Assembly: GCF_003589595.1 (NCBI RefSeq)
Contig: NW_020654422.1
Span: 4,514,809 to 4,578,808, forward strand
Reading direction: 5' to 3'
Origin: Hyposmocoma kahamanoa
Lineage: Eukaryota > Arthropoda > Insecta > Lepidoptera > Cosmopterigidae
Length of the DNA stretch: 64,000 nt
The translations under genes and the position numbers were made by a program. The first letter of the stretch is position 1; the number at the start of each line of letters is the position of its first letter. Below, one piece after another: positions 1 through 64,000 of the stretch. The notes below the pieces were generated by a model. That model was not told the DNA's origin. It saw nothing but the letters and a program-made list of their open reading frames with translations, and did not search any database.

Positions 1-1144
1 GTCACTGTAAACTTATAGTAGGTACACATACACACTTATAGTAGTACTTATAGTAGTACATAGTCCTATATAAAACGCTGTCAAAGTGACACGTTGTGTG
101 CATTTGCAATCGCGCTAATATTTTAACGTTTGAACTACTTCTGATACCGAAACGTTGACGTTATTGACCAATATTAACTGTCAACATTAATCGAAACTGA
201 CACTGGCCCAAGTCTAGTGGCCGCCATTAAGGAAATAGAATAGAATAGAATAGAATAGAATAACTACATACGTATCGTTGAGGGAACGTATTTACCATTG
301 ACAGGCCAACGTTTCAACTTTATGTCACAGGAAAAACCAAATATAAAACACTTTCAATGTGACACGTTTTGTAACATTTGCTATCGCGCTACAGGTAATT
401 GGTAATTGCTTGCCATAATATTTGATTAAATAACCAAGTTCATTACTTTTATCCTCAATAGCACGGGGAATTTCCATATTTTAGACCAGGAATTAAGGGT
501 GCGATTGTTTATTTTTAATTTACTTTCTGTATAAAATATAGCTAATCGCCTTTCTTGAAAAAGTGAAGTAAACATCATGTCTACAGCGGACTGGCAGCGA
601 AACTCATTTCCTCCGCTTCCTAAGCCCCCGACGTAGTAATAGAGTTCGCAAGTTTTAAGATGATTTCATTTTCTGTGTCGCTGAACAACCGCTGAACAGT
701 GGTACTCGTAATCTGATCGACTTGGATATTGTTCGCACTTTGGTCTTTTGGATTTCGCTTCAAAACTTGTGATCTTGGTATAAAAAACATGAAACTCGTC
801 GTATCTAATTGACATATTTGATTAGCCTATATTAAATTCTTTATTTGGCAAACAAGTCCATTTAATAATTTTTAAAAGTGATGAGGCTTTATTTTATTTT
901 AACGATTTTGATGCTAGTGATGTTACGACGTCGAAGTGTGATGTGATTTTAATCTTTATAATACTTAGTAATTAGAATAAAATGATGACTCAAGGTAAAG
1001 TGCTAAATGTAAGGTAAAGTGTAAGCTACTCATTAAATAGAATTAGCCGTCGGACCTGGCCTTTATACACCACAAATGTAACAGAATGAGATGACTTAGA
1101 AATGCTCATGTATCGTCTACAATCTCTCTGCTGAGAGTGTAATG
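1..1144. other. AT-rich intergenic DNA, no gene seen
   Basis: No open reading frame with recognisable protein character on either strand. The only clear structure is a short pentanucleotide microsatellite at 235-262. Two segments (about 60-130 and 340-400) share a short 'ataaaacgctgtcaaagtgacac'-like phrase and may be copies of an old repeat. Confidence 0.6.
235..262. repeat. (ATAGA)n microsatellite
   Basis: Five to six perfect tandem copies of ATAGA/AATAG are visible directly. Confidence 0.9.
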
Positions 1145-1146
1145 AA

Positions 1147-1370
1147 GTTTTTTTTTATAATACCAAGTGACAGGACGAACAAGTCGTGCGGCTGGTGGTA
1201 AACACGCCTATCCATAGCAGTTGCAGTGCCACTCAGAGCTTTAAATCGCAAAGACATTAGGGGCACTGCCACTGCGCCGGTCACCCGAGACATAAGTTGA
1301 CAAGTCTTATGTCCCAAATGTCTTATGTACCTGAACGAACCCTTTCACAAGAAGCTCTGCTGCTACAAAA
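1147..1370 (+). repeat. Dispersed SINE/MITE-like repeat S3, copy 1
   Basis: Begins with 'ataccaagtgacaggacga' and continues through 'cagtgccactcagagcttta' and 'gacataagttgacaagtc' to a 'cctttcacaagaag' end. The same order of blocks recurs at 11929-12175 and 55768-56045 (+ strand) and 18890-19150 (- strand). No coding capacity. The class (SINE or MITE) cannot be fixed by eye. Confidence 0.75.
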
Positions 1371-4029
1371 AAATAATGTAGGTAAAATAAGGTAGGTACT
1401 TAAGCGTGTTCGAAAATCCCGATTAAAATTGCAGTCACATCGTTAGTCAATATTAATAGATATCCCCAGAGACTAAACTGCTGATTTTGATAGCAGTGGT
1501 CCGAAATTCTATCTATACCTATATTTAAAAACCCGTCTGGTCCATAAATTATATTTACGTTCAGCGGCACGGTGCGCTATAAATGTCATCGGGCAAGGTA
1601 AACGGCACCGCCGGGAGCATACTGTATCAGCTGTCGATTTGTATTTGGATCAAGTAATAAGCTGAAATTTATAGTAACCCTTTAAGGGACAGTTCCACCT
1701 TATCATTCCACGCTTGTTGTGAGAGACGGAAAAGACTGCAGCGTGCTTTATCAACATCTGTGGCGTCAGCAGTTCATGATACTTATTATAGAATGACTTC
1801 AAATGTGGGTAGATCAAGTGAGACATGCAGTCCTCTACATCGAAATTAAAGAAAAACAACATTAAGCATTATTATCACAGCATTATCTATAGCGATCCCG
1901 TGCTGGAATTAATGGTAATTGACTAAGTAACTTTGTTACAAAGAAATGGGATAGGGATGCGAGGTATAAATTTATGATCAGGTTCCTATGATTTGGAAAA
2001 GTCTATGAATGAGAGATAGCCATCGATGTGTGCTATTTTAGTTCTCACCAAAAGTTCGTCGCTTAGGGTACAAATTGAATGGACACTACCAAAATTCACT
2101 TTATTAAAATTTTACCGGAACTTTTGCCTGAGTTACGTTGGTGATCTCAATTTTCATGTTCATCATAACTTCCCGGTAACAAATTGTAGATATTTATTAG
2201 TTTGAGAATTTTTTTGTTAATCGTGCTTGCTGCGGGAGGGCCTTGTATAAATTAATTTTAAGTTTGAATCAAATTTGACGACGTTATTTAGTACTTTAGT
2301 GTTTGCTTTTATTGTTTACTTTCCGATCACTTAAAACATAAGTGTAATAAATAGTGGAAATAATTTTTTTTTCAGCACTAAATCTCGTATTCTTTACTTG
2401 CCCCATGGCCACGGATGACTGACACGGTGAAGTCAACAACCAGTTATTTAGTCATTAACTAATGTTAATGCAAACTATCATAATATTCTGTACTATAGCT
2501 AAAAAAGTTTGTGTACGGGATGTGAAAACCTAAGAACTCGATATTATAATAAATAGTATCTATTTTGTGTTTTCCACCAAAATCACGATGGCAATTTTTA
2601 CCTATTTCATTGTTTCAGCAAACATACTGTTTTCAGAGCAAAGTATTACTAATATTGATTTTATTCAACGTCAAAAGACTTTATCAACTATTTATTCATA
2701 TATTTTTGTTAAATAACTCCTATACCGCCGCCGTTAGTTGAAAATGACAGTTTTTCGAAAAACGAGTTACATGGACTGCCGTGATCAGGAATCAAAAACG
2801 AATCTGCCACAATTTTTAGTTTGGTGGATTAGGTATGAAGTTACCGCAAGAGCTAGAGGCGTAAGTACCCACAATTTTATGGTCAAACTAAGTTAAATGG
2901 ACGCATTTACAAAACAAATCGATAAAAAGGTGCAATTGCATATACTCGTATACGTCTTTTCATTTTAACTACACATTTCAATCACTTAAATAGGTATGTT
3001 TATGCGTGTGTTTGGTTTGCCGTGTAATTTAGTTTAGTTTTCTTATTTATCTTATATAATACTTAGTTTATAATAAGTAAACCATATCAAGGGCTATGTC
3101 CAGCAGTGGACTTCTTTGGGTTAAAAAATTAATAACGACGATGAAACCTTTCATTAAAATCCTATAAAATTAATCCGTAAAAATCACAAACATTAATTTA
3201 ATTTAGGTGAAATGTCGCTAGATGGCGTTGAACATATTTAAAACGCGCTATCAAGTTGTTACCAAGTTTGGTATAAGGCTTTGCCGTGGAATCCGTCATG
3301 GTGGTTAGGGGTTATGAGCCTTCAGCTCGCCCTTTTTCTCCGGTGGCGCAGTAAAGGCCATCAGCGGCCAACTGCAAAATATCATTCGTAAAAAAAAAAA
3401 ATATGGTGATGGTAAGATTGTCAAGATATTAAGTTGTTTAAGTGAGTGGTTAAATATAGCTGTGAGTTTGATTTTTGGGACCCTTCAGTACAAGGTAAAT
3501 GAAAAGACGTAGTTACATTTAACTTTCTAAATCTTCCTCTGTTACAGCTCTACATGTATGTAGTTACTGAAAAAATTTAATTTCCCAGATGACGAGTACA
3601 CAACGCTCACATAAATTTAAAATGAAGTGGAAATGTTACCTTTCATTAAGTAATAAAAATCTTGAAATGTCAAGCTACGACACTGAAAACACACTGCAAC
3701 AAAATACTGTCCTTTCATCTTATTATTACACTACCTAACGTTAACAATAGTGTTGTAATTATGCTAAGTTGAAAAACATACGTGGCTACTTGCGCCCATC
3801 TTATTGAGTTTTGACGAACATTTTTTTACTAAGTTGGAAATAAAAAAGATTTCAATTACTTAATTAAATAATGAAGCATAAATAATGAGCCTTAAATTGA
3901 AGACATCTTATTTTGCGTATAATACTTCGCGTATCTTACTATATTTGGAAACAACATATATTTTTAAATTTAATTTCTTTAACCTTCATTTTCTCGGTTT
4001 TAAGGTTTTGTCACAAGTACTCTTAGTTT
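1371..4029. other. Intergenic DNA with small repeat relics
   Basis: No gene supported. An RTE-LINE tail-like phrase (a 'gtccagcagtggacttc' motif) lies near 3097-3117. A relic of the 'cccatggccacgg...aaaacctaagaactcga' dispersed repeat spans about 2400-2545. The rest is AT-rich without visible structure. Confidence 0.5.
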
Positions 4030-4290
4030 GTTATAATTATTAATACAAAGATTGAATATAAAGAAAAATTCCTTCGACCTGACAGGACACGAACCTGTGA
4101 CCATGCCAAACCAGGACGATGTCTGCCAAGTGAGCTTACAGATCGAGTCAGTGGATTTTACGAATTACCTATAACTGTGTTTGTTATAGATCTTATATTG
4201 GGTTTTTTTAGCTTTTTAACGCCGTAGGCGACACCTGTGAAAGACTCATGAAGTTTCTCACTCAGCCGGTAGGTACCTTTAAAGCTAGAA
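4030..4290 (-). repeat. tRNA-derived SINE S1, divergent copy
   Basis: Read on the - strand it has the S1 order: a 5' body (ggtacctaccggctgag... then a region ending in a short 'attcgtaaaatcc' phrase), a tRNA-like middle with an 'agctcacttgg' A-box-like stretch and 'caggttcgtgtcctg' B-box, then the tail 'ctttgtattaataattata'. The tRNA-like middle differs from that of most S1 copies in the window. Confidence 0.6.
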
Positions 4291-4679
4291 CAAGCAGACG
4301 TAGATATCGCTATGTCGTCGGCTGTTTGTACAAAGGGCGAAAGCCTTTTTGAAAAAAATTCTGATGAGCATGTTTTAGGTATTAACGACTGTGTTAAACT
4401 ATTACGTCCAGTTTTAAAATTGAATTTTGGTTTATTAAGTTTAAGTTTTAAAATTGAATTCAAAACAGGCGTAAATACTGTAAAACAGCCGTAGAAAACA
4501 AAAACATGCTGCACTGAAAAAAAATTCGAAATAGCGCTTTCACCCTTTTTACAAAACACCGACGATATTACTTACAATTGTAATATTGATTTTATTGAAT
4601 ATCAAGATAATATATGTTACATCGTGATATTCATAATTGTGTTATTTGCCATAACTCCGCTAGTTTGTAATAGTTTTAA

Positions 4680-4755
4680 CACAAGTCCGATCAGGTCGAA
4701 GAAATTTTTCTTTGTGTTCGATCTTTGTATTAAAAATTATAACGAAGTGTAACAG
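4680..4755 (+). repeat. S1 SINE 3' fragment
   Basis: Contains the S1 tail 'tgttcgatctttgtatta' and following 'attataac' after a 'caggtcgaagaaattt' junction. 5' truncated. Confidence 0.55.
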
Positions 4756-6375
4756 TTGATATGATCTTTAATATTAAATGGCAAGACAGGACTACCCATG
4801 TTTCACATTACTCCACAAACAAAATTCCTTCTAAATATTGTATGTAGCTAAGCATCCCACATATCCGGCATCTGGAGAGAGAATGTTCCCCTGCTATTAC
4901 TACCGCAACATTCACAGCGCGGTCTTCCAAGATGTGGTTAGCATTATTTGTAATATACCTACTAAACTGAAATAAGTAATTCTGTAAAGTAGCAGTAGTG
5001 GTACTTATGTTAGTGTTTGTATTTAAAAGCATTCGTAAATCGAAATTGAACATTGAAATTGATTTTATATATAGAAATATGGTTTTCACAAAGCAGAAAA
5101 CAAGAAGAAAAAGCTGAACAGAAAATGTGGATTTTCCATACAACCAATTTAGGTGCACAATCCTGATAAAAAATCCAAACAGCAGACATAAGATTGTAGT
5201 ACTACTTACTTATTATATTTTATTTTATTTCTGTTGTCCTTTTCATTGATAAATTTAATTTAGTAAAATAAAATATTCTGCAAAATATATGTAGCGGGAT
5301 AGCTATAAGAAAAATAATTAACTTTTGTAAGTACCTATAGTAAAAAATAGAGTGATTTACGTTGTTGATGTCAGACATAAGTAGTTGATAACTTTATCAT
5401 TTTAGTCTGCCGTGTTCATGGGACTTGTAAAGATACTGTAACGTTGGTTTGTTTAAACAAACAATTATACGCGATTTACATCCGAAACAAAAGTACTTTT
5501 ATTTCCTTTATGTAACAATCACGAAAACCAAAGAACTCGACGTAAAAAAATACGTGAATAATTAAATCCTTTAGCTGTCAACTCAAAAAACAAATCGTTT
5601 TTGTAAATCCAATATTTAAATTGATTAAGAAAGTGTGGCCACGCACTTATAGTATTTTAAATAAAACATACGTTCACGTACAGATTGTTCAAATTGTATG
5701 CCGTGACACTGAAGGAGCTCAATCACCTGAGTTACTTCATATGATTACTGTCTTAGGCATTCCACACACGTGGCGATAATCAAGAAAGTTGGCCGACGAC
5801 GTCAGGCGGACGTGAGGCCCATTCGCCCAGCAAGGCACGTTACCGCCAAAGAGTAAATTACAATAGATATAACATATAATTTATTAAATGAAATGTGAAT
5901 TAATATGATTATCCACGTACAAAATTTTACAGTTTATTTGATTCCAACGAAAACTAAACTATTAAACGAACTTTTTAAAAACTAACGCTGAACACTAAAA
6001 AGACCATTAAGGTATACATTCTTAAATGTTTATTTGAAGTAGATTAAGTTACCAAAACTTAGTTGCAATTTGATTATAGGTCTGAAGATACTAACGACAA
6101 TATTATAATATGGGTTTTTACCTTTATACATCGATACTTCGGGAACGAAAGGGAAATACCAAACTACAAACACAAATGAAAAACAACTAATTTATAAAGG
6201 TTTTAGTTCACATTCTTTTTATTTTTATAACTATGTTTACGTAAAAAAACCTTTTCGAAGAACTCAATTTTGAGTAGACAGACAGAAAGAGCATGAAAAT
6301 CAACCCAATTATATAAACAACATTTTTTTTATAAAATTCACTTTTACCCTTTCATCGACAAAATATTTTAAAATT
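4756..6375. other. Intergenic DNA; one MITE-like repeat copy at about 5405-5545
   Basis: Nothing gene-like is visible. About 5405-5545 holds a copy of the dispersed repeat with 'atacgcgatttacatccga' and an 'aaccaaagaactcga' end, also seen near 29270-29450, 44895-45060 and 58930-59110. Confidence 0.5.
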
Positions 6376-6600
6376 CATCAATAATTATTAATACAAAGAT
6401 CGGCCACTAAGAAAAAAATCCGTCGTTCCGGCTGGATTTGAACCAACGTCTTCCAGCAAACTGTGCCAGACGCTGTGCCAACTAAGCCACGGAACGAACT
6501 AGCGGAACTATGAATTTTTCTATATGCTCGTTGCAGATCTATATTTTTGGTTTTTAATGACTTTTTGCCGAAGCGCCATCTGTGAGAAATCAATAAAAGC
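6376..6600 (-). repeat. tRNA-derived SINE S1
   Basis: On the - strand: body phrase 'catctgtggcg/cagatggcgct', then 'cgttccgtggcttagttgg' (A-box region), 'ggttcaaatcc' (B-box) and tail 'ctttgtattaataattatt'. A + strand body fragment ('aaccaaaaacaaagatctgc' to 'attcgtaaggtccgc') sits beside it at 6630-6690, giving a head-to-head pair. Confidence 0.75.
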
Positions 6601-6690
6601 TTTTCTTCATTCAGCTAGGGCAAAAACTAGTTAAGAACCAAAAACAAAGATCTGCAACAAGCACATAAAAAATTCGTAAGGTCCGCTCGT

Positions 6691-8424
6691 GACATTCAAT
6701 AAACTTAAAAATTAAATTAATTACATCAAATACAATATTCGGAACACTATATTGCAAAAAGTCTTACCTAATGCTATTTTTCTCATCGAGAGAAAATATG
6801 TCTATTTTATTTGACACTGACGGCCATATTATCGAGTTCACAATTTCGCTATTGCTACACATCAGAAATGAAACTATTTTTTCGGATCTAAAAACGCGAA
6901 TTTCGCCATTTTCTCTGTTTATTCTTTGCCTCATTTTTCAAGATTTAGAGACTTATTTCCTCTTCACGAGTAACTCTCGCAGACTGTTATAAAGTTATCT
7001 ATAGTACAATAAATCTATTGCACTTAATTGCTAAGGAACATGAGTTCAAATGTTGTTCATGAAGGGAACTTCGTCTTCCCGCCTTGGAGTAAATCAAAAA
7101 GTGTTTAGCCCCAATTTGAATTACTAATTCGCTGAGATAGGCCGTTCGTAGCAGACTCGGGTTGGGACTTAATTGCCACGCTCTGGATTCTGGGGTTACT
7201 CTGACTTAATACTTGAACTTATGGGGGAGGTATGCACTTGCATACTGTTGACAATCTTCAATCTTCCCGATTTCAAAGGAAAGTATACTTCTACATATTA
7301 CAACTACAGGCTTATAATAAGAAAATAATAAATGATAGTGACTAAGATTTTATCTAACCTAAGGGTTTTCACGATTGGCCACTGATCGGAAATGAAACTA
7401 CTGGTATTTTTTTGGGATCTAAATTGCAAACATATACCTATTTGTTTTTACAAAGTAACCAACGTTTCACCGTAACCATGTAAAGTGTGTAAGTGGACAT
7501 GTAAAGTGCCGGAAACATTGGGTCGTTTGAAAACACAAATTAAGCTATTTAGATCCGAAAAAATAGTTTCAATTCCAAAGTAAAATTTTATTTAAGGAAG
7601 TCGTAATAAGAGTGAAACTTTATTAATTTAGGTCGTTTATGAAGACGTCGATGTTTACTTTTTGCGCGACTTATTAACAAATTCAATACCCTATTGTCAC
7701 CTTTGGTACTATATGCACCCACCCGAATACAGTTGCGGTTTGTGAAAAACATTGTCGACAATTAGGCATGCTAATTCCGCTCGCCTGTGAAACAATTATT
7801 GCGTCGCTTTGTAATATGCTAAACAGAGAGTGTGGCTGACAGTGTCTAAGAACAGACATTCAGAAGAACTTTGAAACAGTTTTTGTTTGTAGAAATCTTA
7901 ACTTGGCCTACTTCAAGTAAGAAGTATACAAGTAATTTTCGAAGAAACAGGTCTTTAAAGCACTAGAATTAAATGAAATTTTTGAAGTAAATTGGAAAAT
8001 TTGAACTAAATGACCATCTTACTTTAAAGCTTAAGTAGGCTCATTTACAAGAAAAGTGATTAGGAATTTAAGCCTAGAAAGCGTTCAAGTTAGATGCGTC
8101 ATGCGCGCTTCTGAAGTGCGACCAAAATATTATTTCACGCTCCTAAAAATAGTGAGTTTGACAATTTTCAGTGGCGCGACATGCGCGACGATGAGAAAAT
8201 TTCATACCCTTGATATAACAAAGTCATATGTCCGAACGGTTACTGCGCTGGTATGGGCTGATTCTCAGGCTGGGAGAAATATTTGTAACTTTTTTATTTC
8301 TCTCGTCGCTTCGGGTTTCCTTAGTGCGGGGCTGTGAATGTGTGTGTAATTTATTTATTTAGTGTGTGCGTTACTTATTACACGAGAGTCATAAAAATAT
8401 AAATACATGAAACAAAATTGGTGT
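6691..8424. other. Intergenic DNA, repeat relics only
   Basis: No supported gene. About 7365-7590 carries fragments of the 'cggatctaaat' dispersed repeat in both orientations. About 8235-8345 resembles the tail of SINE S2 (gggagaaatatttgta, then ggtttccttagtgcgggg) in degraded form. Confidence 0.45.
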
Positions 8425-8432
8425 ATATGTTG

Positions 8433-9880
8433 TAGAGGTGAAATGGATAGTGATTTGGCCGGATACCGGATATCCTGCGAGGAGACAGGCCGGATAGCCG
8501 GATATCTGGCCGCCGGGTATCGGACTCACTGTCGCAAACATGTCGCCACCGGTTTACAGCGCGCATCGCCGTGTTTGATTGATGAGTGAATGATTGCACT
8601 TTCACATTGACGATTTGAGTTGTTGTGATGACTTGGTTTTTGTTAAAACCAAATATTCATCAATATTTAATAATACAAAGAAAATAAATACACATAAAAA
8701 AAAGGAAACTGTGAAAAAAATTGTGAATTTAACAATATTTTAATATCTGTGCTGTTTATTTGTTGTACTGAATGAAAATTTCTTATGGTGGAGAAGAAAA
8801 AAAACAGCTACATCATTCTTTGTCTATTAAAATTTGTTGCTGTTATTTTACAAGTATAAGCCTAGCACTTATACGTCTGTTACTCTTTTGTTTCAATTGG
8901 ATTTCATTAATTTGTTGTTTGTGATATAAATACTCTAAAACGTTTTACCATAACAGTTTTTGCCGAAACAGTTTTTCCAAAATCTACTTATACGTTTCAT
9001 TGTTCATACGAAAAAATATTTTAAATCGATTATTATTTGAAGGCAGTTCGAATCGATCGTGATCACGATCCTTTCATGTGGTGGTTTGGTAATATCAACC
9101 AGTACCTAAATTTAACAAAGTTTGCAAGAATTTATAGCGAAAAACTGTCCTTTGAAGCGGTCTCGTTTATAAAATAAACGGAACCGACTTTTCTTTTTTT
9201 TATTTATTCAATTTCAAAAACATTAACTATTTTATTACATTAACGCTAGGTAAAAACTTAATGGTTTAACCACCTAACGATGAGCTAACAAGCTCGGTAC
9301 TTAAATTAGCTTACTACTTACTAAAATACAAATAATATATTACAATTAAGAGAGCTAAATACAAATAAAATGAAAAATTACATTACACTTAATGTAGAAG
9401 TACTGGTCTTCATTCACCATAATTTTAATTATAAAGCTAGCGGGCCAGATAGGATTCCAGCCAGAGTGCGCCAGATTTGTTTCATCTTCTCACACGCTTG
9501 TATGACACTGGTGTAGCTCCCATGTTGTGGAAGCTTGCAAACGTGCAGCCTGTGCCCAAAACAGGAAACAGAGCTGACTCTGTCAACTATAGACCTATCT
9601 CAGTAATTTCCATATTCTGCAAGCCTAAAAAAAAAAGAAAAATTGCCTTTATTGAAATTTGAGTATTAAATTCATAGATTACGTTATCTAAGTTCATAGT
9701 TCTTTACAGTTACACGTGATGAACAGATTGTCAACGATCGTGCCTATTACTACCCTCTTTAATCAATAAATCTATTTATTTGGCGTACTGATTGTGATGT
9801 CCGGATACCTCCGGCTAGATAATAAAATTAGGCCGGATATGCCGATACCGGATAGTTACCGGATATCCGTTTCATCTCTA
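8433..9880. mobile_element. Non-autonomous or decayed hAT-like DNA transposon
   Basis: The ends are inverted: the left begins 'tagaggtgaaatggata' and the right, read in reverse, begins 'tagagatgaaacggata'. Both are followed by CCGGATAT-rich subterminal repeats (8455-8530 and 9800-9865). An 8-bp flanking duplication is present with one mismatch (ATATGTTG 8425-8432, ATATGTAG 9881-9888). Terminal A and G positions and 8-bp duplications are typical of hAT elements. No transposase frame remains. A LINE reverse-transcriptase fragment lies inside. Confidence 0.7.
9430..9630 (+). pseudogene. LINE reverse transcriptase fragment inside the hAT-like element
   Basis: The translation contains KASGPDRIPA, then after a frameshift WKLANVQPVPKTGNRAD and NYRPISV, the conserved first blocks of non-LTR reverse transcriptases of Jockey/CR1 type. 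It is truncated on both sides and frameshifted, so it is not functional. Confidence 0.75.
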
Positions 9881-9888
9881 ATATGTAG

Positions 9889-10790
9889 TATACTGGAAAT
9901 TTTATAACTCGTCTATTGAAGCATAAAAAGTTTTCGAATACTTTCTTTCGGAGAATTAAACCTCTCTCCAGAAAAGTTATTATTTTGCTGATGAGATCTT
10001 ATTACAACAAGCGTGCGATTGGTTGAAAGCAAATATTGTAAAACTGGTAACATTCAATGACGTCAATGTGGTGATATTTATCATGATCAGACTTCACAAA
10101 TTTCAATTACCATAGACAATCCCGTAGCTGCAACTGTAGTAGCTGCCTAAGTATACGATCTTTTTAATATCATTTCGTTTAATCTCTTTTAAGTCCCCAA
10201 TATGACAAACGAATTCCCGCAATCACAACGATGACGTTTATTGAAATACTTCTGGAATAAATTATGAACTTATGAATATTGAGAGGCTTTTACAATCAGC
10301 AAGTTCATGCTTTTAATTAAATTTGAATCTATATTAATTCTTTCTTTTATATTTAGAACAATTTAAATACAAAGATATATTTTATTTTTATAGTGCAATA
10401 GCCACGGAATAACTGTAGCCTTTCGGAATTTTTATCAGTATTTTATATAAAATTAACTGTAAATTTAATAAAAATACATATTTTTGCATATTTTTGGGTA
10501 TTGAATTCCTTGGCTTCTTGTTGAGGCAGTTGGACATCTAAATAGTGGATATTGGATAACTAAGCTTAACTGAATATGCCATTCGTCACTTTTTACATTT
10601 AAAAGATCAGTCAAGAAGTAGGTATACATTTAATATTTAGCAATCTCCAACATGCTGTTGATGTGTCGATATATACTGTAGAATACCGATAAGCATGCAA
10701 CTTTCAGTAGCAGTAGAGCTTCTTATGAAAGAGAAGTAGTGCCACCTAAGTCAATGCACCTTACCTATTCCTACCGCCAAGCAGTAATAT
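9889..10790. other. Intergenic DNA, nothing recognised
   Basis: AT-rich sequence without a coding or repeat assignment I can support. Confidence 0.4.
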
Positions 10791-10804
10791 GAGCATTAGG
10801 GGAT

Positions 10805-10870
10805 TCCAGGCCGGTAGTTCCCGGGGTAAGTTGTTCTCACAGCAATAACTTTGCAAGGAAAGTATGTAGC
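10805..10870 (+). repeat. Solo end of the 40401-41343 terminal-inverted-repeat element
   Basis: The stretch 'ggtagttcccggggtaagtt' followed by 'gttctcacagcaataa' and 'tttgcaaggaaagtatgta' matches, in reverse complement, the right terminus at about 41265-41330. So that element family has at least two copies here. Confidence 0.6.
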
Positions 10871-11290
10871 AATACAAAAAGTGACCGATTGGTATTTAGC
10901 AGAACCACCTCATAGATGGCAGCAGTACTCCATACAAGATCGTATAGGTGCTTGGCACATTAGAATCAACTGTTCCGGTATGAAGTGACAAGTCAACTTG
11001 GAAAGGATGCCAACGATGTGAAACTTTCTGGCTGCATTTTTGACCAAGGATTCTATGTATCTGCTGAAATTCAAGTCGGACGAAATGTCCATTCTAAGTA
11101 GCTGGCGACAGGCGGCTATCGGTGTGGGTATATCACGAAAAGTCAGTCAGTAAAGTCAGAGTCAGGTCATAAGGACTAGGTTTTGACGGGAATAGATACG
11201 GCCGCGTTTTGGTAGAGTTAAGTCCAAGTGACTCTCTCGACAAGATTTGATTTTTTCTCCACTGACTCTTGCATTGGTCAAGTGCCTATG
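10870..11290 (-). pseudogene. Jockey/CR1-like LINE ORF2 C-terminal fragment
   Basis: The - strand reads NGHF/MDISSDLNFSRYIES, KNAARKFHIVGILSK and RSCMEYCCHL, the conserved region after the reverse-transcriptase domain in a LINE family abundant in Lepidoptera. Upstream frames (about 11100-11290) are interrupted. Fragments of the same family recur at 15170-15560, 18235-18620, 29010-29265 (- strand) and 16025-16520 (+ strand), mostly as part of the duplicated array unit. Confidence 0.75.
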
Positions 11291-11540
11291 TTATACGTTA
11301 TTTAAAATACTATGTTTATATTTTACAAAATTTAATTTTCTACATTTACCAACATACTCACATTATTTTGTAATAAAACTATTTAATTTACATATCTAAT
11401 TTTATATATAACATAATAAAAAAATATTCTGAATAATTTGATTTTCCTTCTGCATGTATGTAGCTTACACCTTCCTGCCCCAGGAGTTCAGCAAAACCAG
11501 TTTTTAAATATTACGAATAGCATAACCATAATTATAACTT

Positions 11541-11815
11541 AAAAAAAAACCGACCTCAAAAGTTCGTGGAACTACATCTTTTTGCCAAGTTTTATTGAAA
11601 TCGGTTACCGGAATGTGCGCGAAACCGGAGCCGTCCACTAGTTTGCCACCCTTACAGGTGGAATATTTCCTACAAATTTAAATGGGACCAATGCTGAGGT
11701 ACCCTCTTTCCAACAAGAAAATAATCATCAAAATTGGTTCCCAAATGCTGTCATACATACTAAAAAATGCAGTCGAATTGAGAACCTCCTCCTTTTTCTT
11801 GAAGTCGGTTAAAAA
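11541..11815. mobile_element. MITE-like repeat S4, copy 1
   Basis: Starts 'aaaaaccgacctcaaaag' and ends 'tttcttgaagtcggttaaaa', giving short terminal inverted repeats around ACCGACTTCAA. The internal phrase 'gtcgaattgagaacctcctc' is shared with copies at 19171-19575 and 57821-58094. No coding capacity. Confidence 0.7.
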
Positions 11816-11928
11816 TGCGCACTGCTTTGCCAATGCTTTCAGAGATATCAACTTTCCTTGAAATGTATGTAGAATTTATAATATTAAGAAAAGAATATGA
11901 GAAGAATAAGACTGTGTTTTTTTCCCCT

Positions 11929-12175
11929 TATATAATACTAAGTGACGGGACGAACAAGTCGTGTGTCTGGTGGTAAGCACCGCCCCTGTCCCTGCAGTGT
12001 CACTCAGACTTTTAAATCACAAAGATCTGAGAGGCACTTCCACTGCGCTCGACACCCTGAGATATAAGTTGACAAGTCCCATGTGCCTGTAATTTCACCA
12101 GCACTCTTACCATTCGAAACCGGAGCGCAGTAATGTGCATATTACTGCTTGGTGGCAGAAATAGGTAAGGTACTT
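11929..12175 (+). repeat. Dispersed repeat S3, copy 2
   Basis: Same block order as 1147-1370: 'agtgacgggacgaacaagtc', 'cagtgtcactcagac', 'gatataagttgacaagtccc' and 'gtaatttcaccagcactctt'. Confidence 0.75.
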
Positions 12176-12789
12176 GGCAAATAGATGTAATTCCAGTGGA
12201 CCGATTTTCAAAATTTATTTATTTGTTTTTGGAAAATTTACAACAAACTTTTAACAATAAATATATATTACTTAAGTAACAGATGAAATTGCTAATTATA
12301 AATCTCCACAAGTAGCACATAAAATAAGTTATTAAGTTTTTAGTCAGCAAAAACTAAAACATTATTATTGAAATTATTTTGCGCCTTGTGAAATCGTAGG
12401 TACACGTGCCAATACAGGAGAAAAAAAAAAATATATTTAACCATATATAGCGCAACCAATAACACGCACATCTTAACCTATTAACGCCCAAATACAAATT
12501 AGCGTTAACAAAATTATTTTTTTTTATGAGCATTTAGAAAATAGACTTCTTATAAGAAAATTATGAAGAGAAAAAAAAATATTTTATATGAAAAAAATGC
12601 CGTCCTCAAATGGGGACAATGGGTTTAAGCAGTGTCAAAAAATTTTTAACTATATTTGTCGGTGCACAATGACTTGATGCACTTGTTATATTGCCAACGC
12701 ACTTATTTGTGGCTCAACAGCTATTTGCACATCGTAACTGTTAAGCCAACTTTTGAGCGTAATGATCTGTACCTGACCTGACCAATGTA

Positions 12790-13290
12790 CTTAGATTTAG
12801 CACCAAAGATGCTGCTGGATGTAAACTTTGAGGGTTTGTGTCTCAAATAGTGAGGTGATGTAACCATTAAACTGTAGCTGATCTTGCTTCGTATCATTGG
12901 TCAGGAGGTGTAAACGTCGTGTATTAGCTAGTGCTAGGTCCAGTTTGTAAACGAACAAAACACACCACCAGTTTTTGCCACGAATGGCAGTGCAAAACAA
13001 AAATATTGATCAGATTGATTTATCCTGCTGGTAACTTTGAAATCACGCGGGATACCCACGTCAACTTTCTGTTTATTCACAGCGCTTCATCTTTTTATTT
13101 TCTCCAGGGAAAGGACATTGTCATAATCAGAGCCCATCGTGCAAATATTATTGTCAAGCCATAGAACGAACAGAATTTTGTTGATTGGGTAAAATCGATA
13201 GTCAAAATTGGCACGGTTTTACTCTTCATGTGTATTACAAATCTGGTAAATGTAATGTAAATGGTAGGGGAAATGCACAAATACCCGTTG
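12790..13290 (-). pseudogene. piggyBac-like transposase remnant
   Basis: The - strand translation between about 13000 and 12797 reads AIRGKNWWCVLFVYKLDLAL followed by ANTRRLHLLTND, similar in character to the RGKKWWW...D...NAW segment of piggyBac-family transposases. A preceding frame (AVNKQKVDVGIPRDF...INQSDQ) fits the region just before it, separated by a frameshift. The flanks carry GGGGAC/GGCCCC-rich ends near 12600 and 13350 that could be old termini. It is broken and non-functional. The family call rests on memory of the motif and needs a profile search. Confidence 0.45.
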
Positions 13291-13539
13291 TATCATTATT
13301 TACTTGAAAATTACTTATAGATGAAAAACTAATAAACTACCCCGTATGCGCCCAATGGCCCCAATTGGGGACACCATTATATACTACCGTCTGAATTTGT
13401 GAAAACACTATTTAACTCAATTATATATTTTTTATTTTATAGTATACGAATATATTTATTTCTACAATATATGTAAGAAAATAAATGAATTATTAGTAAT
13501 AGCATACAGGACAAACAACTAACTTTAGCGTTTCACCCC

Positions 13540-13745
13540 ACGGTGATAATTAAAGTACTACTTATTACATTCATAGGGGCGCATGAAACGAGTCTCCCCG
13601 AACGATGTACTATTACTTTCCTGTACGTCTGGCGAACCATGAGCAACAATCCGCGAGTACCTTTCGCCGATTGTCAAACCCTTTCACCACGAAAGCAAGC
13701 ATTACAGTCTTTGCCATCGATACGACAAGAGTATCACAATAATGA
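13540..13745. repeat. Array unit module D (upstream of gene 1)
   Basis: A non-coding block containing 'tttcctgtacgtctggcg', 'caaaccctttcaccacgaaa' and 'gcaagcattacagt...cgatacgacaagag'. It recurs at 15755-15930, 23780-23940 and 36565-36745 ahead of genes 2, 4 and 6, and once outside the array at 58250-58415. It marks one of two kinds of duplicated unit. It is absent ahead of genes 3 and 5. Confidence 0.75.
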
Positions 13746-13873
13746 TTCGTTTTTTCAATCCAAAAGTTAATTTCCAATAATATTATTTTATTTGTGTACT
13801 TCCGCAATCCAGTGTTTAAATATTAATTTAACACAATTAAATATTAATTGCCAATAGTTAAATATCAGTTACG

Positions 13874-14060
13874 AATCGTTTATCAACACTGATTTTACTT
13901 ACAAAGTTTCTATTTTTTAGTTTTCTAACTAAAGGTTGATTCTAACGTAGCAAGTGCTTCAAGAATCGTAACCACCATAGCATTATGGCCAGCATTCAAG
14001 ACAGCGTAAAGCGATGAAGTAGTGATAGGCGATCTTTACGGTACTGCCTCATAACTAACG
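13874..14060 (+). promoter_or_regulatory. Conserved distal upstream module of gene 1
   Basis: The block 'cgaatcgtttatcaacactg' to 'tctttacggtactgcctcat' is found at the equivalent place before genes 2 and 4 and in part before 3, 5, 6 and 7. It may be part of the promoter or simply a remnant of the duplicated unit. No factor site is claimed. Confidence 0.45.
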
Positions 14061-14117
14061 CCAATTCGAAACGTCTTTGTTATTTGTATCCTATTGTTTG
14101 CAGAATCATATAAAAGG
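14061..14117 (+). promoter_or_regulatory. Core promoter of peptide gene 1
   Basis: The family block 'aaacgtctttgttatttgta' is followed by TATAAAAGG at 14109-14117. An initiator-like TTAGTATT places a likely start near 14139, 30 bp after the TATA box, which leaves a leader of about 46 nt without an upstream ATG. Confidence 0.7.
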
Positions 14118-14184
14118 AACTAAACATCGAGCCGTATTAGTATTCGATAAAAGGAATTGACTTTAAACCCACCATTGGTTCGAG

Positions 14185-14301
14185 ATGGCGTCTCTGAAAG
14201 CTATGGTCTGCTCCTTGGCTGTCGTTTACATAATATTTGTGTCGCAGCAAATGGTTTCGGGATTACAACGTTTAGGCAAAGTATGTCCACCATATGGTTA
14301 G
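14185..14301 (+). CDS. Short secreted peptide precursor, array gene 1
   Basis: Intronless frame of 38 residues. Residues 1-26 (start MASLKAMVCSLAVVYIIF, end QQMVSG) form a lysine-tagged hydrophobic signal peptide with a small-residue cleavage site after VSG. The predicted mature part is LQRLGKVCPPYG. It has one cysteine and ends in Gly, a possible amidation donor. The start is fixed by the shared ATGGCGTCTCTG in the family and by the TATA box 76 bp upstream. The nearest relative is gene 2 (mature parts differ at three positions). No function can be assigned. By analogy with short amidated insect peptides, a signalling, antimicrobial or secretion role is possible, but this is speculation. Confidence 0.8.
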   Translation: MASLKAMVCSLAVVYIIFVSQQMVSGLQRLGKVCPPYG

Positions 14302-14346
14302 TTATATAAATTTAGGGTTTACTTCTGATAAAATTTAAATTTAAAA

Positions 14347-14352
14347 AATAAA
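14347..14352 (+). terminator. Poly(A) signal of gene 1
   Basis: AATAAA 46 nt after the stop, followed by the family phrase 'agcatttgcatacaaaat' and a T/G-rich stretch. Confidence 0.7.
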
Positions 14353-14399
14353 AGCATTTGCATACAAAATCATGGTTTTAATATTTTTTAGCACTAAAC

Positions 14400-14760
14400 A
14401 TTTACTTACATTGATATCACTGATAACATGAGATGGAATAGGTGCCAGTTGTGTTTGTAGTGGTTCATCATATACAGCCTGACTTCACCCACTGGTGGGT
14501 ATAGGCCTTCAAGTTTCTGTGCCACTCCCCAGGGTTCCGTCCTAATCTCATCCAGAATCGCCTCGCAATTTCTGCGATGTCGTCCGCCCACTGTATTGGC
14601 TAGTTTAACAAAATACATATTACTTCTCAAAAGCAAACGGTGATTTTACCTCAGACAATCTAGATAGGAGCTTGAAACTCCTGAAACTCAAGGTAGTGTT
14701 AAGCCAATTTTCTTGTTTCTTCAAAAGAAACAGCCAAAGAGAACTAAGTCGAGAATAATC
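14400..14760. repeat. Array downstream module (3' flank of gene 1)
   Basis: Shared 3' flank: 'acagcctgacttcaccca' (an RTE-type LINE tail relic in reverse) then 'cagacaatctagatagga' and 'aaagaaacagccaaa'. Equivalent blocks follow genes 2 and 4, and shorter ones follow genes 3 and 5, so the duplications carried about 1 kb of 3' flank with them. Confidence 0.7.
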
Positions 14761-14936
14761 GAAGTTCAATACTTATTTCTAGGTAAGTTTTCACGCGCGT
14801 GTCTATTGTTTTACATTTTCTTCATATCAATTAAATTCTATGTAATAATCAAGGTTTAACTGACTAACAAAATTAAAGTTTACTATAATATAGCAGAATA
14901 GCAGTGCGTTTTTCTTCTTTCTGAAATATATTGAGC

Positions 14937-14980
14937 AAAATCATATGAAATATATGCATGGATATATTTCATATGATTTT
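14937..14980. repeat. Perfect 19-bp inverted repeat
   Basis: Arms 14937-14955 and 14962-14980 (AAAATCATATGAAATATAT and its complement) around a 6-nt spacer. Present after gene 1; only half of it remains after gene 4 near 25190. Confidence 0.9.
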
Positions 14981-15169
14981 TTCAAAGCATGTCGTTATAA
15001 ATAAATGTCCACTTTATTATAATTCGAAATTACTCGGCTTAGTTTTAAATTTATTTTTAAAATTTTAAACTTTAAAAGCTGGCGAACACTATCTGAGTAT
15101 CAGCCTGAAGTTCAGTGTGAAATGTGTTGAATGGTTTGTACAAAACAGCGGAAGGACAAAACGGCACAT

Positions 15170-15560
15170 TGTAATATGTTGGTTAAAATGTATAATCCTG
15201 TGAGTACGATATAATATAATGATTTCTTTCATGTCGATAAACAGGCAAGTGTAACTCTATCAAACCCAAATCATCTATAAGTCTCTTGACACGCTTTTCA
15301 ACTGAACCCAAAATACCAGTGGTATTTAGCAGATTCATCTCATTGATGATAGCAGAACTGCATACATGATTCATCGAATTGTGCTTGTTACAGCTGGAGA
15401 AACGATCCCGGTTCAAATTAACGCCATGCGTGTCAGGATTTTTTGCTGTGGATTCTATGTAATTGCCGAAGTTTAAATTAGGTGACCGGTATGATCCAAG
15501 TAGCTGGAGTATCGGTATGGATATCACGAAAAGTGGGGTCAAAATAGTCAAACAAAACTA
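15170..15560 (-). pseudogene. LINE ORF2 fragment within the array unit
   Basis: The - strand reads VISIPILQLLGSYRSPNLNF, GNYIESTAKN and, near its end, EKRVKRLIDD. This is the same LINE family as 10870-11290. Sister copies at 18235-18620 and 29010-29265 share its boundaries, so it was carried along by segmental duplication and not inserted separately each time. Confidence 0.7.
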
Positions 15561-15754
15561 CAAGTATCTTAATCAAACAGGTTCTGTAGATAGTCTAAAA
15601 TATTAAAAAAAAAAACGTGTGGATAACGACAGAAAGTCAGCGCCTCTCTATATTTGATCTGAATTTTAAAATTGTTCTATTTTTCTTCAACACGTTTCGT
15701 TATTAAAAATTTTAATTCTGATTTTTAAGTACATGATAAGTAAAGTACTAGGTA

Positions 15755-15930
15755 CTCATCACATCCATGAAGGTGCAGGAAAGGAGTCTCCCTGAATGAT
15801 GTATCATTTCTTTCCTGTACGTCTGGCGCGCCCTGAGCAACAATCTGAAAGTATCTTACACCGATTGGCAAACCCTTTCACCACGAAAGCAAGCATTACA
15901 GTGTTTGCCATCTATACGACAAGAAGAAGA
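15755..15930. repeat. Array unit module D (upstream of gene 2)
   Basis: Same blocks as 13540-13745, including 'tttcctgtacgtctggcg' and 'gcaaaccctttcaccacgaa'. Confidence 0.75.
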
Positions 15931-16024
15931 TGGTTCGTTGTTTCATGTTGTTTCATTCCAGAACTCAATTTCCAATTACTTTAATTTTACGTGTGTACTT
16001 ACGGGGACAGTTGCTTTAGCTGTA

Positions 16025-16520
16025 CCAAGCACAAGGCTGGTCGTGCATGGAGTACTGCTGCCACCTTTGGGATGGCTGTGCTACATACCAACTGGCCACT
16101 CTGGATTCAATTGATAACCGTGGCAAGAGGCTTATAGGTGTCTCGGAATTAGTGGAGGCGAAGCTGCAGAGCGTTGAACACCGCCTTAAGGTTGCCTACT
16201 TATCGGTATTTTACAGGATATATCAAGGAGTGTGTGCGATGGAACTACACGATTTAATTCCGCCTTCGCGTTTTCATCACCATCACTAGGCGTAGGTTTG
16301 GGTCCCACTCCTAGGTTAAGGATATTACACAGATTCACACGAAGCGTTACGCTTCCACATTTATATGGCGAACGGCTATGGAGTGAAATTCCCTGCCTTC
16401 AGATTTATTCCCTGAACGTTATAACTTGGGCCTTTTCAAGGCGAGAGTGAATAGGCATTATTTAGGTGTGCATGCTCCATCGTCGACCTCATCATCACTT
16501 TCCATCAGGTGAGATGGAGG
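16025..16520 (+). pseudogene. LINE ORF2 3' end inserted in gene 2's unit
   Basis: Translation includes MEYCCHLWDGCATYQLATLD, KRLIGVSELVEAKLQ and VAYLSVFYRIYQG, the C-terminal part of a Jockey/CR1-like ORF2, with frameshifts after 16280 and then 'gagagtgaataggcattatt' and a 3' UTR-like tail. It is missing from the equivalent positions ahead of genes 1 and 6, so it inserted after the unit duplicated. A shorter related piece is at 23935-24050. Confidence 0.75.
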
Positions 16521-16790
16521 TCAAATGCGTATTTATACTTTATAAAAAGAAAATTATGGCAAACCAGAGCCAGTAAATGCCACAATTAAATAAATATTTA
16601 TTGCTAATTGTTAAATACTTGGTACGAATCGTTTATCAGCACTGATTTTGCTTACAAAATTGAAAACTAAAGGTTGATTCTAACGTTACAGGTGTATCAA
16701 GAATGGTAACGATGAAGTGAGTGATAGGCGATCTTTACGGTACTGCCTCATAATATCGCTGTAATCATAATTATTTAATTACATACTTAA

Positions 16791-16849
16791 TGTCCATTGG
16801 AAACGTCTTTGTTGTTTGTATTATATTGTTTGCAGAATCATACAAAAGG
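16791..16849 (+). promoter_or_regulatory. Core promoter of gene 2 with altered TATA box
   Basis: Block 'aaacgtctttgttgtttgta' followed by TACAAAAGG at 16841-16849 where the family has TATAAAAGG. The T-to-C change is expected to weaken TBP binding. Confidence 0.65.
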
Positions 16850-16916
16850 AACTGAGCATCGAGCCGTATTAATATTTGATAAAAAGAATTGAGTTTAAAT
16901 GCATCATTGGTTCAAG

Positions 16917-17033
16917 ATGGCGTCTCTGAAAGTTATAGTCTGCTCCTTGGCTGTCGTTTACATAATATTTGTGTCGCAGCAAATGGTTTCGGGATTACAA
17001 CGTAGAGGCAGAGTATGTCCACCAAATGGGTAG
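16917..17033 (+). CDS. Short secreted peptide precursor, array gene 2
   Basis: A 38-residue intronless frame. The signal peptide (residues 1-26) differs from the family consensus only at A6V. The mature part is LQRRGRVCPPNG: an Arg-Arg pair that could be a processing site, one Cys, and a terminal Gly that could be converted to an amide, giving a heptapeptide if both steps occur. The frame is intact, but the TATA box is TACAAAA and the poly(A) hexamer is AAGAAA, so the gene may be weakly expressed or on the way to becoming a pseudogene. Closest to gene 1 in sequence and flanks. Confidence 0.75.
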   Translation: MASLKVIVCSLAVVYIIFVSQQMVSGLQRRGRVCPPNG

Positions 17034-17089
17034 TTAGGAAAATAGCAAATATTTGGTAACCGGGTTTTCTACTGAGAATATTTAATTTT

Positions 17090-17100
17090 TAAAAAGAAAA
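17090..17100 (+). terminator. Degenerate poly(A) signal of gene 2
   Basis: Where genes 1, 3, 4, 5 and 7 have AATAAA, this copy reads AAAAAGAAAA, followed by the same 'catttgcatacaaaatca'. Confidence 0.5.
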
Positions 17101-17559
17101 TCATTTGCATACAAAATCATGGTTTTAATATTTTTTGGCACCAAACATTTACTTACAGTGATATCACCGATAACATGAAATTGAATAGGTGCCAGTCGTG
17201 TTTTTATTGGTTCAACATATACAGCCTGACTTCACCCACTGCTGGGTATAGGTTTTCAATTTTCTGTGCCACTCCCCACGGTTCCGTGCTAATCTCATCC
17301 AGAACCGCCCCGTAAATTCTGCGATGTCTTCTGTATTGTATTGGTTAGTTGAACAAATACATATTACTTCCCAAAAGCAAACAGGTGATTCGACTTCAGA
17401 TAATTTAGATAGGAGCTTGAAACTCAGGGTGGTGCTAGGCCAATTTTTATGTTTCTTTAAAAGAAACAGCCAAAAAGAGCTAAGTCGAGATTAGTTGAAG
17501 TTAAAGTCTAACCTGCTATACAGATTGCCACGTAAGCTTTCACGCGAGTGTCTATATAT

Positions 17560-17765
17560 AATAATAATAACGCAACGCACTCAACATAGTCCCGCACTAG
17601 GTAAAAGCCTGTGTCGCGGGTGCTATGGACACACATATAGACAATCACAAATTACACCCAAACTCAGGAGAGAAATAAATGTAGGCCATACAAATATTTC
17701 TCCACCCCCACGGTTCGAACCCGGGACCTCTGCGTGGCAGTCCGTCATGGTAACCGTTCGCAGGC
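17560..17765 (-). repeat. tRNA-derived SINE S2
   Basis: Read on the - strand: 'gaacggttaccatg' (A-box region), 'gtcccgggttcgaaccgtgg' (B-box), 'gagaaatatttgtatggcct', and a tail ending 'gagtgcgttgcgttatta' with (TTA)n. Same family as 26400-26618 and 32493-32705. Confidence 0.8.
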
Positions 17766-17822
17766 AGATAAATCTCTAATACATCTAGAAATGTAAATCT
17801 AAATTAAACTATTTGTGTATAA

Positions 17823-18175
17823 ATTAAATTTTTATTGAATTTATATTCAATTATTTTTTGTGAAATTACTCCACTAGTTTGTTATAATTATTAATACAAA
17901 GATCGAACACTCAGAAAAAACACTCAGAAAAAATTCCTTCGATCCGGTCGGATTCGAACCGACGTCTTCTTGCATACCGTGCCAGACGCTATACCAACTA
18001 AGCCACGGAACGAACCAACGGACCTCACGAATTTTTCTATGTGCTTGCGTTGTGTCTTTGTACTTGGTCTTTCAACGACTTTTTTGGTCGTAGCGCCATC
18101 TATGAGAAATCTATTACAGATTTGTCACCCAGTTAGTACCTTTACAGCTACCAGTCCTGGCGAGAGATTTATCTT
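17823..18175 (-). repeat. Full-length 353-bp tRNA-derived SINE S1
   Basis: Bounded by an exact 12-bp direct repeat ATTTGTGTATAA (17811-17822 and 18176-18187), so the insertion is precisely 353 bp. On the - strand: a 5' body (ctctcgccaggactggtagc ... catagatggcgctacga), a tRNA-like core (cgtggcttagttggtatagc, then ggttcgaatccgaccgg), and a tail ending 'caataaaaatttaatt'. This copy defines the family's ends. Confidence 0.85.
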
Positions 18176-18234
18176 ATTTGTGTATAAGCCTGAAGTCACA
18201 TCAGCAAATTGTAGTGTGTTGATTACAATGTATA

Positions 18235-18620
18235 ATCCTCTGAATAGGATAGAATAGAATAATTTCTTTCATGTAGATAAGCAGGCAACTTAAATTCTAA
18301 TAATTCCATTCATCTATAAGCCTCTTGCCACGCTTTTCAACTGAACCCCAAAGGATCAGTGGTATTTAGCAGATTCATCTCGTAGTCGCAGTACTGCATA
18401 CATGATCGATCGACTATCCCTGGTACAGCTGAAGCAACCGTCCCGGTTCAAATTAACGCCTTGCGTGGCTGTATTTTTGGCTATGGATTTTATGTAATTG
18501 CCGAAGTTTAAATTAGACGACCGGTATGTTCCAAGTAGCTGGAGTATCGGTATGGATATCACGAAAAGTGAGGTCAAACTAGTCAAACAAAACTACAAGT
18601 ATCTAAATCGAAAAGGTTTT
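18235..18620 (-). pseudogene. LINE ORF2 fragment within the array unit (after gene 2)
   Basis: - strand VISIPILQLLGTYRSSNLNF and GNYIKSIAKNTATQGVNLNR. It is collinear with 15170-15560 and 29010-29265. Confidence 0.7.
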
Positions 18621-18889
18621 GTAGATCGAAAATATTTCAAAATAGAGCGTGTGGATGACGATAGAAAGTCAGTTCCTCTCTATATTTGATCTGAATTATA
18701 AAATTGTTTCATTTCTTTTTCTTCAACACATTTCGTCATTAATAGTTTTTCTTGTGATTTTACTTTATATTTAACCATAGACTCAACATTTTTTTAAATA
18801 TACGTTATATCATATAAATGATACTTGTATGAACCCTGTCAAGTAATCTATTACTCATCAAGTTATCCTATGGTACGTGTGTTGTAGTG

Positions 18890-19150
18890 CACTATAGTTT
18901 TCGTAGCAATGGAGCTCCTTGTGAAAGGAGCCCTGGACGAAGGGTTTGCCTATTTTTGCCGCCAAGCAGTAAGTGAAATTACAGGCACGTAGGACTTGTC
19001 AATTTATGTCTCAGAGTGACTGACGCAGTAGCAGTGCCGATTTTTGTGATTTAAAGCAGTAAATGACATAGCAACTGTTACTCATAGACGTGTCGCTTAC
19101 CACCAGATGCGTGACTTGTTCGTTCCGTTACTTGGTATTAATAATAATAT
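18890..19150 (-). repeat. Dispersed repeat S3, copy 3
   Basis: Reverse-strand copy: 'gcaatggagctccttgtgaa', 'gccgccaagcagtaa', 'cttaccaccagatgcgtgac', 'cgttccgttacttggtatta'. Confidence 0.75.
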
Positions 19151-19170
19151 AATCTCAGTACACAGTACTA

Positions 19171-19575
19171 AAAAAAACCGACCTCAAAAGTACGTGGAAT
19201 TACGTCTATTTGCCAAGTTTTATGGATATATCCCCTAGTTCGCCACTATACGGGAATTGACACAGGAGATAATAAAACTTAGTTCTTACTACTCAAAGTA
19301 TACTGAGAGAAAAACGCCTTGAATTGGAGAATAGCAAAATTAACCATTAAAATAATTGCTCCTAGTAATAAAATTTAGGCTCTAACAGCCACCCTTAGAG
19401 GTGGACGATTTTCTTCAAAATTTAATAGGACCATTATGGAGGTATGTACTCCCTTTCTAACAAAAAAAGAATCATGTAAATCGGTTCACAAATACCGGAG
19501 CTATCGTGTAACATACATACAAAAAAAACACAGTCGAATTGAGAACCTCCTTCTTTTTTGAAGACGGTTAAAAAC
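19171..19575. mobile_element. MITE-like repeat S4, copy 2
   Basis: From 'aaaaaaccgacctcaaaag' to 'gaagacggttaaaaa', with the internal 'gtcgaattgagaacctcctt'. Longer than copy 1. Confidence 0.7.
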
Positions 19576-20339
19576 AAAATTCGTATTATAACTAAAACAA
19601 TTACATTTTTAAGACATCCGTTTCTAAGCTTAAGAAATTGAAATATAGTAATAGTACATTACTGCAGAGGCCGGGGTATATTTGACATATCAATACAAAC
19701 ACAATCTCCGAAAACGAGTTAGCATTTCTTCGCTTTTTCATTGCATGAAAGTTTCCTATGCTTTCATGCATCTTACTTTGCTCATAGCCAGCAACAAGTT
19801 TTAAATGGCTAATATTGCCGCTTGTTTTACATTATGTGGCGTACAATCATTACTGTATTTTTGTTATCGCTCGTCTCACTCCATCGAGTATATACTCGAC
19901 GTCTCACTCTAACAATCAATCTGACCAACGGGAAACATTGCTCATTTTATCATTTTCACGACGAAAATACAAAACAGACGAACAAACAGAAAAGAGTACC
20001 AAAGCACTTTAGTTTATTTTACCGCCTTTTTCATTTTCTTTAAGTTAGCGGTATAAGTACGTATTTTTAATTCTCGCAATTACTAATAGTAGGCAGTTGA
20101 CTGTATGAGTTATTTCTTTGGCAGTGTACATAGTTCGTTGTTAGTAGATGGAGTTAAAAGTTTAGAAAAGTGGACGGACAGTAATGGATTTTCATACTTC
20201 TTCTTTCTTCTTCTGGGAAGAAGTCTCACGGTCCTTAAATGACAAACTTTCCGTGTTCATTTTTTGAAAGTAATGCAAACACAACAAAAACGAGTTTTGA
20301 GATATTATGGGAATTAAACTTGTTACGTAATATAATTAT
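19576..20339. other. Intergenic DNA between genes 2 and 3
   Basis: No gene or named repeat supported. A small palindromic phrase ('gaaagtttcctatgctttca') lies near 19747. Confidence 0.4.
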
Positions 20340-20844
20340 AATCTTAGTTTTAATAATATTGAAGTTCTGTTCCGGTCGAATTCATTTTAAATGTACTGTT
20401 AGCGTACTATAATGGTAGTCAATAACATAGGCTAAATCTAGTAGGAAGAGTTCGCTAACATTGGCTTTATTTTGTTGTTATTATGGAGCAACCCTTGATG
20501 ATTTACGTAAGCCCAGTGCTGGGCGTCTTACTACCTACGGTTAGCCAGCCTTCGTACCCACCCACATAACCGTTCTTCGAGTCCCACTATCTTCCGTCAC
20601 CAGGCATTTAGTAAGGCAAGTAAGGTAAGGCAGCGTAGTCAACATTGTAATACTGTAAGCGGTCTACAAATGCAATATCAAGTCTTGATGAAACGCGACT
20701 CGCGCGTCAAGAATAGTATCAAGCATTGCATATGGCAAGCGATGAAGATAGCGCAAGACGATGAGGAGAGCGATAGTGATCTTTATTTCCGGTACTGCCT
20801 CATATCGCTGTAATACTAATAATATTATTGAATTATATAACTAA

Positions 20845-20903
20845 TATTAATTGGACACGTCTTTGTTATTTGTATTCTATTGTTTGCAGAACCATATAAA
20901 AGG
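20845..20903 (+). promoter_or_regulatory. Core promoter of gene 3
   Basis: Block 'ggacacgtctttgttatttg' followed by TATAAAAGG at 20895-20903, 75 bp before the ATG. Confidence 0.7.
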
Positions 20904-20969
20904 AACTAAGTATCAAACCATATTAATATTCAATAGAAGGAGTTGATTTTAAACCTATTACTGTCGAAG

Positions 20970-21095
20970 ATGGCGTCTCTGCAAGCTATAGTCTGCTCCT
21001 TGGCAGTTGTTTACATAGCATTTGTGTCGCAGCAAATGGCTTCGGGTTCGCAGCAAAGACCTGATGCTTATATTATTCCCGGTTTACATTGTTAA
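20970..21095 (+). CDS. Short secreted peptide precursor, array gene 3
   Basis: A 41-residue intronless frame. The signal peptide has three changes from consensus (K5Q, I17A, V24A) and ends MASG. The mature part SQQRPDAYIIPGLHC is unlike that of genes 1, 2 and 4. It shares the S-Q-Q-x-P-D...I-I-P pattern with gene 5, its partner in the duplicated block. The single Cys is the last residue and there is no amidation Gly at the end. TATA box, ATG context and AATAAA are all intact. Confidence 0.8.
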   Translation: MASLQAIVCSLAVVYIAFVSQQMASGSQQRPDAYIIPGLHC

Positions 21096-21155
21096 CAAGT
21101 TAATGAATACCTATTTGTTAATTGGATTTTCTACTGATGAAATGTAACTTTTGAA

Positions 21156-21161
21156 AATAAA
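21156..21161 (+). terminator. Poly(A) signal of gene 3
   Basis: AATAAA 60 nt after the stop, followed by 'agcatttgcataacaaaatc'. Confidence 0.7.
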
Positions 21162-21589
21162 AGCATTTGCATAACAAAATCATGGTTGTAATATTTGTCA
21201 ATAATACAAAAATTTTGCGTTTAGTAATGTTACCGACAACAAAAGATTGAATACCTGCCAGTTGAGTTTGTATTGGTTAGTTTGTCAAAATACATATTAC
21301 TTTTCTAAAGCAAACAGGTGATTTCAGCTCAGACAATCTGGATAGGAGCTTGAAACTCAGGGCGGTGTTAGGTCAATTTTCATGTTTCTCTAGAAAAAAC
21401 AGCTAAAAAGAGCTAAGTCCAGAACAGTCGAAATTAAAGGCCAAGGACTGCAATACATACTACTAGGCAAGTTTTCACGCGCTTGTTAATTATTTTACAT
21501 TTTATAGAAAAATAAATCTTTTTACCAACAATATCTATTTATTGTCACTTCTAGTGTCCATGATACGTATCTTATAAATTACATGTATA

Positions 21590-21613
21590 CCTACCTACCT
21601 ACCTAGTTACCTA
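21590..21613. repeat. (ACCT)n microsatellite
   Basis: Four near-perfect ACCT repeats followed by AGTTACCT. The partner copy near 34550 has only one or two units, so the repeat expanded after duplication. Confidence 0.75.
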
Positions 21614-22383
21614 TATGAATCTTATTTTGAATCAACAGTAATCAACTAACATCCTTTTTCACCGTTTTCGCCAGTAGTTGTTAGCAGCCAAGAAATTTAT
21701 GCACTTTCTTGGCTCAATCGGTATACCTTGTTCAAAAATTTCCTTCGCCATGTTGTCACTGCACCACCAGCCAACTCCTCTTAAGTTACGTTCAGAAATA
21801 ACTTAATATAACACTTTTGGTAACTACAAACAATAATAAAATTTTGCATAATGTAGCAGAATGGCTGTGCGCCTTTTTCTATATGAAATAAAATCTATGC
21901 ATATGTTTCGTATGATTATGTTGAAAGCATACATATAATTCTAAATAAGTCTCCAATTTATTATAATTTGAAATTTTTAAGCTTGATGCCTATTTTTCAA
22001 AATTTTTAATATTAAAAGTTTGCAAACACAATTTGAATAGCAGCCTGAAGTTCAGTGAAAATTGTGTTGAATGGTTTGTATACAGTGCCTCGCTCTGTTT
22101 GGTCTGAACCATAGTCTGAACTAACATTATTATATTTCTTCAATACATTTCGTCATTAATAGTTTTGATTGTAATTTTACTTTATATTTAACCACAGACA
22201 CAACATGTCTTAAAACAAGCGTTAAGTCGAATAAATGATAATTGTGTGTATCTCTGTCAAGTAATTTGTTACTCATCACATTATAAAAGTTATTTCTTTT
22301 ATTCCATAAGTTCATTTCTAATTAATTAAAGTTTACGAGTATTGTAGTGCACTACAATGCTAGTCAATAGTATAAGTCTGCTG

Positions 22384-22850
22384 GTACGTTCCGTGGCTTA
22401 GTTGGTATAGCGTCTGGCATGGTATGCTAGAAGACGTCGCGTCGGTTCGAATCCGGCCGGATTGAAGGAATTTCTTCTGAGTGTTCGATCTTTGTATTAA
22501 TAATTATAACAAACTAGTGGAGTAATTTCACATAAAAAATAATTGAATATCAATTCAATAAAAATTTAAATGCAATGAATAGCGACATCTCTAGCCAGGG
22601 CTGGTAGCTGTAAAAGTATCTAACTGGGTGACGAAATACTTAAGATTTCTCATAGATGGCGCTACGGCTAAACAGTCTGAAAAAAAACCAAATCAAAGAC
22701 ACGACAACAAATACATAGAAATATTCGAGAGGTCCGCTAGTTCGTTCCGTGGCTTAGTTGGTATAGCATCTGGCACGGTATGGTAGAAGACGAATCCGGC
22801 CGGATCGAAGATTTTTTTCTGAGTGTTCGATCTTTGTGTTAACATTATTA
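22384..22850 (+). repeat. S1 SINE partial tandem dimer
   Basis: Two tRNA-like heads ('cgttccgtggcttagttggt') start about 352 bp apart (near 22389 and 22741) with one full S1 body between them. This is the same period as the 353-bp monomer at 17823-18175. The second head has lost part of its B-box. Confidence 0.8.
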
Positions 22851-22989
22851 TATTGCAGGTTATTAAACAGTATAATTAAATACGTCAACCTGCCACAAGA
22901 TGGCGGTGCTTTGTAAATAACAGGTATAATAGATATAACATGGTGACGACTAGGTTTCGTTATTTATGATTGTTAATAATAATTAATAT

Positions 22990-23667
22990 CGATCGATGAA
23001 TATAGTAATTATTATAATGTGGTAACGATAACAGTAATTAGAATAATGATTGTAAAAATAATAATAACTATAATAATTGTAAAATCGTAACACTGTTTAG
23101 TTTAAGAGAAAGGGTTGATTTGATTATACAAAGGGTGCTCTGTCCGTCTGTTAAATAAAAGGTGCTCTGTCTTTAGTTAGTTTATGAATATTTTTCTCCG
23201 TTTGCGATTATTCAAATAAAAACCCTTACACTGCCCGTCCGAATCTTAATTTCCGCTACTCCTGTTATATATACTTCAGAAGTGGGTTCTGGACCAAAAA
23301 ATGCCTGGCCCATATATTGAGCGGCTTAGCCAGCGAAAAAGAAAGAGTCATGAGCCATTCTCTGTGGCTTCTGAAGATGATGAAAATTTTTTTCTTGAAA
23401 ACCACGTGGCACCTACACGTCAAGAGGCGACGAATTACTCCTACTGAAGACGAAGTAATGACAAAGTTTAAACCAGATGACACGACTAGCAACATTACTG
23501 GGTGTCTCCATAAAATAGATCAACTAAACAACGTGCACAACTGGAGTAACCAAGACCGACAATTCATAATGCAGAATCGTCTTCGTGGCTCAGCGCGTGA
23601 TTAGTATGACGATTTAGAAGATTACAACTTAACGTGGAGCGTCCGAATCTTAATTTCCGTCACTCCT
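22990..23667 (+). pseudogene. Decayed LTR-retrotransposon fragment with gag
   Basis: In two frames the translation reads SVASEDDENFFLENHVAPTR and then TKFKPDDTTSNITGCLHKID and DRQFIMQNRLRGSARD, the pattern of a Ty3-like gag capsid (W/L-K-I-D ... RL-G-A). A 20-bp direct repeat, CGTCCGAATCTTAATTTCCG, flanks it at 23236-23255 and 23640-23659. The AATAAA-containing stretch ending 'aaaacccttaca' near 23230 could be an LTR end. Frameshifted and not functional. Confidence 0.55.
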
Positions 23668-23779
23668 CTAATACTATATTTAACTAATGCAACATGTCTT
23701 AAGCTATGTAATATAAATGACACTTGTATGTAAACCTACCAAATAATGAAGTAAGTCTTTGATAAGAAAATTACTACTC

Positions 23780-23940
23780 ATCACATCCATGGGGGTGCAT
23801 GACAGGAGTCTCCCTGCACGATACACCATTCCTTTCCTGTACGTCTGATACACTATGAGCAACAATTTGCGATCTTACTGTGATTGGCAAACCTTTTCAC
23901 CACGAAAGCAAGCATTACAATGTTCGCCATCACTTTGGGA
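23780..23940. repeat. Array unit module D (upstream of gene 4)
   Basis: Blocks 'tttcctgtacgtctgata' and 'ggcaaaccttttcaccacga'. The module is followed by a shortened LINE piece (23935-24050) and then the upstream region of gene 4. Confidence 0.7.
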
Positions 23941-24300
23941 CGGTTCCGCTACATACCAACAGGCCACTTCGGATTTAAGTGAAACCGTGTCAAGAGGCTT
24001 ATGGGTGACTCGTAATAAGTGGAAGCGAAGCTGCAAAGAGAATGGCACAAAAAAATTTTTATTGCCAATAGGCAAATAACTGGTATGAATTGTTTATCAG
24101 CACTGATTTTACTAACAAAATTGAAAACTAAAGGTTGATTCTAACGTTACATGTGTATCAAGAATGGTAACCAGCATTGCATATGGCCAGAGGTCGTCAA
24201 GACAGCTTAAGGCGATGAAGTGAGTGATAAGGTGATCTCTGCATTTTTGCTGTACTGCCTCTTAATATCGCTGTAGTCGTAGTTATTTAATTACATAATT

Positions 24301-24361
24301 AATGTCAATTAGAAACGTCTTTGTTATTTGTTTTCTATTGTTTTCAGAATCGTATAAAAGG
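24301..24361 (+). promoter_or_regulatory. Core promoter of gene 4
   Basis: Block 'gaaacgtctttgttatttgt' and TATAAAAGG at 24353-24361, 76 bp before the ATG. Confidence 0.7.
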
Positions 24362-24428
24362 AACTAAACATCTAGCTGTATTAATATTCGATAAAAGGAA
24401 TTGACTTTAAACCCATCATTGGTTCAAG

Positions 24429-24542
24429 ATGGCGTCTCTGAAAGCTATAGTGTGCTCCTTGGCTGTCATTTACATAATATTTGTTGCGCAGCAAATGGTT
24501 TCGGGATCTCAAAGTAAACGTGGTCTATGTCCACCAGGTTAG
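24429..24542 (+). CDS. Short secreted peptide precursor, array gene 4
   Basis: The shortest intact member, 37 residues. The signal peptide differs from consensus at V14I and S20A and ends MVSG. The mature part SQSKRGLCPPG has a Lys-Arg pair in front of GLCPPG. If a prohormone convertase cuts there and the final Gly is amidated, a five-residue amide would result (inference). It shares the C-P-P core with genes 1 and 2. TATA box and poly(A) signal are intact. The 3' flank is cut by a 3.6-kb cluster of transposons from about 25200. Confidence 0.8.
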   Translation: MASLKAIVCSLAVIYIIFVAQQMVSGSQSKRGLCPPG

Positions 24543-24598
24543 GAAAATAATGAATATTTGGTAACAGGGTTTTCTTCTGATAAAATTTAACTTTTAAA

Positions 24599-24604
24599 AA
24601 TAAA
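24599..24604 (+). terminator. Poly(A) signal of gene 4
   Basis: AATAAA 57 nt after the stop. Confidence 0.7.
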
Positions 24605-25199
24605 AGCAATTGCATAACAAAATCATGGTTTTAATATTTTTTAGCACCAAACATTTACTTCCAGTGATATAACTGATAACATGAGATTGAAAATGTGCCA
24701 GTTGTTTTTGTATTGGATCATTATATACAGCCTGACTTCACCTACTGCTGGGTACAGGCCTCCAAGTTTCTGTGTCACTCCCCACGGTCCCGTCCTAATC
24801 GCATCCAGGTTCGCCCCACAATTCCAGCGATGTTGTCTGCCCATTGTATTGGTTAGTTTAACAAAATACTATTACTTCTTAAAAGCAAACAGGTGACTTC
24901 ACCTCAGACAATCTAGATAGGAGCTTGAAATTTCTGAAACTCAGGGTAGTGTTAGGCCAATTTTTTTGTTTCTTTAAAAGAAACAGCCAAAAAGAGCTAA
25001 GTCAAGAATAGTCGAATTTAAGGGCTAAACTGCAATATAGATTACTAGGTAAGTTTTCACGCGCGTGTCTATTGTTCATTTAATTAAATTGTACGTAATA
25101 TTTAGGGTTTAGTTGTCAAACAAAATTAAAAGTTTGTGTAATATAGCTGAATAGCAGTGCGCTTTTTTCTTTCCGAAATATAATGAACAAAATCATATG

Positions 25200-25290
25200 A
25201 AATTGTGGTGTTTCATGTGTGTATCCATGGCACCCACAAAACAGGGTTTCCTTATTGTGGGGCTATGAGTGTGTTGCGTTATTAAAAAAA
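25200..25290 (+). repeat. SINE S2, 5'-truncated copy
   Basis: Only the tail is present: 'gtgtgtatccatggcaccca', 'acagggtttccttattgtgg', ending 'gtgtgttgcgttatta'. Confidence 0.65.
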
Positions 25291-25900
25291 AGAAAATATT
25301 TAAATATCCATTAAATATCCTGCTCCTACCAACGAGGCTCTGGCGATCTGCCAACACCCATTGGACCAGCAAGGGAAATGGTCTAACACCCCCCAATGTA
25401 TAGCACAGAAAAGTATCCCCAAGTGCCCGGCGGCGCCAGTAGCAACCGAGGCGCTGACGGACGTCGTGGAAGCTCTGGCACCAGGGGTTTTAATCTCCGG
25501 GTGGGATTCGACAGTCGAACGAATCTGGTCCTGGCAACGTACTGTAGTCTAGGATCTACTCTATGGGTAGAAATACTGGCTGAATGAATATAGGTTTGGG
25601 CTTAGAATGTATTTAAAAAAATGAGAGAAAAAAGATATGAAGATCTTAGCAATTCGAAACTAGATTCCAAATTGAATACACATTACAATTATATTTATTG
25701 AATTTTCTTATAAAAGTACCTCTACGCAAAGCAATCCGAGTTACGTCTTCTATAAATGGTGGAGGCGCGTCCTATAAGTGGTGAAGCGCAATATAAATGA
25801 TGAAGCATTCCGATGAAGAAAACTCCGATGTGAAAAAATTTATATGTTTTTACGAAAAACCTCCAGGAAAGCGTACATAAGGTCGTAGTTTATATTTTTA
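25291..25900. other. GC-richer block of unknown origin, then AT-rich DNA
   Basis: 25320-25570 is more GC-rich than its surroundings and open in two + frames (for example PKCPAAPVATEALTDVVEAL). I recognise no domain. It lies inside the transposon cluster and is most likely a retroelement piece. Confidence 0.35.
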
Positions 25901-25929
25901 CTTATTTAATATTGTTTTAGAATTGATAC

Positions 25930-26391
25930 TAGTGAAAAGTGCAAGAAGAAAATATGTATTGTATGTCGGCACAAAGGTTTACTGGATTCAACGACGTAGA
26001 CGAGTTTTTGTATCAATTTGAGGCGATAATTGGTCTGATATGCATAAGAGATACATGTTAGCATTGTATTTGGAGGGGCCAGTTCTACAATGGTACACAA
26101 CGTATTTTTCTTCATACATGACGTATGATGTAATTGCACAGAAGGTAAAAGAGGAATTTCCCTCATAGATAGAGTACGCCCGAGAGTTTTATTATAGGCG
26201 ACCGGGGCCTAACGAATCGCCGGCAAGTTATTTTTATAGTTTAGATAAGTTAGCGATGAAAGCGAAGATTCAAGATGTTCAGTTTATTAGACATTTCTTG
26301 AAGTCTTTGATACCCAGTTTTCTATGAATGTTGGCTAGTAATTTGTATTTGTCGAAAGAGGAGTTGAGAAAAACAATTATGCAAGTAGAAG
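25930..26391 (+). pseudogene. Ty3-like gag remnant, first part
   Basis: Successive frames read AQRFTGFNDVDEFLYQFEAI, HKRYMLALYLEGPVLQWYTT, REFYYRRPGPNESPASYFYS and LAMKAKIQDVQFIRHFLKSL, the order of a retrotransposon capsid (phi-x-G-x-A/V..WY, then F..R.Q..GES). There are stops and frameshifts throughout. Confidence 0.65.
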
Positions 26392-26399
26392 ATATTTAA

Positions 26400-26618
26400 C
26401 TGCCTCCGTGGCCAAACGGTTACCATGCCGGACTGCCACGCAGAGGTCCCAGGTTCGATTCCCGGGTCGGGAGAAATGTTTGTATGGCTTACATTTATTT
26501 CTCTCGTGAGTTTGGGTGTAATTTGTGGTTGTCTATGTGTGTGTTCATGGCACCCGCCACACAGGGTTTCCCTAGTGAGGGGCTATGTTGAGTGTGTGCG
26601 TTATTTATTTATTTATTT
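26400..26618 (+). repeat. tRNA-derived SINE S2 inserted in gag
   Basis: Starts 'ctgcctccgtggccaaacgg', B-box 'caggttcgattcccgggtc', tail ending 'gtgtgtgcgttatttattt'. It is flanked by the 8-bp direct repeat ATATTTAA (26392-26399 and 26619-26626), so it landed in the gag remnant and defines the SINE's ends. Confidence 0.85.
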
Positions 26619-26626
26619 ATATTTAA

Positions 26627-26936
26627 TCACGGTTACTATGTGGGTCGACAAAATATTGAATTGCCAGTATATTTTCATAAGGAGTACTCTCACTGTTGGC
26701 AAACACAGGGTGACTTTACACCGATAGTTAGACCCGAGTCTAAACAGTCGGAATATCTAGTGCCACGAGCGCCAATCGTGCAGCAGGATACACCACGTCA
26801 AGTGTATTCACGGGCACATGGTAGTGGATCTTCGTCGGGATCTCCTCAACGTGGATGTCAGCAAAGCGCAGCTGAACATTTAGGAAATTTGTGTACAATT
26901 GATGGTTTTAGTGTAGACGTGAGAGGTGACGACTGA
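26627..26936 (+). pseudogene. Ty3-like gag remnant, second part
   Basis: Continues after the SINE: NIELPVYFHKEYSHCWQTQG, a decayed zinc-knuckle region (C-W-x-x-x-x-D-F), then a Ser/Gly-rich linker. Joining this to 25930-26391 across the SINE gives one gag gene with a further frameshift. Confidence 0.55.
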
Positions 26937-26939
26937 TGA

Positions 26940-28775
26940 AGTTTACGCTACGACCCAGCGGAGCCCATATGTATGTGTATAAATGACCACGAAAAGTTTC
27001 GGCTCGAACTTCAAAATCGTTTCGACTACCTACGGGACTGCGTCTCTGTGGAAGAAATTAGCAACAGGTAGGTGGAGGCTGTCCACGCGGTTGGGTTAAA
27101 ATTCTTCAGGCAAGGATAGGCCGCAGAAACTATCCGATCATACCCTGAAGCTAATGACAAATCGACGCCATATAACGCTGCAGTCCTCCGATAAGGCTAA
27201 AACCTACAAATAGCTTGATAGACACATATGGAAGTCCATACGACACGACATACGGGTGTTTAATAAATAAATATATATATATATATAATATAAAATAATA
27301 AATAATATTAAAGATACCATAGAGCGAAACAAGGGCTCCAAAGCGTTTGCAAGGGACATGTCTATTGGGCAAAGTCAGCTTACAAAGCTGAAGACGGAGG
27401 ATGACAGCGTTGTAACGTCCAAGATAGAGGTACTCGATTACTCAGCCTGTTGCCGATTCTAGAGACTCTAGAGCCAAGCACACCCGACACTATACTGAGG
27501 ATATTCCAGACATCAGTCTGTACGTGATTAGGATGGCTCTGAAACAGCTAAAAAACAACAAGGCACCGGATGAAGACGGAATTACATCCGAGCTCCTGAA
27601 AGCGGGTGGAACACCGGTACTAAGAGTTTTTCAAAGACTCTTTAATTCAGTCTTGCGCGAAGGTTTTACGCCAGAAGCGTGGAATAGAAGCGTGGTGATA
27701 CTTTCTACAAAAAGGGAGATAACACCCTATTGAAGAATTACAAGCCCATCTCGCTTCTAAGCCACGTTTATAAGCTGTTTTCACGAGTCATCACGAACCG
27801 TCTCGCGCGCAGATTCGATGACTTCTAGCCCCCGGAACAAGGCGGTTTCGACAGGGCTTCAGTACCATAGACCACATCCACACGCTGCGGCAGGTTATAC
27901 AGAAGACCGAGGAGTATAACTTGCCATTATGCTTAGCGATTGTGGACTATGAGAAAGCCTTTGATTAGATCGAGATTTGGGCGGTGCTACAGTCTTTATA
28001 ACGGTGCCACATTGACTATCGATATATCGAAGTGTTCGAGTGTTTGTACACAAACGCCAATATGTCAGTTCGACTCCAGGACCAGTGCACGAGGCCTATC
28101 CAATTGCAAGTGGAGAGAGACAGAGCGAGGAGTGCGACAGGGTGACGTCATTTCTCTGAAACTGTTCACCATTGCATTGGCAGATGCCTTCAAGTTACTG
28201 AACTGGAAAGGACTCGGCATCAATATCAATGGCGAGTACATAACTCACCTTCGATTTGCTGACGATATCGTGGTCATCGCAGAATCGTTGGAAGAGCTTA
28301 GCACCATGCTCGATGACCTCAATAGAGTTTCCCAGCAGGTGGGTCTAAAAATGAACATGGACAAGACGAAACCTATGTCGAATGTCCATGACGTACCTAG
28401 TCGAGCAGTGCGTGTTGCCAGCGATGTCTGAGACGTGATCACTTACCATAGGCCTCATAAAAAAGCTCAACGTCACTCAACGAGAAATGGAGTGAGCAAT
28501 ACTCGGCATTTCTCTACGTGTTCGAATCCGAACACAGGCACATAGCTCGTAGAACTGACGGTCGTTGGGGCAGAAAGGTTCTTGAATGGAGACCACGAAC
28601 CGGAAGGCGTTCAGTGAGACGGCCCCCTACTATATGGACGGATGACCTGGTACGGCGGTGGCGGGTAACCGATGGATGCACGTTGTGTCCGATCGGGTGA
28701 TTTGGAAATCTTTGGGGGAGGCCTATGTTCAGCAATGGACCTCTTCCGGCTGACAGGATGATGATGATGAATATG
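26940..28775 (+). pseudogene. RTE-type LINE ORF2, degenerate
   Basis: Protein pieces in order: EKFRLELQNRFDYLRDC and EEISNR (linker), IGQSQLTKLKTEDDSVVTSK, MALKQLKNNKAPDEDGITSE and WNRSVVIL (reverse-transcriptase blocks 1-2), LLSHVYKLFSRVITNRLARR, LAIVDYEKAFD, GVRQGDVIS, then HLRFADDIVVIAESLEELST with the catalytic FADD. A deletion near 28435-28520 removes the region after the thumb, then RRTDGRWGRKVLEWRPRTGR resumes and the element ends in 'ggcctatgttcagcaatgg' with a GATGAT tail. This LINE is widespread in moths and butterflies. There are many stops, so it is not functional. Confidence 0.9.
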
Positions 28776-28799
28776 ACCCATGTATATATTTAATTTGAT

Positions 28800-29265
28800 T
28801 TTGTTCTAACCATAGCGTTAAAAATAAATGTACCTTTACTAAAATTCGAAATTTGTAAGCTTAATACTTATATTAAAAATTTTAAAAGTTGTCGAAAACT
28901 ATTTGAGTATCAGCCTGAAGTTCAGTGTAAAATGTGTTAAATGGTTTGTACAATACTGCGGAACCGCACTACGGCAAATTGTAGTGTGTTGGTTCGAATG
29001 TACGAATAGACATTTCTTTCATGTCGGTAAGCAAGCAAATTTAACTATATTATATCCAAGTTACATATAAGCCTCTTGACACGTTTTTTAACTGAACCCA
29101 AAAGACCAGTGGTATTTAGCAGATTCATCTCATAGATGGCAGCAGTACTGCATACATGACCGATCGACTGTGCCTGGTACAGCTGAGGCAATCTTCCCGG
29201 ATCAAATTAACGCCTTGCGTGGCTGTATTTTTGGCTTTGGATTCTACGTAATTGCCGAAGTTTAT
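28800..29265. repeat. Displaced remainder of gene 4's downstream unit
   Basis: The block 'gagtatcagcctgaagttca' to 'gtaattgccgaagttta' is collinear with 15050-15480 after gene 1. It includes the - strand LINE fragment at 29010-29265. It was separated from gene 4 by the transposon cluster at 25200-28775. Confidence 0.7.
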
Positions 29266-29269
29266 TTTT

Positions 29270-29450
29270 TAAACAAACCGACGTTTCGGGCCCTTTACAG
29301 GTCCCATGGTCACGGTTGACTGAGGTGGTACAGTCTTCAAACAGTTACTGTATGTAAAATAACTGAAAAAACAAATATACGCGATTTAAATCCGGAAAAA
29401 TAGTTTCATTTCCTATGTGTAATAATCGCGAAAACCTAAGAACTCGATAT
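29270..29450. mobile_element. MITE-like repeat with 'aacctaagaactcga' end
   Basis: 'ggtcccatggtcacggttga', 'atacgcgatttaaatccgga' and 'cgcgaaaacctaagaactcg' recur near 5405-5545, 44895-45060 and 58930-59110 in either orientation. Non-coding. The exact ends were not determined. Confidence 0.5.
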
Positions 29451-30680
29451 GTAGTAAAAGAGTTTTACAACATGGGCGATGTGACATCTCATTGTTAACA
29501 GTTTCAGTCTAACTTTGAAGTCAGATGATGAGACATTAAACTTGTTATGTAATATAATTATAATATTAGTTGTTACTATAGTAGTATGTAGTGTTTCTAA
29601 AAACAATCTTATTTCAATGTAAGCTTATTATAATATATACTCATATTCGTACCGTGAGAAACCCGTCAACCAAGTAATGTATTATTGCTAAAGTGACTGA
29701 AAGAACGAATGATTTCCCAATATTATCTATTCCTTACTAAAAACAGGTAAGAGATAACGCTATGTGAACTACTTATATAATGCCATCTCTTTTTTTTTGA
29801 TGTTCTGAATCGTCTTATCCTAGTATAATGTTTAAGTACTTTATGTTATTTCCATTCAGAGAATTTTAGCTGTTAAAAAAAGAAAAGTATGTAATAATAA
29901 AATCTATGAAAATTACGTTGTTTTCAGTTATTTTTCCGCAATTTCATGAAGAAAAATAAATAAAACAAGCTAAGTCTTGATTGTCACATTGTGAATCCGG
30001 GATTATAGTCTAGTGTCTAACTGTTAGTGTCGCCAAGGAGCATATACATGTCGCTGTCATAATTTTACGAAATAAACATCGCGTATTTTTATTTAAGGAG
30101 CAATGATTTCCTATGTACTATTAAATAAAAAAATAAACAAAATATTAAAGAGATTTAAGTAAATAAATAAGTTCATCTTAACTTTTAATAATTACAAATC
30201 AATATTTAGACAAAAAATTCGAAAATAATATTGTTTCCACTGCGTCCGAGTAACTATTTTAAGAATGCAAACTTTGATAAGAGCAATGTTACTTTGATGT
30301 TAAAGTCGCGTCATAGTACGAACCATAGATATGAAAAAAAGGGGAGATATGTAATGACGCTATGTAAGATCGGGTGCCGATGTCGCCACTTTTTAGCTTG
30401 TGTGCAATTCAGACTTTACGCTCTATTATCTACTACTATAACTTAAAGATTTTGATTGGGAAGGGCTTAAAACGTGAAAACAACGTAAAACAATTTTAAA
30501 ATTTAACAAAATTAAACTTACAGTCACTTAAATAAGAGTTATATTACAATAATGCAGTATTTTTTTCATCCTGGTTAAGCCATTCACCAATAGGTGGCGT
30601 TTTAGTAAAAATACTACTAGTATATAATAGCTAACTATTACACGTTAGATGGCGCTGAAACTCATTTTTCGATACACTAA
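29451..30680. other. Intergenic DNA, nothing recognised
   Basis: AT-rich. No reading frame with recognisable protein character. Confidence 0.4.
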
Positions 30681-30689
30681 GAACTCACG

Positions 30690-31080
30690 GAGCGGTTTTC
30701 ACCCGCGTCTGCCGCGGGACCGCGGCATCTGTAGAATGTAACAGTTAAGTATGTAAAATTAGCAGCACATTTCACGGCGCGTTTTACGCCTGTAGTGGTG
30801 ACAGTTGCTCGCGGTTGCCGCGGCGGGGTACTAGTAGAACCGCGCAGGACGCGATGACCTGCGCGCTTGGCGGCCGTTGTCGCCCGCACACTTTTGCGGT
30901 CAGTTCAGGCGCAATGTGGTGCAGGCGCACGCTGGTGAGTTCTCTATTAACCGCGCGAGTTACAATTAACTCCAACTAACTTCGCGGTCCGTTCCGCTAT
31001 CGCAACGGTTTCGTCGTGAGTATTGAAATAAAACCGCTATCTAGCAGCACCGGCGGGCGCGGATGGTAACCGCTTCGTGA
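30690..31080 (+). other. GC- and CpG-rich island, possible promoter or first exon
   Basis: About 390 bp with many CpG dinucleotides in an otherwise AT-rich region. On the + strand a strong donor-like site CTG|GTGAGT occurs at 30934/30935. No coding frame stands out. It could be the 5' end of a non-coding or spliced gene, or the GC-rich end of a transposon. The sequence alone does not decide. Confidence 0.35.
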
Positions 31081-32480
31081 ATTGTTAACCTTATTAACCT
31101 TAAACTGACGCTACTCAACGAGGGATGTGGTCCTACCTAATCGATAGTTGCAAACCATGTGGCTATTTTTAATATAAAAAAAAAATATTCCATTTTTCGT
31201 ACTATATCTACACTGGTACTGGTGTATTATTAAATTAACATATTAATATAAATTATTTTTTTTTTAATGACGGCCACTAGGCTTGGACCAGCGTCAGTTT
31301 TATAAGAATAATATTAAAAATATGGCGATCGTCGCCAGTGTCAATTTTCCATTATACGTTACCACGGGTTGGTAAAGCTGTCGCTGTCAAGAGTAAACTC
31401 GAACCATCAACGAATTTAATAAATTAAATTATGTTGTTTTTTTATGAAGGATTTATGTAATTTTCTATAATTGTTTCTAATACATTAGATACAATTATAG
31501 ATTAGATTAGATCGTTTCTAATAAATTAGATACAATTATAGAAAACTGAATTGAAAAGAATTGCATGCACATGTAAAATAAAGCCGATTATATTTTATTT
31601 ATTTTTTAAATGCATTTGCTATGGTAATTGAAACAAAGTCAGAAATATTAATAAGAAAACCAATCTTTCGATTTCCCTGCAGCTTCAATCGAACTTTCTT
31701 TTAATTTAAACTCGTTGGAAAAACTTAAAAATTAAAAATATCCTACGTTTAATCTATGAGTATAATGGAATTTAAATATCTTAAATATCTAAAACACATA
31801 AATTTTTCTTCAAGCAACAGCAACATCCAAATTGAATTGAAATTGAAACGGTTGTCCGAAACATGAGTAGTTCGTTGTGATGTGAGTTACTTGAAATAAA
31901 ATGTTTAGTAATAATAATAATAAAATAAAAGAAATCAATTTAATGTGAATGGTTTTCGCTTAGATATTTTAGGGACTTTAATTACAAAAATCATAGTAAG
32001 AAATTCAAACATTTCAGTAAAAATTTATTGTCGATAAACATCAGTCTTCGTAAATGAACATCACTATATTTGAGTCTAGAAATTTTTATGGCAACAGAAA
32101 GAAAGCATTGAATAATAACAGAAATAGTAACTAAAAATGCAAATAGCCGGTGGAATGTTATCTCACTGGTTTTAAAATTTTTGTTTTCACCCCAATTTTT
32201 ACAAGGTGTATCGCTACAACTTAGCATTTTCACGTTTTACGAGAGATCTTGTATGTACAATGATCGCCATGTCGCTGTGGCGATGTTTGTAGGCATGTCA
32301 CCTCGATTTGGTCATTTTGACCATATCGAGGCGACACGAACCACGCCCCCATACCATATCTCCCCTTTTTTTCTATAAATATGATACGAACTGAGTGAAT
32401 GAATAGTCACAAAGCTGCCAATAAAACATCATAGTTTCAACATTATAATAAGCTTACTTTAAGCACGTTACGGTACGAAA
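31081..32480. other. Intergenic DNA with two small palindromes
   Basis: Imperfect inverted repeats lie at about 31461-31545 (ctataattgtttctaa and its complement, partly duplicated) and 32301-32340 (cctcgatttggtca, then tgaccatatcgagg, one mismatch). No gene supported. Confidence 0.45.
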
Positions 32481-32492
32481 AGTCAATGTCAA

Positions 32493-32705
32493 ACTGCCTC
32501 CGCGGCCGAATGGCTACCATGCCGGACTGCCACGCAGAGGTCCCAGGTTCGATTCCCGGGCCGGGAGAAATATTTGTATGACCTACATTTATTTCTCTTG
32601 TGAGTTTGGGTGTAATTTGTGGTTGTCTATGTGTGTGTCCATGGCATCTGCGACACAGGGTTTCCCCTAATGCGGGGCTATATTGAGTGTGTGCGTTATT
32701 TATTA
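32493..32705 (+). repeat. tRNA-derived SINE S2
   Basis: 'ctgcctccgcggccgaatgg', B-box 'caggttcgattcccgggccg', tail 'gagtgtgtgcgttattta'. Nearly identical to 26400-26618. Confidence 0.85.
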
Positions 32706-33205
32706 TTAAAAAAATGTAAGTTTAAAGTAATATTGTTTTAAGAGGTTGTGGTAGGCCCCCTGTTCCGGTCAATTAAATTTTAAATGTTAGCGTAGTGTAA
32801 TGTAGTCAATAACATAAAACCTAGTAGGAAGAGTTCGATAACATTGGCTTTATTTTGTTTATATTTTGTTGTTATTATGGAGCAACCTTTGATGATTTAC
32901 GTACGCCCTGTACTGGGCGTCTTATTACTTACGTTTAGCCAGCAGATAACCGTTCTTCGAGTCCCACCATCTTCTGCCACCAGGCACTTAGTAAGGCAAG
33001 TAAGGTAAGGCAGCGTAGTCAACACTGTAATACTGTAAGCGGTCTACAAATGCAATATCAAGTCTTGATGAAACGCGACTCGCGCGTCAAGAATAGTATC
33101 AAGCATAGCATATGGCAAGCGACGAAGATAGCTCAAGACGATGAAGAGAACGGTAGTGATCTTCATTTACGGTACTGCCTCATATCGCTGCAATACTAAT
33201 AATAC

Positions 33206-33770
33206 TTTCTTATTTCGTTTCGTTAATACTTATTTCGTTCCGTGGCTTAGTTGGTATAGCGTCTGGCACGGTATGCAAGAAGACGTCGCGTCGGTTCGAA
33301 TCCGACCGGATCGAAGGAATTTTTTCTGTGTGTTCGATCTTTGTATTAATAATTATAACAAACTAGTGGAGTAATTTCACAAAAAAAAATTGAATATCAA
33401 TTCAATAAAAATTTAATTAATACAGTGAATAACGACATCTCTCGCCAAGACTGGTAGCTGTAAAGGTACTAACTGGGTGATAAATCTTTCATAGATATCT
33501 CATAGATGGCGCTACGACTAAAAAGTCGTTGAAAAACCAAATACAAAGACACGACGCAAGCACATAGAAAAATTCGTGAGGTCCGTTGGTTCGTTCCGTG
33601 GCTTAGTTGGTATAGCGTCTGGCACGGTATGCAAGAAGACGTCGGTTCGAATCCGACCGGATCGAAGGAATTTTTTCTGTGTGTTCGATCTTTGTATTAA
33701 TAATTATAACAAACTAGTGGAGTAATTTCACAAAAAAAAAATTGAATATGAATTCAATAAAAATTTAATT
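33206..33770 (+). repeat. S1 SINE partial dimer in the promoter region of gene 5
   Basis: Two tRNA-like heads (near 33237 and 33591, about 353 bp apart) with a full S1 body between them, bounded by an exact 14-bp direct repeat AATACTAATAATAC (33192-33205 and 33771-33784). Block 1 has the uninterrupted site at about 20812-20825. The insertion separates the distal conserved module from the core promoter of gene 5. Confidence 0.9.
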
Positions 33771-33803
33771 AATACTAATAATACAATTGAATTATATAAC
33801 TAA

Positions 33804-33862
33804 TATTATTTGGACACGTCTTTGTTATTTATATTCTATTGTTTGCAGAACCACATAAAAGG
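33804..33862 (+). promoter_or_regulatory. Core promoter of gene 5 with altered TATA box
   Basis: Block 'ggacacgtctttgttattta' followed by CATAAAAGG (33854-33862) where gene 3 has TATAAAAGG. Confidence 0.65.
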
Positions 33863-33924
33863 AACTAAGCATCAAACCATATTAATATTCAAAGGAATTG
33901 ATTTTAAACCTATCATTGTCGAAG

Positions 33925-34041
33925 ATGGCGTCTCTGAAAGCTATAGTCTGCTCCTTGGCCGTTGTTTACGTAGCATTTGTGTCGCAGCAAATGGTTTCGG
34001 GTTCGCAGCAAGAACCTGATGTTGTTATTATTCCTTATTAG
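33925..34041 (+). CDS. Short secreted peptide precursor, array gene 5
   Basis: A 38-residue intronless frame. The signal peptide has I16V and I17A and ends MVSG. The mature part SQQEPDVVIIPY has no cysteine and no terminal Gly, so it would not be amidated or disulfide-linked. It is the sister of gene 3 (S-Q-Q-x-P-D and I-I-P kept), but three residues at the end are lost and the charge changes from R to E. Its promoter has both a TATA mutation and a SINE insertion upstream, so expression is doubtful although the frame is open. Confidence 0.75.
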   Translation: MASLKAIVCSLAVVYVAFVSQQMVSGSQQEPDVVIIPY

Positions 34042-34112
34042 CTTGTTAAGAATGGATACTTATATTACTATTTGTTAATTGGATTTTCTACTGATGAAAT
34101 TTACCTTTTCAA

Positions 34113-34118
34113 AATAAA
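34113..34118 (+). terminator. Poly(A) signal of gene 5
   Basis: AATAAA 71 nt after the stop, followed by 'agcatttgcataacaaaatc'. Confidence 0.65.
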
Positions 34119-35040
34119 AGCATTTGCATAACAAAATCGTAATTGTAACATTTGTAAATAAAACAAAAATATTGCGTTTAATAAGTTACAGATAACAATA
34201 GATTGGATACCTGCCAGTTGACTTTGTATTGGTTAGTTTATCAAAATACATATTACTTCTCTAAAGCAAACAGGTGATTTCAGCTCAGACAATCTGGATA
34301 GGAGTTTGAAACTCAGGGCGGTGTTAGGTCAATTTTCATGTTTCTCTAGAAAAAACAGCTAAAAAGAGCTAAGTCCAGAGTAGTTGAAATTAAAGGGTAA
34401 GGTTTGCAATACATACTACTAGGCAAGTAGTCACGCGCATGTTAATTATTTTACATTTTATAGAAAAATAATCTTGTTACCAATAATATCTATGTATATA
34501 TTAACACTTCTAATGTCCATGATACGTTACTTATAAATTACATGTGTACTTAGTTACCTATATGAATCCTATTTTGAACCAACAGTAATCAACTAACCCT
34601 CCTTTTTTACCGTTTTCGGCAGTAGTTGTTAGCAGCCAAGAAAGTTGTGCACTTTCTTCGCTCAACCGGTATTCCTTATTCAAAACTTTCCTTCGCCATG
34701 TTGTCACTCCACCACCAGCCAACACCTCATAAGTTACGTTCAGAAATAACCTAATATAACATTTTTGGTTACTACAAACAATATTAAAATTTTGCATAAT
34801 GTAGCAGAATGGCTGTGCGCCTTTTTCTATATGAAATAAAAACTATGCGTATATTTTGTACGATTATGTTGAATTCCTAAATAAATCTCCAATTTATTAT
34901 AATTCTAAATTTTTAAGCTTGATGCCTATTTTGAAAATTTTTGAAATTAAAAGTTTGCAAACACAATTTGAATATCAGCCTGAAGTTCAGTGCAAAATGT
35001 ATTGAATGGTTTGTATACAGTGTCTCGCTCTGTTTGGTCT

Positions 35041-35560
35041 GAACATCGAGTATATAACCAGAAATAGAGACGAAATAAGGGCCATATATTCCTGGTAACA
35101 CATTAGCGATACAGCTCTTATAAATATCAACTCCTCCTATCATTTGCGCAGAAATATAGACAGGCCAACTACGGACCTGTGTGTACGTCTCTGTATATTC
35201 CAAAAAATGTTCTGTATTTATTGTAATAAAGATAAAATCTTTAACAGTGCCGTGCCGTTCTATTCGGTGATGTGGGAAAAACAGCAAAACATCTAATTAC
35301 AAAACAAACGGAATCAAATTTCAACGGTAATTAAATATTAAATATGTAATTTTGCAATTTTCGTCCATTATAGCAAAGCTCAAATTAACTGGTCGATAAG
35401 AAGTGAAACAGTTGACGACACCCATTGACGACACCCGTCAATTGTTTCGAACTCGGGCCGGACAATCGCAGCGCAGTTGTCACAGTAATGATATGGCAGA
35501 ATAGTTTTCAAACACATTAAATGATGTTTCGCCTCTATTTTTGGTTACATTCTCGATGAG
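35041..35560 (-). other. Segment unique to block 2, with a coding-like - strand frame
   Basis: It lies between two TCTGAAC heptamers (35038-35044, 35561-35567) that in block 1 are only a few bases apart. The - strand reads TVKDFIFITINTEHFLEYTE, then RSWPVYISAQMIGGVDIYKS and a C-terminal tail running into the flank. The W-P-x-x-x...I-G-G-x-D pattern faintly recalls glutaredoxin-fold proteins, but no CxxC/CxxS active site is present. I do not assign it. Confidence 0.3.
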
Positions 35561-35950
35561 TCTGAACTAACGTTGTTATATTTCTTCAATACATTTCGTC
35601 ATTAATAGTTTTGATTGTAATTTTACTTTATATTTAACCATAGACACAACATGTCTTAAAATATTCGTAATATCGTATAATTGTGTGTAACCCTGTCAAG
35701 TAATTTGTTACTCATCAAACTATAAACGGTATTTTTGTATTCCATAAATTCATTTCTAATTAATTAAATTATACGGGTATTGTAGTACGCTACAGTGCTA
35801 GTCAATAGCACAAGTTACATAGTAGGAATCGTTTATCAGCGCATACTATATTAGCAAAATAAAAGACTTATGACAACTTAACGTTGCAAGTGCAGGTGTG
35901 TGTTTGTATATGTATTATAACCAAAAGCGAAGCCAAGGTAAGGCGATAAG

Positions 35951-36020
35951 TAATGTCAATTAGAAACGAGTATGTGGTTTGTATCCTACTGTTTGCAGAA
36001 TCATCATATAAGAGGAATTA
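35951..36020 (+). pseudogene. Orphan promoter relic of the peptide gene family
   Basis: 'aatgtcaattagaaacgag', 'tttgtatcctactgtttgca' and TATAAGAGG in the normal order, preceded by part of the distal module (about 35765-35945). The first ATG downstream (36029) opens a short unrelated frame, and no signal-peptide sequence is found. This is a lost gene copy between genes 5 and 6. Confidence 0.7.
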
Positions 36021-36564
36021 ACGTTTAACATGTTCAATGGATTAACTGTATGTGAACATTTGTCAAGAGACTAAAAATGTAGCAGTTGATTTTTAATTAT
36101 TATCTATCAATGAGTCCCAAGTATTTATATTCAATCTATTAATTGAAATGCGCATTGACTTAACTATATACCAAATGTTTGTTCCTGAGACAACTGGAAG
36201 AGGTGTATTATGCTAATGATCACTATCGTTTTGATATTATGATTTAAATTCTGCGTATTTGGAGAGACCGTGAAAGACAGTCAAACAACAAGTATCTACG
36301 AGTAGATCAAAAATATTTTATATATTCTCGAAAGTGGAAAGAAAAGGAACGTGCAAATAACAACAGAAAGTCGGTACCTCGCCCTATTGGATCTAAATTA
36401 TAATATTATTATATTTGGTTTTCTTCAAGACATCCCATCATATTTCTTGAAAGTGATTTTACTTTATATTTCATTAATGCAACATGTCTTACAATATGTA
36501 ATATAAATGATACTTGTGTGTGAACCTACCAAGTACTGAAGTGAGTACATGATAAGTAAAGTAC

Positions 36565-36745
36565 TACTCATCATATTCATCCCCATGAATCTCTCCTCCT
36601 CCCTGCAGGATGTACTTTTCCTTTCCTGTACATCTGGCGCACCCTAAGCAACAACCCGCGAGTACCATACGCCGACTGACAAACCCTTTCACCACGAAAG
36701 CAAGCATTACAGTGTTTGCCATCGATACGACAAGAAGAAGAGAAT
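36565..36745. repeat. Array unit module D (upstream of gene 6)
   Basis: Blocks 'tttcctgtacatctggcg', 'gacaaaccctttcaccacga' and 'gccatcgatacgacaagaag'. Confidence 0.75.
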
Positions 36746-36867
36746 CACATTAATGGTTAATTTTTTTAAAGGTAATTCCATTCCAATCACTTTAATTTTA
36801 CTTGTGTACGTCCGCAATCCAATGTAAATGGCACAATTAAATATTTATTGCCAATAGTTAAATACCT

Positions 36868-37781
36868 TTGGGGTTATGTCGGGACTCTCCCTCCAGACTG
36901 GAGGGCCTACCCCACTAAAACCCCCCGGATTTCCCTCTCGTCGGTTAAGTCGGCGCCGTGGGATCAGGAACATTCACCACGACGCCGCCCGGCCGCCCTA
37001 GCTTACGCCAGGGCTCCCGCGCCAACGGAGGGGCGAGTTGGTTGTCCTCCGATCCGCCCCCCAGACGAGTGAGGCCGTGCAATGCAGGCTCCGGAGTCCC
37101 TGTCCAAAGCCCGCTGGTCTCACTAGGGGATCAGGCGAGCAGCGAACTTCGCCTTCTCCCCGTACGTCTGCGCCGGAACGGGTGCGCGTCCGCCACGTCC
37201 TCGCGCACCCGCTCCGCGGCATCCTTTTGCGACATAACCTCTGCCCAAAAGGAGGCCACCGCCTCCCAGGACTCCTCGCTATCGAGCATGGCGGCAACTA
37301 CGCTCGGCAGCGAGAGGTCCTGCCCTACAGTGTGCCTGCCCTACACCTCTAAGGTGTGCTGCGCGGTGTCATCCGCAGCGCCGCACTCGTGGCACGACGG
37401 GGACGGTTCCCTCCTCGCCACCTTGTGCAGGTAGTGACCGAAGCAGCCGTGCCGTGCGTGTCGTAACACCTGCACAAGGTGGTACGACAGTGGCCCGTGG
37501 GACCGGTTTACCCACTCTACGAGGACAGGGCGGATCGCCTCTATGGTACGAGCGCCATAGGGGGGATCCGCCAAGCCCTCTTTCCACCGGTCCCGGATGC
37601 GCTGCACCGCGAGGGGAGCGGGTCGCTCGCCTCGGTCCCTCAATCCCCGCCGGTAGGTGCGGACCTCCGCCAGGACCTCGGCTTCCAGGTCCCACGGCAG
37701 AGTACCGGCGAGGACGCATGCGACAGCGCAGGCCACTGTCATATACGCCCTGCACTTCGTCGCCGCTGATAAGGCCCCACT
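36868..37781 (-). mobile_element. 5'-truncated R1-clade LINE
   Basis: A GC-rich island. The - strand reads LAVQRIRDRWKEGLADPPYG, HLVQVLRHARHGCFGHYLHK and CHECGAADDTAQHTLEV, the C-terminal region and zinc-finger-like CCHC motif of R1-type ORF2, then a stop and frameshifts, and more C-terminal sequence (SWEAVASFWAEVMSQKDAAE). It is bounded by an exact 15-bp target-site duplication AATAGTTAAATACCT (36853-36867, 37782-37796). The uninterrupted site is visible upstream of gene 1 near 13852. Classical R1 elements insert in 28S rDNA. This one is outside it. Confidence 0.85.
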
Positions 37782-38390
37782 AATAGTTAAATACCTGGTA
37801 TGAATCGTTTATTAGCACTGATTTTACATGCTAAATTAAATTTTTTTTAGTTTTGTAATTAAAGGTTGACTCTAACATTGCAAATCACCAATGAAACCAA
37901 CCGATGAAGTCTTTCCTACATTTAAAGTCACATGCCTCAGACATAGCTCTCGCGGGCGGCTTTATTGGCCCAGCGCAACGTGCAACATTTAAGTCGGTCT
38001 GATCTCCGGCATATACGGCCCGGCCAAAGCTTCAGAGATGGGCAATATGGCTTCAAAACAAAAATTATCATGGTCCCTGGTCAGCTTCTATCGAGACCAA
38101 AAATGTTACAATATGGAGAATCCAAGATGGCCGCCATACAAAATTGAGTTTGCTAAATCTCTGCAACTATCGATGATGAACGGATGGTGTCTTCTGAATT
38201 ATTTTAGGATACTAATTTACGCAACCACACCAACTACCTGCTCTCTCTCTCACCCAAACCAACCCAACCAAAGCAAATCGTCTTCTGAAATATTAAGTTC
38301 GTCTCTCAATTTGACACAGAGGAAGCCATCGCGGGCCGCTTTGGCGGCCCGGCGCAATGAGCGCAATCAAGTCGTAATTATATAATTAAT

Positions 38391-38452
38391 TAATGTCAAT
38401 TGGAAACGTCTTTGTTATTTGTATTCTATTGTTTGCAGAATCATATAAAAGG
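38391..38452 (+). promoter_or_regulatory. Core promoter of gene 6
   Basis: 'taatgtcaattggaaacgtc', 'tttgttatttgtattctatt' and TATAAAAGG at 38444-38452, 76 bp before the ATG. Confidence 0.7.
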
Positions 38453-38519
38453 AACTAAGCATGGAGCCGTATTAGTATTCGATAAAAGGAATTGACTTTT
38501 AACCCAACATTGGTTCAAG

Positions 38520-38645
38520 ATGGTGTCACTGAAAGCTACAGTCTGCGCATTGGCTGTCGTTTACATAATGTTTGTGTCGCAGCAAATGGTTTCCGGTTTG
38601 CGGAAAGAACAAATCGTTTGTGTTATTCCCGAAGTAGGTAAATAG
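38520..38645 (+). CDS. Short secreted peptide precursor, array gene 6
   Basis: A 41-residue frame. The signal peptide has A2V, I7T, S10A and I17M and ends MVSG. The mature part LRKEQIVCVIPEVGK has one Cys and ends Gly-Lys, the classic donor for amidation after carboxypeptidase removes the Lys. The V-I-P recalls the I-I-P of genes 3 and 5, while its upstream module D groups it with genes 1, 2 and 4. The poly(A) signal is the common variant ATTAAA, and a LINE is inserted right after it. Confidence 0.8.
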   Translation: MVSLKATVCALAVVYIMFVSQQMVSGLRKEQIVCVIPEVGK

Positions 38646-38708
38646 TTAACAAGATAATAAATATATTTTATTAATTTGGTTTTCTTCTTACAAAATGTAA
38701 CATTCAAA

Positions 38709-38714
38709 ATTAAA
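38709..38714 (+). terminator. Poly(A) signal of gene 6 (ATTAAA)
   Basis: ATTAAA 63 nt after the stop, followed by the family phrase 'tttgcataacaaaatcacgg'. Confidence 0.6.
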
Positions 38715-38749
38715 ATTTGCATAACAAAATCACGGTTGTAATAATTTAA

Positions 38750-40220
38750 AATACAAAAAAACCACCAAATTGCCATTTCGAAACAGTTTGTTTACAATAA
38801 TTTTTATTTAAAGGGTAGATATTTAAAATTTTATTTATTTTATTATCTAAGAAACCAGCCAAAAACGAAAACGATCTATGAGAGTATCCTGAGTGCATCG
38901 AAGAACGATAAACAATATCCTTACGTCTTTTAGTCGTTAACATAGCGGGATCGTACGGTAACTGAGAATGTAATTGGGAGATAGCACACAAAATATAAAG
39001 TTGTCGTACCGTATGCACTGTACACAATTTGTACAGCTCTGTTGTGGAAAATCGAAAAGGAAGATTTAGGGAAGTCTTGAGTACCGCTCTTTGGGTTCTT
39101 TCTAATTTTAATACAATAGATTTGTGAGTACCGCCCCAAGTAGTTATACAGTAGCAAAGTATAGATTGACACAACGCTATGTATACCATTTTGATTATAC
39201 CATGGTCAGCAACATTACGCAAATTTTAAAAAATATATATCAGTTTACGTACCCTAGATACCAGCATATGAACATGATTACTAAAACTGAGATTGTCGTT
39301 TATTTGTAACCCAAGGTATTTAATGGACCTAACTCTGTCCAATCGGGGGCAGTTACAATGAACCTCGTGCGAGAGAGGACATTTGTGTGCAACAATAGAA
39401 AAAGATAAATTAGCCACATAACCCCACTTCGTGAATGTTATGTACTTTGTTTTGTCTGTATTTAAAGTTAGAATATTTTCACGTAACCACCTGGTGACAA
39501 TATCAAAACCATGTTGGGCATGATGGAATACTTCTTCCCAACTTTTGGCGCTAAATGTTGGAGCGGTATCATCCGCGAAAGAAGTTATTTTGTAATAATA
39601 ATAATTGCCCATTGGGTAATTCCAATTTACAACATAATCTAGGAAAAGGGTAGATCCCAGAATACTACCCTGTGGGACACCGTGAGAGTCAGGTAGATCG
39701 TCACTGATAATGTCACCGATTTGTACACATTACGTTCTATTGCTTAAAAAGTTGCCGAAAAGCTCAAGCTGCATGCCTCTGACACCAATATGTTCTAATT
39801 TATCGATCAAAAGAGGGACAGAGACCGTGTCGGAAGCCTTCGCCAAATCTAGATATACTGCCAAGCATTTCTTCCCACCGTCGATATTCTTAAAAACATA
39901 ATCTGTGAGTTCATGTACGGCATTCCCTGTCGAAATGCCGGTAGAAAAGTTATTAGCCTAGAGTTCATAATCTTCTCTAGAACTTTGGACGTTGAAGGTA
40001 GGATAGATATTGGCCTATAATTATCGACACGGTCCCGAGCTCCACTCTTATGTACGGGTAGTATCAATGCCTTCATAAAAGCTTGCGGGAAAATACTATT
40101 TACAATAGCCAAATTACATATGTACGTCAATGGTGGCACAAAAATATTTTAAAATGTTTCAAAACTTTAGCACTAATATTTTCCCATCCCGTTGCATTGC
40201 TTTTCAGCGATAAAATAAAT
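38750..40220 (-). pseudogene. 5'-truncated LINE ORF2 (Jockey/CR1-like), nearly intact C-terminal half
   Basis: - strand order: NATGWENISAKVLKHF, YICNLAIVNSIFPQAFMKAL, ILPVHKSGARDRVDNYRPIS, DLAKASDTVS, HGVPQGSILGS, SFADDTAPTFSAKSWEEVFH (catalytic FADD), SIKYLGLQINDNLSFSNHV, then CYCITTWGGTHKSIVLKLER and a typical C-terminal end. A few frameshifts and stops break it. Its 3' end lies within 40 bp of gene 6's poly(A) signal, so gene 6 and the LINE converge. Confidence 0.85.
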
Positions 40221-40400
40221 GTCTAATTAAAGAATTATAATTACAGTGATATGATACAGTACTATATCAATTTCGTATCACTCCCCTCATCGTTTTGCGC
40301 TTGCGCTATGCTAGGTACAATGCTCTTTTGTATCGGTATCAGTATATTTTTTTATATTAGTTTACGGAAATGAAGAACAAAAATAATACAAATTTTAATA

Positions 40401-41343
40401 AGGTGGGGAGAGCGGGGCTGAACGTTCCGATTTTCAAATAACTTGCAGTTTTATACTGAAAATGGAAGATTTGATTTTCAACATGTGGAAATGTTAAGCC
40501 AATGTTTATCGCTTTTTATAATAGTATAGTCACTTCTACTCAACTCAATAGACTTTTTCACAGAGGCAAATTTTTGACAAATTTCGGAGCGGAACATTCA
40601 GCCCCGCTTTGGGCCCGCTTTTGTTCCGCCTAGATTATGACAGAATAACAAAAATTTTCTTAAATAAAACCACCTATTTTATAATTGTACGTATGTAATA
40701 TTTATATTATGTACAACTAACTTAAAAAAAAAACAACTACATTCTTATTCATCAGTAATATTATTCATCGCTCATTTCTTCATCTGAATCACAGTTGAGA
40801 CACACATAAGTGACTCTATCTATCATCTTGTCTAAATATTTGACATGAGCTCGTTTGTAGTTTGGCATCCTTAAAACAAAGAAAAATGGTCATAAAAATT
40901 TTAAGTATGATTGCAGGTCAATTGGGGAAGTTGTTCCTAGGAACAATCAGCCACTCGAGGGATGAACTTATAGCCTCAAATTACGTATTTGTACGAAGAC
41001 TGACATACCAGCAAAGTAATAGAATCAATGACAAAATACTCAAACAATAAGATTTCTTACTAATATCACTATAATTAGGAAAAGTTACGTATGAATCGGC
41101 CCATAATAAACAAAGACAGACCAAATAATTTAAACAAGAAAAAATTTACTTACGTGATATTTTGACAGCTCCACGCACATAGCCACACGTCGTCGCTGGA
41201 GTTACTGAAATGGCTGCCGGCAAGACGCATCACCTGACGCTTTAACGACGCGCTTCACATGTATTGGTACATATTTTCCTTGCAAAATTATTGCTGTGAG
41301 AACAATTTACCCCGGGAACTACTAGCCCCGGTCTCCCCTACCT
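40401..41343. mobile_element. DNA transposon with GGGGAGA-type terminal inverted repeats
   Basis: Left end 'aggtggggagagcggggct' (40401-40419) and right end, in reverse, 'aggtaggggagaccggggct' (41324-41343). A further inverted copy of the left subterminal sequence lies at about 40592-40610. A 62-residue + strand frame at 40862-41050 (GQLGKLFLGTISHSRDELIA) is unrecognised. A related terminus is at 10805-10870. The target-site duplication is unclear. Superfamily not determined. Confidence 0.6.
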
Positions 41344-41415
41344 ATGTAATAAGACGGTAGGATAACATCACAATAATATTACGTAAGATTTGTAAAATAA
41401 ATTAACTATTATTAT

Positions 41416-41490
41416 AATGTAATCGCTTAGTTATAGGACTAAAATAGAATAAACGATTCTATTTTAGTCCTATAACTAAGCGATTACATT
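41416..41490. repeat. Perfect 35-bp inverted repeat with 5-nt loop
   Basis: Arms 41416-41450 and 41456-41490 pair without mismatch around AAACG. The core of the arm is GCTTAGTTATAGGACTAAAA. Could be a young fold-back element, or a cruciform- or hairpin-forming sequence. Confidence 0.95.
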
Positions 41491-41980
41491 CAGTAATATA
41501 AATAAATTACGAAGTTGAATCTCGTTTGTTAGTTTTCGAACAAGAGTTAGTATTTTTTCTTATATTGTTAACATTATTTTATTTTTATTATATCATAAAC
41601 ATTGTGAACAGGTTTATTATACTATACAGGTGTATTATACATTTTCCCAGTAAAACATGTTATAGTTTTGATATGGAAGTTCAATTCCAAGTTAAATTAG
41701 TTCAACTTGTGCTGTATTGTACCGTAGTGCTATTCAATGGCTCAGGTTAAGTACCTGGTAGGAGTCGTTTATTAACACCGGCTTTACTAATATCAGTACA
41801 AAAGTAATGTCTGAAATTTGCATTGTAAGTGTGTCAAAAATGGTACCTAGCATAGTACATATCTAGCAGGCATGGTAGCTATTATGGCCAGCAGCCAAGC
41901 GTAAAACGATAAGGAGACTGATGTGCAATTGTTACAGTCCTGCATCAAATCGCTATAATTATAATTATTTAATGACATGA

Positions 41981-42042
41981 CTAATGTCAATTGGAAACGT
42001 CTTTGTAATTTGTATTTTATTGTTGCAGAATCATATAAAAGG
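41981..42042 (+). promoter_or_regulatory. Core promoter of gene 7
   Basis: 'ctaatgtcaattggaaacgt', 'ctttgtaatttgtattttat' and TATAAAAGG at 42034-42042. The distal module is recognisable from about 41750. Confidence 0.7.
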
Positions 42043-42105
42043 AACTGAGCATTAGGAAGTCTTTACATTCGCTAGAAAGATTTTAAACGGATCCTATTAT
42101 TCAAG

Positions 42106-42228
42106 ATGGCATCTTTAAAAGCTGTAATCTGCTCCTTGGCTGTTGTTTACATTATATTTGTGTCGCAGCAAATGGTTTCGGCGAGTTTAGGGTATATTTG
42201 TGGTGCTCCTCGTCCTGATGGACGATGA
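42106..42228 (+). CDS. Short secreted peptide precursor, array gene 7
   Basis: A 40-residue frame. The signal peptide is conserved (I7V, V8I) but ends VSA instead of VSG, which keeps the small-residue cleavage rule. The mature part SLGYICGAPRPDGR has one Cys and ends Gly-Arg, an amidation signal after removal of Arg. Silent sites differ more from the other copies than among genes 1-5, and module D is missing upstream, so this is an older branch. TATA box and poly(A) signal are intact. Confidence 0.8.
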   Translation: MASLKAVICSLAVVYIIFVSQQMVSASLGYICGAPRPDGR

Positions 42229-42268
42229 TTGGTATTGGATTTTCTTCTCATGGAATTATACTATTAAA

Positions 42269-42274
42269 AATAAA
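42269..42274 (+). terminator. Poly(A) signal of gene 7
   Basis: AATAAA 41 nt after the stop. Confidence 0.65.
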
Positions 42275-42599
42275 TACTATTGTGTTCAATTTTGTATAAT
42301 ATATACTGAATAGACTAAATAGATGCCGCAAGTGTATCTACTTCTCGTGCTCAATGTAAGCCATAAACACTTAGTTGCCGCTGCTACGCTCCAGAATGCG
42401 CCCGATATCGTAGTCAAACATCAGTCGATAACGCGAAAGATACCTAATTGAGTTATTAGAAACTGCAAAAACACCACAGCTATGAATAGTTGAATAGACA
42501 GGAATGTTTCCTTCTACAGTTAAGTAAGTAACTTTGTAATAAGAATATGCATAATTCATCTTAAAATCAATTATTTTCACTTTGAATGAATTTCGAGAA

Positions 42600-43440
42600 A
42601 ACAAGTATGCAAACGAGTATATGCCGCATGATTCGTAATACGTTGCGGCTTTTATTTCGTGCGGTATACTTGTGATCCTTCTTTAATAGGCCATGAATAT
42701 CGAACGAGCGATACTTTCGCACAATGCATTCAGTTTCGTGGTACGACCGCTTCGAACGTTTTTGGTCAAATTTGACGATCACTTGATGCAACCCAGTTCT
42801 TGATTCTGATCGAGGCATACTTAGGTCCTGAGAAAATGTTCCTCATAAAACAATCGTTTACCTTAGTTAAACCAAATCGTAGTACCATGTGTTTGAACTT
42901 AGTTTTAAGGTTAATATTGTGGATATCTTCTTTCTTAATGAAATTATGTTTATTTTTACGGTCCTACAAAATATTTGAATAAATGTACTGTGAAGCCACA
43001 GTCATGATTCCAATTTTCTTAAAATTTTCTCTGAGAGAAGCCTGAGAACCTAAGCGGTACACAGAACGAACCGTTCGTTTTTGCAACACAAATATGGTTT
43101 GTATATTTGCCACTTTTCCCCACCTGAGAATCTTGTAGTACATACCGTGGAAGTAACTAAAATAAACTATTCTAGCAGTATCGACATCGGTACGCTCACG
43201 TATCCTACGGATATGCTGCGAAGCTTAATCTATTGACCAAGGGAGATATGTGTGGAAACAATTGAAGTTTACTATATAATGTCATTCCCAAAACGACGGC
43301 TTTATTAACAAGGTCTAGTCGATTTTACATTTTGAATTACCTAAATTCAAATTTGACACACTTTGTCTTTTTGGCATTGAGCACTAAGTAAATTGTTAAC
43401 ATTAAACCAATAATATGGTTATCCACTCCCGTCGACTTCT
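42600..43440 (-). pseudogene. LINE ORF2 C-terminal fragment (Jockey/CR1-like)
   Basis: - strand pieces: LNAKKTKCVKFEF, LGMTLYSKLQLFPHISPLVN, QTIFVLQKRTVRSVYRLG, SLRENFKKIGIMTVASQYIY, the conserved post-RT region of a lepidopteran LINE. The segment 42600-42818 continues as an open frame of unclear relation. Frameshifts and stops are present. Confidence 0.7.
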
Positions 43441-44540
43441 TGCCTGTAAGGAATACTCACATTTTCACCACTCGTCGCCACTAATATGTTTGTGAAAACT
43501 AATTAAAACACTCCACTAGAAGCACATAGTTTTATCACAGTTTAACCAATGGTTTTATTCAGCTAAATAGCCAGAGTCGAAGTCTTTCAACTTTATCCAA
43601 ATACCTTCTACTTAAATAGCATCATTATTATTTATAATAATAAAATATCAAGTACCTACGCACAAAATCTACACAATATCTGTATATGACAGTGCACAAG
43701 CTCTCTACTGTGTGATTTTATTTTACAGAAAAGCAATCGGCAATTTTACAATACAAGACCCTCGAGCTAGACAATAAAGAGGAACAAAATTAAAGATGGC
43801 GACCAATACAAGAACGTTCTTTCACTAAATAAATAGGAAAACCCACCTTAAGAATAGTGAATCTTTTATGTTACAAGAATAAAAAGGCTTAATGCCTTGT
43901 CTGTTAAAAAAATGGTAGCATGCAATGGAAAATACCAAATTAATTGTATGTAAATAAAGGAATGTGTTGTAATAGATATTAGGAATATACTTTTTATTGA
44001 ATACATTTAAGAAAGAAGAATATTCTAATTAGAACATTAAATCTCATATTACCACACCTTTACATATATATATATACTTTATTGCATAATTAGGTGGAAT
44101 GTCGATTGCCTACCGAAGCGCAACGGTCTTTTTTATTTTTCTTTTTTCACAGTTCTCGACACAAGCGCACTAAAAATTTTAAAATTGAAATTTTTCGAAT
44201 AGACATCATGGTGACCTGACCTCGATATCCCAAGCCACAGACCGAAATTCAAAATGATATATGCTTCGTTATGACCTCACTCAATTGTACTTTTTACGAT
44301 AGTTTCAAATACCATGGAAACGGCCAAGTATTTCCACTTGTATATTGTGTACAATTTGGTGATGTCACTCGTGCCAAGAAATCTGTGGTTGCTTCACTTG
44401 TTTCGATAAAGAAATTAAGAAAATTATTATGTTACGTCAATTATGTCTGTAACGGGGTTGATTTTTATAGTATAAAAGTTAACCCCGAAAAATATATCAT
44501 CCACACCTCTGCAACTTACTTTAATGACATTATGACGTAG
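43441..44540. other. Intergenic DNA, nothing recognised
   Basis: AT-rich. A + strand open frame at 44271-44540 has no recognisable domain and is not supported as a gene. Confidence 0.4.
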
Positions 44541-44548
44541 TATCTCTC

Positions 44549-44586
44549 GAACGAACTCTATGGTAACTATACCATAGAGTTCGTTC
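44549..44586. repeat. Perfect 17-bp inverted repeat
   Basis: Arms 44549-44565 (GAACGAACTCTATGGTA) and 44570-44586 with a 4-nt spacer. Confidence 0.95.
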
Positions 44587-44657
44587 AGATCAGGCTCTCG
44601 TAATTTCGTTTTAACAGTAATAGAATCCGGAACCTTTTATGCAAAATCTAAATGTCC

Positions 44658-44748
44658 TTGACAACGAGGTCGTCATAATAAAAAGGTAGCCCTTTTTTAG
44701 GGCTACCAACCAAGGGCTACCTTTTTATTATGACGACCTCGTTGTCAA
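44658..44748. repeat. Perfect 37-bp inverted repeat with a competing internal hairpin
   Basis: Outer arms 44658-44694 and 44712-44748 are exact complements. Inside, GGTAGCCCT (44685-44693) also pairs with AGGGCTACC (44699-44707), so two alternative hairpins are possible. Confidence 0.95.
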
Positions 44749-44894
44749 TTTCTTCTTTTGGTCTAACGTCATAAGCACAAATTATATAGAGATACTAGGT
44801 CATAAGGTCATCAAAGTAAGTCGCAGAGGTGTAGATGATATTTTTTTCGGATTTAAATGGCGTATATTTGATTTTGAGCCCCCAAAACTCATCT

Positions 44895-45060
44895 AAATCG
44901 AGTTCTTAGGTTTTCGCGATTGTTACACGTAGGAAATAAAACTATTTTTTCTTGAATGAACTTACAGGTCCCAAGGCCACGACTGACCATACCGCCGTGG
45001 TCATGAGACCTAAAAATTAATTGGTTTTAAAAATATTTATACGCGATTTAGTTGTGAAAT
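44895..45060. mobile_element. MITE-like repeat with 'aacctaagaactcga' end
   Basis: Contains 'cgagttcttaggttttcgcg', 'gtcccaaggccacgactgac' and 'ttatacgcgatttag', the same blocks as 29270-29450 but with the terminal block inverted. Confidence 0.5.
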
Positions 45061-45628
45061 AATTTTAATAATTTTAAAAATCAAAAATACGACTTCAAAA
45101 AGAAACAAAAATTATGAAATATACGTTATTGGTTTATCCCCGCCCACACTACTAATGAAATCCCAGTTTTATTTATATTATAATATATTTTATTATTTGT
45201 TTAAATTGGGTGTCAAATGCAGTATGTCAATGGCAATAATTAATAATTCACTTAAGTTAGTAAGTACTGAATAAAACACGTCGCTTGCATAGTGCATTCT
45301 ACATTGCTCAAACAAAGTCTTATTAAAGAGCTTGTTTATCTCTTCACTTTTTTTCGCAGTCGGGTTCTTATTTTTTAATTTATTATTATTAGATTCAGCA
45401 TTTCGATACGCTTTGGACAGTTTCTTCTTTTTCGTTGCACTTTTGACAGAGCGGTCACAGAGTATTTTTGTTAGGAGTTGTCTATCAATCTATCTCGCTG
45501 TCTCTCTCTTTCAGTGGACTGCCTCGTGCACAATGTAATTTTTTTTTTTTCAAAATTTAAATTATATAATTTAAATTTGATCTCAAATATCTTACTTTGA
45601 TCCCAAAGTAAGTAACTAAAGCACTTGT

Positions 45629-46067
45629 TATAATTATTAATACAAAGATCGAACACTCAGAAAAAACACTCATAAAAAATTCCTCCGATCCGACCGGATT
45701 ATAACAATTATAACAAACTAGTGGAGTAATTTCACAAAAAATAATTGAATATCAATTCAATAAAAATTTAATTAATACAGTGAATAGCGACATCTCTCGC
45801 CAGGACTGGTAGCTGTAAAGGTACTAACTGGGTGATAAATCTGTCATAGATTTCTCATAGATGGCGCTACGACTAAAAAGCCGTTGAAAGACCAAGTACA
45901 AAGACACGACGCAAGCACATAGAAAAATTCGTGAGGTCCGTTGGTTCGTTCCGTGGCTTAGTTAGTATAGCGTCTGGCACGGTATGCATGAAAACGGTCG
46001 GTTCGAANNNNNNNNNNTAATTTCACAAAAAATAATTGAATATCAATTCAATAAAAATTTAATTCAT
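45629..46067 (+). repeat. Rearranged S1 SINE cluster inside SINE S5
   Basis: Bounded by the 11-bp direct repeat AAAGCACTTGT (45618-45628, 46068-46078). It begins with a - strand S1 tail fragment (45629-45700), followed by + strand tail, body and tRNA-like head up to the assembly gap, then another tail. Confidence 0.8.
46008..46017. other. Assembly gap (10 N)
   Basis: Ten N at the B-box of an S1 head, where tandem SINE copies are likely to have collapsed in assembly. Confidence 0.99.
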
Positions 46068-46417
46068 AAAGCACTTGTGTTATGGAAATCGGAAACAACG
46101 ACGGTACCACAAACACCCAAGACAATATAGAGAAATTAGTTTCTACATTGACCCGGTCGGGGATTGAACTCGGGACCTGGGAGATGGCGACACCATGAAA
46201 ACCGGCGTGCAAACCACTCTAACCACATTTAAGTATTTAGAGTTATTTTTTGTTTACATACCATTGAAGCAATAGACGACAAACGATATCAAAATTGTAA
46301 TCAGCATACAGTCACGTACATTTAATTGTGCACAATCCGTGTAACAAAACAGTAATCCTATTGAAAATTATCTTGAAATTTTTTACGCTTGTTTGTTTTC
46401 TGTTGATGAGGCTATTA

Positions 46418-46465
46418 TGTACGTCTTTGTTATTGGTTTTCTCTTATTTCCACAATTATATAAAA
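46418..46465 (+). promoter_or_regulatory. Core promoter of gene 8
   Basis: 'gtacgtctttgttattgg' matches the family block. TATATAAAAA follows, with TATAAAA at 46459-46465. Confidence 0.55.
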
Positions 46466-46539
46466 ACCAAAAAAAAAATACAAGAGAAGTGTATGTTACA
46501 CTTCAACATTTTGTATACTTCAAGCAAAGAATATTCGAG

Positions 46540-46626
46540 ATGGTGTCTATGAAACTGAGATTATTATTCGCCTTGTCTGTTATATACGTGGTCTTAATTG
46601 AACCCACTTCTTACACAAATTGTTAG
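46540..46626 (+). CDS. Divergent short member of the peptide family, gene 8
   Basis: A 28-residue frame starting MVSMKLRLLFALSVIYVVLI, which aligns with the family start (MVSLK...LAVVYI). It then ends abruptly as EPTSYTNC. ATG context (a GAG before ATGG), the promoter block and an AATAAA at 46656-46661 are all in the family positions. If the signal peptide is cut after PTS, only about four residues remain, so either the product is not a normal mature peptide or this is a truncated relic. Membership is inferred from context as well as sequence. Confidence 0.5.
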   Translation: MVSMKLRLLFALSVIYVVLIEPTSYTNC

Positions 46627-46655
46627 TTTATACAATACCCATTTAGATATTGTTA

Positions 46656-46661
46656 AATAAA
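46656..46661 (+). terminator. Poly(A) signal of gene 8
   Basis: AATAAA 30 nt after the stop. Confidence 0.5.
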
Positions 46662-46699
46662 TATTTAAAAGTATAATAGTATATTATTACACGATTGCA

Positions 46700-48418
46700 A
46701 AATAGATACTTCATGCTCTGTGACACAGAAACTTATTTTGATAAGCATCCAATTTCATTTTCATTATACGGTAAATAAACCGAATCGGCATCAGTGATAT
46801 CTTCTAAGTATTGAATTTATGTCGATTTATTTTGTTTATTTATACGTAGAGTTAAAGAACATTCGGCTAAATTTGAAAACCACGTAAACCCGATTTTCCA
46901 CGAAATCCCTTTTTTAGTCTTAAAGCTCAATATCGGGTTATTAAAACTTAAAATATACTTTGTAGACCATTTTTTAGTTACTAAGTAAAGGTAAAAATCA
47001 TACATTGTCTTTTCATTATTTCTAGTAATTCTGTTTTTGTGTCTACTCAAAAGTTCACATCAATAATGGCGGGTACGAGGTTTACGAATTTAGCCAACGA
47101 CACATTACTTTGAATATTTATTACAATTAAATGAATATTTCCTGTTTTCGGAACAGTCGGACTCGTTGTGTTTCTCTTATAATTTACTGTTCTGTCAAAC
47201 ATTTTATTGATTTTTGTCTTTCCGTGGACAGTTCTTTCGACCGCTTAAGTACTCGAAGTGCAAAAAATCGCCGCTGCGTTAGCAACAAATTAAAATAAGC
47301 AGCAAATCGTCGGAATTGCTGCAAATTCGTAGAACAATAAATTCATCATTTCTATCGTTAGGTCTCCCTGTTACCGCAAGATGGAATTATCGAATTATAT
47401 TTAAGTAAATAATAATGATATATTTTGCGACATACTTGAACAAACACAATAAATTATTAAGTGCTACGCGAGCATTGTTATCCACAAAAGCAAAAGAACT
47501 GCTTTTTGCACATATTTTCACAGATCGTCTATTGCTGACCTCTCCTTACCTTACCTTATGGTTGACCTGATTCGTGTCGTGTCCTGATGACAAGCAGAAA
47601 CACAAACAAATACAAATAAATCAAATATATAACTTAGTTATGTAGCTATCCCATGTGACCTAGACCAACCAAATAACAAACTAATTGCCATTTTTAAATA
47701 TGTGTTAACCAGCTAATCCTTAGGTCCGCGTGTACGAGAAATTTTCTTAAACGCAACGGCTAAGGTTTAACGAACTATAATTAAGTTTACTGAATTATAT
47801 ATTCTCACAGGATTATATAAATTTAAAACACACAACAATCAATAAATTATTTCAAAGCAAGTGAATATAACATAAAATTGTACGAAAACATTAAAATTAA
47901 ACCGGTTACTACGTAAACTACATAATTGTTGCATATAAATAAATAATTAATTTATAAAAACTTTTTTGTGTTTTACTTTATTTTGCTCATTTACGCCAAA
48001 GGCAAGAAGATGTTTATTTGAGCATTTCAATTCAATCAATGATCACTGCTCAATTCTCGCGATAATTTTTTACATGTAAATGTATATAGACTACAAAATC
48101 TGCAATCTGACTATTTTATAGACGACTAAATAAAGTCATAAATAAATAAAAAACAAGTTATACACTTTGGTATAAAGACCAGAAACAATAATAAAGAACG
48201 AAAAATAACAGTATCATGACGATCTGATTACATCTGACTGATCACATAAATGTGACATTTTAACAACGAGACAACTGAGGACACGATATCACATCGTTAA
48301 TAAACAAAGTATCATAATGAATTATATTAATTATAACTCGCTATTTATCAATTAAGCTAACGAGGACATGCTCCATCCAGCGGTCTTACGCATGAGGTTT
48401 ACGTTAACTCCTAAACAC
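46700..48418. other. Intergenic DNA, nothing recognised
   Basis: AT-rich. The - strand frame at 46817-47050 has no recognisable domain. Confidence 0.4.
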
Positions 48419-48421
48419 TTA

Positions 48422-48647
48422 GGGCGCGTTCAAATTAGCCACTGTTAGCCGCGCGGCGGCCGCGCGACCGCCGCGCGATTGTCACATTTCAAGCAATTTC
48501 TAGAAGCGCTGCAATCGCGCGGCAGTCGCGCGACATTCGCGCTGCTGCAGCGCGTCTAGAATTGTATGAAAAGTGACAATCGCACGGCCGTCCCGCGGCT
48601 GCAGCGCTGCTGTAGCGCAGCTAACAGCGGTTAATTTGAACGCGCCT
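48422..48647. mobile_element. GC-rich palindromic MITE, Harbinger-like
   Basis: The ends GGGCGCGTTCAAATTA... and (reverse) AGGCGCGTTCAAATTAA are inverted repeats, and TTA lies on both sides (48419-48421, 48648-48650), matching the 3-bp duplication of PIF/Harbinger elements. The interior is a run of GCGCG/CTGCAG palindromic motifs. No coding capacity. Confidence 0.6.
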
Positions 48648-49155
48648 TTATGCTTTCACTGGCGGTCACATAGAGGCGGCCGCGGAAGCGTTTCGGACGC
48701 GGGAATATGAGAAATGTACGTGTTTATAAGAACCCTGGCTCACTGGAATGAACGGCGAACGCGCGGCGCTTAGCTTTCGAAGTGCATGCGTAACGCGTGT
48801 AGTGGGATCCCAACACTGAAGCGTCGACACCGCTTTACTAGAGATGACTTTTTTTATGATACCAAGTGACGGAATGAACTCTGTAACAACACTTTTCCTG
48901 CACTTGCAGTATTCATTGGAAGCTGTTCTATTACCACTTCAACTTATTGAGCAATGCAAAACTCGCATGCATTCAAGTCGCTTATAAAGCGAAAGAGAGT
49001 ACGGAGACTCCGTTGCGAACGATTTTTTATTTGCAACTACATTTTGTTATTTAATGTATGTAACATGTTTAACTAGACATGCATTAATACTATATTATAC
49101 AAGATTTTAAGACTTTCGTGGTTATTCATATTATATTGCAAGAGGGTAGAAAGAT

Positions 49156-49233
49156 ATGTCTGCTCTTAAAGCTGTCATCTGCCGCCGCAGTCAACCCGTG
49201 ACCATGGAGCGTGCAACCGTGCGGCTGTGGTAA
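49156..49233 (+). pseudogene. Decayed member of the peptide family, gene 9
   Basis: Opens MSALKAVIC, matching family residues 1-9 (MASLKAVIC in gene 7), then continues RRSQPVTMERATVRLW with the whole hydrophobic core missing, so no signal peptide remains. In the +2 frame the 3' part reads PWSVQPCGCGKKPEISDN, which could be the original mature region after a deletion with frameshift. AATAAA at 49298-49303. A GTAAGA donor-like site overlaps the stop. Most likely a pseudogene. Confidence 0.5.
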
Positions 49234-49309
49234 GAAACCTGAAATTAGTGATAATCATTTATATCATACAAACTACAATCCAAGAATATTTTTTTGAAAT
49301 AAATTTGTA

Positions 49310-49950
49310 ATTAATTATTAAGCAAATTATTAAGAAAAAATCTAAGATGACTAATGTTAAAAATAATTGTAGTATACTTTGACATGAACTAGTTATTTTT
49401 TTCAATTGTAATTTTGTTATTATACTATCACTACCATATTATTTCATATAACCTTTGACGATTGTAACATTTTATACGAAAATATAAAATTTATGTAACT
49501 TCTGAATAATTGTAATTGTAATTAAAATTATATTTCATTTTAGAATTGATATTGCTTCGCCCTTAGAAAATTCACGTTGACCTGAAAGAAAGTAATAAAA
49601 TTAAATTTCGAAACACAAGAGTGGTTAATGTTCATTATCCTTAGGAGATAGACCAATGCTTTCTTGGACTTTTTTCTAGATGTTTTTAAGACCTATAATT
49701 TCGTGATACTTTAATTTTATTTATCTCAGTTGGTTAACCCAATGTAAGATAACAAATAACACTTATGTACCAAACCACCTTTATACCAAAAATGAAACTA
49801 CAAACTAAGCTCTTTTAAAAATCTAGACGAATCTAACGACACATCCGAATCCGACAAGCCGTTTGGGCTCTTTCTGACGCAGTCGGGTAAATATAGTTTA
49901 ATTTCCTATGATGCCTTTTGATGTAGATGGCTTTTTATTTAATAATAATA
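49310..49950. other. Intergenic DNA, nothing recognised
   Basis: AT-rich without recognisable coding or repeat structure. Confidence 0.4.
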
Positions 49951-49956
49951 TATAAT

Positions 49957-50167
49957 ATAATAATAATAATAACGCACACACTCAACATAGCCCCGCACTA
50001 GGGAAACCCTGTGTCGCGGGTGCCATGGATACATACATAGACAACCACAAATTACACCTAAACTCACGAGAGAAATAAATGTAGGCCATACAAATATTTA
50101 TCCCGGGAATCGAACCTGGGGCCTCTGCGTGTCAGTCCGGCATGGTAACCGTTCGGCCACGGAGGCA
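49957..50167 (-). repeat. tRNA-derived SINE S2
   Basis: - strand: 'ctgcctccgtggccgaacgg', B-box 'ccaggttcgattcccggga', tail 'gagtgtgtgcgttatta' with (TTA)n. Confidence 0.85.
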
Positions 50168-50896
50168 GTTAAATAAGGTAAATTTGTATATTTATATGTC
50201 CCGTAACTAACCGGTCATATTTAAAATTTCGTAAAATGCACACCGATTGATTTCTACAATTGTATGCATGTACTTACATGTACTTATATTTACTTAAATC
50301 CAAAATAATATTTATTATTATTAATTGTAATCGTAAATCATTAGTAATACACCGAGTTCAAAGGACCTAAATCAGATGTGTAATTCTATACCGATGTTTA
50401 CTAAAACGATTCAGAGCACATTAGATCATTAACGTCATTAACCGAGGCACAGTGAAATATGGTAATAAGTAACGTCTCTTAATTTCTTATTAATTTGTTT
50501 ATGCAAAGCGTGACAGACAGATGCGGTATTAATAAACAGTCACTTCTTTTAAATTCTTGTATAACCAAGTTTTGGGTATTTTCGGGTTAGTTTCCTCTAC
50601 CTAGTTTCGGTGGCAATTTTAATTATTAGAGTGATTTAGTTTACTTTAATTATTCGAGTAATTTTATAACAAGTTAAACTTAATTACTTATTAGAGTCAT
50701 TTAGTTTAGTTTAAGTATTCGAGCATTTTATCGTGAAATATTAAATAATATTTCAGGTTATTACATTCGAATATTAATTTACCGAAATAAGGTAGAGAAA
50801 ATTAACCTGAAAATTGCCCTTTAACGAAATTGTTTTTAAAGCTATTACGAGTAGGCCACAATTCAGCACGTGGGCTATATTTAAATTGAGAACCTT

Positions 50897-50934
50897 AAAA
50901 AGTTGTTTTACTTTAAAAAGTAAAACAACTTTTT
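50897..50934. repeat. Perfect 18-bp inverted repeat, 2-nt spacer
   Basis: Arms 50897-50914 (AAAAAGTTGTTTTACTTT) and 50917-50934. Confidence 0.9.
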
Positions 50935-50937
50935 TAA

Positions 50938-51070
50938 ATCATCATCATGATCAACTCTTTTATAAGTCCCACTGTTGGGTACGGGTCTCCTCTCGGGAGA
51001 AGGTTTAGGCCACACTATAGCACGCTAGTCCCGTATGGGTTGTCAACTTTTTTAGACGTTTAGGTTTCAT
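50938..51070 (+). repeat. LINE 3'-tail repeat
   Basis: 'cccactgttgggtacgggtc' and 'gagaaggtttaggccacact' resemble the 3' end of LINEs common in Lepidoptera. Confidence 0.5.
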
Positions 51071-51521
51071 CACGATGATTAAATTTCGCATATAAATTCC
51101 GAAAACTTAGAGGTAGGTAGGTCAACCCATTAAGGCAATTACGGTTGTTGTAATATTATTATTTTTTAATGGTAGCTGTTAAAACAAAAATAAACGCAGA
51201 TTTTTTTTTTTTTTTTGCAGTTACAAGTGGACGCCGACCACCCGTGGAGCTCATGACACGTGGTCGGGCACAGCCGAACAAAAGTTACAGCAGTATTGTC
51301 TCAGCCATTCAGTTGATGGCGAGACTTGAAATTACAAGTACCAAAGATAGACGTAAAAAAAAACCCTGCAACAATACAGATTGTTACAGTACATTGAAAT
51401 AAATGACGAAACACCTAACGAAGGAAAGAATCCAGAGGTCAACTCGCCATGCGGTCCGGTGACACGGGTTTTACGTTTGGTACAGGGTTCCGAGACCCAT
51501 ATCTGGCTATTCCTGGTTACG

Positions 51522-51830
51522 TTATAAAAGGAGGCATTGGGGGACCATGCCCCCAACGGGATAAATCACAGCAGAAGATGTAAGAATCTGGAACACCTTG
51601 CGAGCCGACGTGTCGAACAGAAAAGAGAAGCTTCCGCCGAATTCCTCCCGAGAGATGTTACCCGCGAACAACGCCACAGACAATCTATTCATCGATTCAT
51701 CTAGATGAAGCTCCCAAGTCTTATCACCTAAACCCGCTAGAATACATGGCGATTCCAGGTTTACGTATATTACTTTACAGGAAGTACTTGGCAACCCAAA
51801 TGGCGGCGTTTGACATGGAAATATTAAAGA
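51522..51830 (-). other. Coding-like - strand open frame, unrecognised
   Basis: An open frame without a good ATG runs through SCKVIYVNLESPCILAGLGD, KTWELHLDESMNRLSVALFA and REEFGGSFSFLFDTSARKVF to a stop at 51522. The composition (balanced charged and hydrophobic residues, GC-richer codons) is unlike the surrounding AT-rich DNA, so it may be a fragment of a gene or retroelement. No family is recognised. Confidence 0.3.
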
Positions 51831-53150
51831 AAAATTTACATGAGGCTCGACTACAGAAGTAAAATCGAGTTAATTGGTACGCAGCACTAATATTCTGTGT
51901 TACCATACAAGAAAAATTAGCCAGGGTTGGTGTTTTCAAAAATATGTCAAACTAAAGTGTACCCATTCACGATATTGATTTTATAGAAAAATCGCTCACC
52001 AACAGGTAATATATATGTGAATGGATTAAATAATAGATTACACCAACACTGAAGAGTTTCAATTAATTTACTAAATATTTTTAAACTATAATATCAAAGT
52101 GACATGTTGTACAAGAATGTTTAAATTACCAAGGAGAGAAGATAAATTTTGTTTTTTGTTTTGGTATTTAAGAGATCTTCCAAAAAACATGTGTTACAGT
52201 CTTTTGCGCATTAAAATGTCGTAAGTGCTAAATTCGTTTTAGCGGAATAACTCTAAAACTAAAGGTATAAAAAAAATCCGTAACGACAACAGTCCATCAT
52301 GTATAAATATCATTAATTATCTAATTTTTGTCCTAATAACCTGTAGCATTTCGAGAATAAATCGAAAAAATGTGAAATTAGAGATCTTTTCGTGATTTTA
52401 TCTATCGAGGAAACTTTATTGTTTTGTTTCTGATTAATGTCTATGCTTGAATATGTCGTGAGTTACTCATACAATATTTTATTTTTAACGTTAAAGTGGA
52501 TTTACCGGATTTTACTCTAAAATCAAATCAAAGATTAGTAATTTTTCCTCTGCTCACTCTTAATGGAATTGAAGTCGACTATTTGAGCCTTGCTTAATTT
52601 TCCAGCTTGCACGTGAAACACTTGATTTCAAAAATAAGGGGAGTAAGAGGACAGTATACCCCTACAGTGTATTTTTTTAATTGGGACAGTATGAGGTCTA
52701 TCTGGATCGTTCTGGATATTTGCGCAGGAGTCTGCATATGAGAATTTACCAAGTGTATGTATTTATTATGCGTTTTCAATAATTATATTATTTTCATTAC
52801 GTTCCTAGCTTCGTCGTTTTATATTATAAACAATAAGCATTATGGTTTTTAGGCACTTATAATCACAGGTCAGGGTGACAAAAACAAAGAAAATATCTGT
52901 CCAGAAACGAATTCAAGAAGTTTTGGATATAATGAAATTTCGCTGATGAAGAAAATCGACAGATTTATAGCTCTATGTACAGAACTGTAATGAATCAGTA
53001 GCGAGTACCATCGACAATAGAATTTTGGTTAAAACTAAAAAGAGCCCCTTTGTGATATGGTTTATGAAATTATAATCACGCAAAGTGACACTTTCTTTCT
53101 AAATAATTCGAATCCAGTTATGTAAATATTCTATTAATAAAGGATTGATA
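51831..53150. other. Intergenic DNA, nothing recognised
   Basis: AT-rich. No supported gene. Confidence 0.4.
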
Positions 53151-53151
53151 T

Positions 53152-53938
53152 TGTAGCGGTTTTCACTGAAACTTCAAATATGGATCAATTCCCAAGATTT
53201 AAGACCCTGAATGTCTAGTTGAGAAGTTAGTTATAAAATGAAGTCATACGTTCCAGTCTGATTCTTTGTAACGTTCTGAAAATCTGGTGCAAAGAGTGTA
53301 ACTGGTTTTCAAATCCAAATTATTTTTTTTATCATAATCTTTCTGAATAAAATTTCTGAGTACACTGAACACTTCTGAGAAATTTTCATAGTATTTTACA
53401 TTTTAACTTCTAACCACTTTGTATATTCACTTTATTAAGAAGCAAAACGTATATAAAGATGACTAACTGAATACCTATCGGTTAACACTAGAATCATATG
53501 AAAATAATGTGTAACTATTTTTGAAATAAATTAATAACAGTCGCGGGTAGCGACGAAAATCGTGAAAATTAGCGAAAATGGCGTAAAAACTATAAAGTAT
53601 ATATATAATAATATTATAAAAAAGTATATAAAATATATTTATAATACATAATAAAGACTATAAGTCACTGTTGAATACTTTATATTATTTGTAGTCGGTT
53701 CTTGATTTCAATATATAAGAATAAATCCAATTTTCAACAACTTTAAATTAGGCTGAATGTATCTAAATCTAAATCTAAGTCATTGTATAAATTTCACTGC
53801 TGTCAAAATTGTCTCTGTACCTTTCGTCTCTTGCCTGTGCAAAATAAACCGCGTTTAATTTGTCAAGAATTATTTGTTTAATTGTTTTAATTTAAATTAC
53901 AAAAATAATAAGTAACCAGCCCTCTACACTTAACACAA
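53152..53938. repeat. Possible solo LTR relic
   Basis: Starts TGTAGCGG and ends CCCTCTACA, with an AATAAA-containing 'tgtgcaaaataaaccgcg' 110 bp before the end. No target-site duplication was found, so this is tentative. Confidence 0.25.
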
Positions 53939-55767
53939 CACAACTCACGATGTAACGACCTAAAAAAGGTTTTAATACAACCTTTAGTGAATAAAGTTAT
54001 GTGTTTTGTGTTTGAGTGATATTTTACTGCAAAAAGTATTTAAATAAAGAATAAGTTTTTTTTTTTTCAAAAAACAATCACTAGGAGCAATGACCGTCAC
54101 TTTGATGACCTTTTTTCCAATAAGATTGTGATTCCGATAAGAAATCAAATGTTAAAGTTTTAACACTATCTGAAAAAGTACATCCTGATGATTATTTTGA
54201 TATGTAATAATTAAAGAAATTAATTAATAATGTCATCTATCACAATTAAAGTCTTCATCAAACAGTAAACGTCAACAATCCCGCCAAAGTTTTTTTTTCA
54301 CAGTTTTTTCTGTTATTGGGACGCATCTTGCATATTTTTTGTTTATACTAGGATATCGAGTATTTAACAGTGAAATACTAGTAAAAATTTGGTGTTAATA
54401 TGTGTGGTAACAGCAAAGTTATATGTAAAACAGTTTACCAATCAGGTACTGTAATTTACTGGTAACTATAGCTACCAGTGACGTTCGACCGAAAATGAAT
54501 TATTTGACAGTTATTGGTAGCTATGGCTACCAATAACTGTTCAGTGGCATAACGTGCCATTTATATAACTGTGTTTTCAGAATTACTGAGTTATGAATTA
54601 TGAATAATAAATACATCGTACGTAATTACTCATTTACAATTCAATCTCAGCTTACTTTTGCTAGTGAATTTATACTGTGCGCATGGAGTGTTGTCGAATG
54701 TGGATTTGGCAATCAGTGGCTGTAGCTCGTCATAATTAGTAGTAATTAGTCTCACTCTGATTGGTTGAGACTCCTATGAAGTGATTAGATGTGAATGCAG
54801 TCGACTGATTGCTAAAATGGTGTAATGAACGGAAATATTTCATTTAGGGTAAGGTAAGGGCAGGTTCAACACGAAAAAAGCGTTATGAAATCACCCGAGC
54901 CGAATCCTAAGCTTTCGTAACCTCTCTAAGAGGTGTCTAGCCTATCCAGGGTATACAGAGCTAGATCACTGAGAAAAGTCTCGCGGTGTTCCACAGGGAC
55001 CGGTGCGCAGGCCGAGTTTTCTAATCTTTTCTGATCCGTTGTAGAAAAGTTAAGCTATAAGATTTTCTCCTAAACTACAGCCTCCAGAAGCTTATGCTTA
55101 TACCTACTTTAGGAATGGGAAGCACGTCATGGCCAGAAAATAGGTCTTCGGTTAAATAACGTGTCTGGACCCCGAGTTAGAACTCATCAATGTTTTAACT
55201 GAATCGTTCGATTGGATATCGTTCTCGAATCGAAGGGCGCTTTCCGAGCTATTTAGAATATTCAGAGTTAAACGTTAGATTCTGATACGATTTCGTTATC
55301 CAACAGCGTATACGGAGTTAGTCGGTGAAATAGATTAAAAGAAAAATTAATTTTTAAGACTTTAGAGTCTTAAAATATAGGAATGCATTAGTCTTGCATT
55401 AATATAAATTAATAAAATTGAACAAAATCCAGACTTTATTTAAAATAATAAGATATTTCCATATTAATTAATGAAAAATTTTCATAGCCTTTGCCGGTTG
55501 AGAATCGTACGGGTGTGACGTCATTTCGGTTCGGTTTCGAATACGACAATTTGACATTCGATTCGGGTATTGTGAATAAAAATAAAAAGAAGTCGACCCC
55601 CTGGAACACTATTCAAAAATATGAAGCCAAGAGATGACGTTTTGATGGAACGACCGCTGATGAAAACGCGGAAGAATGTTACTGCGTCTCTCTCTCCACC
55701 GCGAAGCAGAGCTGAGAAACTATGACGTTTTAGCCAGTACGAGTTTATTTTTATTTATTTTTTTTTA
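53939..55767. other. Intergenic DNA with a palindrome
   Basis: Apart from the inverted repeat at 54507-54540, no gene or named repeat is supported. Confidence 0.4.
54507..54540. repeat. Perfect 15-bp inverted repeat
   Basis: ACAGTTATTGGTAGC (54507-54521) and its complement (54526-54540). A related GGTAACTATAGCTACC phrase lies 45 bp upstream. Confidence 0.9.
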
Positions 55768-56045
55768 TTTTATGACACCAAGTGACGGGACAAACAGGTG
55801 ATGGGCCTGAGGTGGCAAGCTACATGCCTGTCCATAGTAATTGCAATGCCACTCAGAATTTTAAATCGCAAAGATCCGAGGAGCACTGCCAGTGCGCCCG
55901 TTACCCCGATACATAAATTGACAAGTCCCATATGCCTGTAATTTCACCAGCACCCTTACTCTTCAAAACCGGAACGCAGTAAGTAATGCTCACATTACTT
56001 CTTGGCGACAGAATTCCCGGACCGAACTTTTTCACAAGAAGGTAT
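55768..56045 (+). repeat. Dispersed repeat S3, copy 4
   Basis: 'caccaagtgacgggacaaac', 'caatgccactcagaatttta', 'tcccatatgcctgtaatttc' and 'actttttcacaagaaggta'. Confidence 0.75.
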
Positions 56046-57820
56046 ACTGATACTAAAATCTGATCTAATAATTCGTCTCTCCCTGGGTGGAGTGCTATTC
56101 ATAAGAATTTCCAATACAAAAAAGGTTCGGCACGAATAAGAAAGTGAGAGAGTGGTACGTTTTCTATAATATTATATACATACCTTTATATTGACAGATG
56201 GTGTGCGTATACACAATACCTTTAAGTGTCTGTAAATGAAAGTTACGACATGACTATAATGCCAGTGCTACATGTGTTCACATTAGGAGTACTATACGGT
56301 AGGTCAATGGTACTATTAATTATGAGTACTATAAAAATGGTTAACGCCATTCCATAAAGGTTGCAGCAAGGTATGCTGCTACAATCTTGGGTACACACGT
56401 GTTATACCCAACTACAATTGTATGGGAACATAATTGTTTTGTCACGGTATATTATATATATTCACGCCCTTTTCCAATCGGTGTAGGCAGCAAAGAATTT
56501 CACTTGCTATGATGCTGACACAAATAATGGCAAACTACACATACAACGTCTCGCACGGCTTTATAATGCGGAAGGCAAGTACTTTAAATATTGTAAATAT
56601 GATATTTTACTACATAGAGATAGTATTTTTATTTTTAAAAGTAAGTAATAGAGCATTCAAAGATTTTAAAAAGCATACCTGACGTGGGAATAAAAAAATA
56701 TATCCTTTATTTTTATGATGCAGATCGCAAGGGACAACTTTAAGTAACTTTGTAACTTAAATGAAAGGAACACCATGAAATTTGACATTTAAGTTAAGAA
56801 AAATGAATTATGACGCGTTATATTATCGATATTTGTACTTTAATACACCTATCGATATATATGAGGTTGCGGCTCACAACAATCGGAAAGTGGCCGACTT
56901 TCCTTCCTTCATCGGTACACATTGACCGATTAAACGGCCAGCGAGATCTCTACACATGACGTTATTACATTTATTTTTCCGGGGATTCGTGAAAGATTTT
57001 ATAATTAACTAGTGATTTCTCAGTTTGGACGAGTTGGCAACATAATTAAATATAAATATTCGTCGTTATAAGATAAGGAAATCACAGTTTTCAAATTTGT
57101 TATTTCAAAAATGTAACGGTGTTCCTTGAAATTAAGATATTATATTACTTAAAAGGAATCAATTCTTGCAATGAACCCTTTTGATCAGCATCACAAAAAC
57201 ACAGGAACTTTTTAAAAGCTCTTTGAATGGGAAATTACTTTTAAAAATAAAATATTCTCTCAATAAGGCAAAATATTCTATCTACAATATGTAAAGTACG
57301 TACCCTTTATGTCACATAGTCGTGGGACACCCTGTATATGGGGTTAAAATTCAGATGGTAAGCGATGTGTTTACTTATAGTGAAAAACTTCGAAGTAGGC
57401 ATCTAGTAAATTTTTTCGTAATTTTTGGATAAATATATTAATTTTCGAATTACAAGCTTAAGGCAACACGCCAGCATGAAAAAATCAAACAAACTTCAAT
57501 TCTTCCGCCAAGAGTCTAATAAAAGCGAGTTTCTCCCCCTTACATCAAGTTTAGACTCTTGGGGAGGCGTCATACGAGTTTGACGTCCTCCGTTTATTGC
57601 CACTAGAACTTTCGTCTTTAGGGATTCGGAATAAAATTACCGACGACGGATGCCGCCTACATACTCTCTTGTAAGACGTGTTTAAAAGATGTTATACGTG
57701 TAGAGATATGCCACTCAACAGACACTTTTAAAAAGAAGGAAACATACCTGATTTTCGACTATTCACAATTATATTTCAAACATATCAAGTAGTATCAGTT
57801 AATAATCTCAATACAGAGTA
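56046..57820. other. Intergenic DNA, nothing recognised
   Basis: AT-rich. The + strand frame at 56434-56682 shows no domain. Confidence 0.4.
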
Positions 57821-58094
57821 CTAAAAAAACCGACCTCAAAAGACATTCATTTCCTAGTTTCCCACCCTTAGACGTGGAATATTTTCTTCAAATATAAGTG
57901 GGATCACTACTGAGGTACCTTATTTCAAACAAAAAATATAATATAAAAAAAATCGGTTCAATCATCCAAGCCGAATAACATACATACAAAATGTATCGCG
58001 TAACATACATCGTTCCCGTTATGGCGTAACATACATACAAAAAAAAATGTGGAATTGAGAATCTCCTCCTTTTTCTTGAAGTCGGTTAAAAACA
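57821..58094. mobile_element. MITE-like repeat S4, copy 3
   Basis: From 'aaaaaaaccgacctcaaaag' to 'tttcttgaagtcggttaaaa', with a short internal duplication of 'gcgtaacatacat'. Confidence 0.7.
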
Positions 58095-58249
58095 AAAAAA
58101 ACAAAACACACATAATAATAATCGAAAAGGCTAATCAATTCAGCTTTCTGCTGGGCAGAAACCTGAACCTTCACTGCGGGTGTTCAGCTGGAGCCTGAGA
58201 GGGGGTAGAAGTTTTAGGTGTTACCTGTATAATAGTGTTCTAACCTTGG

Positions 58250-58415
58250 TTGGATGTATGAAATGAGCCTCCTCGCTCGACGTCCCATTTCTTTCCTGTA
58301 CATCTGGCACAACCTGGGCAACCTCTGGTGAGTATCTCATATCGATTGACAAATCCTTTCACCACAATGAGAAACATTACATATAATATGCCTTCGATAC
58401 CATAAAGAGAAGAAG
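58250..58415. repeat. Module D copy outside the array
   Basis: 'tttcctgtacatctggca', 'gacaaatcctttcaccacaa' and 'gaagaagaagaacc'. No peptide gene follows it, which shows that module D is itself a dispersed repeat. Confidence 0.65.
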
Positions 58416-61400
58416 AAGAACCTTGGTGGACTACCACTGCACTTTACGTGAAAAGCTTCCTAGTAAGAAACGCACTTTGAATTTGATGGTTTGAATAGCT
58501 CAAATTTCTTTTCTCTCTACATTACATGGAATTTCATAAAATGAGAACAAATAATTGGAAAAAATGCTTCAACGAAACTATTGATTTCACAACTAAGGGA
58601 GGACGCATTTGTACGTTATTTATATTGTATATGTGTCTTAAATTCGTCAATGCCAAATAAGGTATGTTTGTACACGTCTCCACGTTGCCATACATAATAT
58701 AGTGGACATAAAATAGTTTGTAGACATATTGAAACGAAAGCTATCAAAAATAAATTCATTTTATATTTTAAAATCTCCAAAATATTTAACGACCGCCACC
58801 TAGACTGAAACTTTAGGTTCAATGACATGCACCACGAAAGCCTTATCTATGCACACATTACACTTATTACTAATATAGTACCATGCATATGTGAATATTA
58901 GTGGTAATAAAAGTAATCATGTGAAATATACCAAATTATGGAATCAGAAATGAAACAATTTTTTGGATCTACATAAATGTGTTCTACGAGTCCTATGGTC
59001 ACGGCGGTACTAAAGGTCCGTTAGGTTTGTTTGAAAAAACAAAATACACGCGATTTATATCGGATTAAATAGTTTTGTTTCCAATGTGTAGTAATCACGC
59101 TGTGAGTACTAGAGTAACGTAATGAATTCTGGGTGCATCACCCAGAACACCCAGATTGTAAACCAAATGTTCTTTTTCCTAACCTGATCCATGATTGCTC
59201 CAGGTCCAGATTAATGTTATAATATTATTAAAACACACATATAAGCACACACGCAAGTTTTTATTTTTTGAATTATTTAAATTAAATTTTAAATTAGAAG
59301 TTAAGAAAGTTTAAAATTGTTAAAAAATTTTTGTTGTGACATTGTTTGGAAATGTACAAATTAAACACTAAATTAAGTATACGTTAAAATGTAAAAAGTG
59401 CATTTATAGCTATGGACGAGCGGTAACCCCTGACAAAGGCTTGATAAGCTTAATAGGAGGTACCATCCACTATTACTGTAAAGTTAATTGTAATACTGGA
59501 ATAAAAATTTTATTTTATTTATTTATGTATTTATTTAATATTGAAATCCAATTCAACTGAAAAAGTGCACAAAGGACCAAATATGCATTTTAAAACAAAA
59601 TTCTGACGCCGAACATAACATTAACATTTTAACACCCCTATATTATTTTAAATTTTACGGGCGATTCGATAATAATATGCACAATTTTACTGCCCATTAC
59701 TGTGCGCTGTAAAAGCTGGAAATAACGACACCTGGGTACAGATACCGTTTGACTATGTTTTCCCTGTTTTATGTGCTTTAAATAGGCTAAAAGATGTTAT
59801 CAATACTTTTTCGCGTTGACAAGCAAAATAATAAACATTAAAGGACTACAAATGACAATTATTATGTTATATATTATACTCATAGGCGATTTAGCTTTAA
59901 TTGTAACGAATTTCAAGAAAGGAGGAGGTTTTGAATGCGATTTTTTTGTATATTTTGCGATTGCGATTTTTCCGACTTTCCGATTGGAAAAGTGGTACCC
60001 CTTTCAAATTTGAAGAACATATTCCAATTATACGGGTGGCAAATCACGGGATGGATCCGGCTTATTGAATTTCACCCACTTTCCGTAAACCGATTTCAAT
60101 AAAACTTGGCACACAGTTGTAATTCCAATGAAAGTAAAATGTTATGGTGATCTTGAGCTGATGTGATGATAGAAATGGCAGAACTTCTAAACAGTGTACC
60201 TTATACAGTGTGTTGATTTGCATTCTCGCCATACTTAAGAAATTAATAATATAAATACTTAATACTAAATCATCTAAAAATATATTTTTTTAAATCTGTT
60301 CAATATTCTGGTTAAATATATCTAGTAAAGTAGTTTTTGCAAAATTGTCTCTAAATCATATGCACCGTGCCCGGGCAGTGACCCTGACGGGGCCCGAGCA
60401 AGCCCGAACGAGCGCTCGGCCACTCGGCATTTCACCGAACGATATGTAATCTTTCTCGATCGATTAATTACCTATTTTTTATTATTGTGATTGCGTATTA
60501 TTGTAATTTATTAATTGTCTACAATAATTAGGGAAGTTGACTGAAATTGTTTGTTTTATTTTTTGTAATTTAAATTGGGTACTTAACAATTTTAGGTTTG
60601 GTACCTACTCGAAGGAATTGCCAGAATGTCCAACAACTACAACAAATTAGAAAGATGCCAACCACCACTGTGACTGGCTTTGCAAAAATTTGCACGTTGT
60701 CAAGAGTTTCGTTTCAACTTTCTGAGTACACAGTAGCACATTTTACTTCACAAGTTTGAAAGCGGCTATGGTTTTTGCGCGAAATCGTTTGACACTCGGC
60801 AATCTTCTCCGTGAAAATTAAACGTTTCACATCACCCCATTAGTCACACACTTGCCGTCCATAATCAGAAGGAGTGCTACCTTGATGACCAGTATTACAC
60901 TGTTCTGGTGAACACCAAACATCTCCCAAACCACGCGCGGCTGACAGCGCACTGATCGACAAGGCACCCGCTTGCGTTTGAGAAAGGATAACAAGAGAGT
61001 AAGAGAGTCGGTCTGCTGTGTGATAGCACGTGCCGTGCAAAAGTTCCGTGACCTTTGGATCAGGTGGTTGCGAATTGATGTTTGCCGCAACTAAATAAGA
61101 AATAAGAATTAGTGGAACTTATTTAAGATTAATTTTTTTGTGTGATTTGGGTTCAGTTTCGGAAAAAGAATAACCTCTCTAAATATGGCGAGAATGCAAA
61201 TCAATAATAATAATAATATAATTAATAATTCGTTTTGACGAGGACTTCTAAATAAATGTGTTGCAATATTATCATTGAGGAGACCACGGTAATGAAAACA
61301 CCAAAAGCGGATAAACACACTTCTGAGGTCGATTTTTTTTATGAAAACGTTATAATTATTTATGTTTATTTTTAGTATGTTTTCGCCTTTTTCTCATTAT

Positions 61401-62740
61401 TGTCGTCCTTTCAAATATGACGCGGCGCGCCAACAACATTTATTGTTACACAGTTTACAATTAATCAGCGAGGTTGTATTCGTCCATCAATAGCTTATTT
61501 CCTGTTCCATGCAATAATGTACTAATAATTAATACGAGAAAGATGAACTTGGACAATTCAAGTTATCTAAATGAAGTAATTAATGAAACAGACTTAATAC
61601 CAAAATTTCTATTGAGAGATCATCAATCATGAATCATCGTCTCATTTCATACACAATTGTATATGAAAGTTTCCAATCTGATAAGCCTTTATAATATCAA
61701 GGGTTCCTAAGTGACACAATACATTTGAGATTTTTTTTATAATCTCAGTTTAGCACCATCCAAGTTCGTTTATCTCGTATCACGTTACTTGTTAGTGGTT
61801 GATACAGGCCGTAAACTCTCTTCTGCTATAAAAATGTGGTAGGCAATTTCCTGAGGGAATCTGATCCCATCTCGGAGTGCTAGATTAGTGTTATGTTTTA
61901 CGACATTATTACTATGAAGAATATTTTTTACTATCATTAGTGTAAATAACTTTTTAATATATTTTTTTATTACTATGAACTAGACTTAAAACATTTATAA
62001 ATTGAATATTTTTATTTGTATTGAATGCCACGATGTTTTTACTGCGCACGAACAAAAAAAAGCAATGGAAGTGCCCATAGACCTCGATTCCTATCAGAAG
62101 CCCTGTAGCCATAACTGACATAATTTCGTAATTTGAAACACTATGAAATCTTATTAATGATTGGTCGTAGTTTCTAATTTCAAAGTAAATAACAAATTCT
62201 GGGCTGTTAAAATTTACACTTTATCCTGTTGGCATATCGTCGAAAGTGTAATAGGTACCCATTGTTGCAAGTTACGACGCTTTGATTTTATATTGAAATT
62301 TATATCATTTTTCCGCCATCTAGCTGTTAATAGCTGAATGACGACGAAATCGAGATGTTTACTTAGTTCTCCAAAAAAGAAGCGACCATATTGTAGCGGT
62401 ATAAGGTTTACTTTCGTTTCTTCTAACAAAACAATAAATATTAGGGTTAACTGAAAATTTAAAATTAATCAGATAAAATAAGACTTAGCGATGATAATAT
62501 GAAATACCACCATAGAGAATATTACAATTGCGACTATCTTTTTAGCAAGCCAAAGTTAAGGCATTTTTCTACGGTTTTCGAGATTTAGTGCGAGATAATT
62601 GACACAACCATAACGTACAAACCGAATATGACGGACCGAGCTTCAGTATGTGGAACTTCGCGTATTGTTGGCACAATAGAATGCAAACTAAGCACTTCCA
62701 CTGTATTTACTTTTCTGTGTTTTACTATAATCATCTATAT
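58416..62740. other. Intergenic DNA with repeat relics
   Basis: Contains a copy of the 'cggatctaaat/taagaactcga' repeat at about 58930-59110, a small perfect hairpin TCTGGGTG-CAT-CACCCAGA near 59128-59146, an S4-like relic in reverse (about 59905-60130) and a weakly coding-like - strand stretch at 60840-61090 (QTQAGALSISALSAARGLGD). No gene supported. Confidence 0.4.
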
Positions 62741-62744
62741 AATG

Positions 62745-62990
62745 TGAAAATCGCCACTAGTTTGTTATTATTATTGATAACAAATTGAACAAACACAGAA
62801 AAATTTCTTCGACCCGAATCTCGAACCAGCGTCTATCGCCTCAACGTGGCTACCGCTCTACCAAGTGAGCTACGACTCCAGCCGGCAAATCTTACGAATT
62901 TTACTGTGCTCGTTACCGTCCTTTGTATTTGGTTTTTAAAACTTTTTTTTCGCCACAGATGAAGGTTTCTTCAATCAGCTACCAGAAATC
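62745..62990 (-). repeat. tRNA-derived SINE S1, variant tRNA-like core
   Basis: - strand: the S1 body phrases 'catctgtggcg' and 'taaaaaccaaatacaaagga' are followed by the core 'cgtagctcacttggtagagc' and 'cgctggttcgagattcgggt', then an S1-like tail. The core is different from that at 17823-18175. A + strand fragment (63005-63085) lies beside it. Confidence 0.65.
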
Positions 62991-63085
62991 TGACAGCCAC
63001 GTTAACGTGACAGACGCTGGTTCGAGTCCACACAGGATTTTTTCTTTATGTTAGTTTGGTCTTTATATCAATAACAATTTCTAAA

Positions 63086-63924
63086 TAAACTTTACCACAC
63101 TTTTACTGTATTTTATAAATTATATAACTCTCAGATGACACTCACGTTCTAGCTGCTATTTTTCAGAAAAATACCTCGATACCTAAACCAAAATATTTAT
63201 TATTTAAGCTGAACAAGGCTCGGATTAACTTGATATTTTCCTGTAAACTTCTTGAGTGTTTCGCAGAGTTGGGTAGAGTTCACAATTGCGACACATTAAA
63301 CTTCATACGTAGAAGTGTAAAAGCCTGTCATGTTTGTAACTTCCAGGACCTGATTTTTCTGTAATGCTTTGAGGGGTTGAAATTCAATCAATAAATAAGG
63401 GCTTTCCGCGACGCAGTTAATATCTGGTATGATTTTTTACGTAGTAGTATCTATGCCTACAAGCTACGATTTGCAGCCGATTGCAAGAACAAATCTGAGA
63501 AGATTCCTACGTGTATCTACACTACTCTAAATGACATATTTCAATTAAACTTGTTTAGATTGTGACTTCGGTCCTGTAAATCCTGCCAATTTTATGGCAT
63601 ATAATTTACGTAAGCGAAATTATTTTTGTACCAAAAATATTTGAATACCGTCTGTAGCGGACTGTATCAATGGGTTAAAGGTTGGGTACTAACGAGTGAG
63701 CAAGGCCAAGCAAATGTACTTACAGTTTAATAATTTTATTATAAAACACGTATGTCGCTATCAAAGCAAAACAACAAACACTAGCTAAAGTCAAGAAAAA
63801 GCGCCAAAACAAACACGTTTAAATATATACAAAAGAGATTTGTAGCGACCGCTGCGATTCGCTACATCATTAGTAGGTGATAGGTAGAGAGACTCCAAAT
63901 AAATTATTAAAGTAATAATAATAA
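63086..63924. other. Intergenic DNA, nothing recognised
   Basis: AT-rich without supported features. Confidence 0.4.
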
Positions 63925-64000
63925 TAACAACGCACACACTTAATATAGCCACGCACTAGGGAAACTCTGTGCCGCGTATGCTTGGACACACACATAGACA
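63925..64000 (-). repeat. tRNA-derived SINE S2, cut by the window edge
   Basis: - strand tail 'gtttccctagtgcgtggcta', 'gtgtgtgcgttgttatta'. The rest lies beyond the window. Confidence 0.75.

Follow-up and report, generated by a model that had tools for sequence, protein, structure and literature searches.

Compact genes with a constant leader and a variable tail form a candidate secreted mini-peptide family in the moth Hyposmocoma kahamanoa

A shared promoter and secretion signal followed by widely differing short products is a layout familiar mainly from venom genes and from the effector genes of gall insects. The precursors of conotoxins and of amphibian skin peptides pair a constant leader with a variable short product, which frequently carries a C-terminal amidation signal. 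The amidated venom peptides of Hymenoptera are likewise short and sometimes form cysteine-linked dimers, while the Bomanins are very short, secreted, lineage-restricted peptides belonging to a Toll-induced class in which NF-kB promoter sites are expected. The published description of Ibin also presents it as short, secreted and lineage-restricted (PMC12882233). The design that, on our best reading, comes closest to the locus considered here is a secreted mini-peptide arsenal like that of the Hessian fly small secreted salivary gland protein (SSSGP) genes (SSSGP-1 and others), a seven-gene cluster in which the promoter, untranslated regions (UTRs) and signal peptide are conserved and the mature part is super-diversified (PMC2955719). 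These genes are species-restricted; one group of them is without introns, while SSSGP-1 has one, and the mature regions, mostly 189-636 nt long, are reported to be under positive selection (PMC2955719).

Here, we describe an array from H. kahamanoa, located in a window of 64,000 bases (the whole stretch of DNA analysed), in which open reading frames re-derived from the sequence include seven plus-strand frames of 37-41 residues within 14185-42228, termed g1-g7 (Table 1). Each consists of a 26-residue hydrophobic leader common to all, with 1-4 residue differences from MASLKAIVCSLAVVYIIFVSQQMVSG by hand count, followed by a divergent tail of 11-15 residues. A tblastn search of the window with the leader recovered all seven at E values of 1.5e-12 to 6.5e-11, the next match lying at E 0.5. 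These frames and their shared start had been reported in the initial annotation, and our coordinates and leader alignment agree with it, as they do on CPP in the tails of g1, g2 and g4 and IIP in those of g3 and g5; its description of g6 and g7 as unique needs amending for g6, which is not wholly so, since its VCVIP aligns with the IIP pair. The seven-gene array is real but incomplete, a diverged eighth gene (g8) and an orphan promoter having been missed, and it had been overlooked that whole units are duplicated and that only tail identity collapses. Homology between units extends from approximately 135 bases upstream of the ATG to approximately 100 bases beyond the stop codon, and this, together with the constrained leader, means that the likeness of g1-g7 exceeds chance. 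As far as the sequence can tell, the frames contain no intron. The surrounding DNA is repeat-rich, with frames that by eye resemble transposon debris, and five Rfam and ARAGORN matches in the window are tRNA-like and lie in repeats.

Table 1. Positions of the mini-peptide frames and associated elements in the window
Feature	Position	Strand	Length	Remarks
g1	14185-14301	+	38 aa	tail LQRLGKVCPPYG
g2	16917-17033	+	38 aa	tail LQRRGRVCPPNG; further in-frame ATG at 16899
g3	20970-21095	+	41 aa	tail SQQRPDAYIIPGLHC
g4	24429-24542	+	37 aa	tail SQSKRGLCPPG
g5	33925-34041	+	38 aa	tail SQQEPDVVIIPY; without Cys
g6	38520-38645	+	41 aa	tail LRKEQIVCVIPEVGK
g7	42106-42228	+	40 aa	tail SLGYICGAPRPDGR
g8 (diverged eighth gene)	46540-46626	+	28 aa	ends EPTSYTNC; TATA box upstream, AATAAA at +29
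g1 promoter and 5'UTR block	14050-14184	+		31-base element 14072-14102
g2 promoter and 5'UTR block	16776-16916	+		31-base element 16804-16834
g3 promoter and 5'UTR block	20830-20969	+		31-base element 20858-20888
g4 promoter and 5'UTR block	24288-24428	+		31-base element 24316-24346
g5 promoter and 5'UTR block	33789-33924	+		31-base element 33817-33847
g6 promoter and 5'UTR block	38377-38519	+		31-base element 38407-38437
g7 promoter and 5'UTR block	41970-42105	+		no 31-base element at up to 3 mismatches
g8 promoter and 5'UTR block	46420-46539	+		no 31-base element at up to 3 mismatches
Orphan promoter	35945-36022	+		no family frame seen downstream; probably what remains of a copy since lost
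Shared 3' block of g1	14313-14410	+		contains AATAAA; similar blocks after g2-g7

Outside the window, seven further intact relatives (c1-c3, k1, k2, u1 and u2) bring the family to at least 15 genes. Relics are also present, namely a second orphan promoter (C1175:4476346), a 19-residue truncated copy and another copy whose tail frame appears by eye to be disrupted. Near k2, contig C2217, at first sight a second haplotype, has just 8 listed patches in common with C1175, at 81-96% identity, and may be either a paralogue or a diverged haplotype. Whole gene units have been duplicated, mainly in tandem, each comprising a promoter and 5'UTR, the leader of 26 residues, a short tail and the 3' region. 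The start context is AAGATGG or GAGATGG in all of g1-g7, each of which also has a TATA-like box at -72 to -77 when four spellings are allowed, and AATAAA follows at +40 to +71 in five; a strict TATAWAAR stands near the expected place in only 7 of the 15 family genes. At up to 3 mismatches, a 31-base promoter element has 10 matches across the 728 Mb genome, every one at a family copy (reversed control, 0), and is carried by 8/15 genes. No STAT or ecdysone-type sites were found upstream of family genes, and GATA sites are scattered. SOX-like matches at about -100 to -115 in 11/15 genes, with FOX-like ones in part of those, are short motifs within the shared promoter, and we claim no factor.

Identity between units falls to 50% over the tail, in a trough that begins at the leader end, compared with 75% for promoter and 5'UTR, 77% for the 3' side and 89% for the leader. 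Relative rates are 0.42 for the promoter, 0.89 for the 5'UTR, 0.28 for leader positions 1 and 2, 0.61 for leader position 3, 2.61 for the tail and 1.17 for the 3'UTR, on a tree with 45-54% support except for g3+g5 (100%) and with tail boundaries set by hand; leader and promoter emerge as the slowest parts of the unit and the tail as the fastest. In a codon model of all seven genes, the tail runs at 2.7-3.1 times the UTR rate (p 6e-10), an acceleration that affects silent and replacement sites equally. Of 6 gene pairs, out of 21, that were tested directly, only three show a tail faster than non-coding flank and three a slower leader (p < 0.05). Leader omega is 0.41 (p 0.018); tying the scale to the UTRs lowers it to 0.23, and it becomes 0.57 with significance gone (p 0.21) when g7 is left out. 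The initial annotation's picture of a conserved leader with a far more variable tail is thus upheld by both identity and rates; its proposal of diversifying selection in the strict sense finds no support in tail omega, which at 0.82-1.13 is indistinguishable from 1, so that positive selection is not demonstrated. The g3/g5/g6 subset alone gives a tail omega of 4.06 (p 0.045, uncorrected; free scale 0.62). Homogenized flanks with old tails would fit the rate data as well as positive selection. A simply neutral tail was nevertheless not what we found, because the tail outpaces its flanks and retains its cysteine, though its ends do, by eye, shift through indels.

Like the SSSGP genes, the moth family combines conservation of promoter, UTRs and signal peptide with a mature region that varies far more; it too has a seven-gene cluster and is apparently restricted to its species, and it appears to be intronless like one SSSGP group. 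It differs in belonging to another insect order, in a mature part of approximately 18-51 nt rather than mostly 189-636 nt, and in a tail evolving at 2-3 times the UTR rate with omega near 1 where positive selection is reported for SSSGP. No sequence relation emerged from the protein database search, in which the moth family had no homologue of any kind.

The tails themselves share features that are retained across subfamilies. Cysteine occurs in 14/15 (null 0.33; p 2e-5), an amidation-type end (G, GK or GR) in 6/15 (null 0.036; p 3e-4) and a cysteine end in a further 6/15 (null 0.027; p 1e-4), each p value being computed over 10 hand-made lineages; together the two kinds of end account for 12/15. 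By a simple rule, a hydrophobic signal with a -3/-1 site is present in 12/15 proteins (g1-g7, c1-c3, u1 and u2), the site being unconvincing in g8 and k1 and ambiguous in k2, and the hydrophobic core weak in u2. A constant leader, a variable short product and amidation-type ends recall the conotoxin and amphibian skin precursors, but the moth genes have no propeptide, usually one cysteine instead of a cysteine framework, and no known delivery organ. Short tails, often with an amidation-type end, are likewise shared with hymenopteran venom peptides, to which no sequence relation was found and whose acidic pro-region is absent; H. kahamanoa is not known to have venom. The leader could alternatively be the product itself, acting in the membrane as a micropeptide, or as a signal anchor, approximately 20-26 residues long while the tail drifts freely, as the constraint on the leader, the tail omega near 1, the g8-branch proteins of just 28-29 residues, the poor sites of g8 and k1 and a rough estimate that such short tails are often open by chance would suggest. 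We consider this unlikely: a drifting tail should evolve at the UTR rate rather than 2-3 times faster, the cysteines and tail ends far exceed their null, and a V/A-S-G/A site coincides with the onset of variability in 7/7 of g1-g7.

Less likely again are host-defence peptides of the Drosophila Bomanin or Ibin kind, induced through Toll or Imd. The moth peptides resemble Bomanins and Ibin/Mibin in being very short, predicted to be secreted and lineage-restricted, as Ibin is (PMC12882233). An NF-kB consensus, sought in three motif forms within 400 bases upstream, is nevertheless found in 0/15 genes, a CXXC string characterizes only one tail (c2, C-M-P-C), and a net charge of about -2 to +3 (hand count) means that the tails are not uniformly cationic. 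It is improbable that the frames are signal-peptide first exons of longer proteins, with the tail partly intron read-through. The first SSSGP intron does lie at the leader/mature boundary or inside the leader (PMC2955719), and donor-like 9-mers matching at 7/9 occur in or just past the tails of g1, g4 and g6; these sites have no constant position, however, and none reaches 6/9 in g5. Moreover, none of 254 downstream frames compared is common to more than 5/7 units (25 best-shared listed), the best-shared fall among g1-g5 and occupy several frames, the pattern expected from simple duplication of DNA, and the 3' block stands closely behind the stop. Least probable is a decaying or silent repeat family, its copies spread by duplication and unexpressed, for although relics and a repeat-rich setting with debris-like frames accord with it, change is slower in leader and promoter than in the UTRs and 15 intact frames persist.

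In the protein database, the 7-member alignment yielded no candidate sharing three words, and of 26 candidates for the 15-member alignment not one scored within the E limit of 10. As a control, the esterase next to the array was used as query and matched 4869 of the 7990 candidates scored, with many named Lepidoptera and H. kahamanoa itself among 120 matches listed; the database thus covers insects, including at least one esterase from the same contig. Pfam returned 0 families for 6/15 proteins scanned (E up to 10), g6, the only query against solved structures, gave a single match (HeliScrew4, E 0.24), and of 69 pattern matches in viral contigs none was confirmed. A non-exhaustive literature search found no description of the family. 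Since no homologue appeared in a database rich in Lepidoptera, the family is apparently unannotated, in line with the initial annotation's suspicion that such intronless frames are missed; frames as short as g1-g7 escape annotation.

Taken as a whole, the proposal that these are real genes, compact and intronless, of a lepidopteran family encoding secreted mini-peptides has, in our judgement, a probability of roughly 0.6. Signal peptidase would cut after residue 26 or 27, where V/A-S-G/A occupies -3 to -1, and so free a peptide of approximately 10-17 residues, usually with one cysteine that could form disulfide dimers or pair with partners, and G, GK or GR ends would be amidated. The shared promoter might allow co-expression in one secretory cell type, the outcome being an outward-directed peptide mixture (from labial or silk gland, gut, cuticle or seminal fluid) acting against changing biological targets; tail diversity would be maintained while constraint, perhaps with gene conversion, keeps the flanks alike. 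The small moth H. kahamanoa belongs to a genus that has radiated extensively in Hawaii and has aquatic larvae. More tentatively, and at odds we would put well below even, the family may represent a new, near-minimal insect exocrine arsenal, with intronless frames of 87-135 bases encoding one-cysteine, often amidated peptides of approximately 6-17 residues, their diversity persisting even as gene conversion, together with a promoter specific to the family, holds the remainder of each gene uniform. The 31-base element offers a handle for locating the expressing tissue, and it opens the question of how a genome holds flanks alike and products different. If the proposal is true, Lepidoptera would possess a constant-leader, variable-product gene design near the smallest possible size.

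The seven short frames claimed by the initial annotation of this stretch of Hyposmocoma kahamanoa, a cosmopterigid moth of a Hawaiian genus, are all there as stated (g1-g7, plus strand, window 14185-42228), and a search of the window with their 26-residue leader matches these seven with no other match at E < 0.5. Its account understated the extent of the repeat, however, as the common part is the gene unit and not the frame alone, with homology running from ~135 bases 5' of the ATG to ~100 bases 3' of the stop. The array, a duplication of whole units, is real and well observed, with adjacent genes, including a diverged eighth (g8), spaced 2.6-9.4 kb apart and all on the plus strand. Over the 21 pairs of g1-g7, identity is 75% in the promoter and 5'UTR (2975/3965), 89% in the leader (1451/1638), 50% in the tail, namely the residues past the leader (449/902), and 77% in the 100 alignment columns after the tail (1295/1682). 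In a 12-column profile, identity falls from 0.95 where the leader ends to 0.57 and 0.41, remains at 0.41-0.57 until slightly beyond the stop, and reads 0.72-0.86 across the next 96 columns. In g2, an additional in-frame ATG upstream (window 16899) would place six more residues ahead of the leader.

The start context A/GAGATGG and a TATA-like box at -72 to -77 (four spellings accepted) occur in all of g1-g7, the strict TATAWAAR standing at the same place in 7/15 genes of the wider family; AATAAA lies at +40 to +71 in 5/7, only at +10 in g6, and is absent within 200 bases in g2. A 31-base promoter element is confined to the family, with 10 genome matches at up to three mismatches (g1-g6, u1, k2, the C2217 copy and the truncated copy) against none for the reversed control. 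At this threshold it is found in 8/15 counted genes and not in g7, g8, k1, c1-c3 or u2, in most of which the aligned promoter is still similar to it. FOX-like and SOX-like strings within the conserved promoter hint at nothing firm as to a regulator. None of the 15 upstream regions holds an NF-kB site in the 400 bases scanned for each, which makes an immune role less likely.

Relatives and neighbouring features (genome searched: 728 Mb in 2,727 contigs; the window is C1175:4514809-4578808, on a contig of 22,812,243 bases)
Feature	Position	Strand	Remark
g8	window 46540-46626	+	28 aa; profile search of window
orphan promoter	window 35945-36022		profile search of window; relic, outside counts
c1	C733:21456428	-	genome search
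c2	C733:21463404	+	genome search
c3	C733:21466490	+	genome search
k1	C1175:4633848	+	genome search
k2	C1175:4638035	-	genome search
u1	C1175:4442371	-	genome search
u2	C1175:4455221	-	genome search
C2217 copy			one residue different from k2; outside counts
family copy	C1175:4634064		tail frame apparently disrupted, by eye; outside counts
truncated copy	C1175:4627082	-	19 residues; outside counts
promoter relic	C1175:4476346		outside counts
tRNA-Thr-like match	window 6423-6496
tRNA-Thr-like match	window 17939-18012
tRNA-Thr-like match	window 22387-22465
tRNA-Thr-like match	window 33236-33314
tRNA-Thr-like match	window 33592-33665
first carboxylesterase-like frame	L017:6381-7745		~16 kb beyond window end

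Family counts rest on 15 intact peptides (g1-g8, c1-c3, k1, k2, u1, u2) and are a lower bound; a published description gives assembly GCA_003589595.1 as 731.4 Mb in 2,929 scaffolds (PMC11373647). The disrupted family copy begins ~130 bases after the k1 stop, with a leader present and its own promoter not matched. C2217, a 15,781-base contig, is 81-96% identical to C1175 near k2 in the patches listed, which would fit a paralogue or else a strongly diverged haplotype. Several of the five tRNA-Thr-like matches fall within dispersed repeats common to 45702-46007 and 62743-62948, and all five look like heads of tRNA-derived SINEs, not genes. Frames at window 27428-28697, 38749-40148 and 36949-37808 resemble non-LTR retrotransposon debris, by eye only. 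Downstream of the array, three carboxylesterase-like frames span window coordinates of about 80381-94662; the relatives of the first, one of them a juvenile hormone esterase-like protein of H. kahamanoa, also bear names such as esterase FE4-like.

Leader and promoter evolve slowly and the tail fast. Partition rates are 0.42 for the promoter, 0.89 for the 5'UTR, 0.28 and 0.61 for leader positions 1+2 and 3, 2.61 for the tail and 1.17 for the 3'UTR, on a tree in which g3+g5 is the sole well-supported group. Leader differences favour silent sites, with pS 0.24 and pN 0.08 when the 21 pairs are added together. In a codon model built on the UTR tree, leader omega is 0.41 for all seven genes (p 0.018) and 0.57 without g7 (p 0.21), or, when the scale is tied to that of the UTRs, 0.23 (p 3e-13) and 0.33 (p 2e-6). 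On sequence evidence, the intact frames are taken as real genes.

The initial annotation read a conserved leader with a variable tail as the pattern of families under diversifying selection; the conserved leader and variable tail are borne out. With all seven genes, the codon-model scale of the tail is 2.7-3.1 times that of the UTRs (p 6e-10); holding omega at 1, two subsets give 2.0-2.7 times. Tail omega is 0.82 for all seven, 1.07 without g7 and 1.13 for g1/g2/g4, none different from 1, and the tail outpaces its flanks in three of the six pairs (of 21) tested directly; positive selection in the strict sense is therefore not shown. The g3/g5/g6 subset has an omega of 4.06, at p 0.045 before any correction for the several tests made, with a scale of 0.62. 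Fast silent change in the tail can arise from misalignment, from local mutation, or from gene conversion that keeps overwriting the flanks while leaving the tail untouched, the last being the proposal made for Hessian fly genes (PMC2955719). The grouping of g6 shifts by region, to g1 in promoter and 5'UTR (0.50), to g3/g5 in the tail (0.97) but to g7 in both outer flanks (0.81, 0.82), which lends conversion weak backing at this locus.

The strongest rival holds that the leader is functional and the tail drifts, which may apply to the g8 branch; against it, the tails keep features that should not be expected of mere drift. Cysteine occurs in 14/15 tails (null 0.33), exactly once in 13/15; an amidation-type terminus (G, GK or GR) closes six of the 15 (null 0.036), and Cys another six (null 0.027). 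The null comes from the final 12 codons ahead of 9,576 stops in the same DNA, read in six frames with family genes included. As the 15 genes are related, they were also counted as 10 hand-made lineages ({g1,g2,g4}, {g3,g5}, g6, g7, {g8,k1,k2}, u1, u2, c1, c2, c3): with lineages assumed independent and tail boundaries hand-set, 10/10 have Cys somewhere (p 2e-5), 4/10 an amidation-type end (p 3e-4) and 4/10 a Cys end (p 1e-4). Some copies have indeed decayed, whereas the 15 intact ones have not. That the frames are first exons of longer proteins is countered by donor-like strings at no constant position and by the lack of a downstream stretch common to more than five of the seven units.

We infer, as the most likely course, that the family promoter turns on each gene in one secretory tissue, yielding a precursor 37-44 residues long (28-31 for g8, k1, k2 and u1) that would be cleaved after residue 26 or 27 to a short peptide, amidated where Gly-ended, whose Cys would pair with a second peptide, forming dimers, or with a partner; tissue and target are putative. 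Because the cut site is not convincing in g8 and k1 and ambiguous in k2, the g8 branch may stay membrane-anchored.

No homologue by sequence was found in the protein database, in Pfam (6/15 proteins), among solved structures (g6 only) or in viral contigs, and the literature matches listed include no paper describing this gene family. The closest case in design is the SSSGP-1 cluster (small secreted salivary gland proteins) of the Hessian fly, a group of seven whose promoter, UTRs and signal peptide are conserved but whose mature region is super-diversified (PMC2955719). The moth genes likewise form a seven-gene array with conserved promoter and leader and a variable product, a likeness of design, but are far smaller. 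The predicted mini-peptides of H. kahamanoa are probably new as a family, built to a design already known.
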